From Hermatobates lingyangjiaoensis (taxonomy: Eukaryota; Arthropoda; Insecta; Hemiptera; Hermatobatidae): a DNA stretch of 64,000 nucleotides. Below are positions 1 through 64,000 of the stretch, piece by piece. The notes under the pieces were generated by a model. It made no database searches. It was given only the letters and a program-made list of their open reading frames with translations, and had not been told where the DNA came from. The position numbers and the translations under genes were made by a program. Numbering within the stretch: position 1 is the first letter of the stretch; every line of letters begins with the position of its first letter. The stretch lies in contig JAPFBL010000008.1 in assembly GCA_026182355.1 (NCBI GenBank), positions 1,303,501 to 1,367,500 of the forward strand. Reading direction: 5' to 3'.

Positions 1-28
1 GGGAAGGCCACTGCAACCTAACCTATTT
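1..28 (+). repeat. 3' tail fragment of the tRNA-derived SINE family
   Basis: The first bases resemble the 3' end (GCTACTGCAACTTAACCTAA) of the SINE copies at 25.7 and 27.5 kb. The element is cut by the window edge. Confidence 0.4.
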
Positions 29-118
29 ACTTTTTAAATAGAGATTTACTTACTTTCTACAACTTCTAAATACTTGAACATTGTTTTTAATAATAGTATT
101 GACTAAAAGTGCATATTA

Positions 119-284
119 ATTGTAGGGTAAAAAGTTAATGAAATGGTCTCCACATATAAAAATTTAATTCTATAAACAACGCGTTTCGAACACGTAGTGT
201 TTGTCCCCAGTGTTCGAAACGCGTTGTTTATACGATTAAATTTGTATACGTGGAGACCATTTCATTAGCTTTTTGCCCTACAAT
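119..284. repeat. Foldback element (166 bp palindrome) with GAAACGCGTTG core
   Basis: The two arms are near-perfect reverse complements, starting ATTGTAGGG and ending CCCTACAAT. The centre holds two inverted copies of a GTTCGAAACGCGTTG block. The same block, less well kept, is in the foldback at 21362-21711, so both belong to one repeat family (family E of the hammerhead-like set). Here the CTGANGA part reads CTGGGGA, so the motif looks decayed. Confidence 0.7.
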
Positions 285-577
285 GAGTAAATACCACATA
301 ATAACTGATTGCACTACGTTACAAAGTGCATATTGATTTTTACCTTTACCCTACCAGCCTAGCCTAATTCAATACGTCGTAATCATTGTACACTGTAAGG
401 TATTTGTTAAAAGCTAGGGACTGGGACATGGCTGAAATTTGAGTTGTGGCCCTCAAGACCTTTCAAGTAGGTTAATCATGTTTTAAACATTTACTATATC
501 TGAAATATGCCCCAAATCTACGCAGAAACAGGAATCATGAAATTACTTTCAACAACTACATGAAATATAAATGTACC

Positions 578-863
578 TTTATTATACATATATATCTATA
601 TAAGTTCGTTCGTGTTTAAAACATCGACAAATCCGACTTTCAATTTTGTTAGACAATATCATCTTAATTAATAGATTGAAAATATGCTTCGCTTATAGAA
701 TTAAAATATATATATATATATAAAAAAAAAACAAATTTTAGAAGTTGTCACTGAAGTATTGTAACTGTAGAACGGTTGAATTGGTCGGGCGGCTGGCAGA
801 GGCGTCGGAGCCTTTCTGGCGTTAAAGGTAACTCTCATCACAAGATGGTCCCGTCAATTTATT
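578..863 (-). terminator. WDR74 3' end with two candidate poly(A) signals
   Basis: On the minus strand an AATAAA hexamer lies at 863-858, directly after the stop codon, and another at 583-578. The second leaves a more normal 3' UTR of about 280 nt. Neither can be chosen without transcript data. Confidence 0.4.
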
Positions 864-864
864 C

Positions 865-3800
865 CTAAGGTTTATGCTTCTTCCGAGTGTTTCCAGTTGA
901 TTTCGTCCTTTTTTCAACTGTTGGCATACTTTTGAAAATCTCCTCATATTCTTTACTAGCAGTGGTCGCCGCTTCTTCGTTTGTATTTTCTTTTAATTCT
1001 GATTCTTCTCCTTCTTCATCGCTACTTACTCTTGGATAGCTTAAATTAAAATCTTTTCTGATTAAAACGCATGTCATTTTTGATTGGACATATTCCTGAA
1101 AAACAAGTAAAATATTGAAAAAAATGTATCCAAGTAAATTTACTGAACATCAGGGTGCGTCATAATTTGACATACATAAGAAAATGTATAAACAATATTT
1201 TATTTATATTTCAGACACGCTAGGAGAAGATGCATTTGAAGATAGAACAACGAATTTAAGTTAAGCTTATTATCACTTATTTATATTTTTTGGGGGGGGG
1301 GGGGGGGGGGGCACATGACCTCAAGGTGTCAAGCCTAACTTTAACTAACCTAAATGTGTGTTAGTTTAGTCCATCCCAAAAGGGGTGGAGCACTTATTGA
1401 TACTTTATTCGGAACATTGCTAAAAAAAAAAAGCTATAACCACCAAATTTCATGTCTAAGTTAACGATTTCCCTTACAATTCGAAAAACAATCTGGATAC
1501 AAAAATTGTTCTTTTTTAGTGATATTTTAAATTTTCACTTTGCCAAAACTGTGTTTCCACGACTTTCATTAAACTCAACATGATTCTAGCTTTTTATTTA
1601 ACACTTACTATATATAGTATGATGTTGCACGTAGAAATTGTTCTTCAAAAAGGCCAAAAATTTTAAAAAATTGTTCTCTAATGGTTATAAAGGTGCTTTT
1701 GAAGTATATATGTTTGTATTGATATGGATATTAAAGAAAAGATATTGAATTAATATTAATTATTAATATGATATTAAACGTATTAATATTAAAACTGATA
1801 ACACGGAGAGAGGTAGAAATCAGAGAATATTTGCATGGTTAACAGTAAGGACCAAAGAGTCTACAGCACTATCGTGATGCAACTAGTGCTAGCCTAACAA
1901 GTTCCGTTTAAAACTGGGTAAATGTAAGTCGCGCGGAGTAAACACAACATTATTCAATTATGCATAAAATAATTTTTCAAGACTTGATGGGAAAATCGGG
2001 TATAATTTGGTAATTTCTATGGTCCGAACTCAGTACACATAAAGACAGACAAACGTTTGATTTTTATAAATATAGATTATATTAGTTTGTAGAGAAACTA
2101 AACTTTTGTTTTTCCACCTTTTTTACGAAATTCCTCAGTTTAAACAATACTATTTCAAAAAATTAACTATGAACAAAAATATTTACCTTAAACAATAACT
2201 CTTTCGTTTGTAAATTGTGAATTCTGAAATGTCGATCCAAGCTAACCGACGCAATGTACGGATTTTCCACCGGACATGCAATACCTTTGATAGCTCCCAG
2301 AAAGCCTTTGTATTTATTCATTACTAAGCCTTTACTCCTGAGGTCAACAAGGTTCATCTGCCCACTCCCACTTCCCACAATAACGTGGCTGTAAACAAAA
2401 CGGTATTTTAATATTTCCTCGTGATTAATTGTAAATGATTATATAGCTCAATAAAAAAAAAGAGAAGAACATAAACAAAGGCAAACAAAACTACTTATAT
2501 ATATAACTGCAAAAAACAACACATAAAAAACGATAACACTTACTGGATCAATATGTAGAACCGAAGTTCATCATCAGGAAGAGAGTAGAAGAGAAGAAGA
2601 AGAAGAGGTACAGTGCGTTCAAGACTATGGGTGGAAGGCGATTACGATGAGACTATGAAGTCGCCTTCCACCCATAGTCTTGAACACACATATCTCTTCT
2701 TCTTCCTTTCCACTCTCCTGTATTGTTTTTTTTTCAGTTATTTATCTCTCCGGTTTGGACATTTAGTAATTTCATTTATGTATACCATATAAAAAGAGGT
2801 ATATAAAAAGATTACACATAAACACGTGAAATGACAATCAATGATCAAACCACAATATGAAATGGGAAAACAAGACTAAGATCTTTCAACGCCTTATTCT
2901 TGCATATAAACAATGAAAATCATCATATTGATTGGACAGGAGCTAAATTTATTACCTATGAAAAATCAATGTTGTTAAGAAATATTATTGAATCGTCTCT
3001 AATTAAATTTAATAGATCAAATATTATAAACATTAGTAATGGTCTCTTCAAACTTGATACTTTCGTTACGAGGGCAATAGCCTCTTCTAAGAGGGTTGAC
3101 AGCTAGCTGATAGTTTTTTACTCTTTCTTACTGTACTCCTTTGTTTCCCCAAACATCCCTTTCTGGACATTTGTCCTTTCCTTCACTTTCACTCTTTTTT
3201 AAATACCACTCTTCTGAACCTCTCACCAGATGTTTCTGCTTCTAGTGTTTCAGTCGGGTTTTTGACTCTGCCGAAGACCGCTTGTTACGGTTGAAAGATC
3301 TTAGTCTTGTTTTCCCATTTCTTATTGTGGTTTGATCATTGAGATATATATGTGTGTGTGTTGATAAAAATATCGACTGTGGAAATGAAACAAAATAAAA
3401 CTTTTATCAGGTTTCGATTAGTTCTTCAGATTCAAATCATACCCACATTGACAAAGTTTCAGTTTTTATTTAAAGCCTTCTTCATAAGCCTACAAAACAG
3501 GAAATATAAGAAATAATATAATCATTCAAAATTCAAACATACATCAAAAGCGCAAAAAGTTACAAATAAAAAAATACAATAGAAATTGTGACAATAGTTT
3601 AAGTGATAGAACCTACAAATCTTATTTTTTTAAACAGTTCTCTCACAAAGCTATTGTCAAATTTTTATTGTATATTCTTATTTCTAGCTTTTTACCCATT
3701 TTATGTATGTTTGATTTTTAAATGATTCTATTACGTCTATATTTCCTCTGTTTTGTACACCTATAAAAAAGTTTTTAAATAAAAACCGAAACATTGACAA

Positions 3801-5283
3801 TGAGAATTTTATTTGAACCTGAAAAACTAACTAATTACATTAACAGATGAAACGTATAACCTATTGTAAAAAAATTTGAAATATTGCATTATACCATAAC
3901 ATATATTTCATTAAAACCAGTCGACATAATACTTACTTTCGTTGCAATGTTATTTTACTAATAACCTCGATTCTTAATTATTTTCCTATTAAGTATTAGC
4001 TGCTTTCTTGAAATGAGGAAAAGCTGCGCAGAATCAGTTTAAAACGACAACATACATTGAAAAATAGTAAGCTGACTTATTCTGAAGGTAACACACAACA
4101 CTACCGCAGACTGACTTTTATTATTATCGAAAGAACATAATTTGTTAGTTCTTTCTTTACTGTCCACAGAATTAAGCAACTAATTAGCAATATACAATCA
4201 CAGTAGTTTGACAACACTTCTCATTTTGATTTGTTCAGATATACATGGGTATTAACAGTTAACAACAAAGCTTAGTTTGAGTTTATGTAAGTAGTTCTTG
4301 AAAATAGATATTACGACTGAAATCTGAAAAACAGTATGCAATAGATTAATCAATTAAACGGCTTACTGATCTTTAGTGCTGGCTGAAATTGCTGTGAGAG
4401 CTTGTTCAGGGATGTTCACATTCACCACAGGTCTTCTACAGTTAGAATTGGGGTCATATAGCCTGACGTGCCCATGCTTAGTAGTGACAGCTACTTTATC
4501 AGTATCTGTGACGAAACACATATCTGTCACCCACACTGGTACACGCAAATCTAAAGTGTCATGTCTTACCTATCAAAAAAAAATAAAATATGCCAAATAG
4601 CACAAAACTGTTAATAAAAATAAACTGAGTATAAATAAACTACGTAGCCATTACGTTTTTTGCAATAAATGATGTTTTTCCTACTTCTATATCCCAAAGT
4701 TTAAGATCATTTTCCTTTCCACCGGTGGCAATAATACTTCGTTTTATTGTATTTTGACGAACACGTTCTAAATGACTTCCAGTTTGAATAACTGAAGCAG
4801 AATCACCATCTCTCCAAACTTTTACTATTCCTGATTGGACACCGGACACTAAAACACTAATAAGCAAACCACCTTATACTATATGAAATATTAAGAGTTA
4901 GCAATTAAACAGAACAATAAATACCCATTGTATTTACAAACTCCTACTATTGGACCATCGCCACACTTCAGATCCACTGTCTGTGAAAAGCTTTTCGAGT
5001 TTAAGGAATAAATTTTCACAAGTTGGCTTCCATAACCAATAAGGATTTCATCTTCATTGTCATCACTCCAACTCATAGCTGTCACTGGATTTTTATTTGT
5101 GACAGACTTTAAGCTATCCAATTTTTTCACTATAATATCCGATTTTTCCAGAGCACATACTCCTATAATTAACTTCAGTTATTATAGAACTAATTATCAC
5201 AATATAGCGTAATAACATTATTACTTACCCTTAAAAACACCAGATGAGCCTCCAATAAAGGCATTATAAAATTGTCCCTTCAT
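865..5283 (-). CDS. WDR74: WDR74/Nsa1-like WD40 ribosome-biogenesis protein
   Basis: Six exons read on the minus strand: 5283-5229, 5162-4925, 4856-4655, 4569-4367, 2388-2187 and 1095-865. All introns have GT...AG borders and phases agree, giving 1131 nt and 376 aa, close to the family's usual length (about 385). WD-type strand ends are visible as LKLWDIE, VRLYDP, MNLVDLR and FRIHNLQ. A start MKGQFYNAFIGG, an acidic patch (SSDEEGEESE) and a basic tail (RKKHKP) fit the Nsa1/WDR74 family. The family acts in the nucleolus, where it works with the AAA-ATPase NVL in remodelling pre-60S particles; that role is family knowledge. The exon 3 acceptor was set at 4857-4858, since the next downstream AG breaks the frame. 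Intron 4 (2389-4366) carries several retroelement fragments. The alternative, a generic WD40 protein, is less likely given the overall length and tail. Confidence 0.9.
1291..1312 (+). repeat. Poly(G) tract
   Basis: A run of about 20 G follows an AT-rich stretch downstream of the last WDR74 intron junction. Similar runs occur at 42303-42319 (G) and about 46897-46918 (C). Length in the assembly is unreliable in such tracts. Confidence 0.8.
2545..2717 (-). repeat. Foldback with UUCG-capped hammerhead-like motif (family I)
   Basis: Positions 2577-2717 form an imperfect hairpin: purine-rich left arm, TTC-rich right arm, and two copies of a CAAGACTATGGGTGGAAGG block. Just before it on the minus strand (2580-2545) is CTGATGA, one T, then GAAC-TTCG-GTTC, a perfect 4-bp stem with a UUCG tetraloop, then TAC where GAA would be expected and ATAT plus T. 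It fits the shared layout of the other families apart from the GAA position. It lies in WDR74 intron 4. Confidence 0.6.
2900..3106 (+). pseudogene. C-terminal remnant of a PLE GIY-YIG endonuclease
   Basis: An open stretch of about 68 codons ends with TAG at 3104-3106. It has the spacing of the last part of a Penelope GIY-YIG domain: NNENHHIDW, then a RNIIESSLI block (conserved Arg and Glu helix), then N...GLFKLD near the end. The catalytic GIY-YIG half and the reverse transcriptase are missing, so it is a 5'-truncated copy. Assignment rests on pattern recognition of the family, not on a search. Confidence 0.6.
3264..3306 (+). ncRNA. Hammerhead-like motif, family A copy 1
   Basis: Order on the plus strand: GACT, CTGCCGA (core CTGACGA in other copies), extra A, GACCG-loop-CGGTT, GAA, palindrome AGATCT, T, AGTC. 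GACT and AGTC close stem I. It starts about 160 bp after the stop of the PLE endonuclease remnant, on the same strand. One core base differs, so this copy may be inactive. Confidence 0.55.
3375..3840. repeat. Decayed foldback repeat (family R)
   Basis: Inverted blocks are seen: a stretch reading as AAATAAAAAC(T/C)GAAAC occurs on the minus strand near 3465 and on the plus strand near 3790, and GATTTGAATCTGAAGA near 3430 pairs with TTTGAACCTGAAAA near 3820. A similar block, AAATAAAAACTGAAATATTG, is at about 57933. These look like worn members of the same hammerhead-like class. Confidence 0.5.
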
Positions 5284-8040
5284 TTCTTATTATTAGAAAG
5301 TTGTGTACTACTTTAACCCCATACAACCAAGTCTGCATGGGATAGGTAACCTATCCTAAATTCAAAACAAACCATCTGTTGAATTCATCAGTGTTCTCCC
5401 TTATCAATTGTATGTTACTAAAGAAATCAATAGCAGAAGACAGAAAACAAGATTAAAAATTCAGTTATAACTTAAATTTTTTAAAATGCATCAGTTGTTA
5501 TCACATGCAATAACTTAAGAAATTTCAATAGCATTAAGTAAGACTATTGACTTATTACCAGTGAACATGATGTCAATATTTTAAAGCAAGCCTTACCAAG
5601 AAATGTCACAGATTTGATTAAATAATTTGAAATAAACAACAGTCAGGATTTAAGCGGTGAAATATTTTACTCAAATTGCGGTATCAATTGCATACAACAC
5701 TGGTACTATAGTTTCTTCGAAATAACTTTTAGCTCTTTTAATGTTACATAAAAATGTCAATCAGGTTATTTAAATTGCAAGACTAAATACAAACAGAAAG
5801 CTCATATATGTTTAGTCATAACATTATATAATCTGACTGCATAGTTTAAATTGTATTGACCTTAAGACAGTAGAACTAATTTCCGTCAATATATAGGGTT
5901 GTATGTTTAGACTTCAAGAAACAGGCCACCGCTAGACCCTTTTTGCAACGCCTGAATATATCAAAGAATCAATATATTGGTGCCAAAATTTACAGTTTTC
6001 TTGAAGTGCGTATCTTAACTAGTGTTCCAGATCATATAGGCTCATGACCGTTTCATTTTATATATTTTGTTATTAACAGCAGGTGCAAGATTTTTTCATT
6101 AAAAAAATCGAATATCCTAAGCAGTTATGTAGTCAAAATACTTAGTTCAGTAGAAACAGTCTAACCACCAGATTAAACTGACCTACTCTAATTAGGTGAC
6201 AATTAAATGCGAACATAACATTTTCTTGACAATAACTATGGAATAGTACTAAAGACCAATCAAAAAGAAAAGTTAAAAGATCCAAAACCAAATATCCCTC
6301 TTTAAAACATTCATGATCTCTGTGGCTAAGAAAACAGCTTATATAATTAATTGGGCACCATCAATTATAGTACACACTATTATATTAACTACAACCATTA
6401 ATTGCAGGTTGATGTATTTACTTCATTTACTTTTATTCTGTAGCAAAATGCAGCATAATGAAAGTATTGCATTCAGTAATCAACGGAAATGTCCTTCTTG
6501 AAATCTTCTGATTACAATAACATAGGTTTCGCAAATGGTCTGTCATTTGTGAGAGTGAGTTTTCTAATGAGTGGTTCTCCTAATAAGAGAGAATTTATGA
6601 TTCAGTACATACATCAGCCTGTAAAGTGAGTGCTAGCTTATTAAATAGGTTTGTTATCTTTTAAATTGCGTTTAAAGGTGACTCAAACCTCCTTTGCGTT
6701 TACAGGAAAATTTAGATTTACCAACTATCTCCAAAGGTATTTACAACCTGAAGAAGTGAATGATCCAGAAATACTTAAATATTTTCGATTACAGTCATCC
6801 GGTGAGAAACGCACAATAACCTTTGACTTTGCAGCTATGAATTGCAATTTAATTAGACTAGACCAATAGCTTACCAGACTTAAGCAAACATTGTGCTTGG
6901 GTTCATAGATTTACTGTTGAATGAAAGGAATAGTTGATTAGGTAATGCTGTAAACGAAGAGCCTGGCGAAAAATCTTTCCTTAACAAGTCTTATAAATTA
7001 AGCAAAAACTAGCTCTGCAATAACAGCCCGGAGGACCGGCTTCCCCTCGACACTATTTGCATTGGCATTATTACAGTCTACCGTTTACAGTGTCACGTCT
7101 AAATGCTTAAAACAATATTTAATCTGGTCACCAACAGTGAAAACGTTCAGTGATTTAGTTTTTAAGACTAAGGAACGTTTCAGCAATGGAAATTCATCGA
7201 CAGATAAGTGAAATGTCTAGAATCTAGGTAATAAGTAGCAGTAAAGTGTTTAAACGGGTGACAACTTTCAAAGACTGATAAGAAAATGTCAATTATATAC
7301 TGTGATCAGGCTGGACCTGTGAGGAAAATTTACCACTGCATAAATTTTATGTGGTTGTGTGTATTTAGTTTAGTATTACCATGGTTTTAGTCTTTGTGCA
7401 CAGTTGTTTCACGATCCGAATAGAATCATTTACTTTAAGACATTTTGACGCTTATTGGCAGACTTCATGGAATAAATCGTTTAAATGTTGAAGAAATCAA
7501 AAGCGGAACATATAGAGTACATAGGTAAGCGGAAATAGTTTATTACTTTATCATTTGTTTTTGTAATGCAATATTCTAACATTGTATTTGTATTCCAGTG
7601 TGGAACAGACAAACTCATGTGTTCATTGAAGATAGCATTACTCTCTCATACCCTATACAGTAGCTGGCAAATTTCCTTTTGTACTTGAGTCACTGTACCT
7701 TTAGAAAAGCATTTCGATGAAAATCAATGGTTTTGGTATCACCAATAATTCATTTGAGTTTGTAAATATTTAGTTTAATACAACAAGAAAATGTATAGGA
7801 ATAAAATTAACAACAATAAAAAAGCATAACAGTTTATTATCAGGGTTTAATTAAAAGTAATGCACTTATTATATATACATCATATTTCAGTACAGACACT
7901 TATTATGTGAACGTCCATTTGAAGGAGTAAGTCCTCACCAGTCGTATTCACTTCATACTGCTCAAGCCTCAGATACTATTCTCATGTTTCCTTAGAATAT
8001 GCAGCATCAAAGACTTTTTATAAACTGTTTCAACTGGACA
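5284..8040. other. Spacer upstream of WDR74, no recognised gene
   Basis: AT-rich DNA beyond the WDR74 start. An open stretch at 6651-6869 could encode about 72 residues but matches nothing I know and has no clear gene context. No promoter element could be named. The WDR74 promoter should lie just beyond 5283. Confidence 0.5.
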
Positions 8041-9530
8041 TTAAATTAAACGAAACACTGGGTTATTATATTTATGTTTTCTCAAGATATGCCCTCTCAA
8101 ATGTCCCCTTGTCGTTGTTGTGTGACTGCATTGGTGGCACTTTTTGCTGATACACTTGAAAAGGCCCAAGGTGCAATAGTAAGTTATTTCAAATGGATTA
8201 TGAACAGTGTAAACATGATTCTGAAAGTGTTCATTGCTTTTAAAAATCTTCTTGCATTCACAACACTGGAACTCTGGTTGATTTCGATGTTCTAAATTGA
8301 AATGACTGAAGTATACATCTTTTCTGTTACTCCAATAACTAAAATTAGAACAGCTGAACTTGATTTTATTAGAGTGCTCCCATTTGTTTGTGTTTAATGA
8401 GTAGTTCATGCCTTGAAAATGTCTTCCCACAAAACTTACAAGAGTATTTATGCGCTAACCCAGAATGTTTTGACATTTTATCAATAGAAAGTCTTTGATT
8501 CGACTTGCTTTCATAACACTGGTGATACTTCGTAACTCTAACTCTAGGTCTCTCAGAATGCCGAAACTTAACGCGGTTTAAAGCGTCTATTTTTACATAC
8601 GTCGAATAGTTGCATTAAGTACAGTTGAGTTTACTTTGTTTATGAAATGTCTTCATGTGCCTGGTCAGACATTTAGCACTTAATATAGAACGACAAAATT
8701 CCCATGTTTTTTTTTTTGTAGCGTGAACATTTAACAGATGCTCCCTTAAATCTCTCTTTCCCAATGTACTGTATTGACAGTCGTGACAACAGAACATCAA
8801 ACGACTTGAACTATGATTAAGTCACGTAATACTTCAAGTAATCAAAACATGGGAATATTTTATTGGGACAAAAGCCACAAGGCAGTTGATGCAGTCAGTG
8901 ATGCACTTCGTAATGAGTTTTCAATTCATATGATTACATCTTTCAGTCATATTTATATTTACATCTTCTTCATTTCAGTCTCATGGTTCTGGTTCATATA
9001 ACCATCATGGTCAGTCTCTGTCCTTATTTCGTAGCATGTAGCATCACTCATGTCATTCATCATAGAACCATCAAGGTCAGTCTCTGCTTTTTTTTGCACC
9101 ATGTAGCATCACTCATGTCATTCATCATAGAACCATCAAGGTCAGTCTCTGTCTTTATTTTGCACCATGTAGCATCACTCATGTCATTCATCATAGAACC
9201 ATCAAGGTCAGTCTCTGTCTTTATTTTGCACCATGTAGCATCACTCATATCATTCATCCAGTGAAGGGTGAGTGTCACCCTTCATAACGTCATTACTGTC
9301 TTCTGCCTCTATGCTGCTGTATAATGTATTGCCTATGTTACCCCTTGTGCCATCATCACAGTCTCTTCTTGTCCTATCTTGCAGTTAGCTATGTTGTGAT
9401 TCTCGGTGTCCATTAAGATGATCCGCATCTTTTATGACATCATTACCAATAAAGGACTTTGATTTTGCAATGTCAACAACTTTGATTTGAACATCCTTTA
9501 GTCTAGCAACATATATCCTCCAATCTTCAC
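8041..9530 (-). pseudogene. Broken C2H2 zinc-finger gene
   Basis: Minus-strand zinc-finger coding sequence is spread over three frames. Block 1 (8800-8615) starts FCCHDCQYSTLGKRDLREH and ends ...RHMKTFHK. Block 2 (about 8605-8368) has CNYSTYV...H and YSCKFCGKTFSRHELLIKH. Block 3 (8430-8041) has FQCCECKKIF...H...H and KCHQCSHTT...H...H. Upstream, from a good acceptor (AG at 9532-9531), EDWRIYVARLKDVQ continues to about 9250 but is hit by a TAA near 9385 and a frame change. Several stops and frameshifts with recognisable fingers argue for a dead gene or retrocopy. Sequencing error could explain one break but not all of them. Confidence 0.7.
8986..9260. repeat. Tandem repeat, 66-bp unit, about four copies
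   Basis: The block CATAGAACCATCAAGG recurs at about 9060, 9126 and 9192, with a diverged first copy near 8996. The period is a multiple of 3, and both strands stay open across it; on the minus strand each unit reads MNDMSDATWCK plus 11 residues. It lies inside the broken zinc-finger gene, so it was probably an in-frame coding repeat there. Confidence 0.85.
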
Positions 9531-10677
9531 CTGAAAATCAACAGATGCATTATTAAAGAGCTCATATTGGAAATATCCCAAAGGTTATGGTAATATACTG
9601 AAATGTACCCATAAAAACGAGTCAACACTGTCACGCAATGGTTGGTATATACATTTATCAACTTCGTCAAAGATCATAAGTCATACATCAGCAAAAGATT
9701 AACATGAACACTCTGTACACTCAACGGGGAAAGTCAGCTTTGCAGCAATGTTTTAATAATGTCAATACGAGGCAGAGAAGTATGCCTGGATGACTCAATC
9801 ACTTTTTGAAAACTAGCTAAAGAGTATGCCCAATACAAATTACAAAAATTAATTTTTAAAGTACGTTAAACCATAAGATAAGTTATTTTTAACACATATA
9901 TGCCACTGTCTAGAGACGGGACCTCCTGAACGAATAGTTTGACTGAATGGCCTCAGTTTAATCAATTATTATTTAAATCTCACTCTATATAGTGTACAGG
10001 CATATTAAGGTATATCTTAATCAGGAAACTGAATATGAAAGTCATATCTTTATCACTATCTTCTGTCATAAATATCATTATGACATATCTTTATGAAAGT
10101 AATTTCTTTCCTAAGAATTTTAATTAACCGTTAATATTAAAATATCATTTAATCATTATTAAACACGATTTAATATCATTTAAACTTTAATTTCAAAATT
10201 TACACTTATTTCCCGTACAGTGCAATATATACTCGTACAAACAGTTTAATAGATTATTAACATTGAAATCACATAAACTTGTGAGAATTATTTGAGCAAA
10301 TTCGACTACAGATAAGTATAATCAAATATCCATTATAAGAATTTACTCAGACAAATATGAAATGAAATTTATGAAAAGACTGAATAAAATAATAAGTCCA
10401 ACTACAAAAATTTGATCATGTCAATGGAAGGTAGAAACAATAAATGACACGTAATTAATAATGTATATATTTTTTTCTCACTTTATTTCATTACATCTCA
10501 ATATTTATAAATATTTTAAAAACAAATAAACCTGTGTACACAAATGCAAGGAATATGCTTAATAATATACAATATATATAACATTCCAAATTAATAAATA
10601 AAATTTAACCATAAATGGTAATTTCACAGCTCTAAAAACAGTGCTCGAAGGACTAAATGTCATTAAAAAAATAAATA
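9531..10677. other. Spacer between zinc-finger pseudogene and polymerase eta
   Basis: Strongly AT-rich. I see no gene, clear repeat or RNA in it. It ends with the likely 3' UTR of polymerase eta; an AATAAA on the minus strand at 10683-10678 is about 215 nt after the stop. Confidence 0.5.
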
Positions 10678-10897
10678 TTTATTAATTCATATCATTAGCT
10701 TTAATAAATAGTAAAACGAATTCTGTATTTCTTAAAAAAAAATAACAACCTGCTAACAGCAATAATTCAAGTACTTTGTTGATATTTAAAAAATTCCATA
10801 TAAAATATATTAGATTGATTAAAATTTCATTTTTCTGAGGAAATTCGTAATAATAATAGAAGTTTATAAAATATTTTCTCAAAGGTTTACGTTTATA

Positions 10898-11936
10898 TTA
10901 AGATATAAAAAACGATTTTAGACTTTTACATTTGATTTCATCATTAGTGTTCTTAGTACGTTTCCTTTTGCTCTTATTTACCTTTGATGTGTTTAACTTT
11001 AGGGTTTGAATGGAACTAACTTCATTATCGTTATTCAAATCTTTTTGAAGGTTTTCTGCAAAATGCATATCAGAATGTTGAATAAATAAATTTGTAGGTA
11101 TTACTTTCGAACACTGTTCACAAAATTTGTCATCATTTGTTTCAAGATGTCCATTTATATTGTTATCTTTGCTATTTCTTAAACTCAAAAAGAAACTGGT
11201 ATTACTTTCTTTGCATATTTTCTCACTGCTATCATCAACTTTTTCCTTTGTTACTTTATTCTCTCGAAATTTCTTAACACTCTTTTGGAAAGTGACTGGT
11301 AAAAATGGTATGATTTCATCATCAATGGCATCAAGGTCAGGGAAGACATCCTTAAGGTCAACTTTTTCTTTGGTAGAAGCACTTTTCAAGAAAGAATCAA
11401 TAGAGTTCTTTTTAAGTCTTACCTTTTCACCAACATCTTTAGACGTCCCGTCATTGGTGCGTTCAAGAGAGTTTTCCTTAAATAAAACTGGACTGGTATT
11501 AATATTTCTTTCTTTTACTGTATCTTTATAATCGTTTCTTTCAAGAGTTGTTTTTTCTTCTATATCTAATAGATTAGAAAAGCATGAATCTTTATAATTG
11601 TTTCTTTCAACAGTTGTTTTTTCCTTTATATTCAATAGGTTTGAAAAAAATGATGTACTTTTCACATTTAAATTTAATGTACTCACTCCATTTTTGTCTT
11701 TATTATTTACGACATTGTTCTTAATAGCTCTCCTATCTTCACTACTGTTACTGTTACACGAGCTGTCCACTTTCATAACTGAAATGTCTTCTTTTTCACA
11801 TAAATTAGAACTGCTTTTATAAACTTGAACTTTTGCTTCATTTGTTGCAATAATCGGCTTTAAAAATCCACTTATAGAATTTGAAAGCGACTTTTCAAAC
11901 TTGCCAGCGGAAATACTGAGACTGTATATCGGATTC
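10898..11936 (-). CDS. POLH: POLH last exon: regulatory tail with UBZ and PIP motifs
   Basis: This exon encodes residues 402-746. It starts with the last polymerase strand (NPIYSLSISAGKF) and continues as a Ser/Lys/Asn-rich linker. Two FF pairs, at residues 497-498 (TSFFSNLL) and 649-650 (TSFFLSLR), resemble REV1-interacting motifs (FF followed by four non-proline residues). Residues 498-518 and 520-540 are near copies of each other. The UBZ finger and a basic stretch (KSKRKRTK) precede the terminal PIP motif. The FF and basic-stretch roles are inference by analogy with other polymerase eta proteins. Confidence 0.9.
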
Positions 11937-14900
11937 CTAAAAAAAAATATATATATATACATATAATATCTAAATACTAAGACATTTTCAACAGTGTGAT
12001 ATATAAATAAGAGAATATATCGGGATGCTGTTAGTTTCTCCAACTTCAAATTAAACTTTAAATGCCGATGTTTTTTCAAAATTTTGTCACAGGCAAAATT
12101 AGGAATATATGAAAATCGACAAAACTACCGGAAATTATATAACTAAAATAAATTGAACATGAAATTATACTGAAATGGAGAGATTATTAAAACCCAACAT
12201 CTACGGGTAACATACAGCGTGAACTATGTATATGCAAAAGGGGGAGTGGGATAAGTATAGTGAATCGGCCCTTCGAGTGATTTTGACTTCTTAGCATAAA
12301 AACATTGTTTCTTATGTCAAGAAAATGAGGATTGCTAGGAAAAATAGTTTTAAGCATTAGTTTTAAGTCTACTTTAATCGAAAACATATGTAAAAACTGT
12401 TTTACATATTACCAACTGTAATATATCCAACTGTTTTAAAAGCTGTCCAACTTACCTACAGATGATAAAAAAAATAAATTGTTGGTAAATAACCAAAAAA
12501 ATACACTTTTCCCCATAACTATATGTACGAAAAATATCTGAGTAAAATTACTTGCAATCTTCATTTTCTTGACATAAGAAACAATGTTTTTATGCTATGA
12601 AGTCAAAATTGCTCGGAGGCCTATTTACTATACTTATCCCGCTACCAAATCTAACTAACTTGTACAAAGCTAGCTAAAAACCTTAATCTTTAACTACAAA
12701 ACAAAATAGTTAGTTATAATGAACAAGAGTACAGTATTTAGCTCACATTTTCAATTGTTTTACCCTTGTGTTACAGTTTGTGTCAATGGGATTTCGAAAG
12801 CAATATTTTTCGGTTCACGTGGTTTATTGGTATAATAGCTCAGTAAAGGGTTCGATCAGAAACTACTAAATTAACAGTGTCTAAAATGCTTTAAAGAGGG
12901 ATCAAGGTTTAAAATATGAGGGGCTGCGACATTACGGTTTATTAAATACAAAAACCTGAAATGAGCAACACCCAACTTCACTATAAGTAAACATATTATC
13001 AAACTAGTTGGCCATCAATTTAATCTTGAATATATTTTAATGTGGCTATAGTTTATTAAACTTAGTATTCATAATATTATCAAATACATATAATTAATTG
13101 AATGTTTTAAATTTTTTTGTTTAATATAACTATTAGAAATATTTAAAAATGGAATCGTTTTTCTAGAAAATCTGACAAATTTCTACAGACGGAAATCAAT
13201 AATAGTCATTTCGAGTGTAAAATACAAAATGTTATTTTGAGCTATCTCTGTCAACTGAAGATAATTTACATATATGACTAAATTACATATTCTAAAATGA
13301 ACAAATATGACATTTAGGAACTATGTGTCCCATGTATCTATTCAACATCGTAGATAAAATGTTAGTGTAGTATTTACTTCAATTAATATAAGCAGATTTC
13401 AGTTCCTAAATATTAGCTTTGTTTATTTTGGTTCATGTATTTCAGTCATCTATGTAAACTATCTTCAGGCTACATAGAAAAGTATTTCAGAGAACTGATG
13501 TGTTCTTTCTTCACACTGCCTATACCCTTTTATTCTATAATATATAATTTCTCAAGTTAAATGGAACACACAAGATTATTAACTTAATCAAATTGTACAG
13601 CAAAAAAAATAAGAAATAAAAAGGAAATAATCACCATATTTGTTCCGAAGTGTCGGATGCCACTTTTTTCAATATTGAATACGACAAGGCAACAATTTTA
13701 TCAACATCATATCCAGGCAAAGGTGCCGATCTCGACATACTTTGATAGTTGTGTCCAACAGTAATAGAAACAGTCAATAGTTGAGCTCGTCTTTTGTTCT
13801 ATAATTTAATTATTATTATTATTTAAATCAAAATTTTCTAATTAACAAGAAATTTATTACAATACTGATAATTAGACAGTGAAAACAAAATACAACCGAA
13901 TCTATTGTTTTGTTTGGTTGGTTATAGATTCAAACATATATTTTCAAAAAATGAAAAGTTATTAAGTGTTAAAGAAATCACTTTGGACTGCTTACTGGGT
14001 ATAGAAGGAGCTTAAACACGAATTCGAGTCCATTGAAGCAATACTAATATATAACTGTGGTAATCCAGAAACTATAGAATTGATTACTGTAATTAACGCA
14101 GAATAATTATTGAAAGAACAGGATCTACTTAAACTAAAGTTGGGACCAATAAAGACGTCCTCCTTGTGCTATCCATATTGTAGCGGTGATTATTTGTGGA
14201 AAATCTTCTGGATATTTGAAATAATCAAGGTTCTGATATATATATACAAGGATATGCAGATAACTTTGTCACTATCAGAAGGAGAATACTTGGCAGAACT
14301 GTCTTTGAGCTTATGCAACATTCTTTACACATTGTTGAAAGATGGATAAAGGAGAAATACAGTAAAACCTCGTAGTATGTGTGCCTCCTTGTACAAGCAG
14401 CAATTCATCAGATTTTTTGTCTCATACGACTTTGTAAAAATTGGTAGTATGAGCGACCATCTTCCTCACGTCTAGATGTGATCTCCGTTTTAATTTTAGT
14501 AGATTAATAAAACATGATTATTTCTTGCATGCATTTATTGCTCAAGTCGTATTACATTACATGCACAGTATTGTTTATTTTTTCGAATTACACCTTTTCT
14601 GTTAAAAAAATAAATTTAAAAACCGGCAATTTGAGATGGAACGGATTATTTATGGTGATAATAATTTCAATGTGAAAACTTACTTCGTAATACGAGTAAA
14701 TCGCATACAAAGTCGGTCTGTGAACGAATTAAACTTGCACTGCGAGATTCTACTGTATTCGAAGTACCATCCAGCTAAAACGGTCCATTTATTTTTACAG
14801 GAAGAAAAAAAAATGTATATATCTACAAGACTTCTTCATTCTATATTAATGCAAGCCAATAGCGTTTGAGAGGTAACGATTTTACTACGTCTAGGAAGTA

Positions 14901-17900
14901 TTTCCAGTGACTTTCCTGAGTTTGCTATCTTCTATCCTGAGAATTTCCTGTTTAGTGTCGCGTCCTATACCACAGAAACGTTTTGATACTATCGCAGAAT
15001 TTCAAGCAAGATCTTATCAAAATGCATCAGCTGTCTTGTTCCCTTCTAATCCTCCCAGCCCTGTGACCAAGTGAAGAGAGATCCTGTTTTGTTGTTATAA
15101 AATATCAAGTGTATCCCTACAGTTCAGGACCATATTTAAACTTACGGTGTTTTTTGAGCTTCATGTCTTTACAGCTAGATTGATCAAAAAAAGCTCCAGA
15201 ACTCAAACTTCTCATATATTTAATTTTTTTTTCTTTTATATATGAACTAACTAATAAGTTGAGATGTTTTTGTACCACACCTTGCACAAGAAACTTTACA
15301 AGAAAATGACACCCCTCCCAATCAAATTAGTGCCACTTAGCCATTTCTAGAGGAGTACATACGGATATACATACTAACATTTGATTTTTATATTTATAGA
15401 TATACATACACCAAGATTTCACATTAAACACGACAAATTAAAATGAAGATCTAAACTACAATATGAAAATCAGAAAATGACTAAGATCTTAGATATATTG
15501 CTGATTTCCTTATTATAGTTAGAAGTTGATAGTTGATAAATTATTACTTAATAATATATAAATTCTATAAATTTAATACATACGAGCTTTTGAAGGTTCT
15601 TTAACGTTTACAGCAGTCCCGAAGTTTACAAGAATGAAGTAATCTTTCGTCCTACTTAAAAAATTGATACAAATAATACAGAAATAGTACAAAACCACCA
15701 GTTGTTGAACTAGTGCTCGCTTGATTAATTAACTAAATCAATTTTACATAAAATAATTACATTAATGGTTATATAAAAAGCTTTTACATAAACACGTGAA
15801 ATAACAATCAATGATCAAACCACAATAAGATCTTAGTCTTGTTTTCCCATTTCTTATTGTGGTTTGATCATTGATTAATGGTTATATATACAATATTTCA
15901 CATAAATACGTGAAATAACAATCAATGATCAAACCACAATAAGAAATGGGAAAGAAAAAAAGACTAAGACCTTTCAACCGTAACAGCGGTCAGCTTACGG
16001 GTTTTGACTCTGACGAAGACCTTATTACGGTTGAAAGATCTTAGTCTTTTTTTTCTCCCATTTCTTATTGTGGTTTCATCATTAATGGTTATGCAAATAA
16101 CAGTTATTATTAAGTAAATTATGGATAACAGGTATACACTGGTTAGTTCTGTACTGCTAAATATATTATACTCGTAGTTTAATTTCAACTTATTTACTTA
16201 TTAAGTAGATTATCCTGAGTCTAAATACAATAAAAACAAAATTATTTTGTCCAGTTTAACCAACCTGCGATAAATCTTCAAAAAGCCTCTCACTCAGTTC
16301 TTCAGTTAGTTTGGTTACCCAGAAGTGAACATCACTTTTAGACTTCAATGATGTTTTGCCAGGAAATTTCTTACAACAACCTATACTTTTAGATATCAAC
16401 CGAGGTATAACAGGTTCATACTCAAAGCCCCGAGCCAGATGATACAGCCATGATCTGAGAACAATAATTAAATTAAGTTAGGTTGCAGTGGCAGTCCCAC
16501 GAGAGAGCACACTCAGACCTAACATAGCTCTTTATGATACCACACAATGAACATTCTACATTGGGAGTCCTAAATTTGCCTTACCTCCAGTATATTACAT
16601 TATTATTATTATGTAATATACTTTATTACTTTATAAAGTTAACAGAAATGAGGATGATTATGTTGACAAAAGAAAAATCATTCACTAAATGTATCGTTTC
16701 AAAAAATGATTCTCATATTTCGGATGCACACCTACCCACCCACCCAACACATATAGACTTCATCGAAAAATGATTCAGGAGACCTCAAAACAAGTAAATC
16801 TGTCAAATCCCAAAATTACGATTTTTTTTTCTGTGATCGTTATTAGTTTTTACTTATAGTAAAGTAAGAACTTCTAAAATTGCTCAGGAGATCTAAAAAC
16901 GCGAAAACCCATCGAAATAATTTTTCCATGATTTTTATTCCTAGTTAAGTAAATGTTATCGAACCTTCAAGTAATAAACACAAGTAACAAAATTTCTTTA
17001 AAGATTCTTTAAAGTTTACGGCAGTCCGTCCCATCATTTACAAGCATCAAGTAATCTTTCATCCTACTTAAAATATTTACCCAAATAGTACAAACAAAAC
17101 CACCAGATAGTTGAACTAGTGCATCACTAGTTATCACTGTAACATCAAAGGCCTTATTTTCCTTGCTCAAAAATTTTGCTATAGTTAACTTAACTTTTGG
17201 CTCTTGTACTCCGCTACGGATTTTAATAGTCAAGAAATATAATTCAGTTTTCATAACAATTCATTCAGGAGAATTGTAGGTGGACTAGTCTTGCCCAAAG
17301 TAATATGGTTTTGGAAAGCATTCATTTATTTTGAAAGGCGTTATAGAATTCATTAATTTTTTCTTAATTATTACTCGGAATAGCTATAAATTCCGATGCA
17401 CATCACAATTCCAATGAGGACTTTTGCTTGCTTTCTCAATTCACTAATGGCTTAGACACAATCATTTATCCCATAGAAATTTTACCTAGCATATTGGATT
17501 CGATTTATTCTACCAATTTAATTACAAACTTCACATTTTACAATAGCATATGTCGAAATTCAGTTTTTACGCTACTTAATTCAATATATACTTTCTTTAG
17601 GTAGACAAAAGATTTAACATAAACAAGTGAAATAACAATCAATGATCAAACCACAATATGAAATTGGAAAAAAAGACTAAGATCTTAGTATTTTTTTCAC
17701 CATTTCATATTGTTATTTGATCATATTTTTTATAGAAATAAATGAATACATACCCGGTTTTCTCGTCGAACTTGTTTTGCAGTTCCTTTTCAGAAAACTT
17801 GATAAGATCAGACATTGTTTTACTTGAAAGACTGTCGACAATTCTGTCACCAAATTTTCCACCTAAACTTCTCAACTTTTTTACTGGAAGTGTTTTGTAG

Positions 17901-20900
17901 AGAATAGGGACAGACTGATGAGGCAAGATAGTTTGTTTTTTGGGTTTATTGAGTCCACATACTACCTTTGCTAGAATCTGTAAATTAGTTTCGTAATATA
18001 CAATTCTGGAATGTTCATAGATACATCGTACCTTTTAAGAAATATATATAAAACTAAATGCCGAAACTCGGGATCGAACAGGGACGTTTAAATATTCAGC
18101 CTAACACTGTATACATCCTTTGAGCAATTTAGTCTGTTGTTGGAACTGATCCTGAGTTTTTTTTATGAGGAGTAAAATGAGACTTACATTGTTATATATC
18201 CACACAAATTAATTTTTACAAACTTTAATTTCAAAGTAAATTAAGTTTAAAAAAAGGACTGATTGACAATAATAAAAAAAACATACATTAGAAAAAATAT
18301 ATAAAGTCATATGAAAAACAAGCAACATAAGGTTGAAGAATAATTTGAAGTATAATTTATACAATTTTAAAATATAAGGTAAATTCACGGAAAGAAAAAG
18401 CATAAACGAGATCATAAAAACTCACTACTATATTTCTCGTCATTAGGCAGAAAGGTATGAGTCATTCGAAAGACAAGAGAGAACTCACATATTTCTACCA
18501 GATGACGAGGTAGCCAAAATATAGCAGCGAGTTTTTTTTTAAATGTCTTTTATTGCTGTGAATTTGTTTATATAGTACGTGGAAATTTAATTAATTGCAT
18601 ATATGTCAGCTAGCGGATAGTTTTTTACTTTTTCTTACTGTACTCCTTTGTTTCCCCAAACATCCCTTTCTGGACATTAGTCCTTTCCTATGCTTTCACC
18701 CTTTTAAAATACCACTCTTCCCTCCCACTCTTCTCAACTCCTCACCAGATGTTTTCTGCATCTAGTGTTCAGTTGGGTTTTTGACTCTGACAAAGACCGC
18801 TTGTTACGGTTGAAAGATCTTAGTATTGTTTTCCCATTTCTTATTGTGGTTTGATCATTGATAGTTTATGTGAATGTGATAGTTTATGGTTTCACGTGTT
18901 TATGTGAAATCTTTTTATATATGTATATATATAAACTAGATTCACAGAAAGAATTCACATAAAAAAGATCACAGAAACTCAAACATTTCGACCTCGTCGT
19001 CATTAGCTAGATAAAGAAATCACGCAACGACTGAGTTCATATCATTCAAAAGACACACTCCCACATCATATAAACACTGAAAGTAACTAGACCCTTTATG
19101 AGTGTAGCCCACTAATGTGGGAGGGTAGACAAAGATAATAAATAAATAAATATTTCTTATCCTATGAACTAAAGAAATACAGATATGTAAGGAAACATAT
19201 CTTATTAATTTTTTTTTCTATCATCTGTCTTCATTTATTTTTTATCCTGGTGACCATGCAGTCGAAATATGATAGTGAGTTTTAGTAATTTCTTTGTTGT
19301 GTTTTTTCTCTGAATTTAGTTTATATGCGCAGTACTTGGAATAGTTTCATTTAATAGGTATATATTTATCTACCTTTCAACATAAAAAACATTAACAAAG
19401 TATTTTCCATTCTTCATATAAAAACATTGAAAGTAACAAGGCCCTTTATACAATGAGGTGTCAGTTACGAGTAACGCAACAAAACGAATCAATCTGCTGA
19501 AGTAACTACTAATATAAAAGTTTAAATCTGTTTTCACAAAGATCCATACAATTTAGTATAAGGTTAATTAGTAGAATGGTACTATGACGAACCTTATTGT
19601 GAGCTATACCTGCGGAGCAATGGAATCCTGTTTTTTCAAATACATCATTCCTCATTTCTTCCACGATCTGAGCTGCTACTGCTAAATACTTATTAGCTCC
19701 ATCGTTAAACTCGTTACCATACACATCATTCAGCCAGTCCTTTGTACTTTCTTCTCGATCTACTAAAATAAAATGTTTAAACTAAATACATCTTTATATA
19801 CATTCATCTAAATAAATATACTGTATTTGACAGCATAGAGGACACACCCCCATTTCAGCAGTTCCAGATTTATGAAAAAAAATTGTCAGTGTATTTAGGG
19901 ATATATTCCCGAAAGCAGTTTCACAGCACCTTACAGCAGTGGTTTTCAACCTGTGATCCGCGGATCCCTGGTGATCCGTGACGTTTACCCAGGGGATCCG
20001 CAAGACCTACAGATTCACAATGTGCAATTAATGTATTATCAATGTGTACACGTCAATGTAAGTACAGTAGCACATTATCAATGTAATTAGTGCATCTTAT
20101 CAAGATAACTCGTCGTTCACATCTAATACCAGCAACTTTCGGTAACGTTAGGGAAGAACTGCGAGCCAAAATTTGAGTCGGCCAGTTCAGTTATGATGAC
20201 GACCTACGTCATTTAATTGAAACATTTAATTTAGCCAATACGTGACGCTCTGATTGTTTACTTCTTGATCTGGACTCATTTTGGATTTTAACTGCAAAAG
20301 AATATCCATCAATCTCGAATAAGGCTCTGCGCATTCTCCTACAGTTTTCTACATCATACCTGTGTGAAATAGGATTTTCCACCATGACGAACATTAAAAG
20401 TCAGAAAAGAAATAAACTACTAGCACTTGAAGAAGAGATGCGTGTATGTCTTTCTAAAACCAGGCCAAACTTTCCAGTTCTGGTCAAAAATCACCAAGGA
20501 CAAATTTCACATTAATTTGTAATTCTCTTGAATAAAAAAATTCAGATAGTACTGTATTGATTTTTTTTGTGTGTTTATAAGCCGTTTTTATTTCAATAAA
20601 AAAACGTATATATACATGTATATTTATGTACAAGGGGATCCGCAAGAATAAATAAGCTCCTCGGGGGATCCGCGGCTGCAAAAAGGTTGAAAAGCCTTAC
20701 AGGCATTGTAAACATAAAGTTGATAATTTGATTTTAAAGTACGGTAATAATACTGCTAATAATAATAGAAACAATAAAATAACGATGCGTGGGGTTTAGG
20801 TTGGGTTAGGTAGAAGTACTGATCGTACAAATCCGGATGAGTAAACCAATTTTGTATTGCTAATTGGAAATATTAAATATAAAATGAAATAGTATTATAA

Positions 20901-23378
20901 GGGATTTAATACTACTTTTACCGTCATTAGCCCAGTACTACTTTATACTGTCTTATTTTACACTCTAAACGTTCAAAAACTTATTTTTGAGGTAGGTGAA
21001 AAAATTCGATCATTTCGTCCTTTGGAGAGGATGTTAAGCCTGTTTTGGTATTATGAGCGTATCTGAGCTTTTAAATCATACCAAACATACTATCATAAAG
21101 AGCCTAATGCCTTTGGAATCTATTTCACCGCATTCTGAAGTACGAATCCTAGTAGAAGAAAGGGACAACAAACTTTCAGCCCCCAGAAAAATACTAAAAA
21201 GTGAAAACCAATACATATGGGCATTGGAAAAAACAACAAATTCAAACATAAATCTCTTTCAAGAAAAAACCAATGTATTTTACTGAACAACTAAAATATA
21301 AACAAATATACTTTTATTAATTAAGTGTGTAATCTGTTATAGTGTGGTATTTACTCATATTGGTGAAAGTATTAAGTCTCAACACAAAAAAAGTTTATTA
21401 TAAGAAACTAATCAACTCGTTTCGAACACTTGATGTTCTTCTTCAGGTTACTCTAAAAAATATATGCATTTAAGAGCTTTAGGGCATAGGGGCGAATTCA
21501 TTAAAAAGAAGGATCAATTTAATATTATTCCCATGTTATCACTCAATAGTGTCAAATATTGTGTTCATTTTAATTAATCAGTCCTATGTTCCCAAAGCTC
21601 TTAACTGCACATATTTTTTAGATGTAACCTAAAGAAGAACATCAAGTGTTCGAAAAGCGTTGTTTAGTTTCTTATAATAAACTTTTTTTGTGTGGAGACT
21701 TAATACTTTCCCGAATATAAATGTGCTTTCTAAATAGTACTACTAATTTAAAATAGTTTATTGTAATATGTTACAAGAGTAATACCTTTATCACTTGAGG
21801 AATAACCAATAATGTAACTAGTGGGGAGATCTCCTGGTGTTACTTTAGGCTTTTCTTTTATCCTTTCTTTAACTGCAGCCGATAGGTCGATAAATGCTTC
21901 ATCGATACTTGCCTTTTCAACACAATCACTAAAGGAACATATTACTGTAAAGACCTCTCTGCTTGCATCTCGATATCTGAATCAGAGAAACCTATTAATT
22001 GTTTCATTATTTCAATGTTTTCAGTTTTGTTAAGACTTAAGAGGTCGTATAGAGCTGGGTGGACTCAAATGAAACAATATGTCAAAACAATTCTAATCAA
22101 CTAAAATCCATTTGCTGATGCCTCCAAAAAAGCTACCTTACCAAAATTTTTTGTAAAGTTATTTCTGAAAGTCGTCTCACATTTTATGTAACATAAAATA
22201 TACGGCTGAGAAACAATAGAACCAATTCTGTGAATGAAATATGGAAAAGTTATGGTCGGCATTAGCAACAAGATAAAACAGTTTTTTTCCATATTAAATA
22301 AAAGGATGAACTAACATTATTTTACCTAAACATTTTTTAAAAATATGAGTTTCAAAATGAGCTTGTTTAGAATAATATAAAATAACTAATAACTAATTGA
22401 AAGAATAAAATAGCTAACATGATTCAGTAGTTTTATTCTAGCACAATGAAAAGCAAATGAATCAAAACCTTTTGACGTTCATACAGAAAAAAAGAAACTA
22501 CTGTGATCACAGTAGCACTTCTAAGGGTAAAAAAACTCACTATGTGTTTATGAAATATTGAAATGTTTAACTGGAGGAAGGAAGCAGGGCTAAGCAGTAG
22601 GGAATCTAATAGACAAGATTAGAAGTATTAAGGCAGTTTCAACAACCCCTCGTTTTTCTTTCCTACAAAACTAAACATGTTTATTTCAGCACTTAAGAAC
22701 ATTACGTCATTATTAATTTTAAAGGCTCCAAATCAAAGAAAATAGTTATAAATATGAAGAAAAACCACCTTCTTAAATATTACAGTCTACAAATGGAATA
22801 TATAATGGGTTTTAAATAATGACGGATATTACACATTATTTCGCCTTATAAAGGATAAAAGGCTTACCGAATAAAACTTTTAAACACCTTGGAAATGTAA
22901 AATTTATCCCAAGTTCCTAAACGTTTATAAAATTGAAAAGTTAATATATGTAACAAAATGTACATGTAAAGGCAAATATTATTGGTGTATTTACAAACTT
23001 CGATAGATCTGCTTTTTCCCTGACTGTGGCAACTCGAACTAGTTCAATTTCAGGGCACTGTTCTCTCGCTTCATCTCCTCTCATATATCTCGTGACACCC
23101 TTAGCTCTGGCTTCATAATTGACAGCGATAATTCTAGAGTAAAAATTCATTTACAAAGAAGTTAAACCAAGATATATTTTACTATAAAATGTTCGAACTA
23201 AAACGGAAAGAAGAGAACTTTATAACAATATTAATTGGATATATTTTTACCCTCCTCCTTTCCATTCGTTGTATTGAACAACTGCCAAAGGTTTCCCTGC
23301 AAGCAACGGATTCAATTTTGTTTCAACTTGACAATAAAAACAATCCATGTCAACTAACACTATAATTCTGTCAGTCAT
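10898..23378 (-). CDS. POLH: DNA polymerase eta (Y-family translesion polymerase)
   Basis: Eight exons on the minus strand: 23378-23251, 23133-22999, 21976-21786, 19762-19593, 17977-17754, 16454-16265, 13798-13635 and 11936-10898. Phases join without a break to 2241 nt, 746 aa (human protein 713). It copies past UV photoproducts in the nucleus. Visible marks: IVLVDMDCFY with metal ligand Asp10; YNEWKGGGIIAVNYEARAKG; SIDEAFIDL with Asp113-Glu114; HCSAGIAHNKILAK; CGLNKPKKQT; KLRSLGGKFG; IGCCKKFPGK; then the little-finger domain and a long low-complexity tail. A UBZ finger (Cys673, Cys676, His688, His692) and a final KSLKSFFIS PCNA-binding motif close the protein. Exon 2 must end at AA|GTTTGT to keep the frame and give LSKYRDAS. 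Nearly every intron carries a transposon remnant. The key polymerase residues are all present, so the gene looks functional. Confidence 0.95.
11519..11647 (-). repeat. 66-bp in-frame duplication inside POLH exon 8
   Basis: Two adjacent units encode FSNLLNIKEKTT... and FSNLLDIEEKTT..., each 22 residues, ending YKDS and YKDT. DNA identity is still high (TCTTTATAAT(C/T)GTTTCTTTCAA in both), so the duplication is fairly recent. The first unit keeps FF, the second has CF. Confidence 0.85.
12246..12641. mobile_element. MITE with TIRs of about 90 bp
   Basis: The left end GGGATAAGTATAGTGAATCG and the inverted right end GGGATAAGTATAGTAAATAG continue as matching inverted repeats for about 90 bp, including ACATTGTTTCTTATGTCAAG in both arms. 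The centre is AT-rich with no coding. It lies in POLH intron 7. No clear target duplication was found, so the superfamily is unknown. Confidence 0.75.
14360..14755. mobile_element. pogo/Tigger-like MITE with TA duplication
   Basis: Ends are CAGTAAAACCTCGTAGTATG on the left and, inverted, CAGTAGAATCTCGCAGTGCA on the right. TA flanks both sides (14358-14359 and 14756-14757). The CAGT..AACCTCG end is typical of pogo/Tigger elements. The 396-bp body has no transposase. It is in POLH intron 6. Confidence 0.75.
15780..16085. repeat. Family A PLE end repeats, inverted pairs
   Basis: Two palindromic copies lie back to back. 15780-15875 is a short inverted pair of the CAATGATCAAACCACAATA block. 15895-16085 is a longer pair enclosing the hammerhead-like motif on both strands. 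The plus-strand motif at 16006-16046 reads GACT, CTGACGA, extra A, a degenerate stem, GAA, AGATCT, T, AGTC. Located in POLH intron 6. Confidence 0.75.
16474..16588 (-). repeat. SINE fragment, 5' truncated
   Basis: Read on the minus strand it matches the 3' part of the SINE copies at 25.7 and 27.5 kb: AATTTAGGACTCCCAATGTA, then TTCATTGTGTGGTATCA, then a tail with GCAACCTAACTTAA. No tRNA-like head remains. Located in POLH intron 5. Confidence 0.65.
17600..17725. repeat. Family A PLE end repeat, collapsed inverted pair
   Basis: CAATGATCAAACCACAATAT is followed within 60 bp by its own reverse complement (CATATTGTTATTTGATCAT), meeting at AAGATCTTAG. The hammerhead core has been lost. Located in POLH intron 5. 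Confidence 0.65.
18430..19020. repeat. Decayed hammerhead-like relics around the family A copy
   Basis: At about 18430-18530 two inverted pieces read CTAATGACGAG...AAATATAG and CAGATGACGAGGTAG. At about 18968-19000 the minus strand reads CTAATGA, C, GAC-GAG-GTC, GAAATGTTT. Core bases are mutated (CTAATGA for CTGATGA), so they are remnants. Confidence 0.4.
18605..18925 (+). mobile_element. Family A PLE 3' region, second long copy
   Basis: Co-linear with 3105-3345: TAGTTTTTTACT, then TACTCCTTTGTTTCCCCAAA, CATCCCTTTCTGGACATT, CACCAGATGTTT and the hammerhead-like block at 18783-18824 (CTGACAA in place of CTGACGA). It ends CACGTGTTTATGTGAAATC followed by a (TA) run. No protein remnant precedes it. 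Located in POLH intron 4. Confidence 0.75.
19937..20694 (+). mobile_element. hAT element copy with 8-bp duplication CCTTACAG
   Basis: CCTTACAG stands at 19929-19936 and again at 20695-20702. The element begins CAGTGGTTTTCAACC and ends GGTTGAAAAG, so the right terminus lacks its last bases. A GGGGATCCGC block repeats near both ends. The 758-bp length is far short of an autonomous hAT. Located in POLH intron 3. Confidence 0.8.
20276..20515 (+). pseudogene. hAT transposase C-terminal dimerisation domain remnant
   Basis: Frame +1 from TCA at 20276 reads SFWILTAKEYPSISNKALRI, then FSTSYLCEIGFSTMT, KSQKRNKLLALEEEMRVCLS and a TAA at 20513-20515. The FW...EYP...SYLCE.GFS...K...RN.L signature is that of hAT dimerisation domains of the ZBED5/FAM200 type. 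No DDE catalytic part or BED finger remains. Confidence 0.8.
21362..21711. repeat. Foldback element with two hammerhead-like motifs (family E)
   Basis: Outer arms GGTGAAAGTATTAAGTCTC and its inverse GAGACTTAATACTTTCCC enclose inner arms with the motif. On the minus strand (21449-21412): AAC, CTGAAGA, A, GAACA-TCAAG-TGTTC, GAA, ACGAGT, T, GAT. On the plus strand (21626-21664): AAC, CTAAAGA, A, the same stem, GAA, AAGCGT, T, GTT. Both palindromes look like mutated ACGCGT, which is intact at 119-284. Located in POLH intron 3. Confidence 0.75.
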
Positions 23379-24229
23379 TTTTTTAAATAATATAACTTTA
23401 GTTAAACAAATTTAATTCATAGTTTGGTTCAAATGTTCATTTCCCTCCCTGATGCAGATGAGATATATTATCACACAGTTTGCTTATTTCGACCGAAATT
23501 CCCTAATAATTTTTCTTTGTGAATATAACAAACATACTCCATACAAATGTTAGCAAAACAATAATTAACAGTAATAATTTGAAATAATTTGAATTAGGCA
23601 TCACAAAATTACTTTACACTACTAAGAAATGTCCTGTAACTTTTTTGATTTCCTGCATGCTTGGTAATTAAATCTTTGTATTCATATATAAACAGAAGAG
23701 GATAGCAATTTTAAGTGAAATATTGTTTTAAAAATTTAACAATAAAACAGTATTATATTGTTCAGTAATTACTCATTAGTTATAAGCAACCATTACAATA
23801 ATTGCAATTTCTATAAGTAATTAAGTTTTCAGTTTACTGGCATGTAATAATTTTACAGTAATATATTAAAAATGTATAACCCAAAAGAGTTAAGTTTAAT
23901 GAATTATACTTTTTTGGGATGGCTTTCTTTTTTTATTGGTACAACATGCTGACCGATGAAACTGTACTGACATTGATTTTACCCCTACCCTGAACACAAG
24001 ATTTGCCTGCAAAGTTTCTTCTAGAAGGGTTTGGGAACATGGCGTGTTGTATTCTGAGTTAAGGTTAAGGGGATTTAGTGCCAAAACTATTTTTACTATG
24101 GATACAGAAAGTAATAATTTTGTAGTTTGTAAATGTTGGTTTTTGGTGAGGTGATGATTCCATATAAGTCAGTAGTTCAATTTTGTAGTTCTAATTCGAT
24201 AGCTTAGGTAGTCTATTGAATCTCATTTA
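23379..24229. promoter_or_regulatory. Divergent promoter region between POLH and DPF
   Basis: Only 851 bp separate the two start codons, which face away from each other, so both promoters must lie here or within the 5' UTRs. The stretch is AT-rich with no CpG island and no TATA box I would call. A 62-codon open stretch on the minus strand (23896-24084) has no recognisable content. Confidence 0.6.
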
Positions 24230-27200
24230 ATGGCGTCCTGTGATATTCAAATTGTTAATCCTTCTGTATTAAGTCGTATTGAAAGGTAGGTACATTTACC
24301 TATATGAAATACATTATTCGAATTTAAATGCAATGAAATAAATCTACTATAATGCGTCGCATTATAATTTTCAATAGTACAGTCGAGACATATATACTAG
24401 TGTTTATTTTGTTTTTTTAGTTTTCTTAATGATCCAGCTTATAGAGAGGCAATTGAAAATTCCTCGAACTATAATACGAGGCTATGCATTGAACGAAGGC
24501 TGAGATTACCATTTCTAGATTCTCAAACAGGTTTGTTTAATTTTTACTTCTTTCCACAGTTTATTTTTTATATGACAATGTATTGAAAGAAGTGTAATAT
24601 TTCTGCTAAATTCAGAGTAATAAAACAGTCGTCGTCAAACAATTTTGCGTGATATATATTTTGAAGGCTAAACACTATACACTTTAGTCTTGATTTCTCT
24701 AATTTCTTTCTGGTCGCAAAACTGTTTAGTAATACAGGTATAAATTGTTTTGTTAGCGATTAACTGAACAGACTAAGGTTAATAGGTGTAACTTAATTTC
24801 ATCCAAAGTGTGGTCTTCCCATGGGATGTGTATCATATTACGTATTAATTTGATATTATTAGTGTTTCCTTGTTTTGTAACTTAATTGAATATAACAATT
24901 TCTTAAAATGTTACTTATTTATGGGGAAATAAATCATTGCGCAAACAGTCATAGTATTTTTTCGATTATTAAGTTAAATAATAATAAATCGCTTTGAGAC
25001 ATTGTAGGTTTTTATTGGAGTTGTCTTTGGCATTAAGGCTTAGCATAATTCAATCTCTACCGTTATTTGCAGAGTATAACATTTGAAGAAAAAGAAAATA
25101 GGAAACTATTATTCTAAAATATACCTTGGTTTCATTTCCCCTTTTGCTTTACTACAAATGAAGGATAAAAACATGAACAAAATTGGGATAGAGGTTTTCA
25201 CGGATTTGCATATTTTGATACCATTTTTTATTATGTCTGTGTATAGGTGGGTATATCCAAAGGTTTTTTGGATACACTTCAGGTCGAAGTATCTCAAAAT
25301 TCTAGAGAACACGGGGATATTTACCACAAGAAAAACTATATATCAGTCAGGTTTTATCAAGGTTTAAGCGGTGCAACTTGCAGAGTTTAAAAGATTTTGG
25401 AAAGATACCCACACAAGTAAATTTAATTCAATATTGATTAATCATCAGACCTCGAAACTTGTGAATCCGTAAAAATCTCTATATACATTTTTTCAAAATC
25501 ATAATTTATAGTAGCTAGAGAAATTTGAACGTAGTTGTGTATTAAGAATACGAAACTGATACATTAAATGTATTAGTGTAAAGAATAGCAAACATCCTAT
25601 GATTGTATATCATACCATACAGTGATTAAACCACAATATGAAATGGGGAAACAAGACTAAGATCTTTTAACCATAACAAGCGATTATTTTTCGCCAGTGT
25701 TCCTGGCGATGAAATTTTTTTTCTTGGATGGTAGGGAGCCAGGTTGTTAACCCAATGACAACGTGCTCACCTCTGGGCTCAATACCCTCCCTTGCCGTCG
25801 ATTTAGTCACACGGGAGGTGAATAAATCAGATCACATCATTCTTGGAGGGGACAATAAGTCGTCGGTCCCGAGCATGTACGATGTCAGGTACTCGTTCAT
25901 AATTCCTTCTGTAAATATACTTGAGTTAAGGCAAATTTAGGATTCCCTATGCAGAATGTTCATTGTGTGGTATCACAGAGGGGTGGATAATCTTTGATCT
26001 ATGTGTGTTCTCTTCTGGGACTGCTACTGCAACTTAACCTAACTGGATATTGTTTTGTTACTTTTTACTGGTCATAAATACGATATGAATGTGTTATGAA
26101 CTCCTAATATGGCTAAGAGGCTTTGCAAAGATAATGGTGATTTGTAATTGACAGACGAATGATCATGTCATAGTAAATCTTGTTCTAATTACCTAATTCA
26201 TTCTAGAAAACAACAAAGATGGTGAAATGGGCATCATTACCTTTTATTTTATTTATTTATTTATTTTTTGGCATTTGTTGATAAGAGAGGTTGGCAGTGA
26301 GTAGGTGATTATTTATCTCATTATCTTATTATCATTAAAATATCTATTCGTATTCATTTAGTGAATGAGAACTTTCATAGTTTTCAGTGACTTCTTTTAG
26401 AATAGGATGTAGAAACTATTTATTTTATTGGTGAATTACTTCTACCTTTTAACTGGTCACCCTGTATTTAACTTTTAATGAGGTTTGTTTTCTTGACCAC
26501 AATTAACTAATAAACACTTTTTCTTCTTCTTGGAGTTTGGTCAGGGTTAATATACGGAATCACCTTTTCGCCATCGTTTCGTCTTTATTTTATTTTAAGA
26601 CATCCTCAGGGCTCTAAACTAACAAATGTCCATTGTTTTTTGTTAGTTTATAGCCCTGAGGATGTCATAAAATAAAGACGAAACGTTGTCGAAAAGGTGA
26701 TTCCGTATATTAACCCTGACCAAACTCCAAGAAGAAGAAAAAGTGTTTAACTTCTAATAAAGAAATTCCCTACTACTACTTAGTTTAAGAATGGTGATCA
26801 TATAAAGTTGTTTGAGGTAACATTCATGCAGAGTAATTTATTTTGTTTTCAAGTAACTCCAATATTTGCAGTTAGTTTATTTTATTGTTGCTTGAAGTAA
26901 CTTTTTCATAATCAAAGAATGTATAGCAGTAGTTCAAAGTTAGTAAAGTATCACTAATAAAAGGAAAAATATAAACTTGCAATCTCTAATTTTCGGTTTC
27001 AACCGTCTTCAGGAGAGTAAATGGAAGGAGACCAGACGCTCGACGCAGCAGTGGTTATTACATTAAATTTACGTTAAAATTGCTAAGTGTGTTTTAGTTA
27101 GCCAAGATTGTAATATTTCCATTGTATTTCCTATTGTCAGTGAATAATTTATGATTTGATTGTTAGGCGTGGCCCAGAATCATTCAACTCTATGGATGCA

Positions 27201-30200
27201 AACAAGAGAAAGGATACCGGGCCTTAATGACGGTCAGGTTTACACCTATCCTTCAAAGAGATGGCGAAAGAAGAGAAGACAGTATCTGATGCAAGCTGGC
27301 CCAATGATGCGGAGGAGTGAGATGGGCTGCGGGGGAGGAAGCAACAGTGTGGTTGATCCAGGCGACTTGCACACGATAAGCACTGTTGAGAATCCAGCAG
27401 CTGCTATTCCCAGTGATGACAGCAAAGACTCTGCGCATAAGGATGATTCCTCTCTGAAAGCTGCTTCTGTAAGTACTTGTAGTATTGTTATCAATCTAAT
27501 ATTCTAATGAATAATCTGTTATTATTAGAAGATTGGAGGCCAGTAGCTTACGTACTCGCCTTTGGACTTGTAGATCCGAGGTTCGATATCCACCTTGGCT
27601 CGCGATTTATTCACGCAAAAAATAAACAAATTCCGAACACGTCATCCCTCGGTTAGGATGTTAAGCTCTTAAATCACGTGCCTGTACGATGTCAGGTACT
27701 CATTAAAGTAAATTCACTTGAGTTAGGCAAAATGTAGGTCTCCCAGTATACAATTATCATTGTGTGGTATCACAAATGACCAATCTTCAACAACCTCTGT
27801 GTGTTGTCTCTTAAGATAGCCGTTACAACGTAACCTAAGGTTATAATTATCAGTTGAGATAAGAAGCATTCCTTGATGAATAGGAATCTCAACTAAAATT
27901 CTTTAAATAGTTCCTTATTTTATATGTTCTTCTGTTCATTGTTCTCAAAATTGCTCATCCTGAATTATTAGAGGATAATGTACATCTAAAAGGTTAGCTA
28001 TGAATAAATCCAAATGGAACAATTAAGACTGAACATTTTACCTTTAATTATCTAGAGGATATTTTAAAATTATATTAATAACATTATTAATTAGTTATTT
28101 ATTTTGGCTTCTGCAAAAGGTTACTTACGGATGATATTTTATACAAGCAACTGCTTGATGTTTTCACAGTTATACTGATTTCGTGATGTATATTGTTATT
28201 TTAAGAATACTTCAAACATGCATATAAAAATATGGTGTTTTCGATGTACGAAGTGGAATATTAGATAGCCGGAGTTTAATTTTTGCGATTTGTCTAGTGG
28301 TTAATGAACTTGTACAGAAGTATCGAGTTTGTAGCTAGGTTTGACCCTATATTTGTTAAGTAGGAAATTTACAAAGCCTTGTTTTCTCTTCTCAGAGAGT
28401 CCATGAAGTTATTGATCTGGAACCTCTAAGATGTCAGATACTCGTTAAAGACTGTTCTGTAAGTGAACTTTATTATGGCAAAATTTAAGACTCATAATGT
28501 AGAGTAGTCAACCCTCATTGATTGTATTTGTATCGTATTTTTGAGTTGGTCAAAATGGTTCATTATTGGCCTGCTCTTCTTATCAACTCCTATCCATTAT
28601 GGATGACTTCCTGCTTATTTGGGGTTGTGATTGCAGCAAGATGCATGGTACTACGATGAATTAGAACTACAAGCAATGGAAGGCTTCGATGAAGGGGACC
28701 AAGATTCCGATTACGATTACGAGGAAACCTACTCCAAGAGACGGAAGAAGAGAGCCCCTGTAGGAAAACCACCAAGAGCTTCAGCTCCCCAAGACTCTCC
28801 GCATCCCAAGAAAGGAACAAAGGTCTCAAGCAGTGCTTACACATGCATAATGAGATATATCTAATATGCCATACATATTTTAAGCGGTTTACATCAGCTG
28901 GTTTTTCGTTTGTATTCGGTCCCTTTTGCTCACCCTGTTCTATATGAAATTTCCAACTCCCTTTACCTGTTCATGTATAAATTAAAATCAAAATTAAACG
29001 AACCTACTGGACAACTAACACACAGACAATTGCAGACAAAACACTTACATATTTCAACATCCGTCATTATTTGGGATTTGGTTGAAATATCCGTCACGCT
29101 GAGGATAAGAAGTGCTCCTCTTGAGAGTCTCTAAGCTATTGGAGAAAGCGTGCACGAATTCGCACTCAGTAGTGTTACTATCTTATAGAGAGAAAAATAA
29201 CTTAAAAAAAAAGTAAGAATTACTGGAATATGTCAGATAAACCCAAAAATAAATGAAAAAATATCAAATGTGAAAAAAAATAAATAAGAAAAACAAAGAG
29301 ATAATATTAAAAGATAATACAAAAAAAATGACGGTATAAATTGAGACTAGGAGTAGAGTGGGCTCCAAGGAGACAAGATTGTGCCTCCTCTGAAGCTCTT
29401 GAAGTACCTGGGGGATCGAGTCAGAACCTCATTAAGGACTTAGACACGGAAGAAACAAAGTCCAAGGGTATTAGAATGGATTGCAAGGGATAGGTTTCTC
29501 CGCTGATGAACGGAAGACCTGTGTCAAATTCATAAGAATAATGTTTAGTAGAAGCCAAACCAACGTAATAATCGTCATTGGGTATGCGGAAGATGGGATT
29601 ATCAGATTATAATAGCTGCCTAGCTCCCTCTGTTTTCCACTTTCTACTTTTTCAACAAGTCATCTTTTATCTTACTAGTTATAATTTATTTTTCAGTTTT
29701 TTTGTTTTATATTTTTTTTTTCAGCTGTCCACTTTAATTATTTATCTTTCATTTTGTGATTCTTTTATTAATATAACAAATTACTTGAAATAAAAAATAA
29801 CATTTGTTTATTTAATTTTTTTAAATTTTAAAACTTTCTATAATGCATATTTTGCTTAGAACCTGGCAACAAGAACTAATTTACATGAACATGAACTAAA
29901 AACACCTAGATGATGTTCGTTTAACATAATTAATGGGAGATGAGCATACATAAGGAAATCACACTTTTCCCCTTGAATGACACAAAGGCGTAAAGCCTGA
30001 GTTGGATGAAAAAATACATTAATATATAACATTAGAGAAGTATTTTTAAGCTGATGATAACTTAAAAATCACGAAACATCGTGTATTATTGTCATAGTTT
30101 GCAAAGTATTCAACATACATGTATTACTCTGAGAGATGAAGTTGCTTTAATTTATTTAAAACTTGAACATAATTTTCCTTTTTCATCATTAGTTACGTAT

Positions 30201-33200
30201 TTATTTAACAGAAGCTTCACTTTCTGCTAGTAGACTGAAGTGCTCCCTTTTCTAATTAAGAAATAAAGTTGACCATATGACTTTAAATAAATATAGTTTT
30301 ATTTTTTATAATAATACATTTATTATCCTTAGTGTTATTACGGAAAAAAGATAACATCATAGACAAGTAGCACAAAGAAAACCTCATATTGTGGAGTTAT
30401 TTTAGCATGAGGGGATATGAAGTTGTATACTTCCTTAGTTGCGTAAGACCTATTTCTAGCAGTTTCCAAACAAGTTATATTCAGTAAAATAATGAGGTAA
30501 CAATGCAATATCTTTTTGCTTGTCAGCTGTATCAATCATGTTTGTTTCCACAAAAAATAGTAAACATATATCTGTCTTATGTAGTTAGTTTATTAATTAG
30601 TTGAAATTTTGCGAGTACAAATATTTTTTGTCATTAATATTAGAAACAAGTAAACCGTCTTATCTCGTATAATGCGTTTGTAGTTTTCCGACAAGTTTTG
30701 GGTGTTACGTCCTTCCAGTTATTTTTTGAAAATAGGTAACACCCGAAACCGGTCGGAAAACTCCAAAGCATTATGCGAGGTAAGACGGTTATTTGTTTCT
30801 AATATTAATAATAATAATTTCAGTAGTACTAACAATAAGCATGCATTTTTTCACTTATTGTTCATTTGATTTGTTTATATGTTTAATTGTTTAGATGACA
30901 TCATTATTAACAAATGACAACAATTGATTGTTTGTTGTTGCAGGGCACTGGGCAAGGACGAGGTAGAAAGAAAGGACTTTCTTATGACGCTAGCGATACA
31001 GAGAAGCCGTTCTGTTGCGACCGTCAGTATTTCCTCTCAACTAATTTCTTGCTAGTGGATGAAGACGTGTGGGGCTCAACTTTGTCTTTGTCATGATACA
31101 ATGTTGTACCTTCACATTTGTTTTTCTTCTCTAATTTCCCCCTTTCTCTTTTCTTCCTTTATATTGGCCTAGAGGGCACTTTGCAAGTAATCAGATTAAT
31201 AACTAACCCATATATAAGCTATGTGACTGATAGTGCCTTTGCACCCAATATTGCATGCTTTGCCTCTCAACTTATATTTCAAAATGCCGATATTATTTTC
31301 CATTCCTTTAAATAAACCTTTACATATTATTTATCTAATGCTGTTTTTTAAGTCTGGAATTCATCTTTTTTTGCTAAATGTTTTTTATTTTTGGTTCTAT
31401 TTAAGTAAGAGACTAATAGGAGAATGTTGTTATTTATTTGTGTAGATATTCCTAATCAAACAATTTATTTCTTAATTTAATATTATTACTAGGTTGATAT
31501 ATAAATATGGATGAATTTAATAGATTTTCTTGTTTCATTGTATTTTCTTGTCTTTTAGTTTTAGGTTTTATGATATTCATACAAAGGTTTAAAAAGATTA
31601 CATACAGTTAGAGAGTTATTGAATATGACTTCGTTTGTTGATGACCATATCAGTTATATCTACCGCAGTTTTTATATTTTATTTACAAGATCTTGAGCCT
31701 TGGTCGGGTACAGTAATCACAACTAAGCTAAGTTTAAGTTAACCGTCAGGGTTGGGTTCTCTTCTCGTCAGTCCAAATACAAATCTGCTTGATTTTTCAA
31801 TGAAGACCAGGAGTCTCTCCTTATGTTGATGGTGTTTTCACCTAGCGACATATGTGCAGGACTACAATTATTTCCAAACATATATAGTAACTGATTCCAG
31901 AACTTATTCAAGCAAAGTAGTATATCATTGATAGCAAATACAGTAGGTTGTAGTTTATAACGAATTGTTAATAATACATAGTAATCAGATTTTTGCTAAA
32001 TATATATTAATGTAATAAAAATATATTTTTAACATTAGGACTGATAATTAGTCTAGGTGTGATGTGCTTTTGTCTAACCGACCCAACGAGATGGTTATAA
32101 TGTATATATGCAAATACATTACATAATCTATGCTTTATTTCATATTTCGTGCATATATGTAATTAAGTGAAGTTGAGCTCAAAATTTTTGACAAAATTTT
32201 TCTTTTTTTTGAGTTTGTTAAAGTGAGTCTTTTAGTTAGAAACTCTTCGAAGAATTAATTCACAGATTTTCACTACAATGCTTGCTGACTTGACATCTAC
32301 TCTAAAGAGCTATTATTTTAAAGGTTTCACATACATGTCATTATAAGTTAATGGTGCAGTTAAATATTTTCGCCCTGTTTAGTTTCGTTACAATTAATTT
32401 ATTCCTACTTAACCAGGCTAGCAAATGAAGTATTAACTAATTTATTTAGTGATTTTAAAGTAAAAGCTTATACTTTTGTGTCAGACATTGCGTTAATCAA
32501 TCAAAAATTGTATTACTATTTTTATTTTAATTTAATTTTTGAAACATATATTTTCAAGAAACTTTAAAAAGTTATAATGTGATTTTAAGGATGATAATTT
32601 ATAATATTGGTCAATTTATTAGCATAGCATTATGAAGAAATCACAACATCCTATACACGGTTAGAATTACGTTTCAAATTAGTTTAATTGTTTGAAATGA
32701 CAATCCAAATACCGTATTCAGGTATTCCAAAGTAACCATAAATAATTTATGATACAATCGTCAATATTGTACTCATAAATGTGATATCTTCGTGTATTCA
32801 GTAGGTGTAAAGTTTGATAACGTACGTGCATTCCACCACCCTTACGTCTTTTGTAATACCATTATGGAAAAATGTTTAGCTTCTTAATTAACATTAAATT
32901 TTAAGTTGAACTAATTCGATAAACTTTCAAACCTTCTACTCTAAAGTAATAGTGTTTATAATTAAAATTTACATTAATAATTATTAATTGTTCAGCACAA
33001 TAAAACTTGTTTTGTATAGAATCTTTCAAAAGTCATAATTTAAAAAAAAATAAGCCAGTGGAATAGGTATGAATACATAATTTCCATTCTTTGATTTAAC
33101 TGATATATCTGTGTTAAAACTTTTAAAGAGATTTTATTTTAGTTACCTTTTGAACAATTTTCTTTTCGTTGTTCTTACTATTGGACGTATTTATTTTGTT

Positions 33201-36200
33201 CCAAAATACATTCCGGTGTTGGTTAATAAACTAAGCATAAACTTATTACATTATGTATATATAAATTAATATGTATTCAATATCTTGTTTTTTCGGTTAC
33301 TGTTTTCCTGATTCAGATGGTTTTTAAAGATGATGATGATATTCATTGTATGTTTTTTTTTCAATTTAGGTAGAATTGTTGCTTATTATTGTAAAAATTA
33401 TTTTAATTCATTTATTAGATCTGTTCAGAAGTTATATAAGTAACTAAGGTAAACATTAAAAATAAAACAGATTAAAGTGGTTTGTGGCTAATGAAGGATC
33501 TATTTTGTTCAATAGTTTTAAATATATCTTTAGTTTCAACTCTGAAGTAAATGTTTTTGTAGTTTAATCTTATGTTTCACACGGTCTTTCCACTTTCTGT
33601 TAGTAGCGGAAGTTGGACTGATTGCGGGATACAGTTTTTGTCCATTGTGATAAGTGCAAAGACATGTTAAATTTACTTTTTAAATAATTGTTTACAGATT
33701 TAAACTGTTGAGAAAAACAGTTTTATTTGGTAATTAGCAAAACATAATTACCATAGTGCTGGCATTATACTAGGTTGGGATAATCTTATCCAGAAACAAT
33801 AGATTTAATTTGAAAGCTCTTTATATATCTTAGTGATTTTTATAATTAACATTATAATTAAGTAATAATTAGTAATTAATTATCATCTCAACCATGCAGT
33901 CCCCATCTGAATCGGGAAAGAGGTGTAACCGTCAATCACAATATGAAATAAATATTTTGTAATAAATTAATTGGGGTGGTTGGTTTAAGGTTTTGTCCTA
34001 TCAACAACTAGAGCAACAACCTAAAGATATGTTACGTCATACTCATCTACCAAAATCACATTTATGATTTAGTTTTGACTGTTCTCACAATATGAGTACG
34101 GGAAATGGTCTTAGTATGAATTAGTTTTCGTTAATTAATACTGAATAACTCCAATTACGGATTGCACAACTAAGAAGTTTTCGCGTTATTGCTTGTTAGC
34201 TCTTGTATAAAGCTGTATGAATCCTGTAGGTCTTGTGATTATCTTTTACTATCTTTTTAAACAAGACACGTCTGAAGATGAAGGGTATATTTCTGTTTTG
34301 CGAGTTAGAGGAGTCGTTTTCTCTGCTGGTGTGTGTTGAGTAGTGTAAGTTGCGAAGAGTGGTCTGGAGGTGTTGGTGGTGGTGGAAGGCCGGTGTGACT
34401 GGGGTTTGTTACAGTGTGCGGTGCCAGGTACAAGACCCGCCCGGGCCTCACCTACCACTACACGCACTCGCACAAGGAGAAGAGCACGAGTGGGGCCAAC
34501 GCTGCCGCCGCCGCCGCCCCGCCCACCAACGGCACCGCCACGTCCTCCACCATGACGGGGCTGCTCTCGGGCGGCACACTGCTCACCTCCAGCGCCGCCT
34601 CTGCTGGCCTCATGCCCACCGCCCCCGACTCGGTCGTCCAGCTAGAAGATGTCCCTCCCAACGCCTCGCCGCCGCCTCCCTTGCCTACTGCCTGGACCAA
34701 GTTCCAAGACACCTACCTCACTTATCTTAACACTCCTGGTAGGAACAAACCCTCTCTCTATCTCAACTTGCTTTGCCTGCATCGCTTGAACCTTTTAACT
34801 TCTGCACTTGTGTGTTTCAGTTTTATGCTTAAATTACACTGTTGTTTAACACAACATATTTGATACATACTTTGTCTATTAATTACTAGTATTTCAATAT
34901 GATTAAAGCTATTTAGGCATTGATCTTATCATTTTTCTTTTTAAAAAGCAGGCGTTTTAACTTTGGTGTTTACTTCATGAGAAACTTTCTTTTCGGAAAA
35001 TCTTTTAATACTTCATTTTACATTCTGTACTCACAAGGAGTTGAAAATAATAAACAGCCCTCTAATGACTTAAAAATAATAAATATTAATTCGTTCTCTT
35101 CTACAACTCCTTGTATTCTGAAGTGTATATATCGTAAACTTCAAAGAACTAGAAATGCTATTGAAAAAACTTGGAGCTGTCATATTTGTTAGAAATCACT
35201 AAGTCACTGATGTTACATAAGGAAGACTAATTTGATATGTATACGTTATGAATCTTATAAATATTCTTATCAAGTAAGATAATTTGATAAATCTTGTACA
35301 AATTCTTTTTAAGATTAATATAGGTATACAACTGGACATGTCTTCTACTGTTGATCACGATTAATCTGGTTACAGTCACATAAAAGTTTAATTTTACTTA
35401 TCTGTTTACTCATTATGTATCTATAACTATTATGAGTGTTGTCATAAATTACAATTGAATGTGAATGGCTGGATCTCCTACATATGTCTCTCTATTAATT
35501 AGCGATTTCAACATTGAAGAAGAGTATCGCACAGAGGAAAGTATCACACTTACAAACTCAAATTTTTGGGCAATTCGTCTTCTGGAGAAAAGAGAAAGGG
35601 AAGTAACCCGTTAGGTTACTTGCCGTTACGCCTTTTCCCCTGAAGACGGATTGTCCGAAATTTTGAGTTTGTTAGTGTGTTTATTTACTCTGTGTATTAC
35701 TCTTATTCGATTTTGAACTCGTATTGAATCCAGTTTAGATCCTCTTTCCGATTTTTAAGTGAATCTCGATTAATTAGGATATATATGTATATTAAACAGT
35801 CATTTTCGGCTGATTAAGGTTCTTTGAGGGTAATTGCAGTTGAATTATGCCAACGGTTGTTGACCCATGTACACAAGTTCCCATGAGACCACCAAAGTTG
35901 AGAAACATCGGGCATAGTTAGCACTTGGATGAGAAACGCTGCTTACCTTTGGCGTCTCCAGTAATATGGCTCGCCCATGAGTTAAAGAGTGTCGAATCAT
36001 GCACGTATTCATACTGCCCACAATTCTTGTAAGGCACAAAAGATGCAGTCTTATGACATCAAGTCTGTAACATTATACAATGCCAGTGGTTTGCCCAAAT
36101 GTATAACGGATAGCTGAATTGCACACTTCGGTTGTGTAAACTTAGATTTTGTTAACGAATTTGTCGTTAACTATTCAATTTAAACAATTTTGTTTTTAAG

Positions 36201-39200
36201 CATTTGCTGTAGTTATTACATCTGCCTAATTGTTTACTTCTCATGGAGCGGAGGTAATTTGTTTTCATCTTTTATAGCAGGAAGTTCAGGTTACATTAAT
36301 TTTCTGAGTAATGGGGAGCATATTTATATTGTTCAATAATAGCATGTATTAACTTTGAACATAGTAATTAAAAAAAAAAGGATAATGGTACAGTTGTAGT
36401 TGAAAATATTAGGGCATAAAGTTAATGACCTACCTCCTTAATTTAGTTAACATTACAACTGATAGTCAGCCGTATATTTGAAATATGTAGTAATATTAAT
36501 ATAATATGGAATATTAATATGTTCTTTAATATTAAAATAATGGTCGTGTGAATTTATTTAAATACTTTATGTTGATAAGAGTGTAATTTTTTGATTAAGC
36601 CTTTTATATTGCATTGTAGGATTAATGCAAAGTTATTTTCATTTAGTTGTTTTTTTTACTGGAAAAATATTTTTCAGTTATTTTTATGATATTTACTGCG
36701 AATTCTGACGAAAAAACCCACAAACTTTACAGTGTACACCTCAGGATTGGGGTAGATGTTTGTAGTTAAAGTCCTTTCATTTGAAATATAAAATTAAATC
36801 CTTAGTTATCATTATGTTTAACAAACCAACTTTATCCTTAAGAGTGATTGTGCACCACTCATACGCATTTAGTAATGAACATCTTTACTTGGATGTACCT
36901 ACCCATGTCGAACTCAGCATTCATGTTGATGACACCTTATGCTGCTGTATTGGATGAAATTGAGAACTGTAGTACGCTTATACATTCGGGTTCATTGCTC
37001 TTTCCTTTTCTTTATTTGGGAGCCAATATATATAAGTGCCTTACTCGTTTTTGTTTGGAAGACAGTATGTCTATTATCATAGAGTCTATGATAAGTCGTA
37101 AAGGCATTGATACCAACTGAAGTTACTGAAAGTTCATTTTGCAAAATTATTTAGGTCTTTAGATTAGTTGTTACGCTGTTATTAAAACAAGTGTGTCAGA
37201 TGTTTTTATTCTTTTATTCGTAGATGAAGACTGCTTTTCGCAGTAAACAACCGAGAGTATCATTTAAAAATCTAGCAATATCCGTAACAGTAAATAGTAA
37301 ACAACAACGCCCAACCACCACAAAAATCAAAAATAGAAAGGGAACAGGAGTTCACTGTAAAGTTAGGCTAATGTTTTCTGCCAAACATCATTTAACACAG
37401 AGGGACTGTGCAACCTCTATTGGCAGAACGACTGAGGCTTTTTGCTGAGCAGCGGGCAACTGGGACCTTACGCATGGACCTGTAAACTCTACTTCCATTG
37501 GTCAGCATCGCAACGAATCATATTCTTTTATTTGTAGATGAATTGCATATTACCTTAAAAAAAAATGGTGGACTGTTTCGATAATGGCAGGATGTACCAA
37601 GGTTTACAATGAATCACATCCTATTCAAAATTATTTCTTTAATTTTTTTTATAACTGATGGGGGTAAGCTATTGGGTCCTGTTTGTGTTAGAAATGTTTA
37701 CATTAATATATGTATACTTGGTTATTCGTAGTATGACTAGCTGAAATATTACTAATTAATAGCCTCAAAACCATAACTAATCATTTGGATAAATGGTGTA
37801 TAGTTGATGTAAACATGTAAAATAGGCGTCATTTTCTAAATGCAGCTTTTAATGTTGTTAGTGGTACTCTGCACTGGTCCTTAGACTGGCAGTTTGAATT
37901 ATTTTGTAGTCTCTGTTACTAGGTTCCACGATCTAAGAAGGTTACGATTCAATATGATAAACCACTAAACGCACTTTTATGTCTGATATAAGGTTATTAA
38001 TTTCGAGAGCACAAACATTTCCGGATACTTAATAATATTTAATGTAAATTCTTCAGTTTTTTCTATTCCATATTAAGTGTTACTTGGACTCAATTAAGAG
38101 TTGCTTATAATTCTGCAGGTTTGACAGATGGTGTAGTAAAAAGATGTGCAGTAGTTTAGAGAATTTAGTTACCGATAGAAACACTGAGAAAGTGGGAAAC
38201 AGATCAAACTTTATGTAAAGAATAGCTGTTTTACACAACACTAATTCAAATTGTATTTAAACAGTAAAATGATTTTTTTGTAAGTAACAAAAAAATGAGA
38301 AGGATTTCTCTTTGTGGTTATTATAAATATTGAATAGAAAAAAAACCTTGATTAGACACAGACTATGCACTCGCATATGCAGGCGACAGTGACAATATAA
38401 ATATATCTTAGTTTCAATTATTGGTCATTTTTATCCTAACTTAGCTATACGTATGGATCAATAGTTACATGAAAACCATTCTGACATCACAACATTTATC
38501 AGATTTTTCTATGATGATTGCCTAGGGTAAATATATTTCTATGATTATTTCTTTAATTTTTACATGTATTAATTGATTTAAACAAAATTGTTGGATTGCA
38601 TGTCTTTTTTGTTTTATGCAATATTTTTTTTTATGTTAGTTTAATATGGAGGATTAAACGTGGTATTTGTTTTGGACGAGTTGTCAGACTGACAGCTTGG
38701 GGGTGGATGATGAGTGTTATATATTTTTGTGATGATGATACTTGCTTCAATTGGCTTGAGGAAGCAAACAGAACTGTTGGGATATTTCCATTTCATAACT
38801 TTATTTTGTTAGACCCTGCTGAACCGAAGTCTGAAGCTTTTACTGTTTGCCAGAAATAGGCAAAGAAGAAAAAAAAAAGGAACCAATAAAGATTGACTAT
38901 TTAAGATTGAATGAAAACATTCAAAGTGTTAGTCTTGAATTAAGTAACCTTCTATGAAGAGCTATCATTTTAACCATTAGATCTTAACAGTGATGCGAGG
39001 AGGGTAATGTGAAATTATTAAGAGATCACTTAAAAATTTGTTTTTTTCCCAAAATAAACCCTTAAAATGTCTATCTTAAAAAACCCTAGAAGAGAATGGC
39101 CAGTTCTATACCATATCCCCTTTGAATGTCAAACACTACATTAATATAGTAATAAACCCCATGGTTTATTCCCAACCTTGTTACAGTAGCCTGATCAAAT

Positions 39201-42200
39201 CGTTGTCCATGTTTTTTTTTTAATAAAAAGTTCGTTGACATTCATAATGAAGACATGGCCACTCACTTTAACTGGATTAATTTGTTTAATCGTTCAGAGT
39301 GATATCTGGTATTACATTTTTCCTGATTACAATTTAATTCTAGTAAAAGTAGTTGATACTACACATGTAAAATCTTCCCAGTTTTGCTTTATTTCGGTAT
39401 ATATTTGTGATAAGAAAAGTTGGGGAAATACTGTTTCTCACAAATGGGGATTCTAAACAACTGGTTAAACATGTAAATGTTTTCAGTACTGTTAAACATT
39501 TTCCTTTATGTTTAACAAAAAACAACACCGTTTTGAAACATCTCACCGCAGCTTATTTAAAGTATCTTCCAAATATAATTACCGATTTATTGATGCAGTA
39601 TTTTTTGGAGAATGGTCAATTTGTCAGCATACGATATAGTTTACATTATTTTATTTACTTTAATTTTTATTTTCAAAAATTAGAAGCAGAATCTACTGTA
39701 TGCATCTCTTTATTTTATTTTTGAACTTTTGTTTTATGGTTTAGATTGATTCTCCTTTTTTTAATATATTATATACTTCCTGTTATTAACGTCTAATCTA
39801 TAGGAAGAAAAGCACAAATATGACTAATATCTTTCAACCAAAGTGAGTGTTCTAAGTCAGAGACTCAGTCAAAACATGACGAACAGAAGTCCTATAAAAG
39901 TCCTTCTTAAATTTCTGTATGTTCACGGGATTTAATGTCAGGATATGTAGCAACCGTCGAAGGTTAGAGTAATATCCTTGTGGAAGCAGGACTGGGGGTT
40001 TTATCAATCTGGGTCACTTACACATGACCCTGTACCGTATCTGAGGTTTGAACTAAACAATTTAGGTCAAGCAAACTGTGTTAAATGTACGTTCATTGAT
40101 GATATGTTCTATATTTTAGCAATATTTAATTTATTTTATCCCGTATGTAAGTGCTAATAGTACCTATGAATTCTATGCAGTGATGTGATTTAATGTACAT
40201 TTCTTTGGTTCTAATTATTTGTTAGACCAAATTTATTTCATGAGATATAAGTATTTGATGTTTAATTTTAGTGATCAAAGTTTGTAGGAGTGTTTGATAA
40301 ATGTTTTTAAATTCTCTATTCTGAGGATTGATTTGCTATTTTAAAATGTCGGAAGATTTTAGATATGTCGTCAATCACTCTTTTATTGAAGATTGATTTA
40401 CTGAAGCCAGACTAGTCTCCGTCTTTGTGATTGTGGAATGCCATCATTTTCATGTTGGAATAGATTCAGAAGCAGCTAAAGATCTCTAACCGACTTGTTA
40501 GCAACCTCGGATTGAGCACTAACACTGTTTTCTTTAAAACCAAGATTCTTGCAGTTTGTGGCAGAGTACTGCCAATGTGATACGCACCTCTGATGTGATG
40601 TAGTTAACTGTCAGTTGACGATTACTCATTCAGTGAATTCTCAAAAGGCGCAAATGCTGTCATCTGTAAATCTTGACCTTGGGCTTCGATGATAACTTTT
40701 GTGTTCTGCACTTTCAGGTTTACCTTCAATATATTGGTTCAACTAATCATTCGATTATGAGACAGTGTAGTGCCCCCCCTCCCCATTGTAACAAACGACT
40801 TAAAATATCCTAGAGCTTAATCTCTTCATTTGTTAAAACTTTATATGTTGTGGTACAATCGAAGGAACATCTTGCTTATCATAGCAGTGCTAAGGACAAA
40901 ACAAAGTAGAACAGCAGATAACGAAGCTGTTTCTTCTCCTTAACATAGCTATCTTTAATCTTCCATTAAGGTGTCAAGTGCGGAACTGTTTGCTGAGTAC
41001 TCGTGATAAATTATCGTCGTAATTCTAAATTATATGCAATCCAAAATGGAGAAAACATCACACTTCTATTTTTCCGTGTGCCCTTTAAAAGCTCAGGTGT
41101 CCTGCTATGTTATAAAGCAGTGTTACTTAAACTTTTTTAGTTCAGGGCGCACCTATGAAACCAAACCAAAACTTTGGGGCGCATCACTGATTTTATTATA
41201 GAAAATTTAGTCCTGAGATTTGATAACAGGAAATGATTGGAAATTAAAATGTATAGTTTTTTTTTTAAGAAAAAGAAAGAAAGAGAGAGAGAGACAGCGA
41301 GAATGAGAGGGAGGGAGGGAGGGAGGGCTAGTAAAAATGATTTAAATCTCTGAGTAAAGGCAAAGAGGAAGTATTATCCATTGATGCTTAAAGATTAAAG
41401 AAATTTACCTTCCAGTTCAAAATATGAAGTGGCCGAGACTTGACTCAGACTTGAAAACCACATACTTGGTGTTTTCTCAAATAAATTAAAATGATGCAAA
41501 ACTAAAATATAAATGTGTTATATCAACTTAATCTTCCGTTATTTTGGGGCGCACCTGGCTACCTTCCAGGGCGCACCAGTACGCCTGGGCGCACCGTTTG
41601 AGAAGCACTGTTATAAAGTGTGATGGCTAAATTATGAAGCTCTATGTTCGTTCATACGGAGCTTAGGCATGGTAGATACCTGACCTACGTAAAACGAGTT
41701 ATAATTAATACACTCCAAACAGTAGTCGCGGTTTCTGTAGGTAGAAGAACAGTTGGCTGAATAGGGATGGTTTTTGTTCTGAAGTGTGAGATTAGAGTAG
41801 GAGAGGGGGGGTTAATGATAGTTAATCATAACTTCCTCGACATTTACACAATGTCATTTCCACAGGTAAACTATTGAACCTCCTGTATGTTGAACATCTG
41901 TGAGAAAAGAAATTACCAAGTTCAGGAGGACGTCCTTACGATAATCGTGTGGTTCCTCTGTATAAGGGCGGTAGTGGTGGAAGGGAAGATTACAGCCTCG
42001 AGAATAATTTTTTGATGAATATACCTAATTTATGCATCCCTGAAAGCAAGTTTTGATATATTATTCAAAACGTAACGATAGCAGGCAGAAACCTGCTTTT
42101 TTATAAGTTTTTCTATCTTCCTAAATAAGTATTTCGTTGTTGTATCTAAACTATATAACAAATTTCCTACACAGTTAACAGTCAACATGTTTCAACTCTT

Positions 42201-45200
42201 TCATAGATCCATCTTCAGGACGAGAATTATTCTCAATAGCTTTTCCCTTTATATAAGCAAAGTACAGTCAATTAGAGGGATTAAGGTTGTTTGTTCAAAG
42301 CTGGGGGGGGGGGGGGGGGTGTTGAGTGATCTAAGGGGTATTACCTAGGCCGCATCTATTTGGCCTTGTATTCCAAATAACTTAAGGCTCCTATGGTTGT
42401 TTTCTAATTGAATGTTGATATGGGGTTTCATTTTTTGTATACATACACAGCCTCAATAATTTTAAGTCTCTGTTGATCTCTTTCTCTTTTAATTATTTTA
42501 GTGCCTGCCACAATTTTAGTTCTGCCAACTATGGTTACGTTTTTAATAATATGTGCTTAAAAGAAGGACTGCTACCAAAATTCAAAATCGACCGCTATTT
42601 CGGTCGAAATATTGAAAAGTGAATCTGTGTTATGTTTCTGTCTATGTGGCACAGTTTATTTTAAGTGTAATCTGTCCTCCCGGAACGTTTCCGTTTATCA
42701 TGGTATATATATATATAAGGTATAATTAAAGTTGGTAGCAGCTTCTGCGTTGACCAATTTCTGACTGATGTTCTCTAGTTTCCTAACTAGTTTTCGGTAA
42801 CTTTCGTGTATTTTCCAAAGGAGTTCTGGTAACGACATGAAAGGAAAGAAGTTGAACACTAAACACTTTAAACTAAAACTATAATTTGAAACAAAATCTA
42901 AAAAACAAGCTTTCGGCTCACATTAGCCATCATCAGGTAAAAAACGAAAATATTAAACAAGGTAAAAAGGTACAGTACAAAGGGCAGTTAACAACTAACT
43001 ATTATAGAAAAGCAGGAAATGCGGAAGGGAGGGAGGTGTGAGTGGGAGGGCATGCAGGGCAGGGCACTGAACCCCAACTACCTACCTGTCCCCTCACCGA
43101 CCTCTCTTACTATCTTAAAAGTATTATCAAAATTTTTTTGAACTCGGTATAGCTCTAAGGTCACTATTTTGAATATTTAACGAAGGGTTATATTCTTTAA
43201 TGTATAGGGCTTCGAGTATATGCAGTCTGATGTCGTCTTGGAAGCTCTGCAAGATGGTTGTCCAAGAGGGACAACATGCTTTGCCTTTTGAATTCTGATT
43301 AAAGTTTTGTTAATGAATTGTTCACCTGTGCACAGTCTTAATCTTATACCCCTGTGTTCCCGCGTCAAGTCCTTCGGGATCCATTTTTGACACACATGGT
43401 TTGCAGTATTTAAGATCTCACTGAAACTTAATAATAGTATCAATGCTACAATAATGGTACAATGCCTAATAGTACCAACGCTAATTTGAACTTTTTCTGT
43501 AATCATTTCCACTGTGACATGGCGGTTGGCAAAGAATAATGTCATCAATTCGGATTAACAGTTCACCAGAACAGTGTTCGTTAATCACTCAGTTTTCGGT
43601 CACATGAACTGTTTTACCCATTTGTAAGCATTTTCGCGTTCTTACAACTTTCACCATATACTTATTCATTCTTGGGTTCAGCAAGTTAAAGATCTAATCA
43701 CAGATTGTTCCATCAAAGTGGAGTTTAATTATAAATCGATTCATTACCTTCAACTCAATTGTGAGGTTATAAGCACAATAATTAGCTGATTAGGGTTCAT
43801 CAGTGATGCCAACTTAATTGCTCTAAAAGTTCTGAACTTGTACTACCAAATCTTATTTCTCCAGATCAATTTCTCTTTGATTATTAAATAATCCTCGTGT
43901 TGTAGTCATAAAAAAGAGTTTCAGAACAAACACGTGAGTGGTTACTTTGCATTGGTTTTGGAATTTATATCAGGATTTCTCAATATAAACCATTTTTGTT
44001 TGTGCTAAATAATCTAAAACTACTTATACCTAGAATTATATATCTAAACAATTTTAATAGATATATTCATGAAAAATTTCCATGATCCAAAAAGGACAAC
44101 AAACGTTAAAAAAGTAAACTATACGTAAACAATAAATAGATAGAGACACTTTGAGTTGGGTTTTCCAACTGTTTTCACATTTTTCGCTCTATTTTGTCTT
44201 CCCTCCTTATCACCGTCAAAACGAAAATCAGAGACTATCATGTGTGTATCTATTTATTGGTGACTGTTTACTAGTAATCGAGGGATCATCACGGAGGCAG
44301 TGCCTAAGTATTAAGCTGTTTTCTTTAGCGGTAATGATGCTGTTTAATAATTTCCTTCAAAGCCGGTCATCTTACTTGTATTGATAATGAATGTACCCCC
44401 TATAGTAAAGATATATGTCCTATCCTGGATTAGGAGTTATCCTTTAATAATTAATGACTGGATTAATTAATTAGGAGTTAATTCCACTCTGAACATTATT
44501 ACTGCTGAGACTTCTTTATTCGAAATACCATTGTTTATCGACTGTTCTAGTTTTTTATGTAGCCAGGTTTTGCTACCAATCTGTACAAATATGTATATAT
44601 AATAAATTGACAGTAAGAGGAAACATACAATAGATCACAAAAAGTCACTAGTATGGAGTGAAAAATATCATGTTGGCTCAAACATGCATCTTGTTTAACT
44701 ACTGAAATCGCCGCAATAAATCGAGCTTTAATATACCACAAAAAATGCTCCAGTAAATAATTTTGCATTCGGCTCAAGATCATCTTTACAGGCGCTCATA
44801 CGAACTTTTCGATTACCATTATTTTATGATGAGAGAGACCAGAGCTCTGATGAAGACTGTTTAAGAAAGAGGGAATGAAATAGTCGCCTACTGGATCCCT
44901 GTTCACTGCGACGTCATAGGAACGAGGTGTGTGACAAAGTTGTGAAGGATGCAGCAGCAATGACGCCCGTGTCGCTAATCCAATAATCGCTCTCTTCTGT
45001 ATTAAAGCTGTAGAGATAATATTCAGTGAGGAATGGGCCAGTTGGAGAAATTTACAGGAAGAACGAGAGCCTTGCAAAGACAGCACAATACCGATGGGCT
45101 TGCTTCTTTATATCGAGGGCAGTAAATGTCCCCTTCGTACAAAGCGATACTTCACAGCAATGGGCATATTCTTGTATACTCTACAAACCCCAATAACTAA

Positions 45201-48200
45201 GATTTTAAGTAGTAGTTGATATATTGACAATTTATTTGTTCATGATGAAGTTTCAAGTATTTACAGTTTTAGTGTTCCTTATGTTTACATTTATATTTCA
45301 CATATTCGTCGGTTATATTTTCTACATTTTGAATGGTGCAATATTTGTAGTTTTCCATGGAACAAACCCCATAAAGAAAGATTGTGTGAATATATAAATT
45401 TATATATGTTTTATAAATATATATGTAAGCTAATTCGGACACTATATAAAATTGGCAAATTAACACAAGTTATGATCAATTACTCCTTTATCAATGATTA
45501 TTAAGGTATAAAAGCAAAGTAATTAAAAGTACAGTATTTCTATCAAGATTAATTACTATGAAATCAAAAGAGAGTAAGTATACAGACTGACAACGTTACA
45601 GATGTCAGAGAAAGAGTGAGAGAGAAGAGGGGTCTTGCGTATTGTAACTGTTAGAAATAGTCAAAGGAGCTCTCCGTATGACCGTCTTAGCAATATACTC
45701 GTATAGCAACCAGAATATATAATATTTAGTAATATTAAGAAAAGCTTAAGTATGTATTTCAAATGGGTGTTTTAGAACTATTGAATGTGTAAATTTCGAA
45801 AGGCATTATTACCCACACAAATTTATAATGGAAGTTTAGCCTACTTTATACGAGGTGTGTAAATAAAGTAGTGAGACTGATTTTTTTTTAAATTTTCTAT
45901 TCAAATATAATTACAATGTGATATTGTCACCTTCAAAATAGTTCCCTTCGGAAGCCACACAGCGCTGGAGACGGTCCTTCCAATAATTGTAGCATTGCTG
46001 GAACTCGGATTCTGGAATGGCCTTCAGCTGGTCGGTTACAGCAGTTTGTATGTTTTGTAGTGTCCCGAAATGAGTTCCCTTGAGGTGATTTTTCAATCTC
46101 GGGAAGAGGAAAAAGTCACAAGGACTCAAGTCTGGTGAATAAGGAGGCTGAGGAGCAACAGGAATGTTTTTACTGGCCAAAAACTCGTTTATTGAGATGG
46201 CAGTGTGACAGGGCGCGTTGTCGTGATGCAACACCCACTTGTCTTTGATGTTTGGCCGCACACGAAGGACTCTTTTTCGTGATGAACGGAGGTGTGATTC
46301 AAATTCAACTGTTCCCCGATCATTCTGACTGTCAAGTGTCGATCTGAACGCACAAGGTTCCGTACTCTGTTGACATTTTCATCGGTGTTTGCACTTGAAG
46401 GCCTTCCGCTTCGTGGTTCATCTTCAATCGACTCTCTTCCTTCTGAAAATTCCTTAAACCACCGAAAAACCTGTGCCCTTGATAAAACACGTTCTCCATA
46501 GGCCTCCTGAAGTTTTTCAAAAGTTTCGGTTGCATTATGTCCAAGTCTGAAGCAAAATTTGATTGCACACCGCTGCTCATTTTTAAAACGCTCAAGAAAA
46601 AACCATTTCACGAAAACCAACGCTACGGACAAACAAATGACTGTGGCGAGTTCAGATTCATACTGGAGGCGCATCACACGTGCACCTGACGCTACTCAAG
46701 GCCACGCGTCTCCAGCGTTGCCAGATCGAAAGCGACGTTGCCAGTCTCACTACTTTATTTACACACCTCGTACATCGCTGAATACTAAACGTAATCTTAA
46801 TTCAGCTAATCTTACCCAATTATTGTTGAAGGTGTTTGTTTAATTGATTGTGTCCCCAGTACCATAGGAACTATTTTTGCCGCCCGAGAATGTCGTCCCC
46901 CCCCCCCCCCCCCCCCCCACTGGCCGTTGATAATCCATTAATCTTCAAAAGTCCAGAAAATCCTTAAATGGAATTACAATCAATGATCTAATTTTAGACT
47001 GGTCCTATTAGTCCTAGACTTTCATGTTATTACAGTACTCCTATACATTTAGACTCATCGTCAAAAAAAACCGAAGCTTTCAAAAACAAAAACGTATAAT
47101 TCAAATCATAAAAAATTTTTAAATTAAATTAACTGGCTACGTAAACAAATATAATAAAATTTCAACCACTTTAAAAAAAAATAGTTTTGACAAATTTATA
47201 CATTTATTTTTAATTTGCAAATATTACACACATATTTAAAAACAGTATTACACACATAAAACAAAAAAATTACGATCTTAACTCATTTTGGTATAAAATT
47301 TCAGATTTTTTAACTTTTTATTATTTTATTTTTTCCTATTTTTTCTCCATCAAATGCCGCCCCCGGGCACGTTTGTGAAACGCACAAATTTGAATATCAA
47401 ATTTGCGAAACACACTTGCAGTGCAGATTTTTGTTTCTACATACTTTTCAATAAAAAGTGCTTCCGATTATAACTAATTTTTTTTTCAACATTTATTTTG
47501 TGATTTTTTGCGATTTAAATTTTTTTTTAAATAAACAGTTATTTCTTATCATTTTTGAAATATCTATACCTAGCATTTGTGTTTTTTATTATGTCATAAA
47601 TTTGGAAAAGAGTACAGATTTTGAAAAAATCCATGAAAAGACACTTTTTTTTCTCGGAATGCATATTACAGTTTGACAAATATCCATTCTTCAATAATTG
47701 CTACTTAACATTGGTTTAAGAAACTAAACAACTTTCAAGAGCGTAAACTGATATATGTTAAACTTCAGCTAATGTGTATAGTTTGAAATTATTGAAAATT
47801 GAAATGAAATATATACGTCTCTTAAGTTGCTTAAGCTGCTATATATTTCTAGCATTTTATAGCATGTATAGTAGTAGTCCTACAGCTTTAGCATTTGAAT
47901 TACACTTGTATTATTTGTTTCGTTCAAATAGCTCTTGGATGTATATTTCTGAATTCTGGTAGCAGTCTTTGAATTCATGTATTCTTATGAATGTTATTTA
48001 TATCTACTTTTTAAAGTTTCTAAAATCACTCGGGTTATTTCCATCTATACAGTTAACATATCCACTTTAGACAACGTTTTTCTTTTAAGTGTTTATGTCA
48101 CAGGCAGCTTCGAAAATAACACGTGTAATATGATGTTGCAATGAATATAATTCAAATGCCATTAAAGTCTGCCATGTTGCAAAAAATAGGTTAATTACTT

Positions 48201-51200
48201 ATTTTGTTTTTATATGACAATTTTGTTTTCCTTAATAAGAAAGGAATGAATTGTAATCTGTACAACTTTCATTTTTCTTTACGCATTTTGAATAAATTAT
48301 TTTTAATCGCACTTCCATTAGTTTTTTAAAATAACGGTGTTATTTTTGAAAATAAAAAAACCTCAACAGGACGTTTTTTTCATACTTTGTGTAAATAGTA
48401 TTTTAATTCTTTGGAATGCCTAGGTATATATGTGGGCTAAACAGATCTGGAATTATATACATATAATGCCTAGACATTCTATAGAATACCGGCGTCTCAT
48501 ACTTTGCCGGTAACATAGAAAAACACGAATAATATATATTTTCAAAAAAGATGAAACAAGATATGAGTAATAGGATAATTAACGTTGTTGTAATCAAACA
48601 CTTTACGGGAAATTCCAAAGTAGGTATAGAATAGGCAACATTGTTAGGTTCAAGTGCTATATTATTATATTGAGTTTATAATAAGGGGAGTGTCTGCGTT
48701 GTGATTGATAAGCCCATTATTTTATTATTCAATGCTTACAGGACTAGGATGGCAATAGCAATGATTTTAATCGTAATATTTTGTTTTTAAAATATCTTTT
48801 AATATGTACTGTACACCTTTTATCACTTTGTATAGATGAGATTTAAGATTCTGTCTACTTCCACGTGGTTCAATTTATTTATGCGAGATTACTGTTTCAG
48901 TTTTTACTTGTAAATACCGCATTGTGTTCGTAATTGGTTTTACGAAATAACCATTTGACATCTTCACATAAATATTTCCATCATTGATATATGGCTGCTA
49001 TGTTTATACCTCTGTTCATTCAGTAGGATATAGTTTGACTTTAACTGTTAATCATTAAGAAGTGAACTGGTTCCTATAAATATCAATGAACACAACATAC
49101 GGTAATAGGGATTTTCTTATTGTCTTTTCTAAATCTTCTTCTTATTTAAATACCTCAAAAAATAGAATGAAGACTTAAGTGTACTTAATTAAACTTGATT
49201 TGAAACTTTGGTTGAAGTCTATTTGGTGGAGTCGTTCGACTGATTGTTGAAGAGACCTGCACCTTGTTTGATTTGTTTCTCAGTCGCTGGCTTGTATGCA
49301 TAGCTCCCTGATATGTTGAACCACTCCACTGAATGGTGAGCTGTTCTGAACATGCTATTTTTTAATATATTGTTTGAGGTATTTGAATTTGGTCAATATT
49401 TCTTTTTGCTTTTTTTTTGTTTTTGTTTTATTTTTCTTGTTATTGGCTGCTCATTCTCTCTTGCATTCATAATTATATCACTTTTGAGTTTTTTCTTTTT
49501 TTTTTTTTGCCAAGAAAATGACGTAAATGCTTTTTATTGATTTTAAAGTAATAATGATTTTAAAATTGAATTATCTAAAGTTGATAAAGTAGTTGTTAGA
49601 ATTTGAATTAAAACGGTTTTTGATTATTTGAAGAAAATCTATAATGAGGTAAAATGTTTGGTTTGTAAAATGTTGAGGCGCTGCCAAAGAGCATGCGAGG
49701 AATGCAGCGAGTAGCAGTAAGAGATGTATTTGTAGTATAGCCTTGTTTTGATCATGTGCTAATAAGGGTGTTTTGTCTGTTGAAAGGGTAAACAGGACGC
49801 GGTTGGTCATTTTTGTTTTCCCCTCTCACGGATTGCACCCGGCAGGCCATCTCTTACTCTACCGCTCGCGCCCGATCCTCTATTATATTTACTACAAATA
49901 TATATATATATACAATCATTAATCAATATTTATTTATTGTAAAGTAATATATTATTGTTTATTCAGCGTGTTAGTTATATTTTCTTTGTGTTTGTGATAA
50001 AAGTCTTTAATTTAATGTTTTTTGTGAAAGAAATGTTATGTTTGAATTGTTGTGCTCTAAATATAGTTTTGCTTTTTTTTCCTTGAATTGTTCAATAATT
50101 TTTATAGTTTAATATATTAGAAAATTGCTTGTAATGTTCTTGATTAGGACGGCTTGTTTTATTTTTACTTTTTTTTTTATTTTATTTTATTTGAACATCT
50201 TTGTAGCTGCAAATTTGACATATGTATCCATGCCTTAACTATTGTGTATAAGTTCCTCATCTTTATGTACTGATATCTATTAGTGATGTACTGGAAGCCT
50301 TTTTAGATTTGTTTGGTTTTATAGGGACTCGTAATGTTATCTGTATACTGTGTATTGTCTAGTGGAATAAACATTGGGATCTTAAGTGTGTTTTCTCTCT
50401 CCTGACCATACGGTGGCATGCTTGCTTACTCAGGTTTGTCCTCACTAAAGCTTCCTAACTGGCATGTCTTCTACCTTACTACTTCCATATGGGGACAGTT
50501 TTCTTTTGTATAGTCTTTATATCGACTTTCTTTTGCATGAATTATAGTAATATTGCAGTAATGTTTGTGTTTATTTTGTTTTTTCTGTTCACATTTATCT
50601 TCTTGTAGGGAAACTTTTTTTTAGTTTACTTATATTAAGGGTTACTGCTTATTAATTTTGTTTTACCCTTTTTTTTCCTTTTTGTTTTATCGAGAATGCT
50701 CCATATTTGGTGTCAGTGTAAGCAATTGTTAAGATTATATTGTAATACTGATTTCAGGCTAGAATATTATTTTTTTTATTTATTAAACTTCTAGGCCAAT
50801 CTTTATTATAGATGATAGATTTTCGAGAGGTATGAATCTATTTTTTATGTTCTCACTATAAGTTTATGGATTGTATATTGTCATTAGTGTTGACATTACG
50901 TATTTAATTAGTAAAAACGATGCACTTATTAAATAAATATATCACATCTTATTACAAATGATATCCTGGATAATCAACTACAAGTGTTGTAGTTATTAGA
51001 GGTAAATGAAATTAGAATCCTTAATTTGACAGATTTGGAAAATTCACCATTTACTGTGATTATATATCAGCCGCTATTTTGAACTTTATAAAATACCTTT
51101 ATATCTGAACTCACTTGCTGACTGTAATCTCGCCTAATGTAATCTGACTGGTATTTTACAGGGGATTAACAGGAGATTACGAAATTATCAATCTTCTCGT

Positions 51201-54092
51201 TTAAAATGTAAAACTGCACTATTAGTCAGTATAAATAGTTAGAAATTGTCAGGGTTATTTAGTATTGTTTTTAGTCTCACTGTAGTCGCATTATTCTTCA
51301 AAAGTAAATTTAATACCATAATGGTTGGTGGATTGCATACTATAGTAGAAAATCGAAGATAGGTAGCATACTATAATATTACCGAAATTACCAAACTGAC
51401 TCTTAATGAATAATGGTAATTATAATAAAAATTAAACTGTGGATGAAACTAGAATTTTTGACATAATAAAAAAAGAAAGTTTGGATGCTACGACTCAAAG
51501 ATCGTACTATTTTAAAACTTTAAGGACTTGAACTTACCCCCATGTAAACTGTTATGGACTTTTGCTTTAACATATTACTTCCTTAAGAATGAACTCTAAC
51601 AATTACATTATCAATGTTATTAACCGTAAGATTGATAATGTTTGATACGATTGAAATGTTTTATCCTTTCGTTAAATCTATCCGAATGAATTTTTCTTAT
51701 TAAAGACTGTTCTATTTTCTTTGCTAATGAATGTATAAGGGAGGTGACTCATAAGAGTGAGTGTCCCTGAGGGACGCTTTGCCTCCTGATGATGATGATT
51801 GTCGAAATATAGAAGTGGTTTTCGTCTGAATCTATTTCATTTTTGCTTTAGTTATGATTTTTATTTAAGTCTTATAGACCGTATCATTTGATGTATGTAC
51901 TATGTATTTCATCTTTGAAAAAAGGGGAGTTCATTTTCATTTTAATATATATTAGAAGATAGATCAACTTGAATATTTAAATTTACATATTAGTTGAAAA
52001 AGTAGCAAAGAAGTAAAAAAAATGTGCTTTTTGTTTAATTATTACTATTGTGTTTCCTATATAAGATCCATATAAAAAAAAATGATCACAATTGTCTGTT
52101 GTGTACATAGTTTGTTGAATTGTGATGAAAAAGGGAGGGGGGGGGGTAGTGATTTCTGTGTTAATTTCTCCTTGATTTTTAATAAAAAATATCTGCCGAC
52201 ATAAGCCTCCATTGGTTTCGTTGGTTGGTTTGGTACAAAATGTAAACTCGGTAAATAATAATTTTGATTGTTCGGCCATTTATAGAGGAATGATAATTTT
52301 TCATAATGTTATAGTATTCTGTATTAGGTTTAAACAATAATTTAATCATAGGCATTGTGTAAAAGCATGAAAAATAAAATTAGTCTATTTGACTTTAAAT
52401 ATCTTCGGTTGATTTGTTCATACTTTAGCACGGAATTTCAAACAATTGGGTTCCATCCATCCCTGTTATGTGGAATGGCTAATTGGAAATACTCTATAAT
52501 TCTACTAATAAAAATTTATGATTATGCGATAAAGAAGTAAAGATCAAATCTTGTATCTATATATGTGAATTTTGGCACCGGATTGTAAATCCGGAATTCT
52601 GAAAGACACCGAAATAATAGGAATTTACTAAAATTGTCGGTGTTTTTTTCATTATATATATATATAAAAACTTTTTTTTCTTCATGGAGTTTGGTCAGGG
52701 TTAATATACAGAATCACCTTTTCGCCAACGTTTCGTCTTTATTTTAAGACATCCTCAGGGCTATAAACTAACAAAGAACAATGGACATTTGTCATATCTA
52801 CTTTACAATCATTATAACAAATTCAAAAAACTTACTTACTCAAGTTTTAAAGTAAAGAGTAAGTAAGTTTTTTGAATTTGTTATGATGATTGTAAAGTAG
52901 ATATTGACAAATGTGCATTGTTTTTTGTTAATTAATAGCCCTGAGGATGTCTTAAAATAAAGACGAAACGTTGGCGAAAAGGTGTTCCGTATATTAACCC
53001 TGACCAAACTCTTTGAAGAAGAAAAAGTTTTTATTAGTAAATTATATATATACTTCAAATAAACTGTGACATATAGACAGAAACATAACAAAGACTCACT
53101 TTTTAATATTTCGACCGCCATTACGGACGAAGATAGTCGCTCTGAGGCCTTTCGTTTTCACGTCGTCAGAGAGCAAGTGAATAAAAGTTGTAGGCAGGTT
53201 ATGAATTTTGATTTAAAGTTGGATTAAGATTGGCATCATTGACAGTATTTTTCCCTATTACAGTCGAAATAGTGTTGATTTGTTTAACGATTCCTTCAAT
53301 TAGGAATTGATTCAATTCCTTCTAATTGAAGGAATCGTTAAACAAATCAACAGTATTTCGACTGTAATAGGGAAAAATACTGTCAATGATGCCAATCTTA
53401 ATCCAGCTTTAAATCAAAATTCATAACCTGACTACAACTTGTATTCACTTACTCTCTGACGACGTGAAAACGAAAGGCCTCAGAGCGACTATCTTCATTC
53501 ATTTGTGGTGAGTTACCTGAATATTTATATCACGTGTTATTATGACAATTTTGTATATATATATTAACAGATTCAATAATATATCGACCGTTTGACGGAA
53601 TAGTTGTGTTATCTGATACGGATTTGGTCAATTTTCTAGGTTCAAAAATCAAACTCTCGTTGCCTAGGGGCAAAGAGAAAAATTTTCTTTGAACCCAGAA
53701 AATTGACCGAATCCCGATTAGATAACACACTTATCTATCTATCTATATATATATATACTAAAAATAAACTGTGAATGCCGGTCGAAATATTGAAATTGAG
53801 TCTTTGTTACGTTTCTGTCTATGTGTCACAGTTTATTTTTAGAGTAATCTGTCCTGCCGGAAGTTTCCGTTTATCATGATATATATATATATATATATAT
53901 ATCAATGATCAAACCACAATAAGAAATGGGAAAACAAGACTAAGATCTTTCAACCGTAACAAGCGGTCTTCGTCAGAGTCAAAAACCCAACTGACGAAGA
54001 CCGCTTGTTACGGTTGAAAGATCTTAGTCTTGTTTTCCCATTTCTTATTGTGGTTTGATCATTGATTGTTATTCCACGTGTTTATGTGAAAT

Positions 54093-54130
<38 letters not shown>

Positions 54131-57100
54131 AATAAACACACACAATTGGTTTACTCATTAAGTGTCAAATTTTTGGTTTAACTGTCATGAGGGAGAGGTG
54201 AAGAGGGAAAACATAGTATATAAAATATTACACCTATGAATTTGTCATTCTAATAAGTGAGAGTCAAAACTTACTGAATTATGGAATTTTGATATGGTAC
54301 AATTTATTATTAGATTATCAATTATTATAAAATCAATTATTATTAATTTTATAGAGGTTTAAAATCAATATGTTCATGAATAACAATTATCATCTCGCTG
54401 TTTCACTTTTACAATCACAAACCAAGTAGCCACTTTTTCCTAAGTAGGACCAAACACTACCTAGCTATATATTCCAGCAAAATATGCTGGAATTCATCGT
54501 TACCAATTTTAACCTGGTGTTTAATATTTTTGCTTTTAATGCAATATAGAAAATGTATTTTTGCTATTTTTGAAGTTTTTTTATTTATGGGTGTAATCTG
54601 TACAATAGTTTTATAAAAATCATACATGGAAATATTAAAAACACAAATATAATACAGTGGAAAACCAAAAACATTAACAAAACTACGAGAAGTAATATTT
54701 ATTTTAGAAATTATAGGAGAATGTTTGGAAGTTTAAAGAATCCAGAAAAGAATACTAAAAATATGTTGATATTAATATATTCAAATAATTATATCTAATA
54801 ACCATTTATTGCATTAATATAACAATTTTTTAAATTCTTTTCTTGATTAATTAAACATATTTATTAGACTTTGGTAATTATTTCAAAATCTTGGGATCGA
54901 TAAGTTAAAATAATACTATATACTCTACATTATGTCGGAAATGTGTTGGATTATTATCAAATAATAATATTGCATATCTACCAATGATATGCACTATACA
55001 TTGGTAGTTTGCTATAATAATGTTACATACTTTTATCAATGATACTATTCCATTAGTGGCTTGATGTTTTATTGTAGAGTATTTAAAACGTCTTCGATTT
55101 AGAAAATTTTTTTATTCTCAAACAAAACCAAGAAAATCCTCATGCCCTCGATCAGAAGAATAATTAAGTATCAGTATATCGTTAAAATTAAAGAAATTCT
55201 TTCGAAATATTTTAATGATATGATTTTTGGAGTAGATGGGGAAAAATCTGGTTTTGTTTAACAAAATTATGAAGACAAGTGTGGCACTGATGTTTAATAG
55301 TGTTACGAATGGGCAGAATATGGGAAACTGCTAGTGTTATCAGTAGGAGAAAGAGAATGTGTTTACTGTGTCATAGAGGCTTTCGGTTATTAAATCGTGA
55401 TTGTTATTCAGGTTTATATAGAAGCAGACTGTTTTGTTTTGCTGATTCACTCTATTTTATATAATTAGATAAGCAAAGTGAGATTGTGAATGTGAGATTG
55501 ACGACGTAGACAGAAGTTAGACTATTTAAACAAATCTCATTCTGATGACAGAAGCACTAAAGATGATGAAATTCTATTTTGGAGGCTTTAAGGATTATTT
55601 CCTTGTCATGTTATTAGCCACAGATTATAGAGTAAGATTATTTTTCTACTCTCGTCCCATCTCTGTATTTCTACTTCAATTTTGATGAAATAGATGCAGT
55701 TTGTTTTAGCATAACGAATAGGAAAAAAAATTAAGCCATTATTAATTAAACATTTTTTTTAAAATAAAAAAAATGATTTCAAATCGTTTAATTATTGAGA
55801 AGGTAGGGAGACATATGATATATATCTAATGACTACCAAACTTTCTTATTTTACTTTTAAAAAAAACTAGTCTTGCTACATTAGACGCTTGTTATTGTAA
55901 TTATAACTATAAGATATTCGATAAAATATTCTTATAATACGTCTCATTATAAGTGATGCAAGTGACAGATTTGTTTGATTTCTTTCTTTTTCCGAAATGT
56001 ATTGAGTATATAATAAGTTTGATTTAGATCTGTACTGAAATGCGTATATCATAAAAGTGCACGATCTACAGTCGACTTACTAGATCTTCCTTTTATCCAG
56101 GAATTAAATTTTTATACCCAAATATTCCATTTTATTTTATTGAATATTTATTGTATTATACAAGTCTTAAAATTCAATTGGCTTGTAGTTTTTTTTTTTT
56201 TTTTTTTTTTTTGTTAGTGATGCTCTAAACAAAAGCAGGGGACATTTTTTTTTCACGAGACATATAGAAGGTAAAAATTGGTGACTGATATCAGGAGTCG
56301 TAGCGCATATTGCGGTACTAATGCGAAGAAAGAAAGGAACGCATGCAGACCTTTGAATTGCATTTCTTTGAAACAACTTTAACGATCTATATGTAATGTT
56401 GGGTTCAAATTTAATTTAACAGTCCTTTTTATACAGTTCCTTATATTATATTTGACAAAGGAATGACATTTTTTCTTGAGACATATTGATGTTTAGGTAA
56501 TGAGAGAAGGGTGAATCGGCAAAACAATCCTGTGGGTAACCCTACGGATGATCTTCCTCCTATGAGTGGTCCTTCGGCGGAGAAGAAGATCACGCCTGTT
56601 CAAATGGAGGTAACGAGTCATTTTTGAAATTACTGTCAGTGTCACTAGTCCATGGTATTTATATCGTTATATGATACAATTATGTAAAAATTATTTACAA
56701 ATTAGACTTAAAATTAAAATAGACATATTTTTACACCATAAATTAACCTTATAGCTACCAGCAATTCAATTATAGAAGGTCTGTCTCATAAAATAGTATT
56801 AAAATAAATCGGGATTCTGATGATTTTCGAGGTTCAAATTGCACTATCAAATACCTGGGAGTTTTTTTTATTTAAAAACCTTTTTCACTCATCTATAACA
56901 TAGAATAGGGATTCTCAATCGGGGTGAAATTCACCCCCAGGTGTGAATTTTGGGTTTTAAGGAGGTTAATGGTGACCACAGTGATTTTACAGAGTGAGAT
57001 AAGCTATCATAGGTTTTGACCTCTTAATTATAGATTAAAAAATATTATTTTGATTGAATTGATATTTTATATATATCCATCAATAAATTTAATTTATAAG

Positions 57101-60100
57101 ATTCTATTATAAACATAATGAATGTAAAGTTGTAAAAGTGTATATATTACATTGGAAAGAAGAGTGGGATCTATGAATGGCAACAGGGGTGAATGGGCCA
57201 AGAGAGGCTGAGGAACCCTGACCTAGAGAAAACAGAAATCATACATTTTAAAGAAAAATTGAATATTACAATGTATGGAATGATGCAAATAAAAGAATAA
57301 TTTAGTAACAGTATAAACACTGAACAAGAGTGAGAGTTTATGGAATAAGAATATCTGTGAAGTTGTGTATCACTAAACCTTCCACCAAACTGGTGCTAAT
57401 GTAACCTTAAATATAAATCAGTGGTATCAGTCGACAATACCAAGAAGAGATAGAAACAACTAGATTTTTGAAGTCTCTTATTATTTTAACAAATATATTG
57501 TATAGTAAATTATATTTTATGAAATGTAATAAAAAGATTTAATACACCTGAATAAATAAAATTAAAATTTATTAAAATTTTAACACTTTTATAATTGATT
57601 AATGTGTGATCCTTTTTAATATGTAACATTTCCAATGCTCTCCTTTGTTCATTCTACTGTTGGTTCTTTTTTTCGCAATCGTGTTCTTGAAATCAAGAGA
57701 GTGTCGTCCTACGTAAGCCCTACAATGATGTAAAAGTTCATAGTTTTCCTTATCAAATAAATTCTTATTGAATTGTTGAATTTCTGTAAATACTTAAACA
57801 ATTAGTAAATTATTCTTTTATTTTTATCACTTTAAACATTGTGGTAATCCATTTTTGTTTGTATATGTATATTTGTTTATTGTTGTATAATTTTTGTTTC
57901 CTTTTTGTATTAGGTCTGTGAAAAAGGTTTTAAATAAAAACTGAAATATTGGTATTTTTAAATTGATTTCAAAATGAAAAACGGGTTAAGTCCCGAATTT
58001 GTTTGCTACTTTTATAAATTTCTTTAATGAAACATATTTTTATGACATAATACTCACCATAATAGGATGTTAATTTATTTAGTAGATAACATTAAGTAGG
58101 AGATAGAGGTAGGGAGTTTTTCTTTCGATTGTTTTGAAAAACAGATGCATTTAAGGAAATTAATGCTTAAAATGAATGAAAATGAAGATTCTAAAATGAA
58201 TAAATGCAATCAAACTAAATCCAATACTTATTTTAGAACATATATACTATACTTTTATTGATACTTTTTTAGCAACCAGTGCTGCTTTTGGAACAGCAGA
58301 ATGATAAGGAGAGAGCGGCTCCGTCCCAGTATTGTGATTTCTGTCTTGGTGACTCCACCTCCAACAAAAAGTCCGGCCAACCAGAGGAACTAGTCTCCTG
58401 TTCTGACTGCGGTAGATCTGGTGAGTTTGTTTATATTGCTTTAACGCATGGTATTCGGGATGTGAAAGCACTGATATTGAGCAAGCACAGAATTGTATAT
58501 TTATATAATTAAATTGGATTATAATTAATTATAATAATTAATATTATTGTAATTAATTTAATACTTATAATAATTCTATTAACGTCTGTCTGATATATAA
58601 CTGTATATATATTTTAGTCAAAAACTAGAATCTTATTTATCATATTATTTATCTATATATTTAACTTATTTATCAAAAACTTCTTATGTTATTACAGATG
58701 AAACTTAATAGTTGCCATTTCTTGCGCAACAGTACTCTTCCAGTATTGTAAGTTCAAAAATTATTCGTAGTAAAACAATATATAATATAAAAGTTTAGGT
58801 TTTTTGAGTCACCGGAGAAGTGGATGAAATTATTAGTAGTATTTAATAGGGAAATGCCGGTCAGAATCAAAGATTTTTGAAAAGATAAAAGTCATCAAAC
58901 AATGTCCATAAATATGTATTTATCAAAAATTAATGTTTCAGTAGAATTATTCGATCTATGAATAGGGTTAAGAATTTTAAATTGAAAAATGAAATGGATG
59001 CAAGACTATAAAAGATATTTTTTTTTTCATAATTGCAAAATAAAAATTATGAAATTGCTGTATTTCGTAAAAATAGTATAGCGTTAGGATATTTTTCATT
59101 TAGTAAACGATTAATATTTTATAAATTCTACTAATTGTACGTTATATTCGATATTAGATATCTGTTGCTGTAATTAATTTATACGTATGTGATAGTTGTT
59201 TATTAAGGAAAATTATAAAAAAAAATAATTATTATTAGAAGTCAGTATTTGTTGACTAATACTTACTGTCGTGTGTCCAGTTTGACTCAATGCGAATGTG
59301 TTTACCAAAGCAGTAACTGATTTCTTTGTTCTAGGTCACCCGACTTGTCTTCAGTTCACAGACAACATGATCGTCTCAGTGCGAAAATACCGCTGGCAGT
59401 GTATAGAGTGTAAATGTTGCTCCGTTTGTGGTACTTCTGATAATGACGTTAGTATTTTCCGAATCGATTTTATATTTTTCATTTTATTTCCTTTTAAAAC
59501 ATATTTTCAAAGTTTATTTGTGTTTGTAGGCTATGACTTGTATAATGTATTAAATAAGAGTAACTAATTAAATTAAATAAATACTAATTGTTCTGTTATA
59601 TTTTACTGTGATATCATTTTCATTCAAGAGCATGATGTCTGTCGAGAGAAAGTTTTGAGAATGTATATTCTCAAAGTGTAATCAATCCATTCTTGTCCAT
59701 TTATTTATTAGGCGGTGATGCAGTAAGTGTATGGCTTTGTTAAGTTGCATAGTATTTCTGAATGCAGTGGAAGTTAAGTTTATTGATTTTAAATTGGTTT
59801 AAAATAAGAAATACTTAGTATAAATTAGGATAAATAATAAACGGAACAGTCGAATGAAGTATTTAGACAATAGAGTTACGAATTTTAAAAATGAGGGAAA
59901 ACAGTTGAGGATAGATTTCTGGGAAAGACAAAGAAGACTAAACTCTCCAAAGTGTAATTCATAAAGCAAAGTGATGATTCATAAAACATAATCCAGTGAT
60001 TCGACTAAAATCACAAATAGTACCAGTGGATTTGTACAAAGGGCTGGTTAACAGATACAATATCTCAACTGCAGAACCATCGCCATTTCCTCTAGTCTGG

Positions 60101-61746
60101 AATTCTTCCGAAATTTACCTGTGGCCAGGTACCAATTGAAAGACTATATATATCCTAAGCTTGCATCTATCTCGCAAGAGCTTAAGACTTCGGCTCTGCA
60201 AACCTTGGCTGAAGACAAATAGCTATGTATGTCTCCTCCATACCTGGATCTGGTAAAGCGGGAGTAGCAGAGCTGCCTACTTGTGCTACCTTATCAAGGA
60301 CATTTAGCTGTGAGAGACCCCTTGAGCAAATATGGTGGAGAAATGCTGCTAAGCATGCTGCCACTATCGAACTTGCAAAAAAGTCTGTAATACCCACTTC
60401 CTAGTTGATTCGCAGGCTGCCATTCACAACCTGTCCACAGAAATTGATACCGACTGTCAAAGAACGATAGACTAGAAAAGGTTGCTCAACACCCTACCAG
60501 GAAACGGCTGGACCTTAAAGGTTCAGTGGATTCCCAGCCACGTCGGTATAGACTGAAACGAATAGGCAGGCACTCTGGCTAAACAAGGTTCCCAAATGCA
60601 GCAACCAAATTGCCCACCCCAAAAGCCAACTTACCGCGACGGTTGATCAGAAAGAAAAACAAAACTTGGCTTGTAAAGCTGCTAAGGAAAACTGGGAAAG
60701 CCTGGTTACACAGGGTCGTATAAAACACGGCCTCCTACATTACTGGGTTGTTTCTACATCTGGAACACTAAATCTTACCTTACTCAAGTTTATTTAATTA
60801 AGGTTCTATAATGATTACCTGAAGTGGTACAGACTCAGGACCTACAGTTTAAATCTGAGTGACGACGAGATCGATATTTAGCATCCCCCTAAGAAAACAT
60901 GTGGCGTCAGGATTTCTGTCTTCCGTTATTCAGTACTACAGGCATGCACCTGAAACTCACAATAAATATGATCATTTAGTCTGTTCATTCTGATTACAAA
61001 TGAGTGATTATAATGTGGTTAATAGCTTAGAGGTTATAAAATATGTAACTTAAGGTAAATTGTTGGAATATATACTTATTATTGCTCGTAATATTTCTTC
61101 TCTACTTCATGTCGAGTGTTGAACCAACTCCCAAAGGACTTAACAGTGGACACGTTTTAAAACCGGTCTAGTATAAAAGACTGTTCAGGTGAAATTATGA
61201 TTTTACATTCTCCTAATTTATTGATAGTTATGTATATGTAAGGTCAAAATTGGCTACTATGATGTAATTATCAAGGGGTCTCAATTGTTTGTAATGTAAT
61301 AGAATAGAGTAGAAATACTAATGATGTTTACCTCAATTATATGTAGAATTAACGAGTGTAGTAATTTTCATTTTTAAAGTTCCATTGGCAAGATTAAAAG
61401 TACACTGTTATAATCGTTATATAATTATTACGTCTATTATTAAAAAAAGTTTTAAAAAGTTGTATTTCTTGGGTTGCATGTATGCTGTGAACATTCACAT
61501 ATCAATTATGTAATCAAGTGCAGTATCGAAAATTACTAATTCCTTGTATAATGGTCTGAAGGTGTGTCGTCTGAAACATAAAGAAAGTTACAGTAAGGCT
61601 AAGACGTTTATTTGCAGGATCAGCTACTGTTTTGCGACGACTGCGACAGAGGCTACCACATGTACTGCCTGGTGCCAGCGCTAGTAACGCCTCCCGAAGG
61701 GTCCTGGAGCTGCCGCCTCTGTCTCACGGAGTTCCATTCCAAGTGA
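24230..61746 (+). CDS. d4: d4/DPF-family (BAF45) chromatin-remodelling subunit
   Basis: Ten exons: 24230-24285, 24421-24530, 27167-27468, 28637-28822, 30944-31022, 34415-34738, 56497-56609, 58273-58420, 59335-59447 and 61618-61746. They join in frame to 1560 nt, 519 aa. The protein is a subunit of BAF-type SWI/SNF complexes that reads modified histone H3 tails (family knowledge). Domains: Requiem N-domain, about residues 14-95 ([45 protein letters not shown]); acidic segment and basic KRRKKR near residue 195; C2H2 finger Cys243/Cys246/His259/His264; PHD1 from Cys411; PHD2 Cys468-Cys512 with [15 protein letters not shown] and [11 protein letters not shown]. Residue Leu245 is formed across the exon 5/6 border. 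Invertebrates usually have a single such gene. Length exceeds vertebrate DPF2 (about 390) mainly through the N-terminal and finger-PHD linkers. Confidence 0.95.
25620..25690 (-). repeat. Family A PLE end repeat, truncated
   Basis: Reads GTGATTAAACCACAATATGA, GGGGAAACAAGACTAAGATC, then TTTTAACCATAACAAGCG on the plus strand, so the element lies on the minus strand and stops in stem II of the motif. The tRNA-derived SINE begins about 40 bp further on. Located in DPF intron 2. Confidence 0.65.
25728..26045 (+). repeat. tRNA-derived SINE copy
   Basis: The head reads GGTAGGGAGCCAGG and a B-box-like GGGCTCAATACC. The body shares GTACGATGTCAGGTACTCGT, ACTTGAGTTA, TTCATTGTGTGGTATCACA and CTATGTGTGTTCTCTTCTGG with the copy at 27.5 kb. 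The tail is GCTACTGCAACTTAACCTAA. Located in DPF intron 2. Confidence 0.75.
26511..26750. repeat. Foldback with paired hammerhead-like motifs (family B copy 1)
   Basis: A near-perfect palindrome of about 240 bp with ends TAAACACTTTTTCTTCTTC and its inverse. Minus-strand motif 26612-26570; plus-strand motif 26653-26690: GCC, CTGAGGA, T, GTC...GAC, GAA, ACGT, T, GTC. Each copy has one or two changes from the form seen at 52.7-53.0 kb. Located in DPF intron 2. Confidence 0.8.
26984..27015 (-). ncRNA. Hammerhead-like motif, family M, all parts intact
   Basis: Minus strand order: CTC, CTGAAGA, C, GGTT-GA-AACC, GAA, AATT, A, GAG. Stem I CTC/GAG, stem II 4 bp, palindromic stem III AATT, and A at the cleavage base. 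It is not inside a visible foldback, so it may be the end of a fragment of another element. Located in DPF intron 2. Confidence 0.55.
27533..27842 (+). repeat. tRNA-derived SINE copy with intact B box
   Basis: GGCCAGTAGCTTACGTACTC stands in for the A box. GGTTCGATATCC at 27580-27591 is a good B box, so the head derives from a tRNA gene. The rest matches the copy at 25.7 kb, including GTACGATGTCAGGTACTCAT, CATTGTGTGGTATCACA and a CGTTACAACGTAACCTAA tail. Located in DPF intron 3. Confidence 0.8.
28280..28505 (+). repeat. Diverged tRNA-derived SINE copy
   Basis: TGTCTAGTGGTTAATGAACT is a good A box and AGGTTTGACCCT a fair B box. Downstream AAGATGTCAGATACTCGTTA, then AGTGAACTTTATTATGGCAA matches the SINE body. 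The 3' tail is lost or too diverged. Located in DPF intron 3. Confidence 0.65.
28863..30632. other. DPF intron 4, mostly unrecognised
   Basis: AT-rich intron DNA. A stretch at about 29340-29540 has more balanced composition (GTGCCTCCTCTGAAGCTCTT, GGGGGATCGAGTC) and could be old transposon DNA, but I recognise no protein in it. Nothing else seen. Confidence 0.45.
30633..30809. repeat. Foldback element of about 177 bp (family G)
   Basis: Arms TTAATATTAGAAACAAGTAA and the inverse match almost fully, and inner arms GGGTGTTAC / GTAACACCC flank the centre. The block GAAACCGGTCGG contains GAA, palindrome ACCGGT, C, as in the hammerhead-like set, but no CTGANGA is present. Located in DPF intron 4. 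Confidence 0.75.
31023..34414. other. DPF intron 5, nothing recognised
   Basis: About 3.4 kb of AT-rich intron. No repeat arms, coding remnant or RNA gene was recognised. Confidence 0.5.
34415..34738 (+). CDS. d4: DPF exon 6: end of C2H2 finger and GC-rich linker
   Basis: This exon finishes the finger ([19 protein letters not shown]) and then encodes a low-complexity linker with six Ala in a row, Thr/Ser runs and SPPPPL, ending [13 protein letters not shown]. Its base composition is much richer in G and C than every other exon in the window, with mostly C or G third codon positions. Reverse frames are open too, but only because of the composition. The linker is not a known catalytic part. 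Confidence 0.9.
35519..35704. repeat. Foldback with hammerhead-like motif (family F)
   Basis: Arms from AAGAGTATCGCACAGAG to CTCTGTGTATTACTCTT pair along about 85 bp. Plus-strand motif 35637-35667: CTGAAGA, C, GGA-TTG-TCC, GAA, then AT-rich stem III. The minus copy (35587-35557) reads CAGAAGA and keeps CTC/GAG for stem I. Comparing the two suggests stem III AATT with T after it. Located in DPF intron 6. Confidence 0.7.
35849..35970 (+). pseudogene. 5S rRNA-like sequence (pseudogene or SINE3 head)
   Basis: The 122-bp stretch begins GCCAACG, as arthropod 5S rRNA does, and its internal part aligns well: CATGAGACCACCAAAGTTGA, GAAACATCGGGCATAGTTAG, CACTTGGATGAGAAACGC, then a 3' end GTAATATGGC. 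Box A and box C regions of the 5S promoter are recognisable but mutated. Its full length suggests a dispersed 5S copy or the 5S-derived head of a SINE. The following 140 bp were not recognised. Located in DPF intron 6. Confidence 0.7.
36110..41117. other. DPF intron 6, first unrecognised part
   Basis: AT-rich intron DNA. Open stretches at 37224-37448, 38596-38859 and 39407-39724 have no recognised domain. A less AT-rich region at about 39830-40800 may be old mobile DNA. Nothing firm. Confidence 0.4.
41118..41610. mobile_element. hAT-like MITE with 8-bp duplication TTATAAAG
   Basis: TTATAAAG is found at 41110-41117 and 41611-41618. Ends are CAGTGTTACTTAAAC and, inverted, CAGTGCTTCTCAAACGG. 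GGGGCGCA blocks repeat inside both ends. The centre has a purine tract (GAAAGAAAGAGAGAGAGAG, then GGGAGGGAGG). No coding. Located in DPF intron 6. Confidence 0.85.
42181..42221 (-). ncRNA. Hammerhead-like motif, family L
   Basis: Minus strand: GTC, CTGAAGA, T, a weak stem II, GAA, palindrome ACATGT, T, GAC. Stem I GTC/GAC is perfect; stem II pairs poorly (G-U pairs and a mismatch). A (G)17 tract lies about 80 bp away. Confidence 0.5.
42303..42319 (+). repeat. Poly(G) tract
   Basis: About 17 G in a row between AT-rich flanks. Confidence 0.8.
42570..42720. repeat. Repeat with GACCG/CGGTC hairpin and TA run (family S)
   Basis: CGACCGCTATTTCGGTCGAA forms a 5-bp hairpin followed by GAAATATTGAAAAGTGA. 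The stretch CACAGTTTATTTTAAGTGTA and the CTGTCCTCCCGGAACGTTTC block recur at 53750-53880, with a (TA) run at the end of both. The upstream CTGANGA part is absent. Confidence 0.55.
42905..42938 (-). ncRNA. Hammerhead-like motif, family C
   Basis: Minus strand: AC, CTGATGA, T, GGCT-AATGTG-AGCC, GAA, palindrome AGCT, T, GT. Stem II is a perfect 4 bp; stem I is only 2 bp before a U-U loop. Confidence 0.55.
43127..43260 (-). pseudogene. C-terminal remnant of a PLE-type GIY-YIG endonuclease
   Basis: Frame with CCC TCT TGG reads [20 protein letters not shown], then [20 protein letters not shown] and ends PSSKKF and TGA. The ...[10 protein letters not shown]...PSLN... block matches the end of GIY-YIG domains in Penelope-like proteins, where the helix Glu is a catalytic residue. 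The N-terminal half is missing and a mariner relic abuts it. Confidence 0.6.
43330..43548 (-). pseudogene. mariner transposase N-terminal relic
   Basis: Minus strand reads [20 protein letters not shown] (second helix-turn-helix) and later [15 protein letters not shown]...LRLC, the conserved stretch before the first catalytic Asp in mariner proteins. About 30 unrelated residues lie between, so it is rearranged. The catalytic domain is absent. Confidence 0.6.
44815..45110 (+). pseudogene. Possible non-LTR retrotransposon RNase H end
   Basis: Plus strand frames give [20 protein letters not shown] followed by AMTPVSLIQ, which resembles the IPGHCDIxGNExxDxxAKxA motif at the end of RNase H domains in Jockey-type elements. 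It is short and has stops. Located in DPF intron 6. Confidence 0.4.
45851..46770 (-). mobile_element. mariner element, internally deleted, TA duplication
   Basis: The 28-bp ends are exact inverse copies: CGAGGTGTGTAAATAAAGTA plus GTGAGACT. TA flanks at 45849-45850 and 46771-46772. The 920-bp length is about 370 bp short of a complete mariner. Because the TIRs match fully this copy is young, and it could still be moved by a complete mariner elsewhere. Located in DPF intron 6. Confidence 0.92.
45911..46677 (-). pseudogene. mariner transposase with internal deletion and frameshift
   Basis: The N-terminal part (46677 to about 46283) reads [40 protein letters not shown] and [20 protein letters not shown]: the two helix-turn-helix units. 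The C-terminal part (about 46268-45911) is in another frame: [42 protein letters not shown]. The second and third catalytic Asp are 34 residues apart (D34D, the mariner spacing). The first catalytic Asp and about 120 residues are missing, so the protein is dead. Confidence 0.9.
46773..51770. other. DPF intron 6, second unrecognised part
   Basis: AT-rich with many T runs. A poly(C) tract of about 22 bases lies at 46897-46918, and a CGCCCCCGGGCACG patch at 47355. No gene, repeat arms or coding remnant was recognised. Confidence 0.45.
51782..51815 (+). ncRNA. Hammerhead-like motif, family J
   Basis: Plus strand: CCTC, CTGATGA, T, GAT-GATT-GTC, GAA, palindrome ATAT, A, GAAG. Stem I CCTC/GAAG has one A-C mismatch; stem II is 3 bp with a U-G. 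A hairpin GTCCCTGAGGGAC lies 20 bp upstream (51763-51775). Confidence 0.45.
52666..53033. repeat. Foldback with two perfect family B hammerhead-like motifs
   Basis: Arms AAAAACTTTTTTTTCTTCAT and the inverse close a palindrome of about 370 bp. Minus motif 52761-52724 and plus motif 52938-52975 are identical: GCC, CTGAGGA, T, GTCTT-AAAATA-AAGAC, GAA, ACGT, T, GGC. Both keep every position of the layout. Located in DPF intron 6. Confidence 0.85.
53129..53497. repeat. Foldback with two perfect family D hammerhead-like motifs
   Basis: A 369-bp near-perfect palindrome, arms GAAGATAGTCGCTCTGAGG and inverse. Minus motif 53173-53140 and plus motif 53452-53485 are identical: CTCT, CTGACGA, C, GT-GAAA-AC, GAA, AGGCCT, C, AGAG. 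Stem I is 4 bp. The high match of the arms points to recent formation. Confidence 0.85.
53750..53902. repeat. Family S repeat copy ending in (TA) run
   Basis: TAAACTGTGAATGCCGGTCG, GAAATATTGAAATTGAGTC, CTGTCCTGCCGGAAGTTTCC and a (TA)n of about 24 bp match 42570-42720. Confidence 0.6.
53905..54125. repeat. Family A PLE ends as a clean inverted pair between TA runs
   Basis: CAATGATCAAACCACAATAA is followed by its exact inverse after about 140 bp. The minus motif (53980-53938) is the best family A copy: GACT, CTGACGA, A, GACCG-CTTGTTA-CGGTT, GAA, AGATCT, T, AGTC. The plus copy (53990-54028) lacks its own 5' stem I strand because the two halves meet there. (TA) runs flank both sides. Confidence 0.85.
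54126..56496. other. End of DPF intron 6, nothing recognised
   Basis: AT-rich DNA with a poly(T) run at about 56190-56212. No repeat or gene recognised before the exon 7 acceptor. Confidence 0.45.
56906..57220. mobile_element. hAT-like MITE, 315 bp
   Basis: Ends TAGGGATTCTCAATC and, inverted, CAGGGTTCCTCAGCC. Flanks ACATAGAA and ACCTAGAG agree at 6 of 8 positions, a worn 8-bp duplication. GGGGTGAA blocks recur near both ends. Located in DPF intron 7. Confidence 0.65.
58273..61746 (+). CDS. d4: DPF exons 8-10: tandem PHD fingers
   Basis: Exon 8 (58273-58420) starts PHD1 with CDFCLGD and CSDCGRSG. Exon 9 (59335-59447) continues [16 protein letters not shown] and opens PHD2 with [10 protein letters not shown]. 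Exon 10 (61618-61746) completes PHD2 with [17 protein letters not shown] and ends EFHSK and TGA. In the DPF family PHD1 binds acylated H3K14 and PHD2 the unmodified H3 N-terminus. All zinc ligands are present. The short stretch LVPALVTPP between the PHD2 ligands differs from the usual LTPP form. Confidence 0.92.
59990..60960 (+). pseudogene. Non-LTR retrotransposon RNase H remnant
   Basis: Plus-strand frames give [40 protein letters not shown], then [13 protein letters not shown] and [11 protein letters not shown]...[10 protein letters not shown]. These are the ordered motifs of a retrotransposon RNase H domain (I/Jockey type). Several stops and frame changes mark it as dead. It is less AT-rich than its flanks. 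Located in DPF intron 9. Confidence 0.7.
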
Positions 61747-64000
61747 TCTTACGCCCGCCTTTGAGGCGTCCCAATCTCTCAAACACCCTCCTCTATTCTA
61801 TCACTTTAACATTCAACCAAGTATTAACAATTTATAAATGTCTATTTTTAAGTCGTAGTTTTGTTTAGTGTTGTAGATAAGCAGCTACTTTTTTCATAAG
61901 ATAGTTTAGAATTTACAACTTTTCTGTGTTTGTGTGCACATTGCTCTTCTAGTTTTTATATTTAACAGTATTCCTTATTTATTTGCACTGTTTTTTTTTA
62001 AAAAAAAATTAAAATAATGTACTTAAAAAGATACGTGTTATATTTTTTTATTTTTGGACCATTCTTAAGGTATGATTTATTATAGATTTGATGAAATTAC
62101 TTAAAGACTGATAAGCACTTCATAAAGAGTATTGAAAAGATGGAGAAATACATTAAAACACATTTTTTTATCAATAGTTACTGTGCAGCATATTTTATGT
62201 CGGTTATGAAATATATAAGCTAATATCAGGACGGTTTCATCTGGTATGAAACATTTATAATATCAGTTAAATACTATTATTTTTAAATCGGCAATAACCA
62301 CTTTGTGTACATATACAATTATAGTGAGCCCTCTGTGATTTCTGTTAAATTATAAATGATACATTGCTGATATATATATATAAAGAATTTCAAAAGCAAG
62401 AAGTGAAAATAAAATCGTTTAAACCTCAATATGGAATGCTAATGTGGGACTAAGGTCTTTCCACTAGTAACGAACCTCGTTATTCTGTCAGAGACTGCGG
62501 AGGGTTGTTACTGGTCGAAATCTCATGGTCCTAATTTAGATCCAATATTGTGTTTTATACGTTTATATATATTATATGTTTGTGTGTGTATGTGTGTGCG
62601 TGTACAGAGCATATTTTTTTTAAACTAATACAAATATTAATCTTTTTCATTTTTTAGAATAAAGAAAAACATGAAATCTAACTTTCTTAATGTGAAGTTA
62701 ATCTACAATAATAATTTATAGCTCTATACGTTTTATGGATAATTATACATTTAATTTTTTTTGTAATTTGAAACAAAGTATATATTACATATATCTATTA
62801 GTGTAAAATTTGCCGGTGACGCATTCTAATTCTACTAAGTGTTAAATTTAATACCATACAAAATTTTAAATGTTTATGCTTAACTGTAAAACATGGCTAC
62901 TATACGACAGTAAATGTGGTACATGTTAAAAATGTTTAATTTATTGTTTATATTTTAAATTTGTAACAGAGTAATTAATCAAGATACATGTAAACCTTTA
63001 CTTCTTATTGTAGTATTTACAACGAAAAATTCTATCTGAACAATATTAAATTCTATCTGATTTTTTTTAAATGAATACTTTGTCATTTGTTTTTTTGAAT
63101 TATTTTCAATACAATATTATTAAATTTATTTTGAATGTATATCACATTTGTTATGCTATTTTTTTTCTAGTGATTAAGTTTGTGAAGCTTAATTTTGTGA
63201 TTGGTTTACTTAGCATTGAGTTTTAGTTGGTATCAAGCGTATTTACTTAGTAAGTTTTTTGTTATCTAAGTTTTAAAGTACATTAATTAAGGATGAATAT
63301 TTTGAGGGTCAAGGTGTGGTTTAAAGTTAAAAGAATAGGGCAGTCTATAAGGAGAAGCCAAATCAGTGTTTACAGTGATTTAATATGTTTTTTAATAATA
63401 ATAATTTATAATTTGTTCTCTTTCATTCAACGTTTCAATGATTACTGTTCAGTTTTTTCTTACTTTTTCAAGTTTAAGTCTTTCTTGTAGAAGTTTGTGT
63501 CTTCCAGGATTTGAAGTTGTCCTGTTTGTAATTTCTTCTGTATAATGTGTAGGTTTTTCCAAATTGTACCTGTGTAGTCATGGTAAGAGTCAATGAAAGA
63601 TATCTAGAATACAGTGAAAGGAATATTTTTACCAGTGATTCATTATCAAAATTAGGCGAGTATTGAAGTACGATGAATTATGAGATTGAACGTTGAGCAA
63701 CTATTTCACCTAAACACATCTCCTGAATACTTATATAGTTATTAAATTCTTGCTGAATACTTCCTCTTTTATCAAATACTAACACAATTCCGTCTTAAAT
63801 TCACTTAATATTTTCAACAAGTCTGTAAACAATAAGGTATCAGATAAGCTAAACAAAAAATATATTTTTTTATTTTCTTGAATCATGTTCTTTACATAAA
63901 TTTTTATATTTTGTTTGTATGAAATAATTTTACATGTTCACCGCCGAATATGAATATATATATATAAGAATAATTATTTTAGCTACTTTTTGTATGCGTT
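61747..64000 (+). other. DPF 3' UTR and downstream DNA
   Basis: After the stop at 61744-61746 the sequence is AT-rich. Candidate AATAAA signals on the plus strand include those near 62410 and 62658; none can be chosen. At about 62440-62520 inverted pieces (GGTCTTTCCACTAGTAACGA and TTACTGGTCGAAATCTC) look like a worn foldback of the hammerhead-like class. No further gene was seen. Confidence 0.5.

Follow-up and report, generated by a model that had tools for sequence, protein, structure and literature searches.

Hammerhead-like repeats in the window

The window, a stretch of 64,000 nucleotides from Hermatobates lingyangjiaoensis, contains repeats of nine named families together with remnants of endonuclease coding sequence (Table 1). 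The first-pass annotation had assigned to these families a common hammerhead ribozyme layout, which was formalized as a descriptor comprising CTGA.GA, zero to three extra bases, a stem II of at least 2 bp, GAA, a palindrome beginning with A, a non-G base and a stem I of at least 2 bp. The descriptor was applied to the window and to an independent sample of 200 kb from the same 910 Mb genome (20 stretches, L001-L020, picked by coordinate only). The search revealed 10 matches in the window, representing seven of the nine families (A, B and D with two each, and C, J, L and M), and 30 matches in the sample, which were spread over 11 of the 20 stretches and included 12 of family A. Searches with 179 permuted cores gave a mean of 0.011 matches in the window (maximum 1) and 0.050 in the sample (maximum 3), while replacement of GAA by the 63 other trinucleotides gave means of 0.03 (maximum 1) and 0.13 (maximum 2), respectively. 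The 20 dinucleotide shuffles, the kind of control that had been suggested for a custom descriptor, yielded only 0 or 1 match in the window and likewise in the sample. A chance origin of the pattern was ruled out by these three controls, and the shared layout was thus confirmed far above chance. The covariance search suggested alongside was unproductive, since no Rfam hammerhead model matched the window even at E 10 and the curated threshold was not reached. A genome search with RF00163 also gave no match, but proves little because the same search was silent in all 14 control genomes.

Table 1. Hammerheads, coding remnants and inverted pairs located in the window.
Feature	Position	Strand	Basis
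Family A hammerhead, core damaged (CTGCCGA), AGATCT intact	3268..3302	+	
Family A hammerhead, stem III AGATCT, predicted cleavage after 16042	16010..16042	+	
Family A hammerhead, core damaged (CTGACAA)	18787..18821	+	
Family A hammerhead, left arm of head-to-head pair	53942..53976	-	
Family A hammerhead, right arm of same pair as 53942..53976; stem I 5' strand lost at joint	53991..54025	+	
Family B hammerhead, left arm, palindrome mutated (ACGA)	26573..26609	-	
Family B hammerhead, right arm, ACGT, stem I 1 bp	26656..26687	+	
Family B hammerhead, left arm, ACGT	52727..52758	-	
Family B hammerhead, right arm, ACGT	52941..52972	+	
Family C hammerhead, AGCT	42907..42936	-	
Probable endonuclease remnant, 5' of family C hammerhead, same strand	43130..43303	-	by eye and weak similarity to L016 frame
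Family D hammerhead, left arm, AGGCCT	53144..53169	-	
Family D hammerhead, right arm, AGGCCT	53456..53481	+	
Family E hammerhead, palindrome decayed (ACGAGT)	21414..21446	-	
Family F hammerhead, palindrome lost (GAAATTT)	35640..35664	+	
Family J hammerhead, ATAT, stem I 2 bp	51786..51811	+	
Family L hammerhead, ACATGT, stem II mismatch	42184..42218	-	
GIY-YIG endonuclease remnant, two frames, 5' of family L hammerhead	42372..42535	-	E 1.35e-5 to L016 frame
Family M hammerhead, AATT	26987..27012	-	
C-terminal part of family A Penelope endonuclease	2870..3103	+	91% identity over 78 residues to long copy L041
Head-to-head family A pair centred on stem III palindrome, AAGATCTT	17607..17733	.	ends by eye

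Stems I and II are formed by base pairing and both covary. In an alignment of 15 rows, covariation of stem II was 0.749 against 0.270 (0 of 500 shuffles as high), and stem I showed 43 Watson-Crick pairs compared to 19.1 (0 of 100,000); the hammerhead core was invariant in the 15 aligned rows, which had been chosen for the core. The first pair of stem III is A-U, as in minimal hammerheads of Penelope-like elements. The pairing earlier read between the bases before CTGANGA and those after the palindrome agrees with the covariation of stem I; in families C and J this stem is limited to 2 bp. At the 42 sites with one extra base, a stem II of at least 3 bp and a palindrome, neither the base after the palindrome nor the extra base was ever G (0/42 for each), the former as the first-pass annotation had stated. 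The single base that it had placed before stem II proved nearly fixed: exactly one extra base separated CTGANGA from stem II in 38 of the 40 descriptor matches, and with palindrome and stem I not required, 264 kb contained 62 sites with one extra base, one with none and six with two. An exact palindrome directly followed GAA in 42 of these 62 sites in that palindrome-free search. Stem II therefore does not start directly after A9 as in the canonical Rfam hammerhead, which has no extra core base, whereas one is present here in nearly every match.

The palindromes originally listed were recovered in the window for families A, B, C, D, J, L and M, but the window copies of families E and F are decayed, a second family E copy reading AAGCGT, and ACGCGT (E) and AATT (F) were found only in relatives. 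Because intact family E relatives in L005 and L017 carry ACGCGT, the sequence that had been deduced for this family was right; the intact family F relative with AATT lies in L007. The mismatched stem II of family L was better scored with two extra bases.

Association with Penelope-like elements

The view that the families are unrelated did not survive the analysis of neighbouring coding sequence: a GIY-YIG remnant precedes the hammerhead in families A and L and, less clearly, in family C, and one long copy of family A (L041) encodes both a reverse transcriptase (RT) and a GIY-YIG endonuclease. In one frame of 662 amino acids of this copy, Pfam identified RVT_1 (4.6e-12, above the cut-off) and GIY-YIG (5e-4; 20.8 bits, below the cut-off of 22.6), and the hammerhead lies 174 nt past the stop codon. 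One frame in L011 was above the GIY-YIG cut-off (28 bits) and two in L016 were just below it, while protein relatives with E ≤1e-10 numbered 261 among the 7995 candidates scored. In 14 of 20 endonuclease loci the endonuclease match ended 166-179 nt before the family A core, GAA and AGATCT, and the other six had no intact hammerhead at the expected place.

A hammerhead adjoining an RT/GIY-YIG frame was found for families A and L and for the relative of L in L016. The case is weak for family C, whose fragment matched an L016 frame with E 0.001 over 31 residues, that frame being placed near GIY-YIG by Pfam. Pfam returned no GIY-YIG for four short window fragments, including that of family C, NCBIfam returned nothing relevant for three longer frames, and a protein search with the window endonuclease fragment gave no match. 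The endonuclease link rests on the longer copies elsewhere and on tblastn, which with three queries from Penelope-like elements (PLEs) showed no endonuclease similarity in the window beside families B, D, E, F, J or M. The families are probably pseudo-LTRs (pLTRs) of PLEs: the adjoining coding sequence shows this for A and L and points to it less strongly for C, and the same may apply to the rest. An association of hammerheads with PLEs is already known, and minimal PLE hammerheads with reduced stem III, possibly dimeric, are in print; the families described here add to that published class.

Orientation, ends and joints of the copies

With families assigned by eye, two copies of one family lying no more than 500 nt apart were arranged head-to-head in 16 cases, in tandem in one and tail-to-tail in one. 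The tandem arrangement that characterizes minimal PLE hammerheads and animal retrozymes was therefore not the one found within this distance, although for PLE hammerheads it has been described as conserved (PMC7761336, in the part of the text available) and as needed (PMC6466107). This scarcity of tandem copies within 500 nt is a real departure from minimal PLE hammerheads, and since close copies are mostly head-to-head, two nearby sense copies would seldom lie on one transcript to form a dimer in cis. Further features of PLEs were present, namely inverted pLTRs, a short tail on one arm (31 nt; of 13 family A sites read that have both arms, 10 carry it on exactly one) and target duplications, seen as direct repeats of 12-13 bp flanking the three copies surveyed (L041, L047 and L049).

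The commonest family A start was TCAGTT, 16-18 nt before the ribozyme (21 of 47 copies), and in the same unselected DNA no copy started at the cleavage site (0/47). Head-to-head copies joined exactly on the family A stem III palindrome were found at 201 sites, compared to three joined tail-to-tail, which indicates that the palindrome may also join two cDNAs. Only one joint was located on TGATCA, a second palindrome of the same repeat, but this control is weak because TGATCA is close to the arm's variable end. Of the 47 5' ends of family A, three were palindrome joints; these three are in the window, and two of them are the arms of one pair. None was found in family B, the other family searched, as a raw count not scaled to the copy number of that family. 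Joining of inverted copies at the family A palindrome is uncommon, yet it recurs. Arms were more alike within a copy than between copies (0 of 2000 permutations), which suggests that the joints originated repeatedly.

Head-to-head joints at the exact cleavage site numbered 40, including seven from a single array on C1562; the positions one base to either side had two and zero. A control position inside the arm with the same two-base TA self-complementarity had 15 joints. Since this control gave 15 and none of the 47 unselected 5' ends lies at the cleavage site, these joints are suggestive, and their use as proof of ribozyme cleavage was set aside.

Proposed mechanism and comparison with known systems

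Judged from sequence, with a probability of roughly 85%, the repeats are pLTRs and short inverted derivatives of several PLE lineages, each pLTR carrying a minimal, dimer-type hammerhead. This would be a type I hammerhead whose stem III consists only of a palindrome of 4 or 6 nt, so that a full stem III would form only between two RNA copies, and the RNA would be cleaved, as a dimer, after the non-G base that follows the palindrome. The earlier reading of a loop-free palindromic stem III as a sign of dimeric action holds up as a prediction and agrees with what is in print on PLEs. The protein that the element encodes would probably assist cleavage, which is what has been reported in Anolis. 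Insertion would begin at AT-rich target sites, with reverse transcription proceeding inwards from both strand ends. Short self-complementary stretches at the 3' ends of the two minus-strand cDNAs may afterwards unite them, usually where the RNA starts, 16-18 nt ahead of the ribozyme, and in family A occasionally on the stem III palindrome.

Other readings were weighed against the same data. The core could be a protein-binding or packaging structure that has lost cleavage, as might be expected from its extra base, from the lack of 5' ends at the cleavage site and from the report that ribozyme mutants of the Anolis element still insert (available text of PMC11167929); this is unlikely, given that the families agree in both strands of the core and in the non-G cleavage base, and that exact cleavage-site joints far outnumber those one base away, with the TA control in between. 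A still less probable reading holds that the palindrome persists chiefly because it provides a 3' end that can anneal to itself and so join two cDNAs, the ribozyme being secondary or degenerate. The excess of palindrome joints over tail-to-tail joints and over those on the second palindrome, the likeness of arms within a copy with the repeated origin it suggests, and the 0/47 starts at the cleavage site all favour it, but the whole core and stems I and II are conserved too, palindrome joints are a small minority of family A 5' ends, family B has none and the TGATCA control is weak.

Retrozymes spreading through circular RNAs would likewise be short non-coding repeats with type I hammerheads, as the available text of PMC7229834 describes for animals. 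This origin is very improbable and was rejected, because close same-family copies are head-to-head rather than tandem and families A, L and probably C have endonuclease coding sequence beside the ribozyme. Near-perfect inverted arms would also suit foldback or MITE DNA transposons in which the hammerhead pattern is coincidental, a reading rejected as having next to no likelihood, since the controls exclude chance and the long family A copy, which encodes a reverse transcriptase, contradicts it for that family.

With regard to known systems, the PLE reading finds its closest counterpart in the minimal PLE hammerheads reportedly described by Cervera and de la Pena in 2014 and by Lunse, Weinberg and Breaker in 2017, for which dimeric action is said to have been proposed or, going by the 2017 title, shown. 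The type I order, the core, the missing or reduced stem III, the pLTR location and the proposed dimer are common to both, whereas the present sites nearly always have one extra base after A9 and close copies are head-to-head, not tandem. An extra core nucleotide between A9 and stem II, with a normal stem III, was reportedly found by de la Pena and Flores in 2001 in the hammerhead of CChMVd, a viroid ribozyme; the extra residue in the catalytic core is shared with the present repeats.

Hammerheads of Aedes aegypti (PMC3088659, in the part available) share the palindromic stem III and the proposed dimer, but there stem III has a loop, which is palindromic too, with full pairing only in the dimer, whereas here the loop is missing and the core has an extra base. 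Poseidon PAc of Anolis (PMC11167929, available text) is likewise a PLE with a hammerhead and AT-rich target sites; in vitro, both strands of the target are cut and extended by it, and its main template is uncleaved RNA. Protein aid to the ribozyme is shown for Poseidon PAc and is predicted for the present repeats. The text of PMC11167929 has no word beginning with palindrom-, so stem III palindrome joints are not described for Poseidon PAc. The Penelope elements of Adineta vaga, in the available part of PMC3846280, have in common inverted, head-to-head pLTRs with palindromic joints, a tail of 31 bp on one pLTR and target duplications, but these are of 8-10 bp, and self-priming on an antisense template was proposed where two-ended priming is suggested here; hammerheads are not mentioned (term count 0). 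In the literature covered, partly as excerpts, no paper was found that brings together PLE hammerheads, inverted copies, palindromes and self-priming, or PLE target priming on both strands with microhomology.

According to a review (PMC7761336, available part), the purpose of weak dimeric ribozymes in PLEs is a mystery. In the present genome many families occur together, the core variant is nearly fixed, and the cDNA ends and joints have left a record that can be read. Judging by this record, uncleaved RNA would be the most frequent template, both target ends may be primed, and in family A the same palindrome may also serve DNA joining. The further idea that the palindrome has two jobs, forming the dimeric ribozyme in RNA and joining head-to-head the minus-strand cDNAs primed from both target ends, is tentative and unlikely. 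If it is true, a single insertion machine with two-fold symmetry would combine dimeric RNA, dimeric protein and two-ended priming, the palindrome would be under selection from both the RNA and the cDNA steps, and the constant extra core base would mark a distinct hammerhead subclass adapted to this double role.

Occurrence and anatomy of the hammerhead layout

The layout was searched with a hand-made descriptor (CTGA.GA, 0-3 extra bases, stem II of at least 2 bp, GAA, a palindrome starting with A, a non-G base and stem I of at least 2 bp) in the window and in an independent sample of 200 kb, composed of 20 stretches from ten contigs of the same genome picked by coordinate alone. The window gave 10 matches, representing seven of the nine named repeat families (A, B, C, D, J, L, and M), and the sample gave 30 in 11 of its 20 stretches, 12 of them from family A. 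Permutation of the core letters (n = 179) resulted in means of 0.011 matches in the window and 0.050 in the sample (maximum 3), replacement of GAA by the 63 other trinucleotides in means of 0.03 and 0.13 (maximum 2), and 20 dinucleotide shuffles in 0 or 1 match. Since the descriptor counts far exceed all three controls, the pattern is real: the layout described in the first-pass annotation was confirmed, including in 200 kb outside the DNA on which it had been based, and withstood the shuffled controls proposed there, supporting its reading as a hammerhead. A search with the Rfam hammerhead models, also proposed there, found no hammerhead in the window, neither at the Rfam thresholds nor at E 10.

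Among the 40 descriptor matches, 38 carried one extra base between CTGANGA and stem II, one carried none, and one (family L) carried two. A relaxed search over the 264 kb of window and sample, where core, stem II of at least 3 bp and GAA were required and palindrome and stem I were dropped, revealed one extra base at 62 sites, none at 1, and two at 6. Stem II started with G in 60 of these 62 sites, and an exact palindrome directly followed GAA in 42 of 62, even though it was not required. The palindromes observed overall were AGATCT, ACGT, AGCT, AGGCCT, ACGCGT, AATT, ATAT, and ACATGT. The extra base was A, C or T (G in 0/42), and the base after the palindrome, as had been claimed, was never G (0/42). 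In an alignment of 15 rows, comprising representative families and subfamilies, the three pairs of stem II were 93.3% standard, and the covariation score was 0.749, with shuffles at 0.270 and slid versions no higher than 0.219, a comparison favored by rows taken from matches obliged to form stem II. In stem II, neither pairs in which both partners had changed nor additional pair types stood clearly above shuffles (378 and 87 of 500). Stem I formed 43 pairs compared to 19.1 when partners were dealt among the rows, most of which had likewise been picked with stem I in view.

A viroid hammerhead is said to have an extra nucleotide in its core, and the primary papers on minimal hammerheads of Penelope-like elements (PLEs) are reportedly those of Cervera and de la Pena in 2014 and of Lunse, Weinberg and Breaker in 2017. 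PMC6155905, PMC7761336, and PMC7229834 describe such hammerheads, which lack helix III and may act as dimers, and PMC3088659 reports a palindromic stem III hammerhead from Aedes, for which a dimer was proposed. For an Anolis element, PMC11167929 puts the start codon where stem II begins, preceded by C3 and G8; such a position is compatible with CTGANGATG, in which case the Anolis ribozyme may share the extra base.

Coding remnants and element class

Remnants read by eye as PLE endonuclease were located upstream, on the same strand, of the A, C, and L ribozymes. Comparison with a frame of L016, a sampled stretch, gave E 1.35e-5 for the family L remnant and weak similarity (E 0.001 over 31 residues) for that of family C, and Pfam detected no GIY-YIG in the short endonuclease fragments of the window. 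Longer copies settle the class: the repeats are Penelope-like elements. GIY-YIG frames occur in sampled stretch L011 (Pfam E 2.8e-6) and in L016 (2.4e-4 and 1.8e-4, both slightly under the cut-off), the latter with ACATGT-type hammerheads downstream, while L041, a long family A copy, has a single frame of 662 aa with RVT_1 (4.6e-12) and GIY-YIG (5e-4, under the cut-off). A protein search retrieved 261 relatives at E ≤1e-10 among 7995 candidates scored; the organisms named among the 120 listed were the crustaceans Oratosquilla oratoria and Cherax quadricarinatus.

The family A endonuclease had at least 150 matches across the genome. In 14 of 20 loci cut out (L028 and L030 overlap and show one and the same locus), core, GAA and AGATCT were found 166-179 nt past the match; three had AAGATCT without an intact core at 164-207 nt, and three had neither. 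Beside the B, D, E, F, J, and M ribozymes of the window no coding remnant was found, and their placement among PLEs thus rests on shared anatomy. The M and F inserts may sit in introns, given the d4/DPF-like frames near their ribozymes.

Coordinates of the window and of further features observed (L003 and L005, stretches of the 200 kb sample)
Location	Feature	Remarks
G000:C8:1303501-1367500	Window	Genome of 910 Mb, 1629 contigs
Window 114-289	Family E-type head-to-head pair with ACGCGT	Missed by the descriptor because of a mutated core (CTGGGGA) in one arm and truncation of the other inside stem II
L005:4254-4322	Family E-type head-to-head pair with ACGCGT	
Window 52793-52905	Nested foldback	Centre of second family B pair
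Window 12270-12619, 2599-2706, 3418-3830	Further foldbacks	No hammerhead listed inside by the descriptor
G000:C1562:4966-5822	Array of inverted family A arms	Holds seven joints at the cleavage site, at intervals of 109-234 bp
Window 45914-46695 (-)	Pair of overlapping frames reminiscent of a decayed mariner-type transposase	By eye
Window 27160-27504 (+), 34399-34860 (+)	Frames resembling d4/DPF zinc finger gene exons	By eye
Window 10901-12124 (-)	408 aa frame that may have a UBZ finger and a tail for PCNA binding; DNA polymerase eta is a candidate	By eye; no relative found in protein search
Window 8994-9292	Tandem repeat of ~66 bp	Frame stays open on + strand
L003:5288-9419 (-)	Frames of 903 aa and 487 aa, non-LTR retrotransposon-like	By eye

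Orientation and starting points of copies

Neighbouring hammerheads at most 1500 nt apart in the 264 kb (n = 37 pairs) were head-to-head in 17 cases, tandem in 10, and tail-to-tail in 10, while same-family pairs at most 500 nt apart were, respectively, 16, 1, and 1. Families were assigned by eye, as the scripted rule misfiles mutated palindromes and merges F with M. Outer arms were 92-100% identical over the ungapped stretch in most of the 16 head-to-head pairs. Dimeric PLE ribozymes are described as tandem in PMC7761336 and PMC6466107, whereas close same-family pairs here are mostly head-to-head; this agrees with rotifer Penelope elements, for which PMC3846280 reports inverted pseudo-LTRs, palindromic joints and a 31 bp tail.

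The 5' ends of 47 family A arms from unselected DNA (window and 200 kb sample; both arms of a pair counted) were determined by alignment to a reference. Twenty-one started at -53 to -51 from the cleavage site, at TCAGTT, 16-18 nt before the core, which we take to resemble the arthropod initiator. Four started at -35 and three at -8, in the palindrome (all from the window, two being arms of one pair); the remaining starts were scattered, and none of the 47 was at the expected cleavage site. In a set of 15 close family A pairs in head-to-head orientation, the joint CCCAACTCAGTTGGG recurred. The commonest start lies before the ribozyme core, and thus the commonest template would be RNA still carrying the ribozyme, in line with the Anolis element, whose ribozyme mutants insert normally according to PMC11167929.

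Head-to-head joints exactly at the family A cleavage site were found at 40 sites (7 within one array), compared to 2 and 0 for joints one base to either side and 15 for a control of equal TA self-complementarity. The 12 of these 40 that were read differed from each other; starts at AGTCTTG recur in several of them, and most have a symmetric arm of just 9-11 nt before a rearrangement. Such joints no more than hint at cleaved templates.

Joints on the stem III palindrome

The 20-mer that a joint of two family A arms on AAGATCTT would create occurred at 201 genome sites, its tail-to-tail counterpart at 3, and the controls, a head-to-head joint on TGATCA of the same repeat and the reversed 20-mer, at 1 site each. 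Both arms were family A in 13 of 16 sites read, and 3 failed the scripted rule. Palindrome joints account for only a small fraction of head-to-head copies, and the search for them in family B found none. Because arms within one site were more alike than those of different sites (0/2000 permutations; identical arms in 5/13 within compared to 17/312 between sites), the family A joints probably arose repeatedly; some may have been multiplied by amplification.

A tail of 31 nt was present on exactly one arm in 10 of the 13 sites with both arms from family A, and direct repeats of 12-13 bp flank L041 and two other loci (L047 and L049). Joints, tails and direct repeats would all be explained if both ends of the target were primed, as observed in vitro with the Anolis element (PMC11167929), and the two self-complementary cDNA ends then annealed. 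Alternatively, self-priming on an antisense strand may have produced the joints here, by analogy with the proposal for rotifer Penelope elements in PMC3846280.

The window repeats are a known kind of element and ribozyme in a new genome; the core variant with the extra base is possibly new, as is, possibly, a second role for the palindrome.
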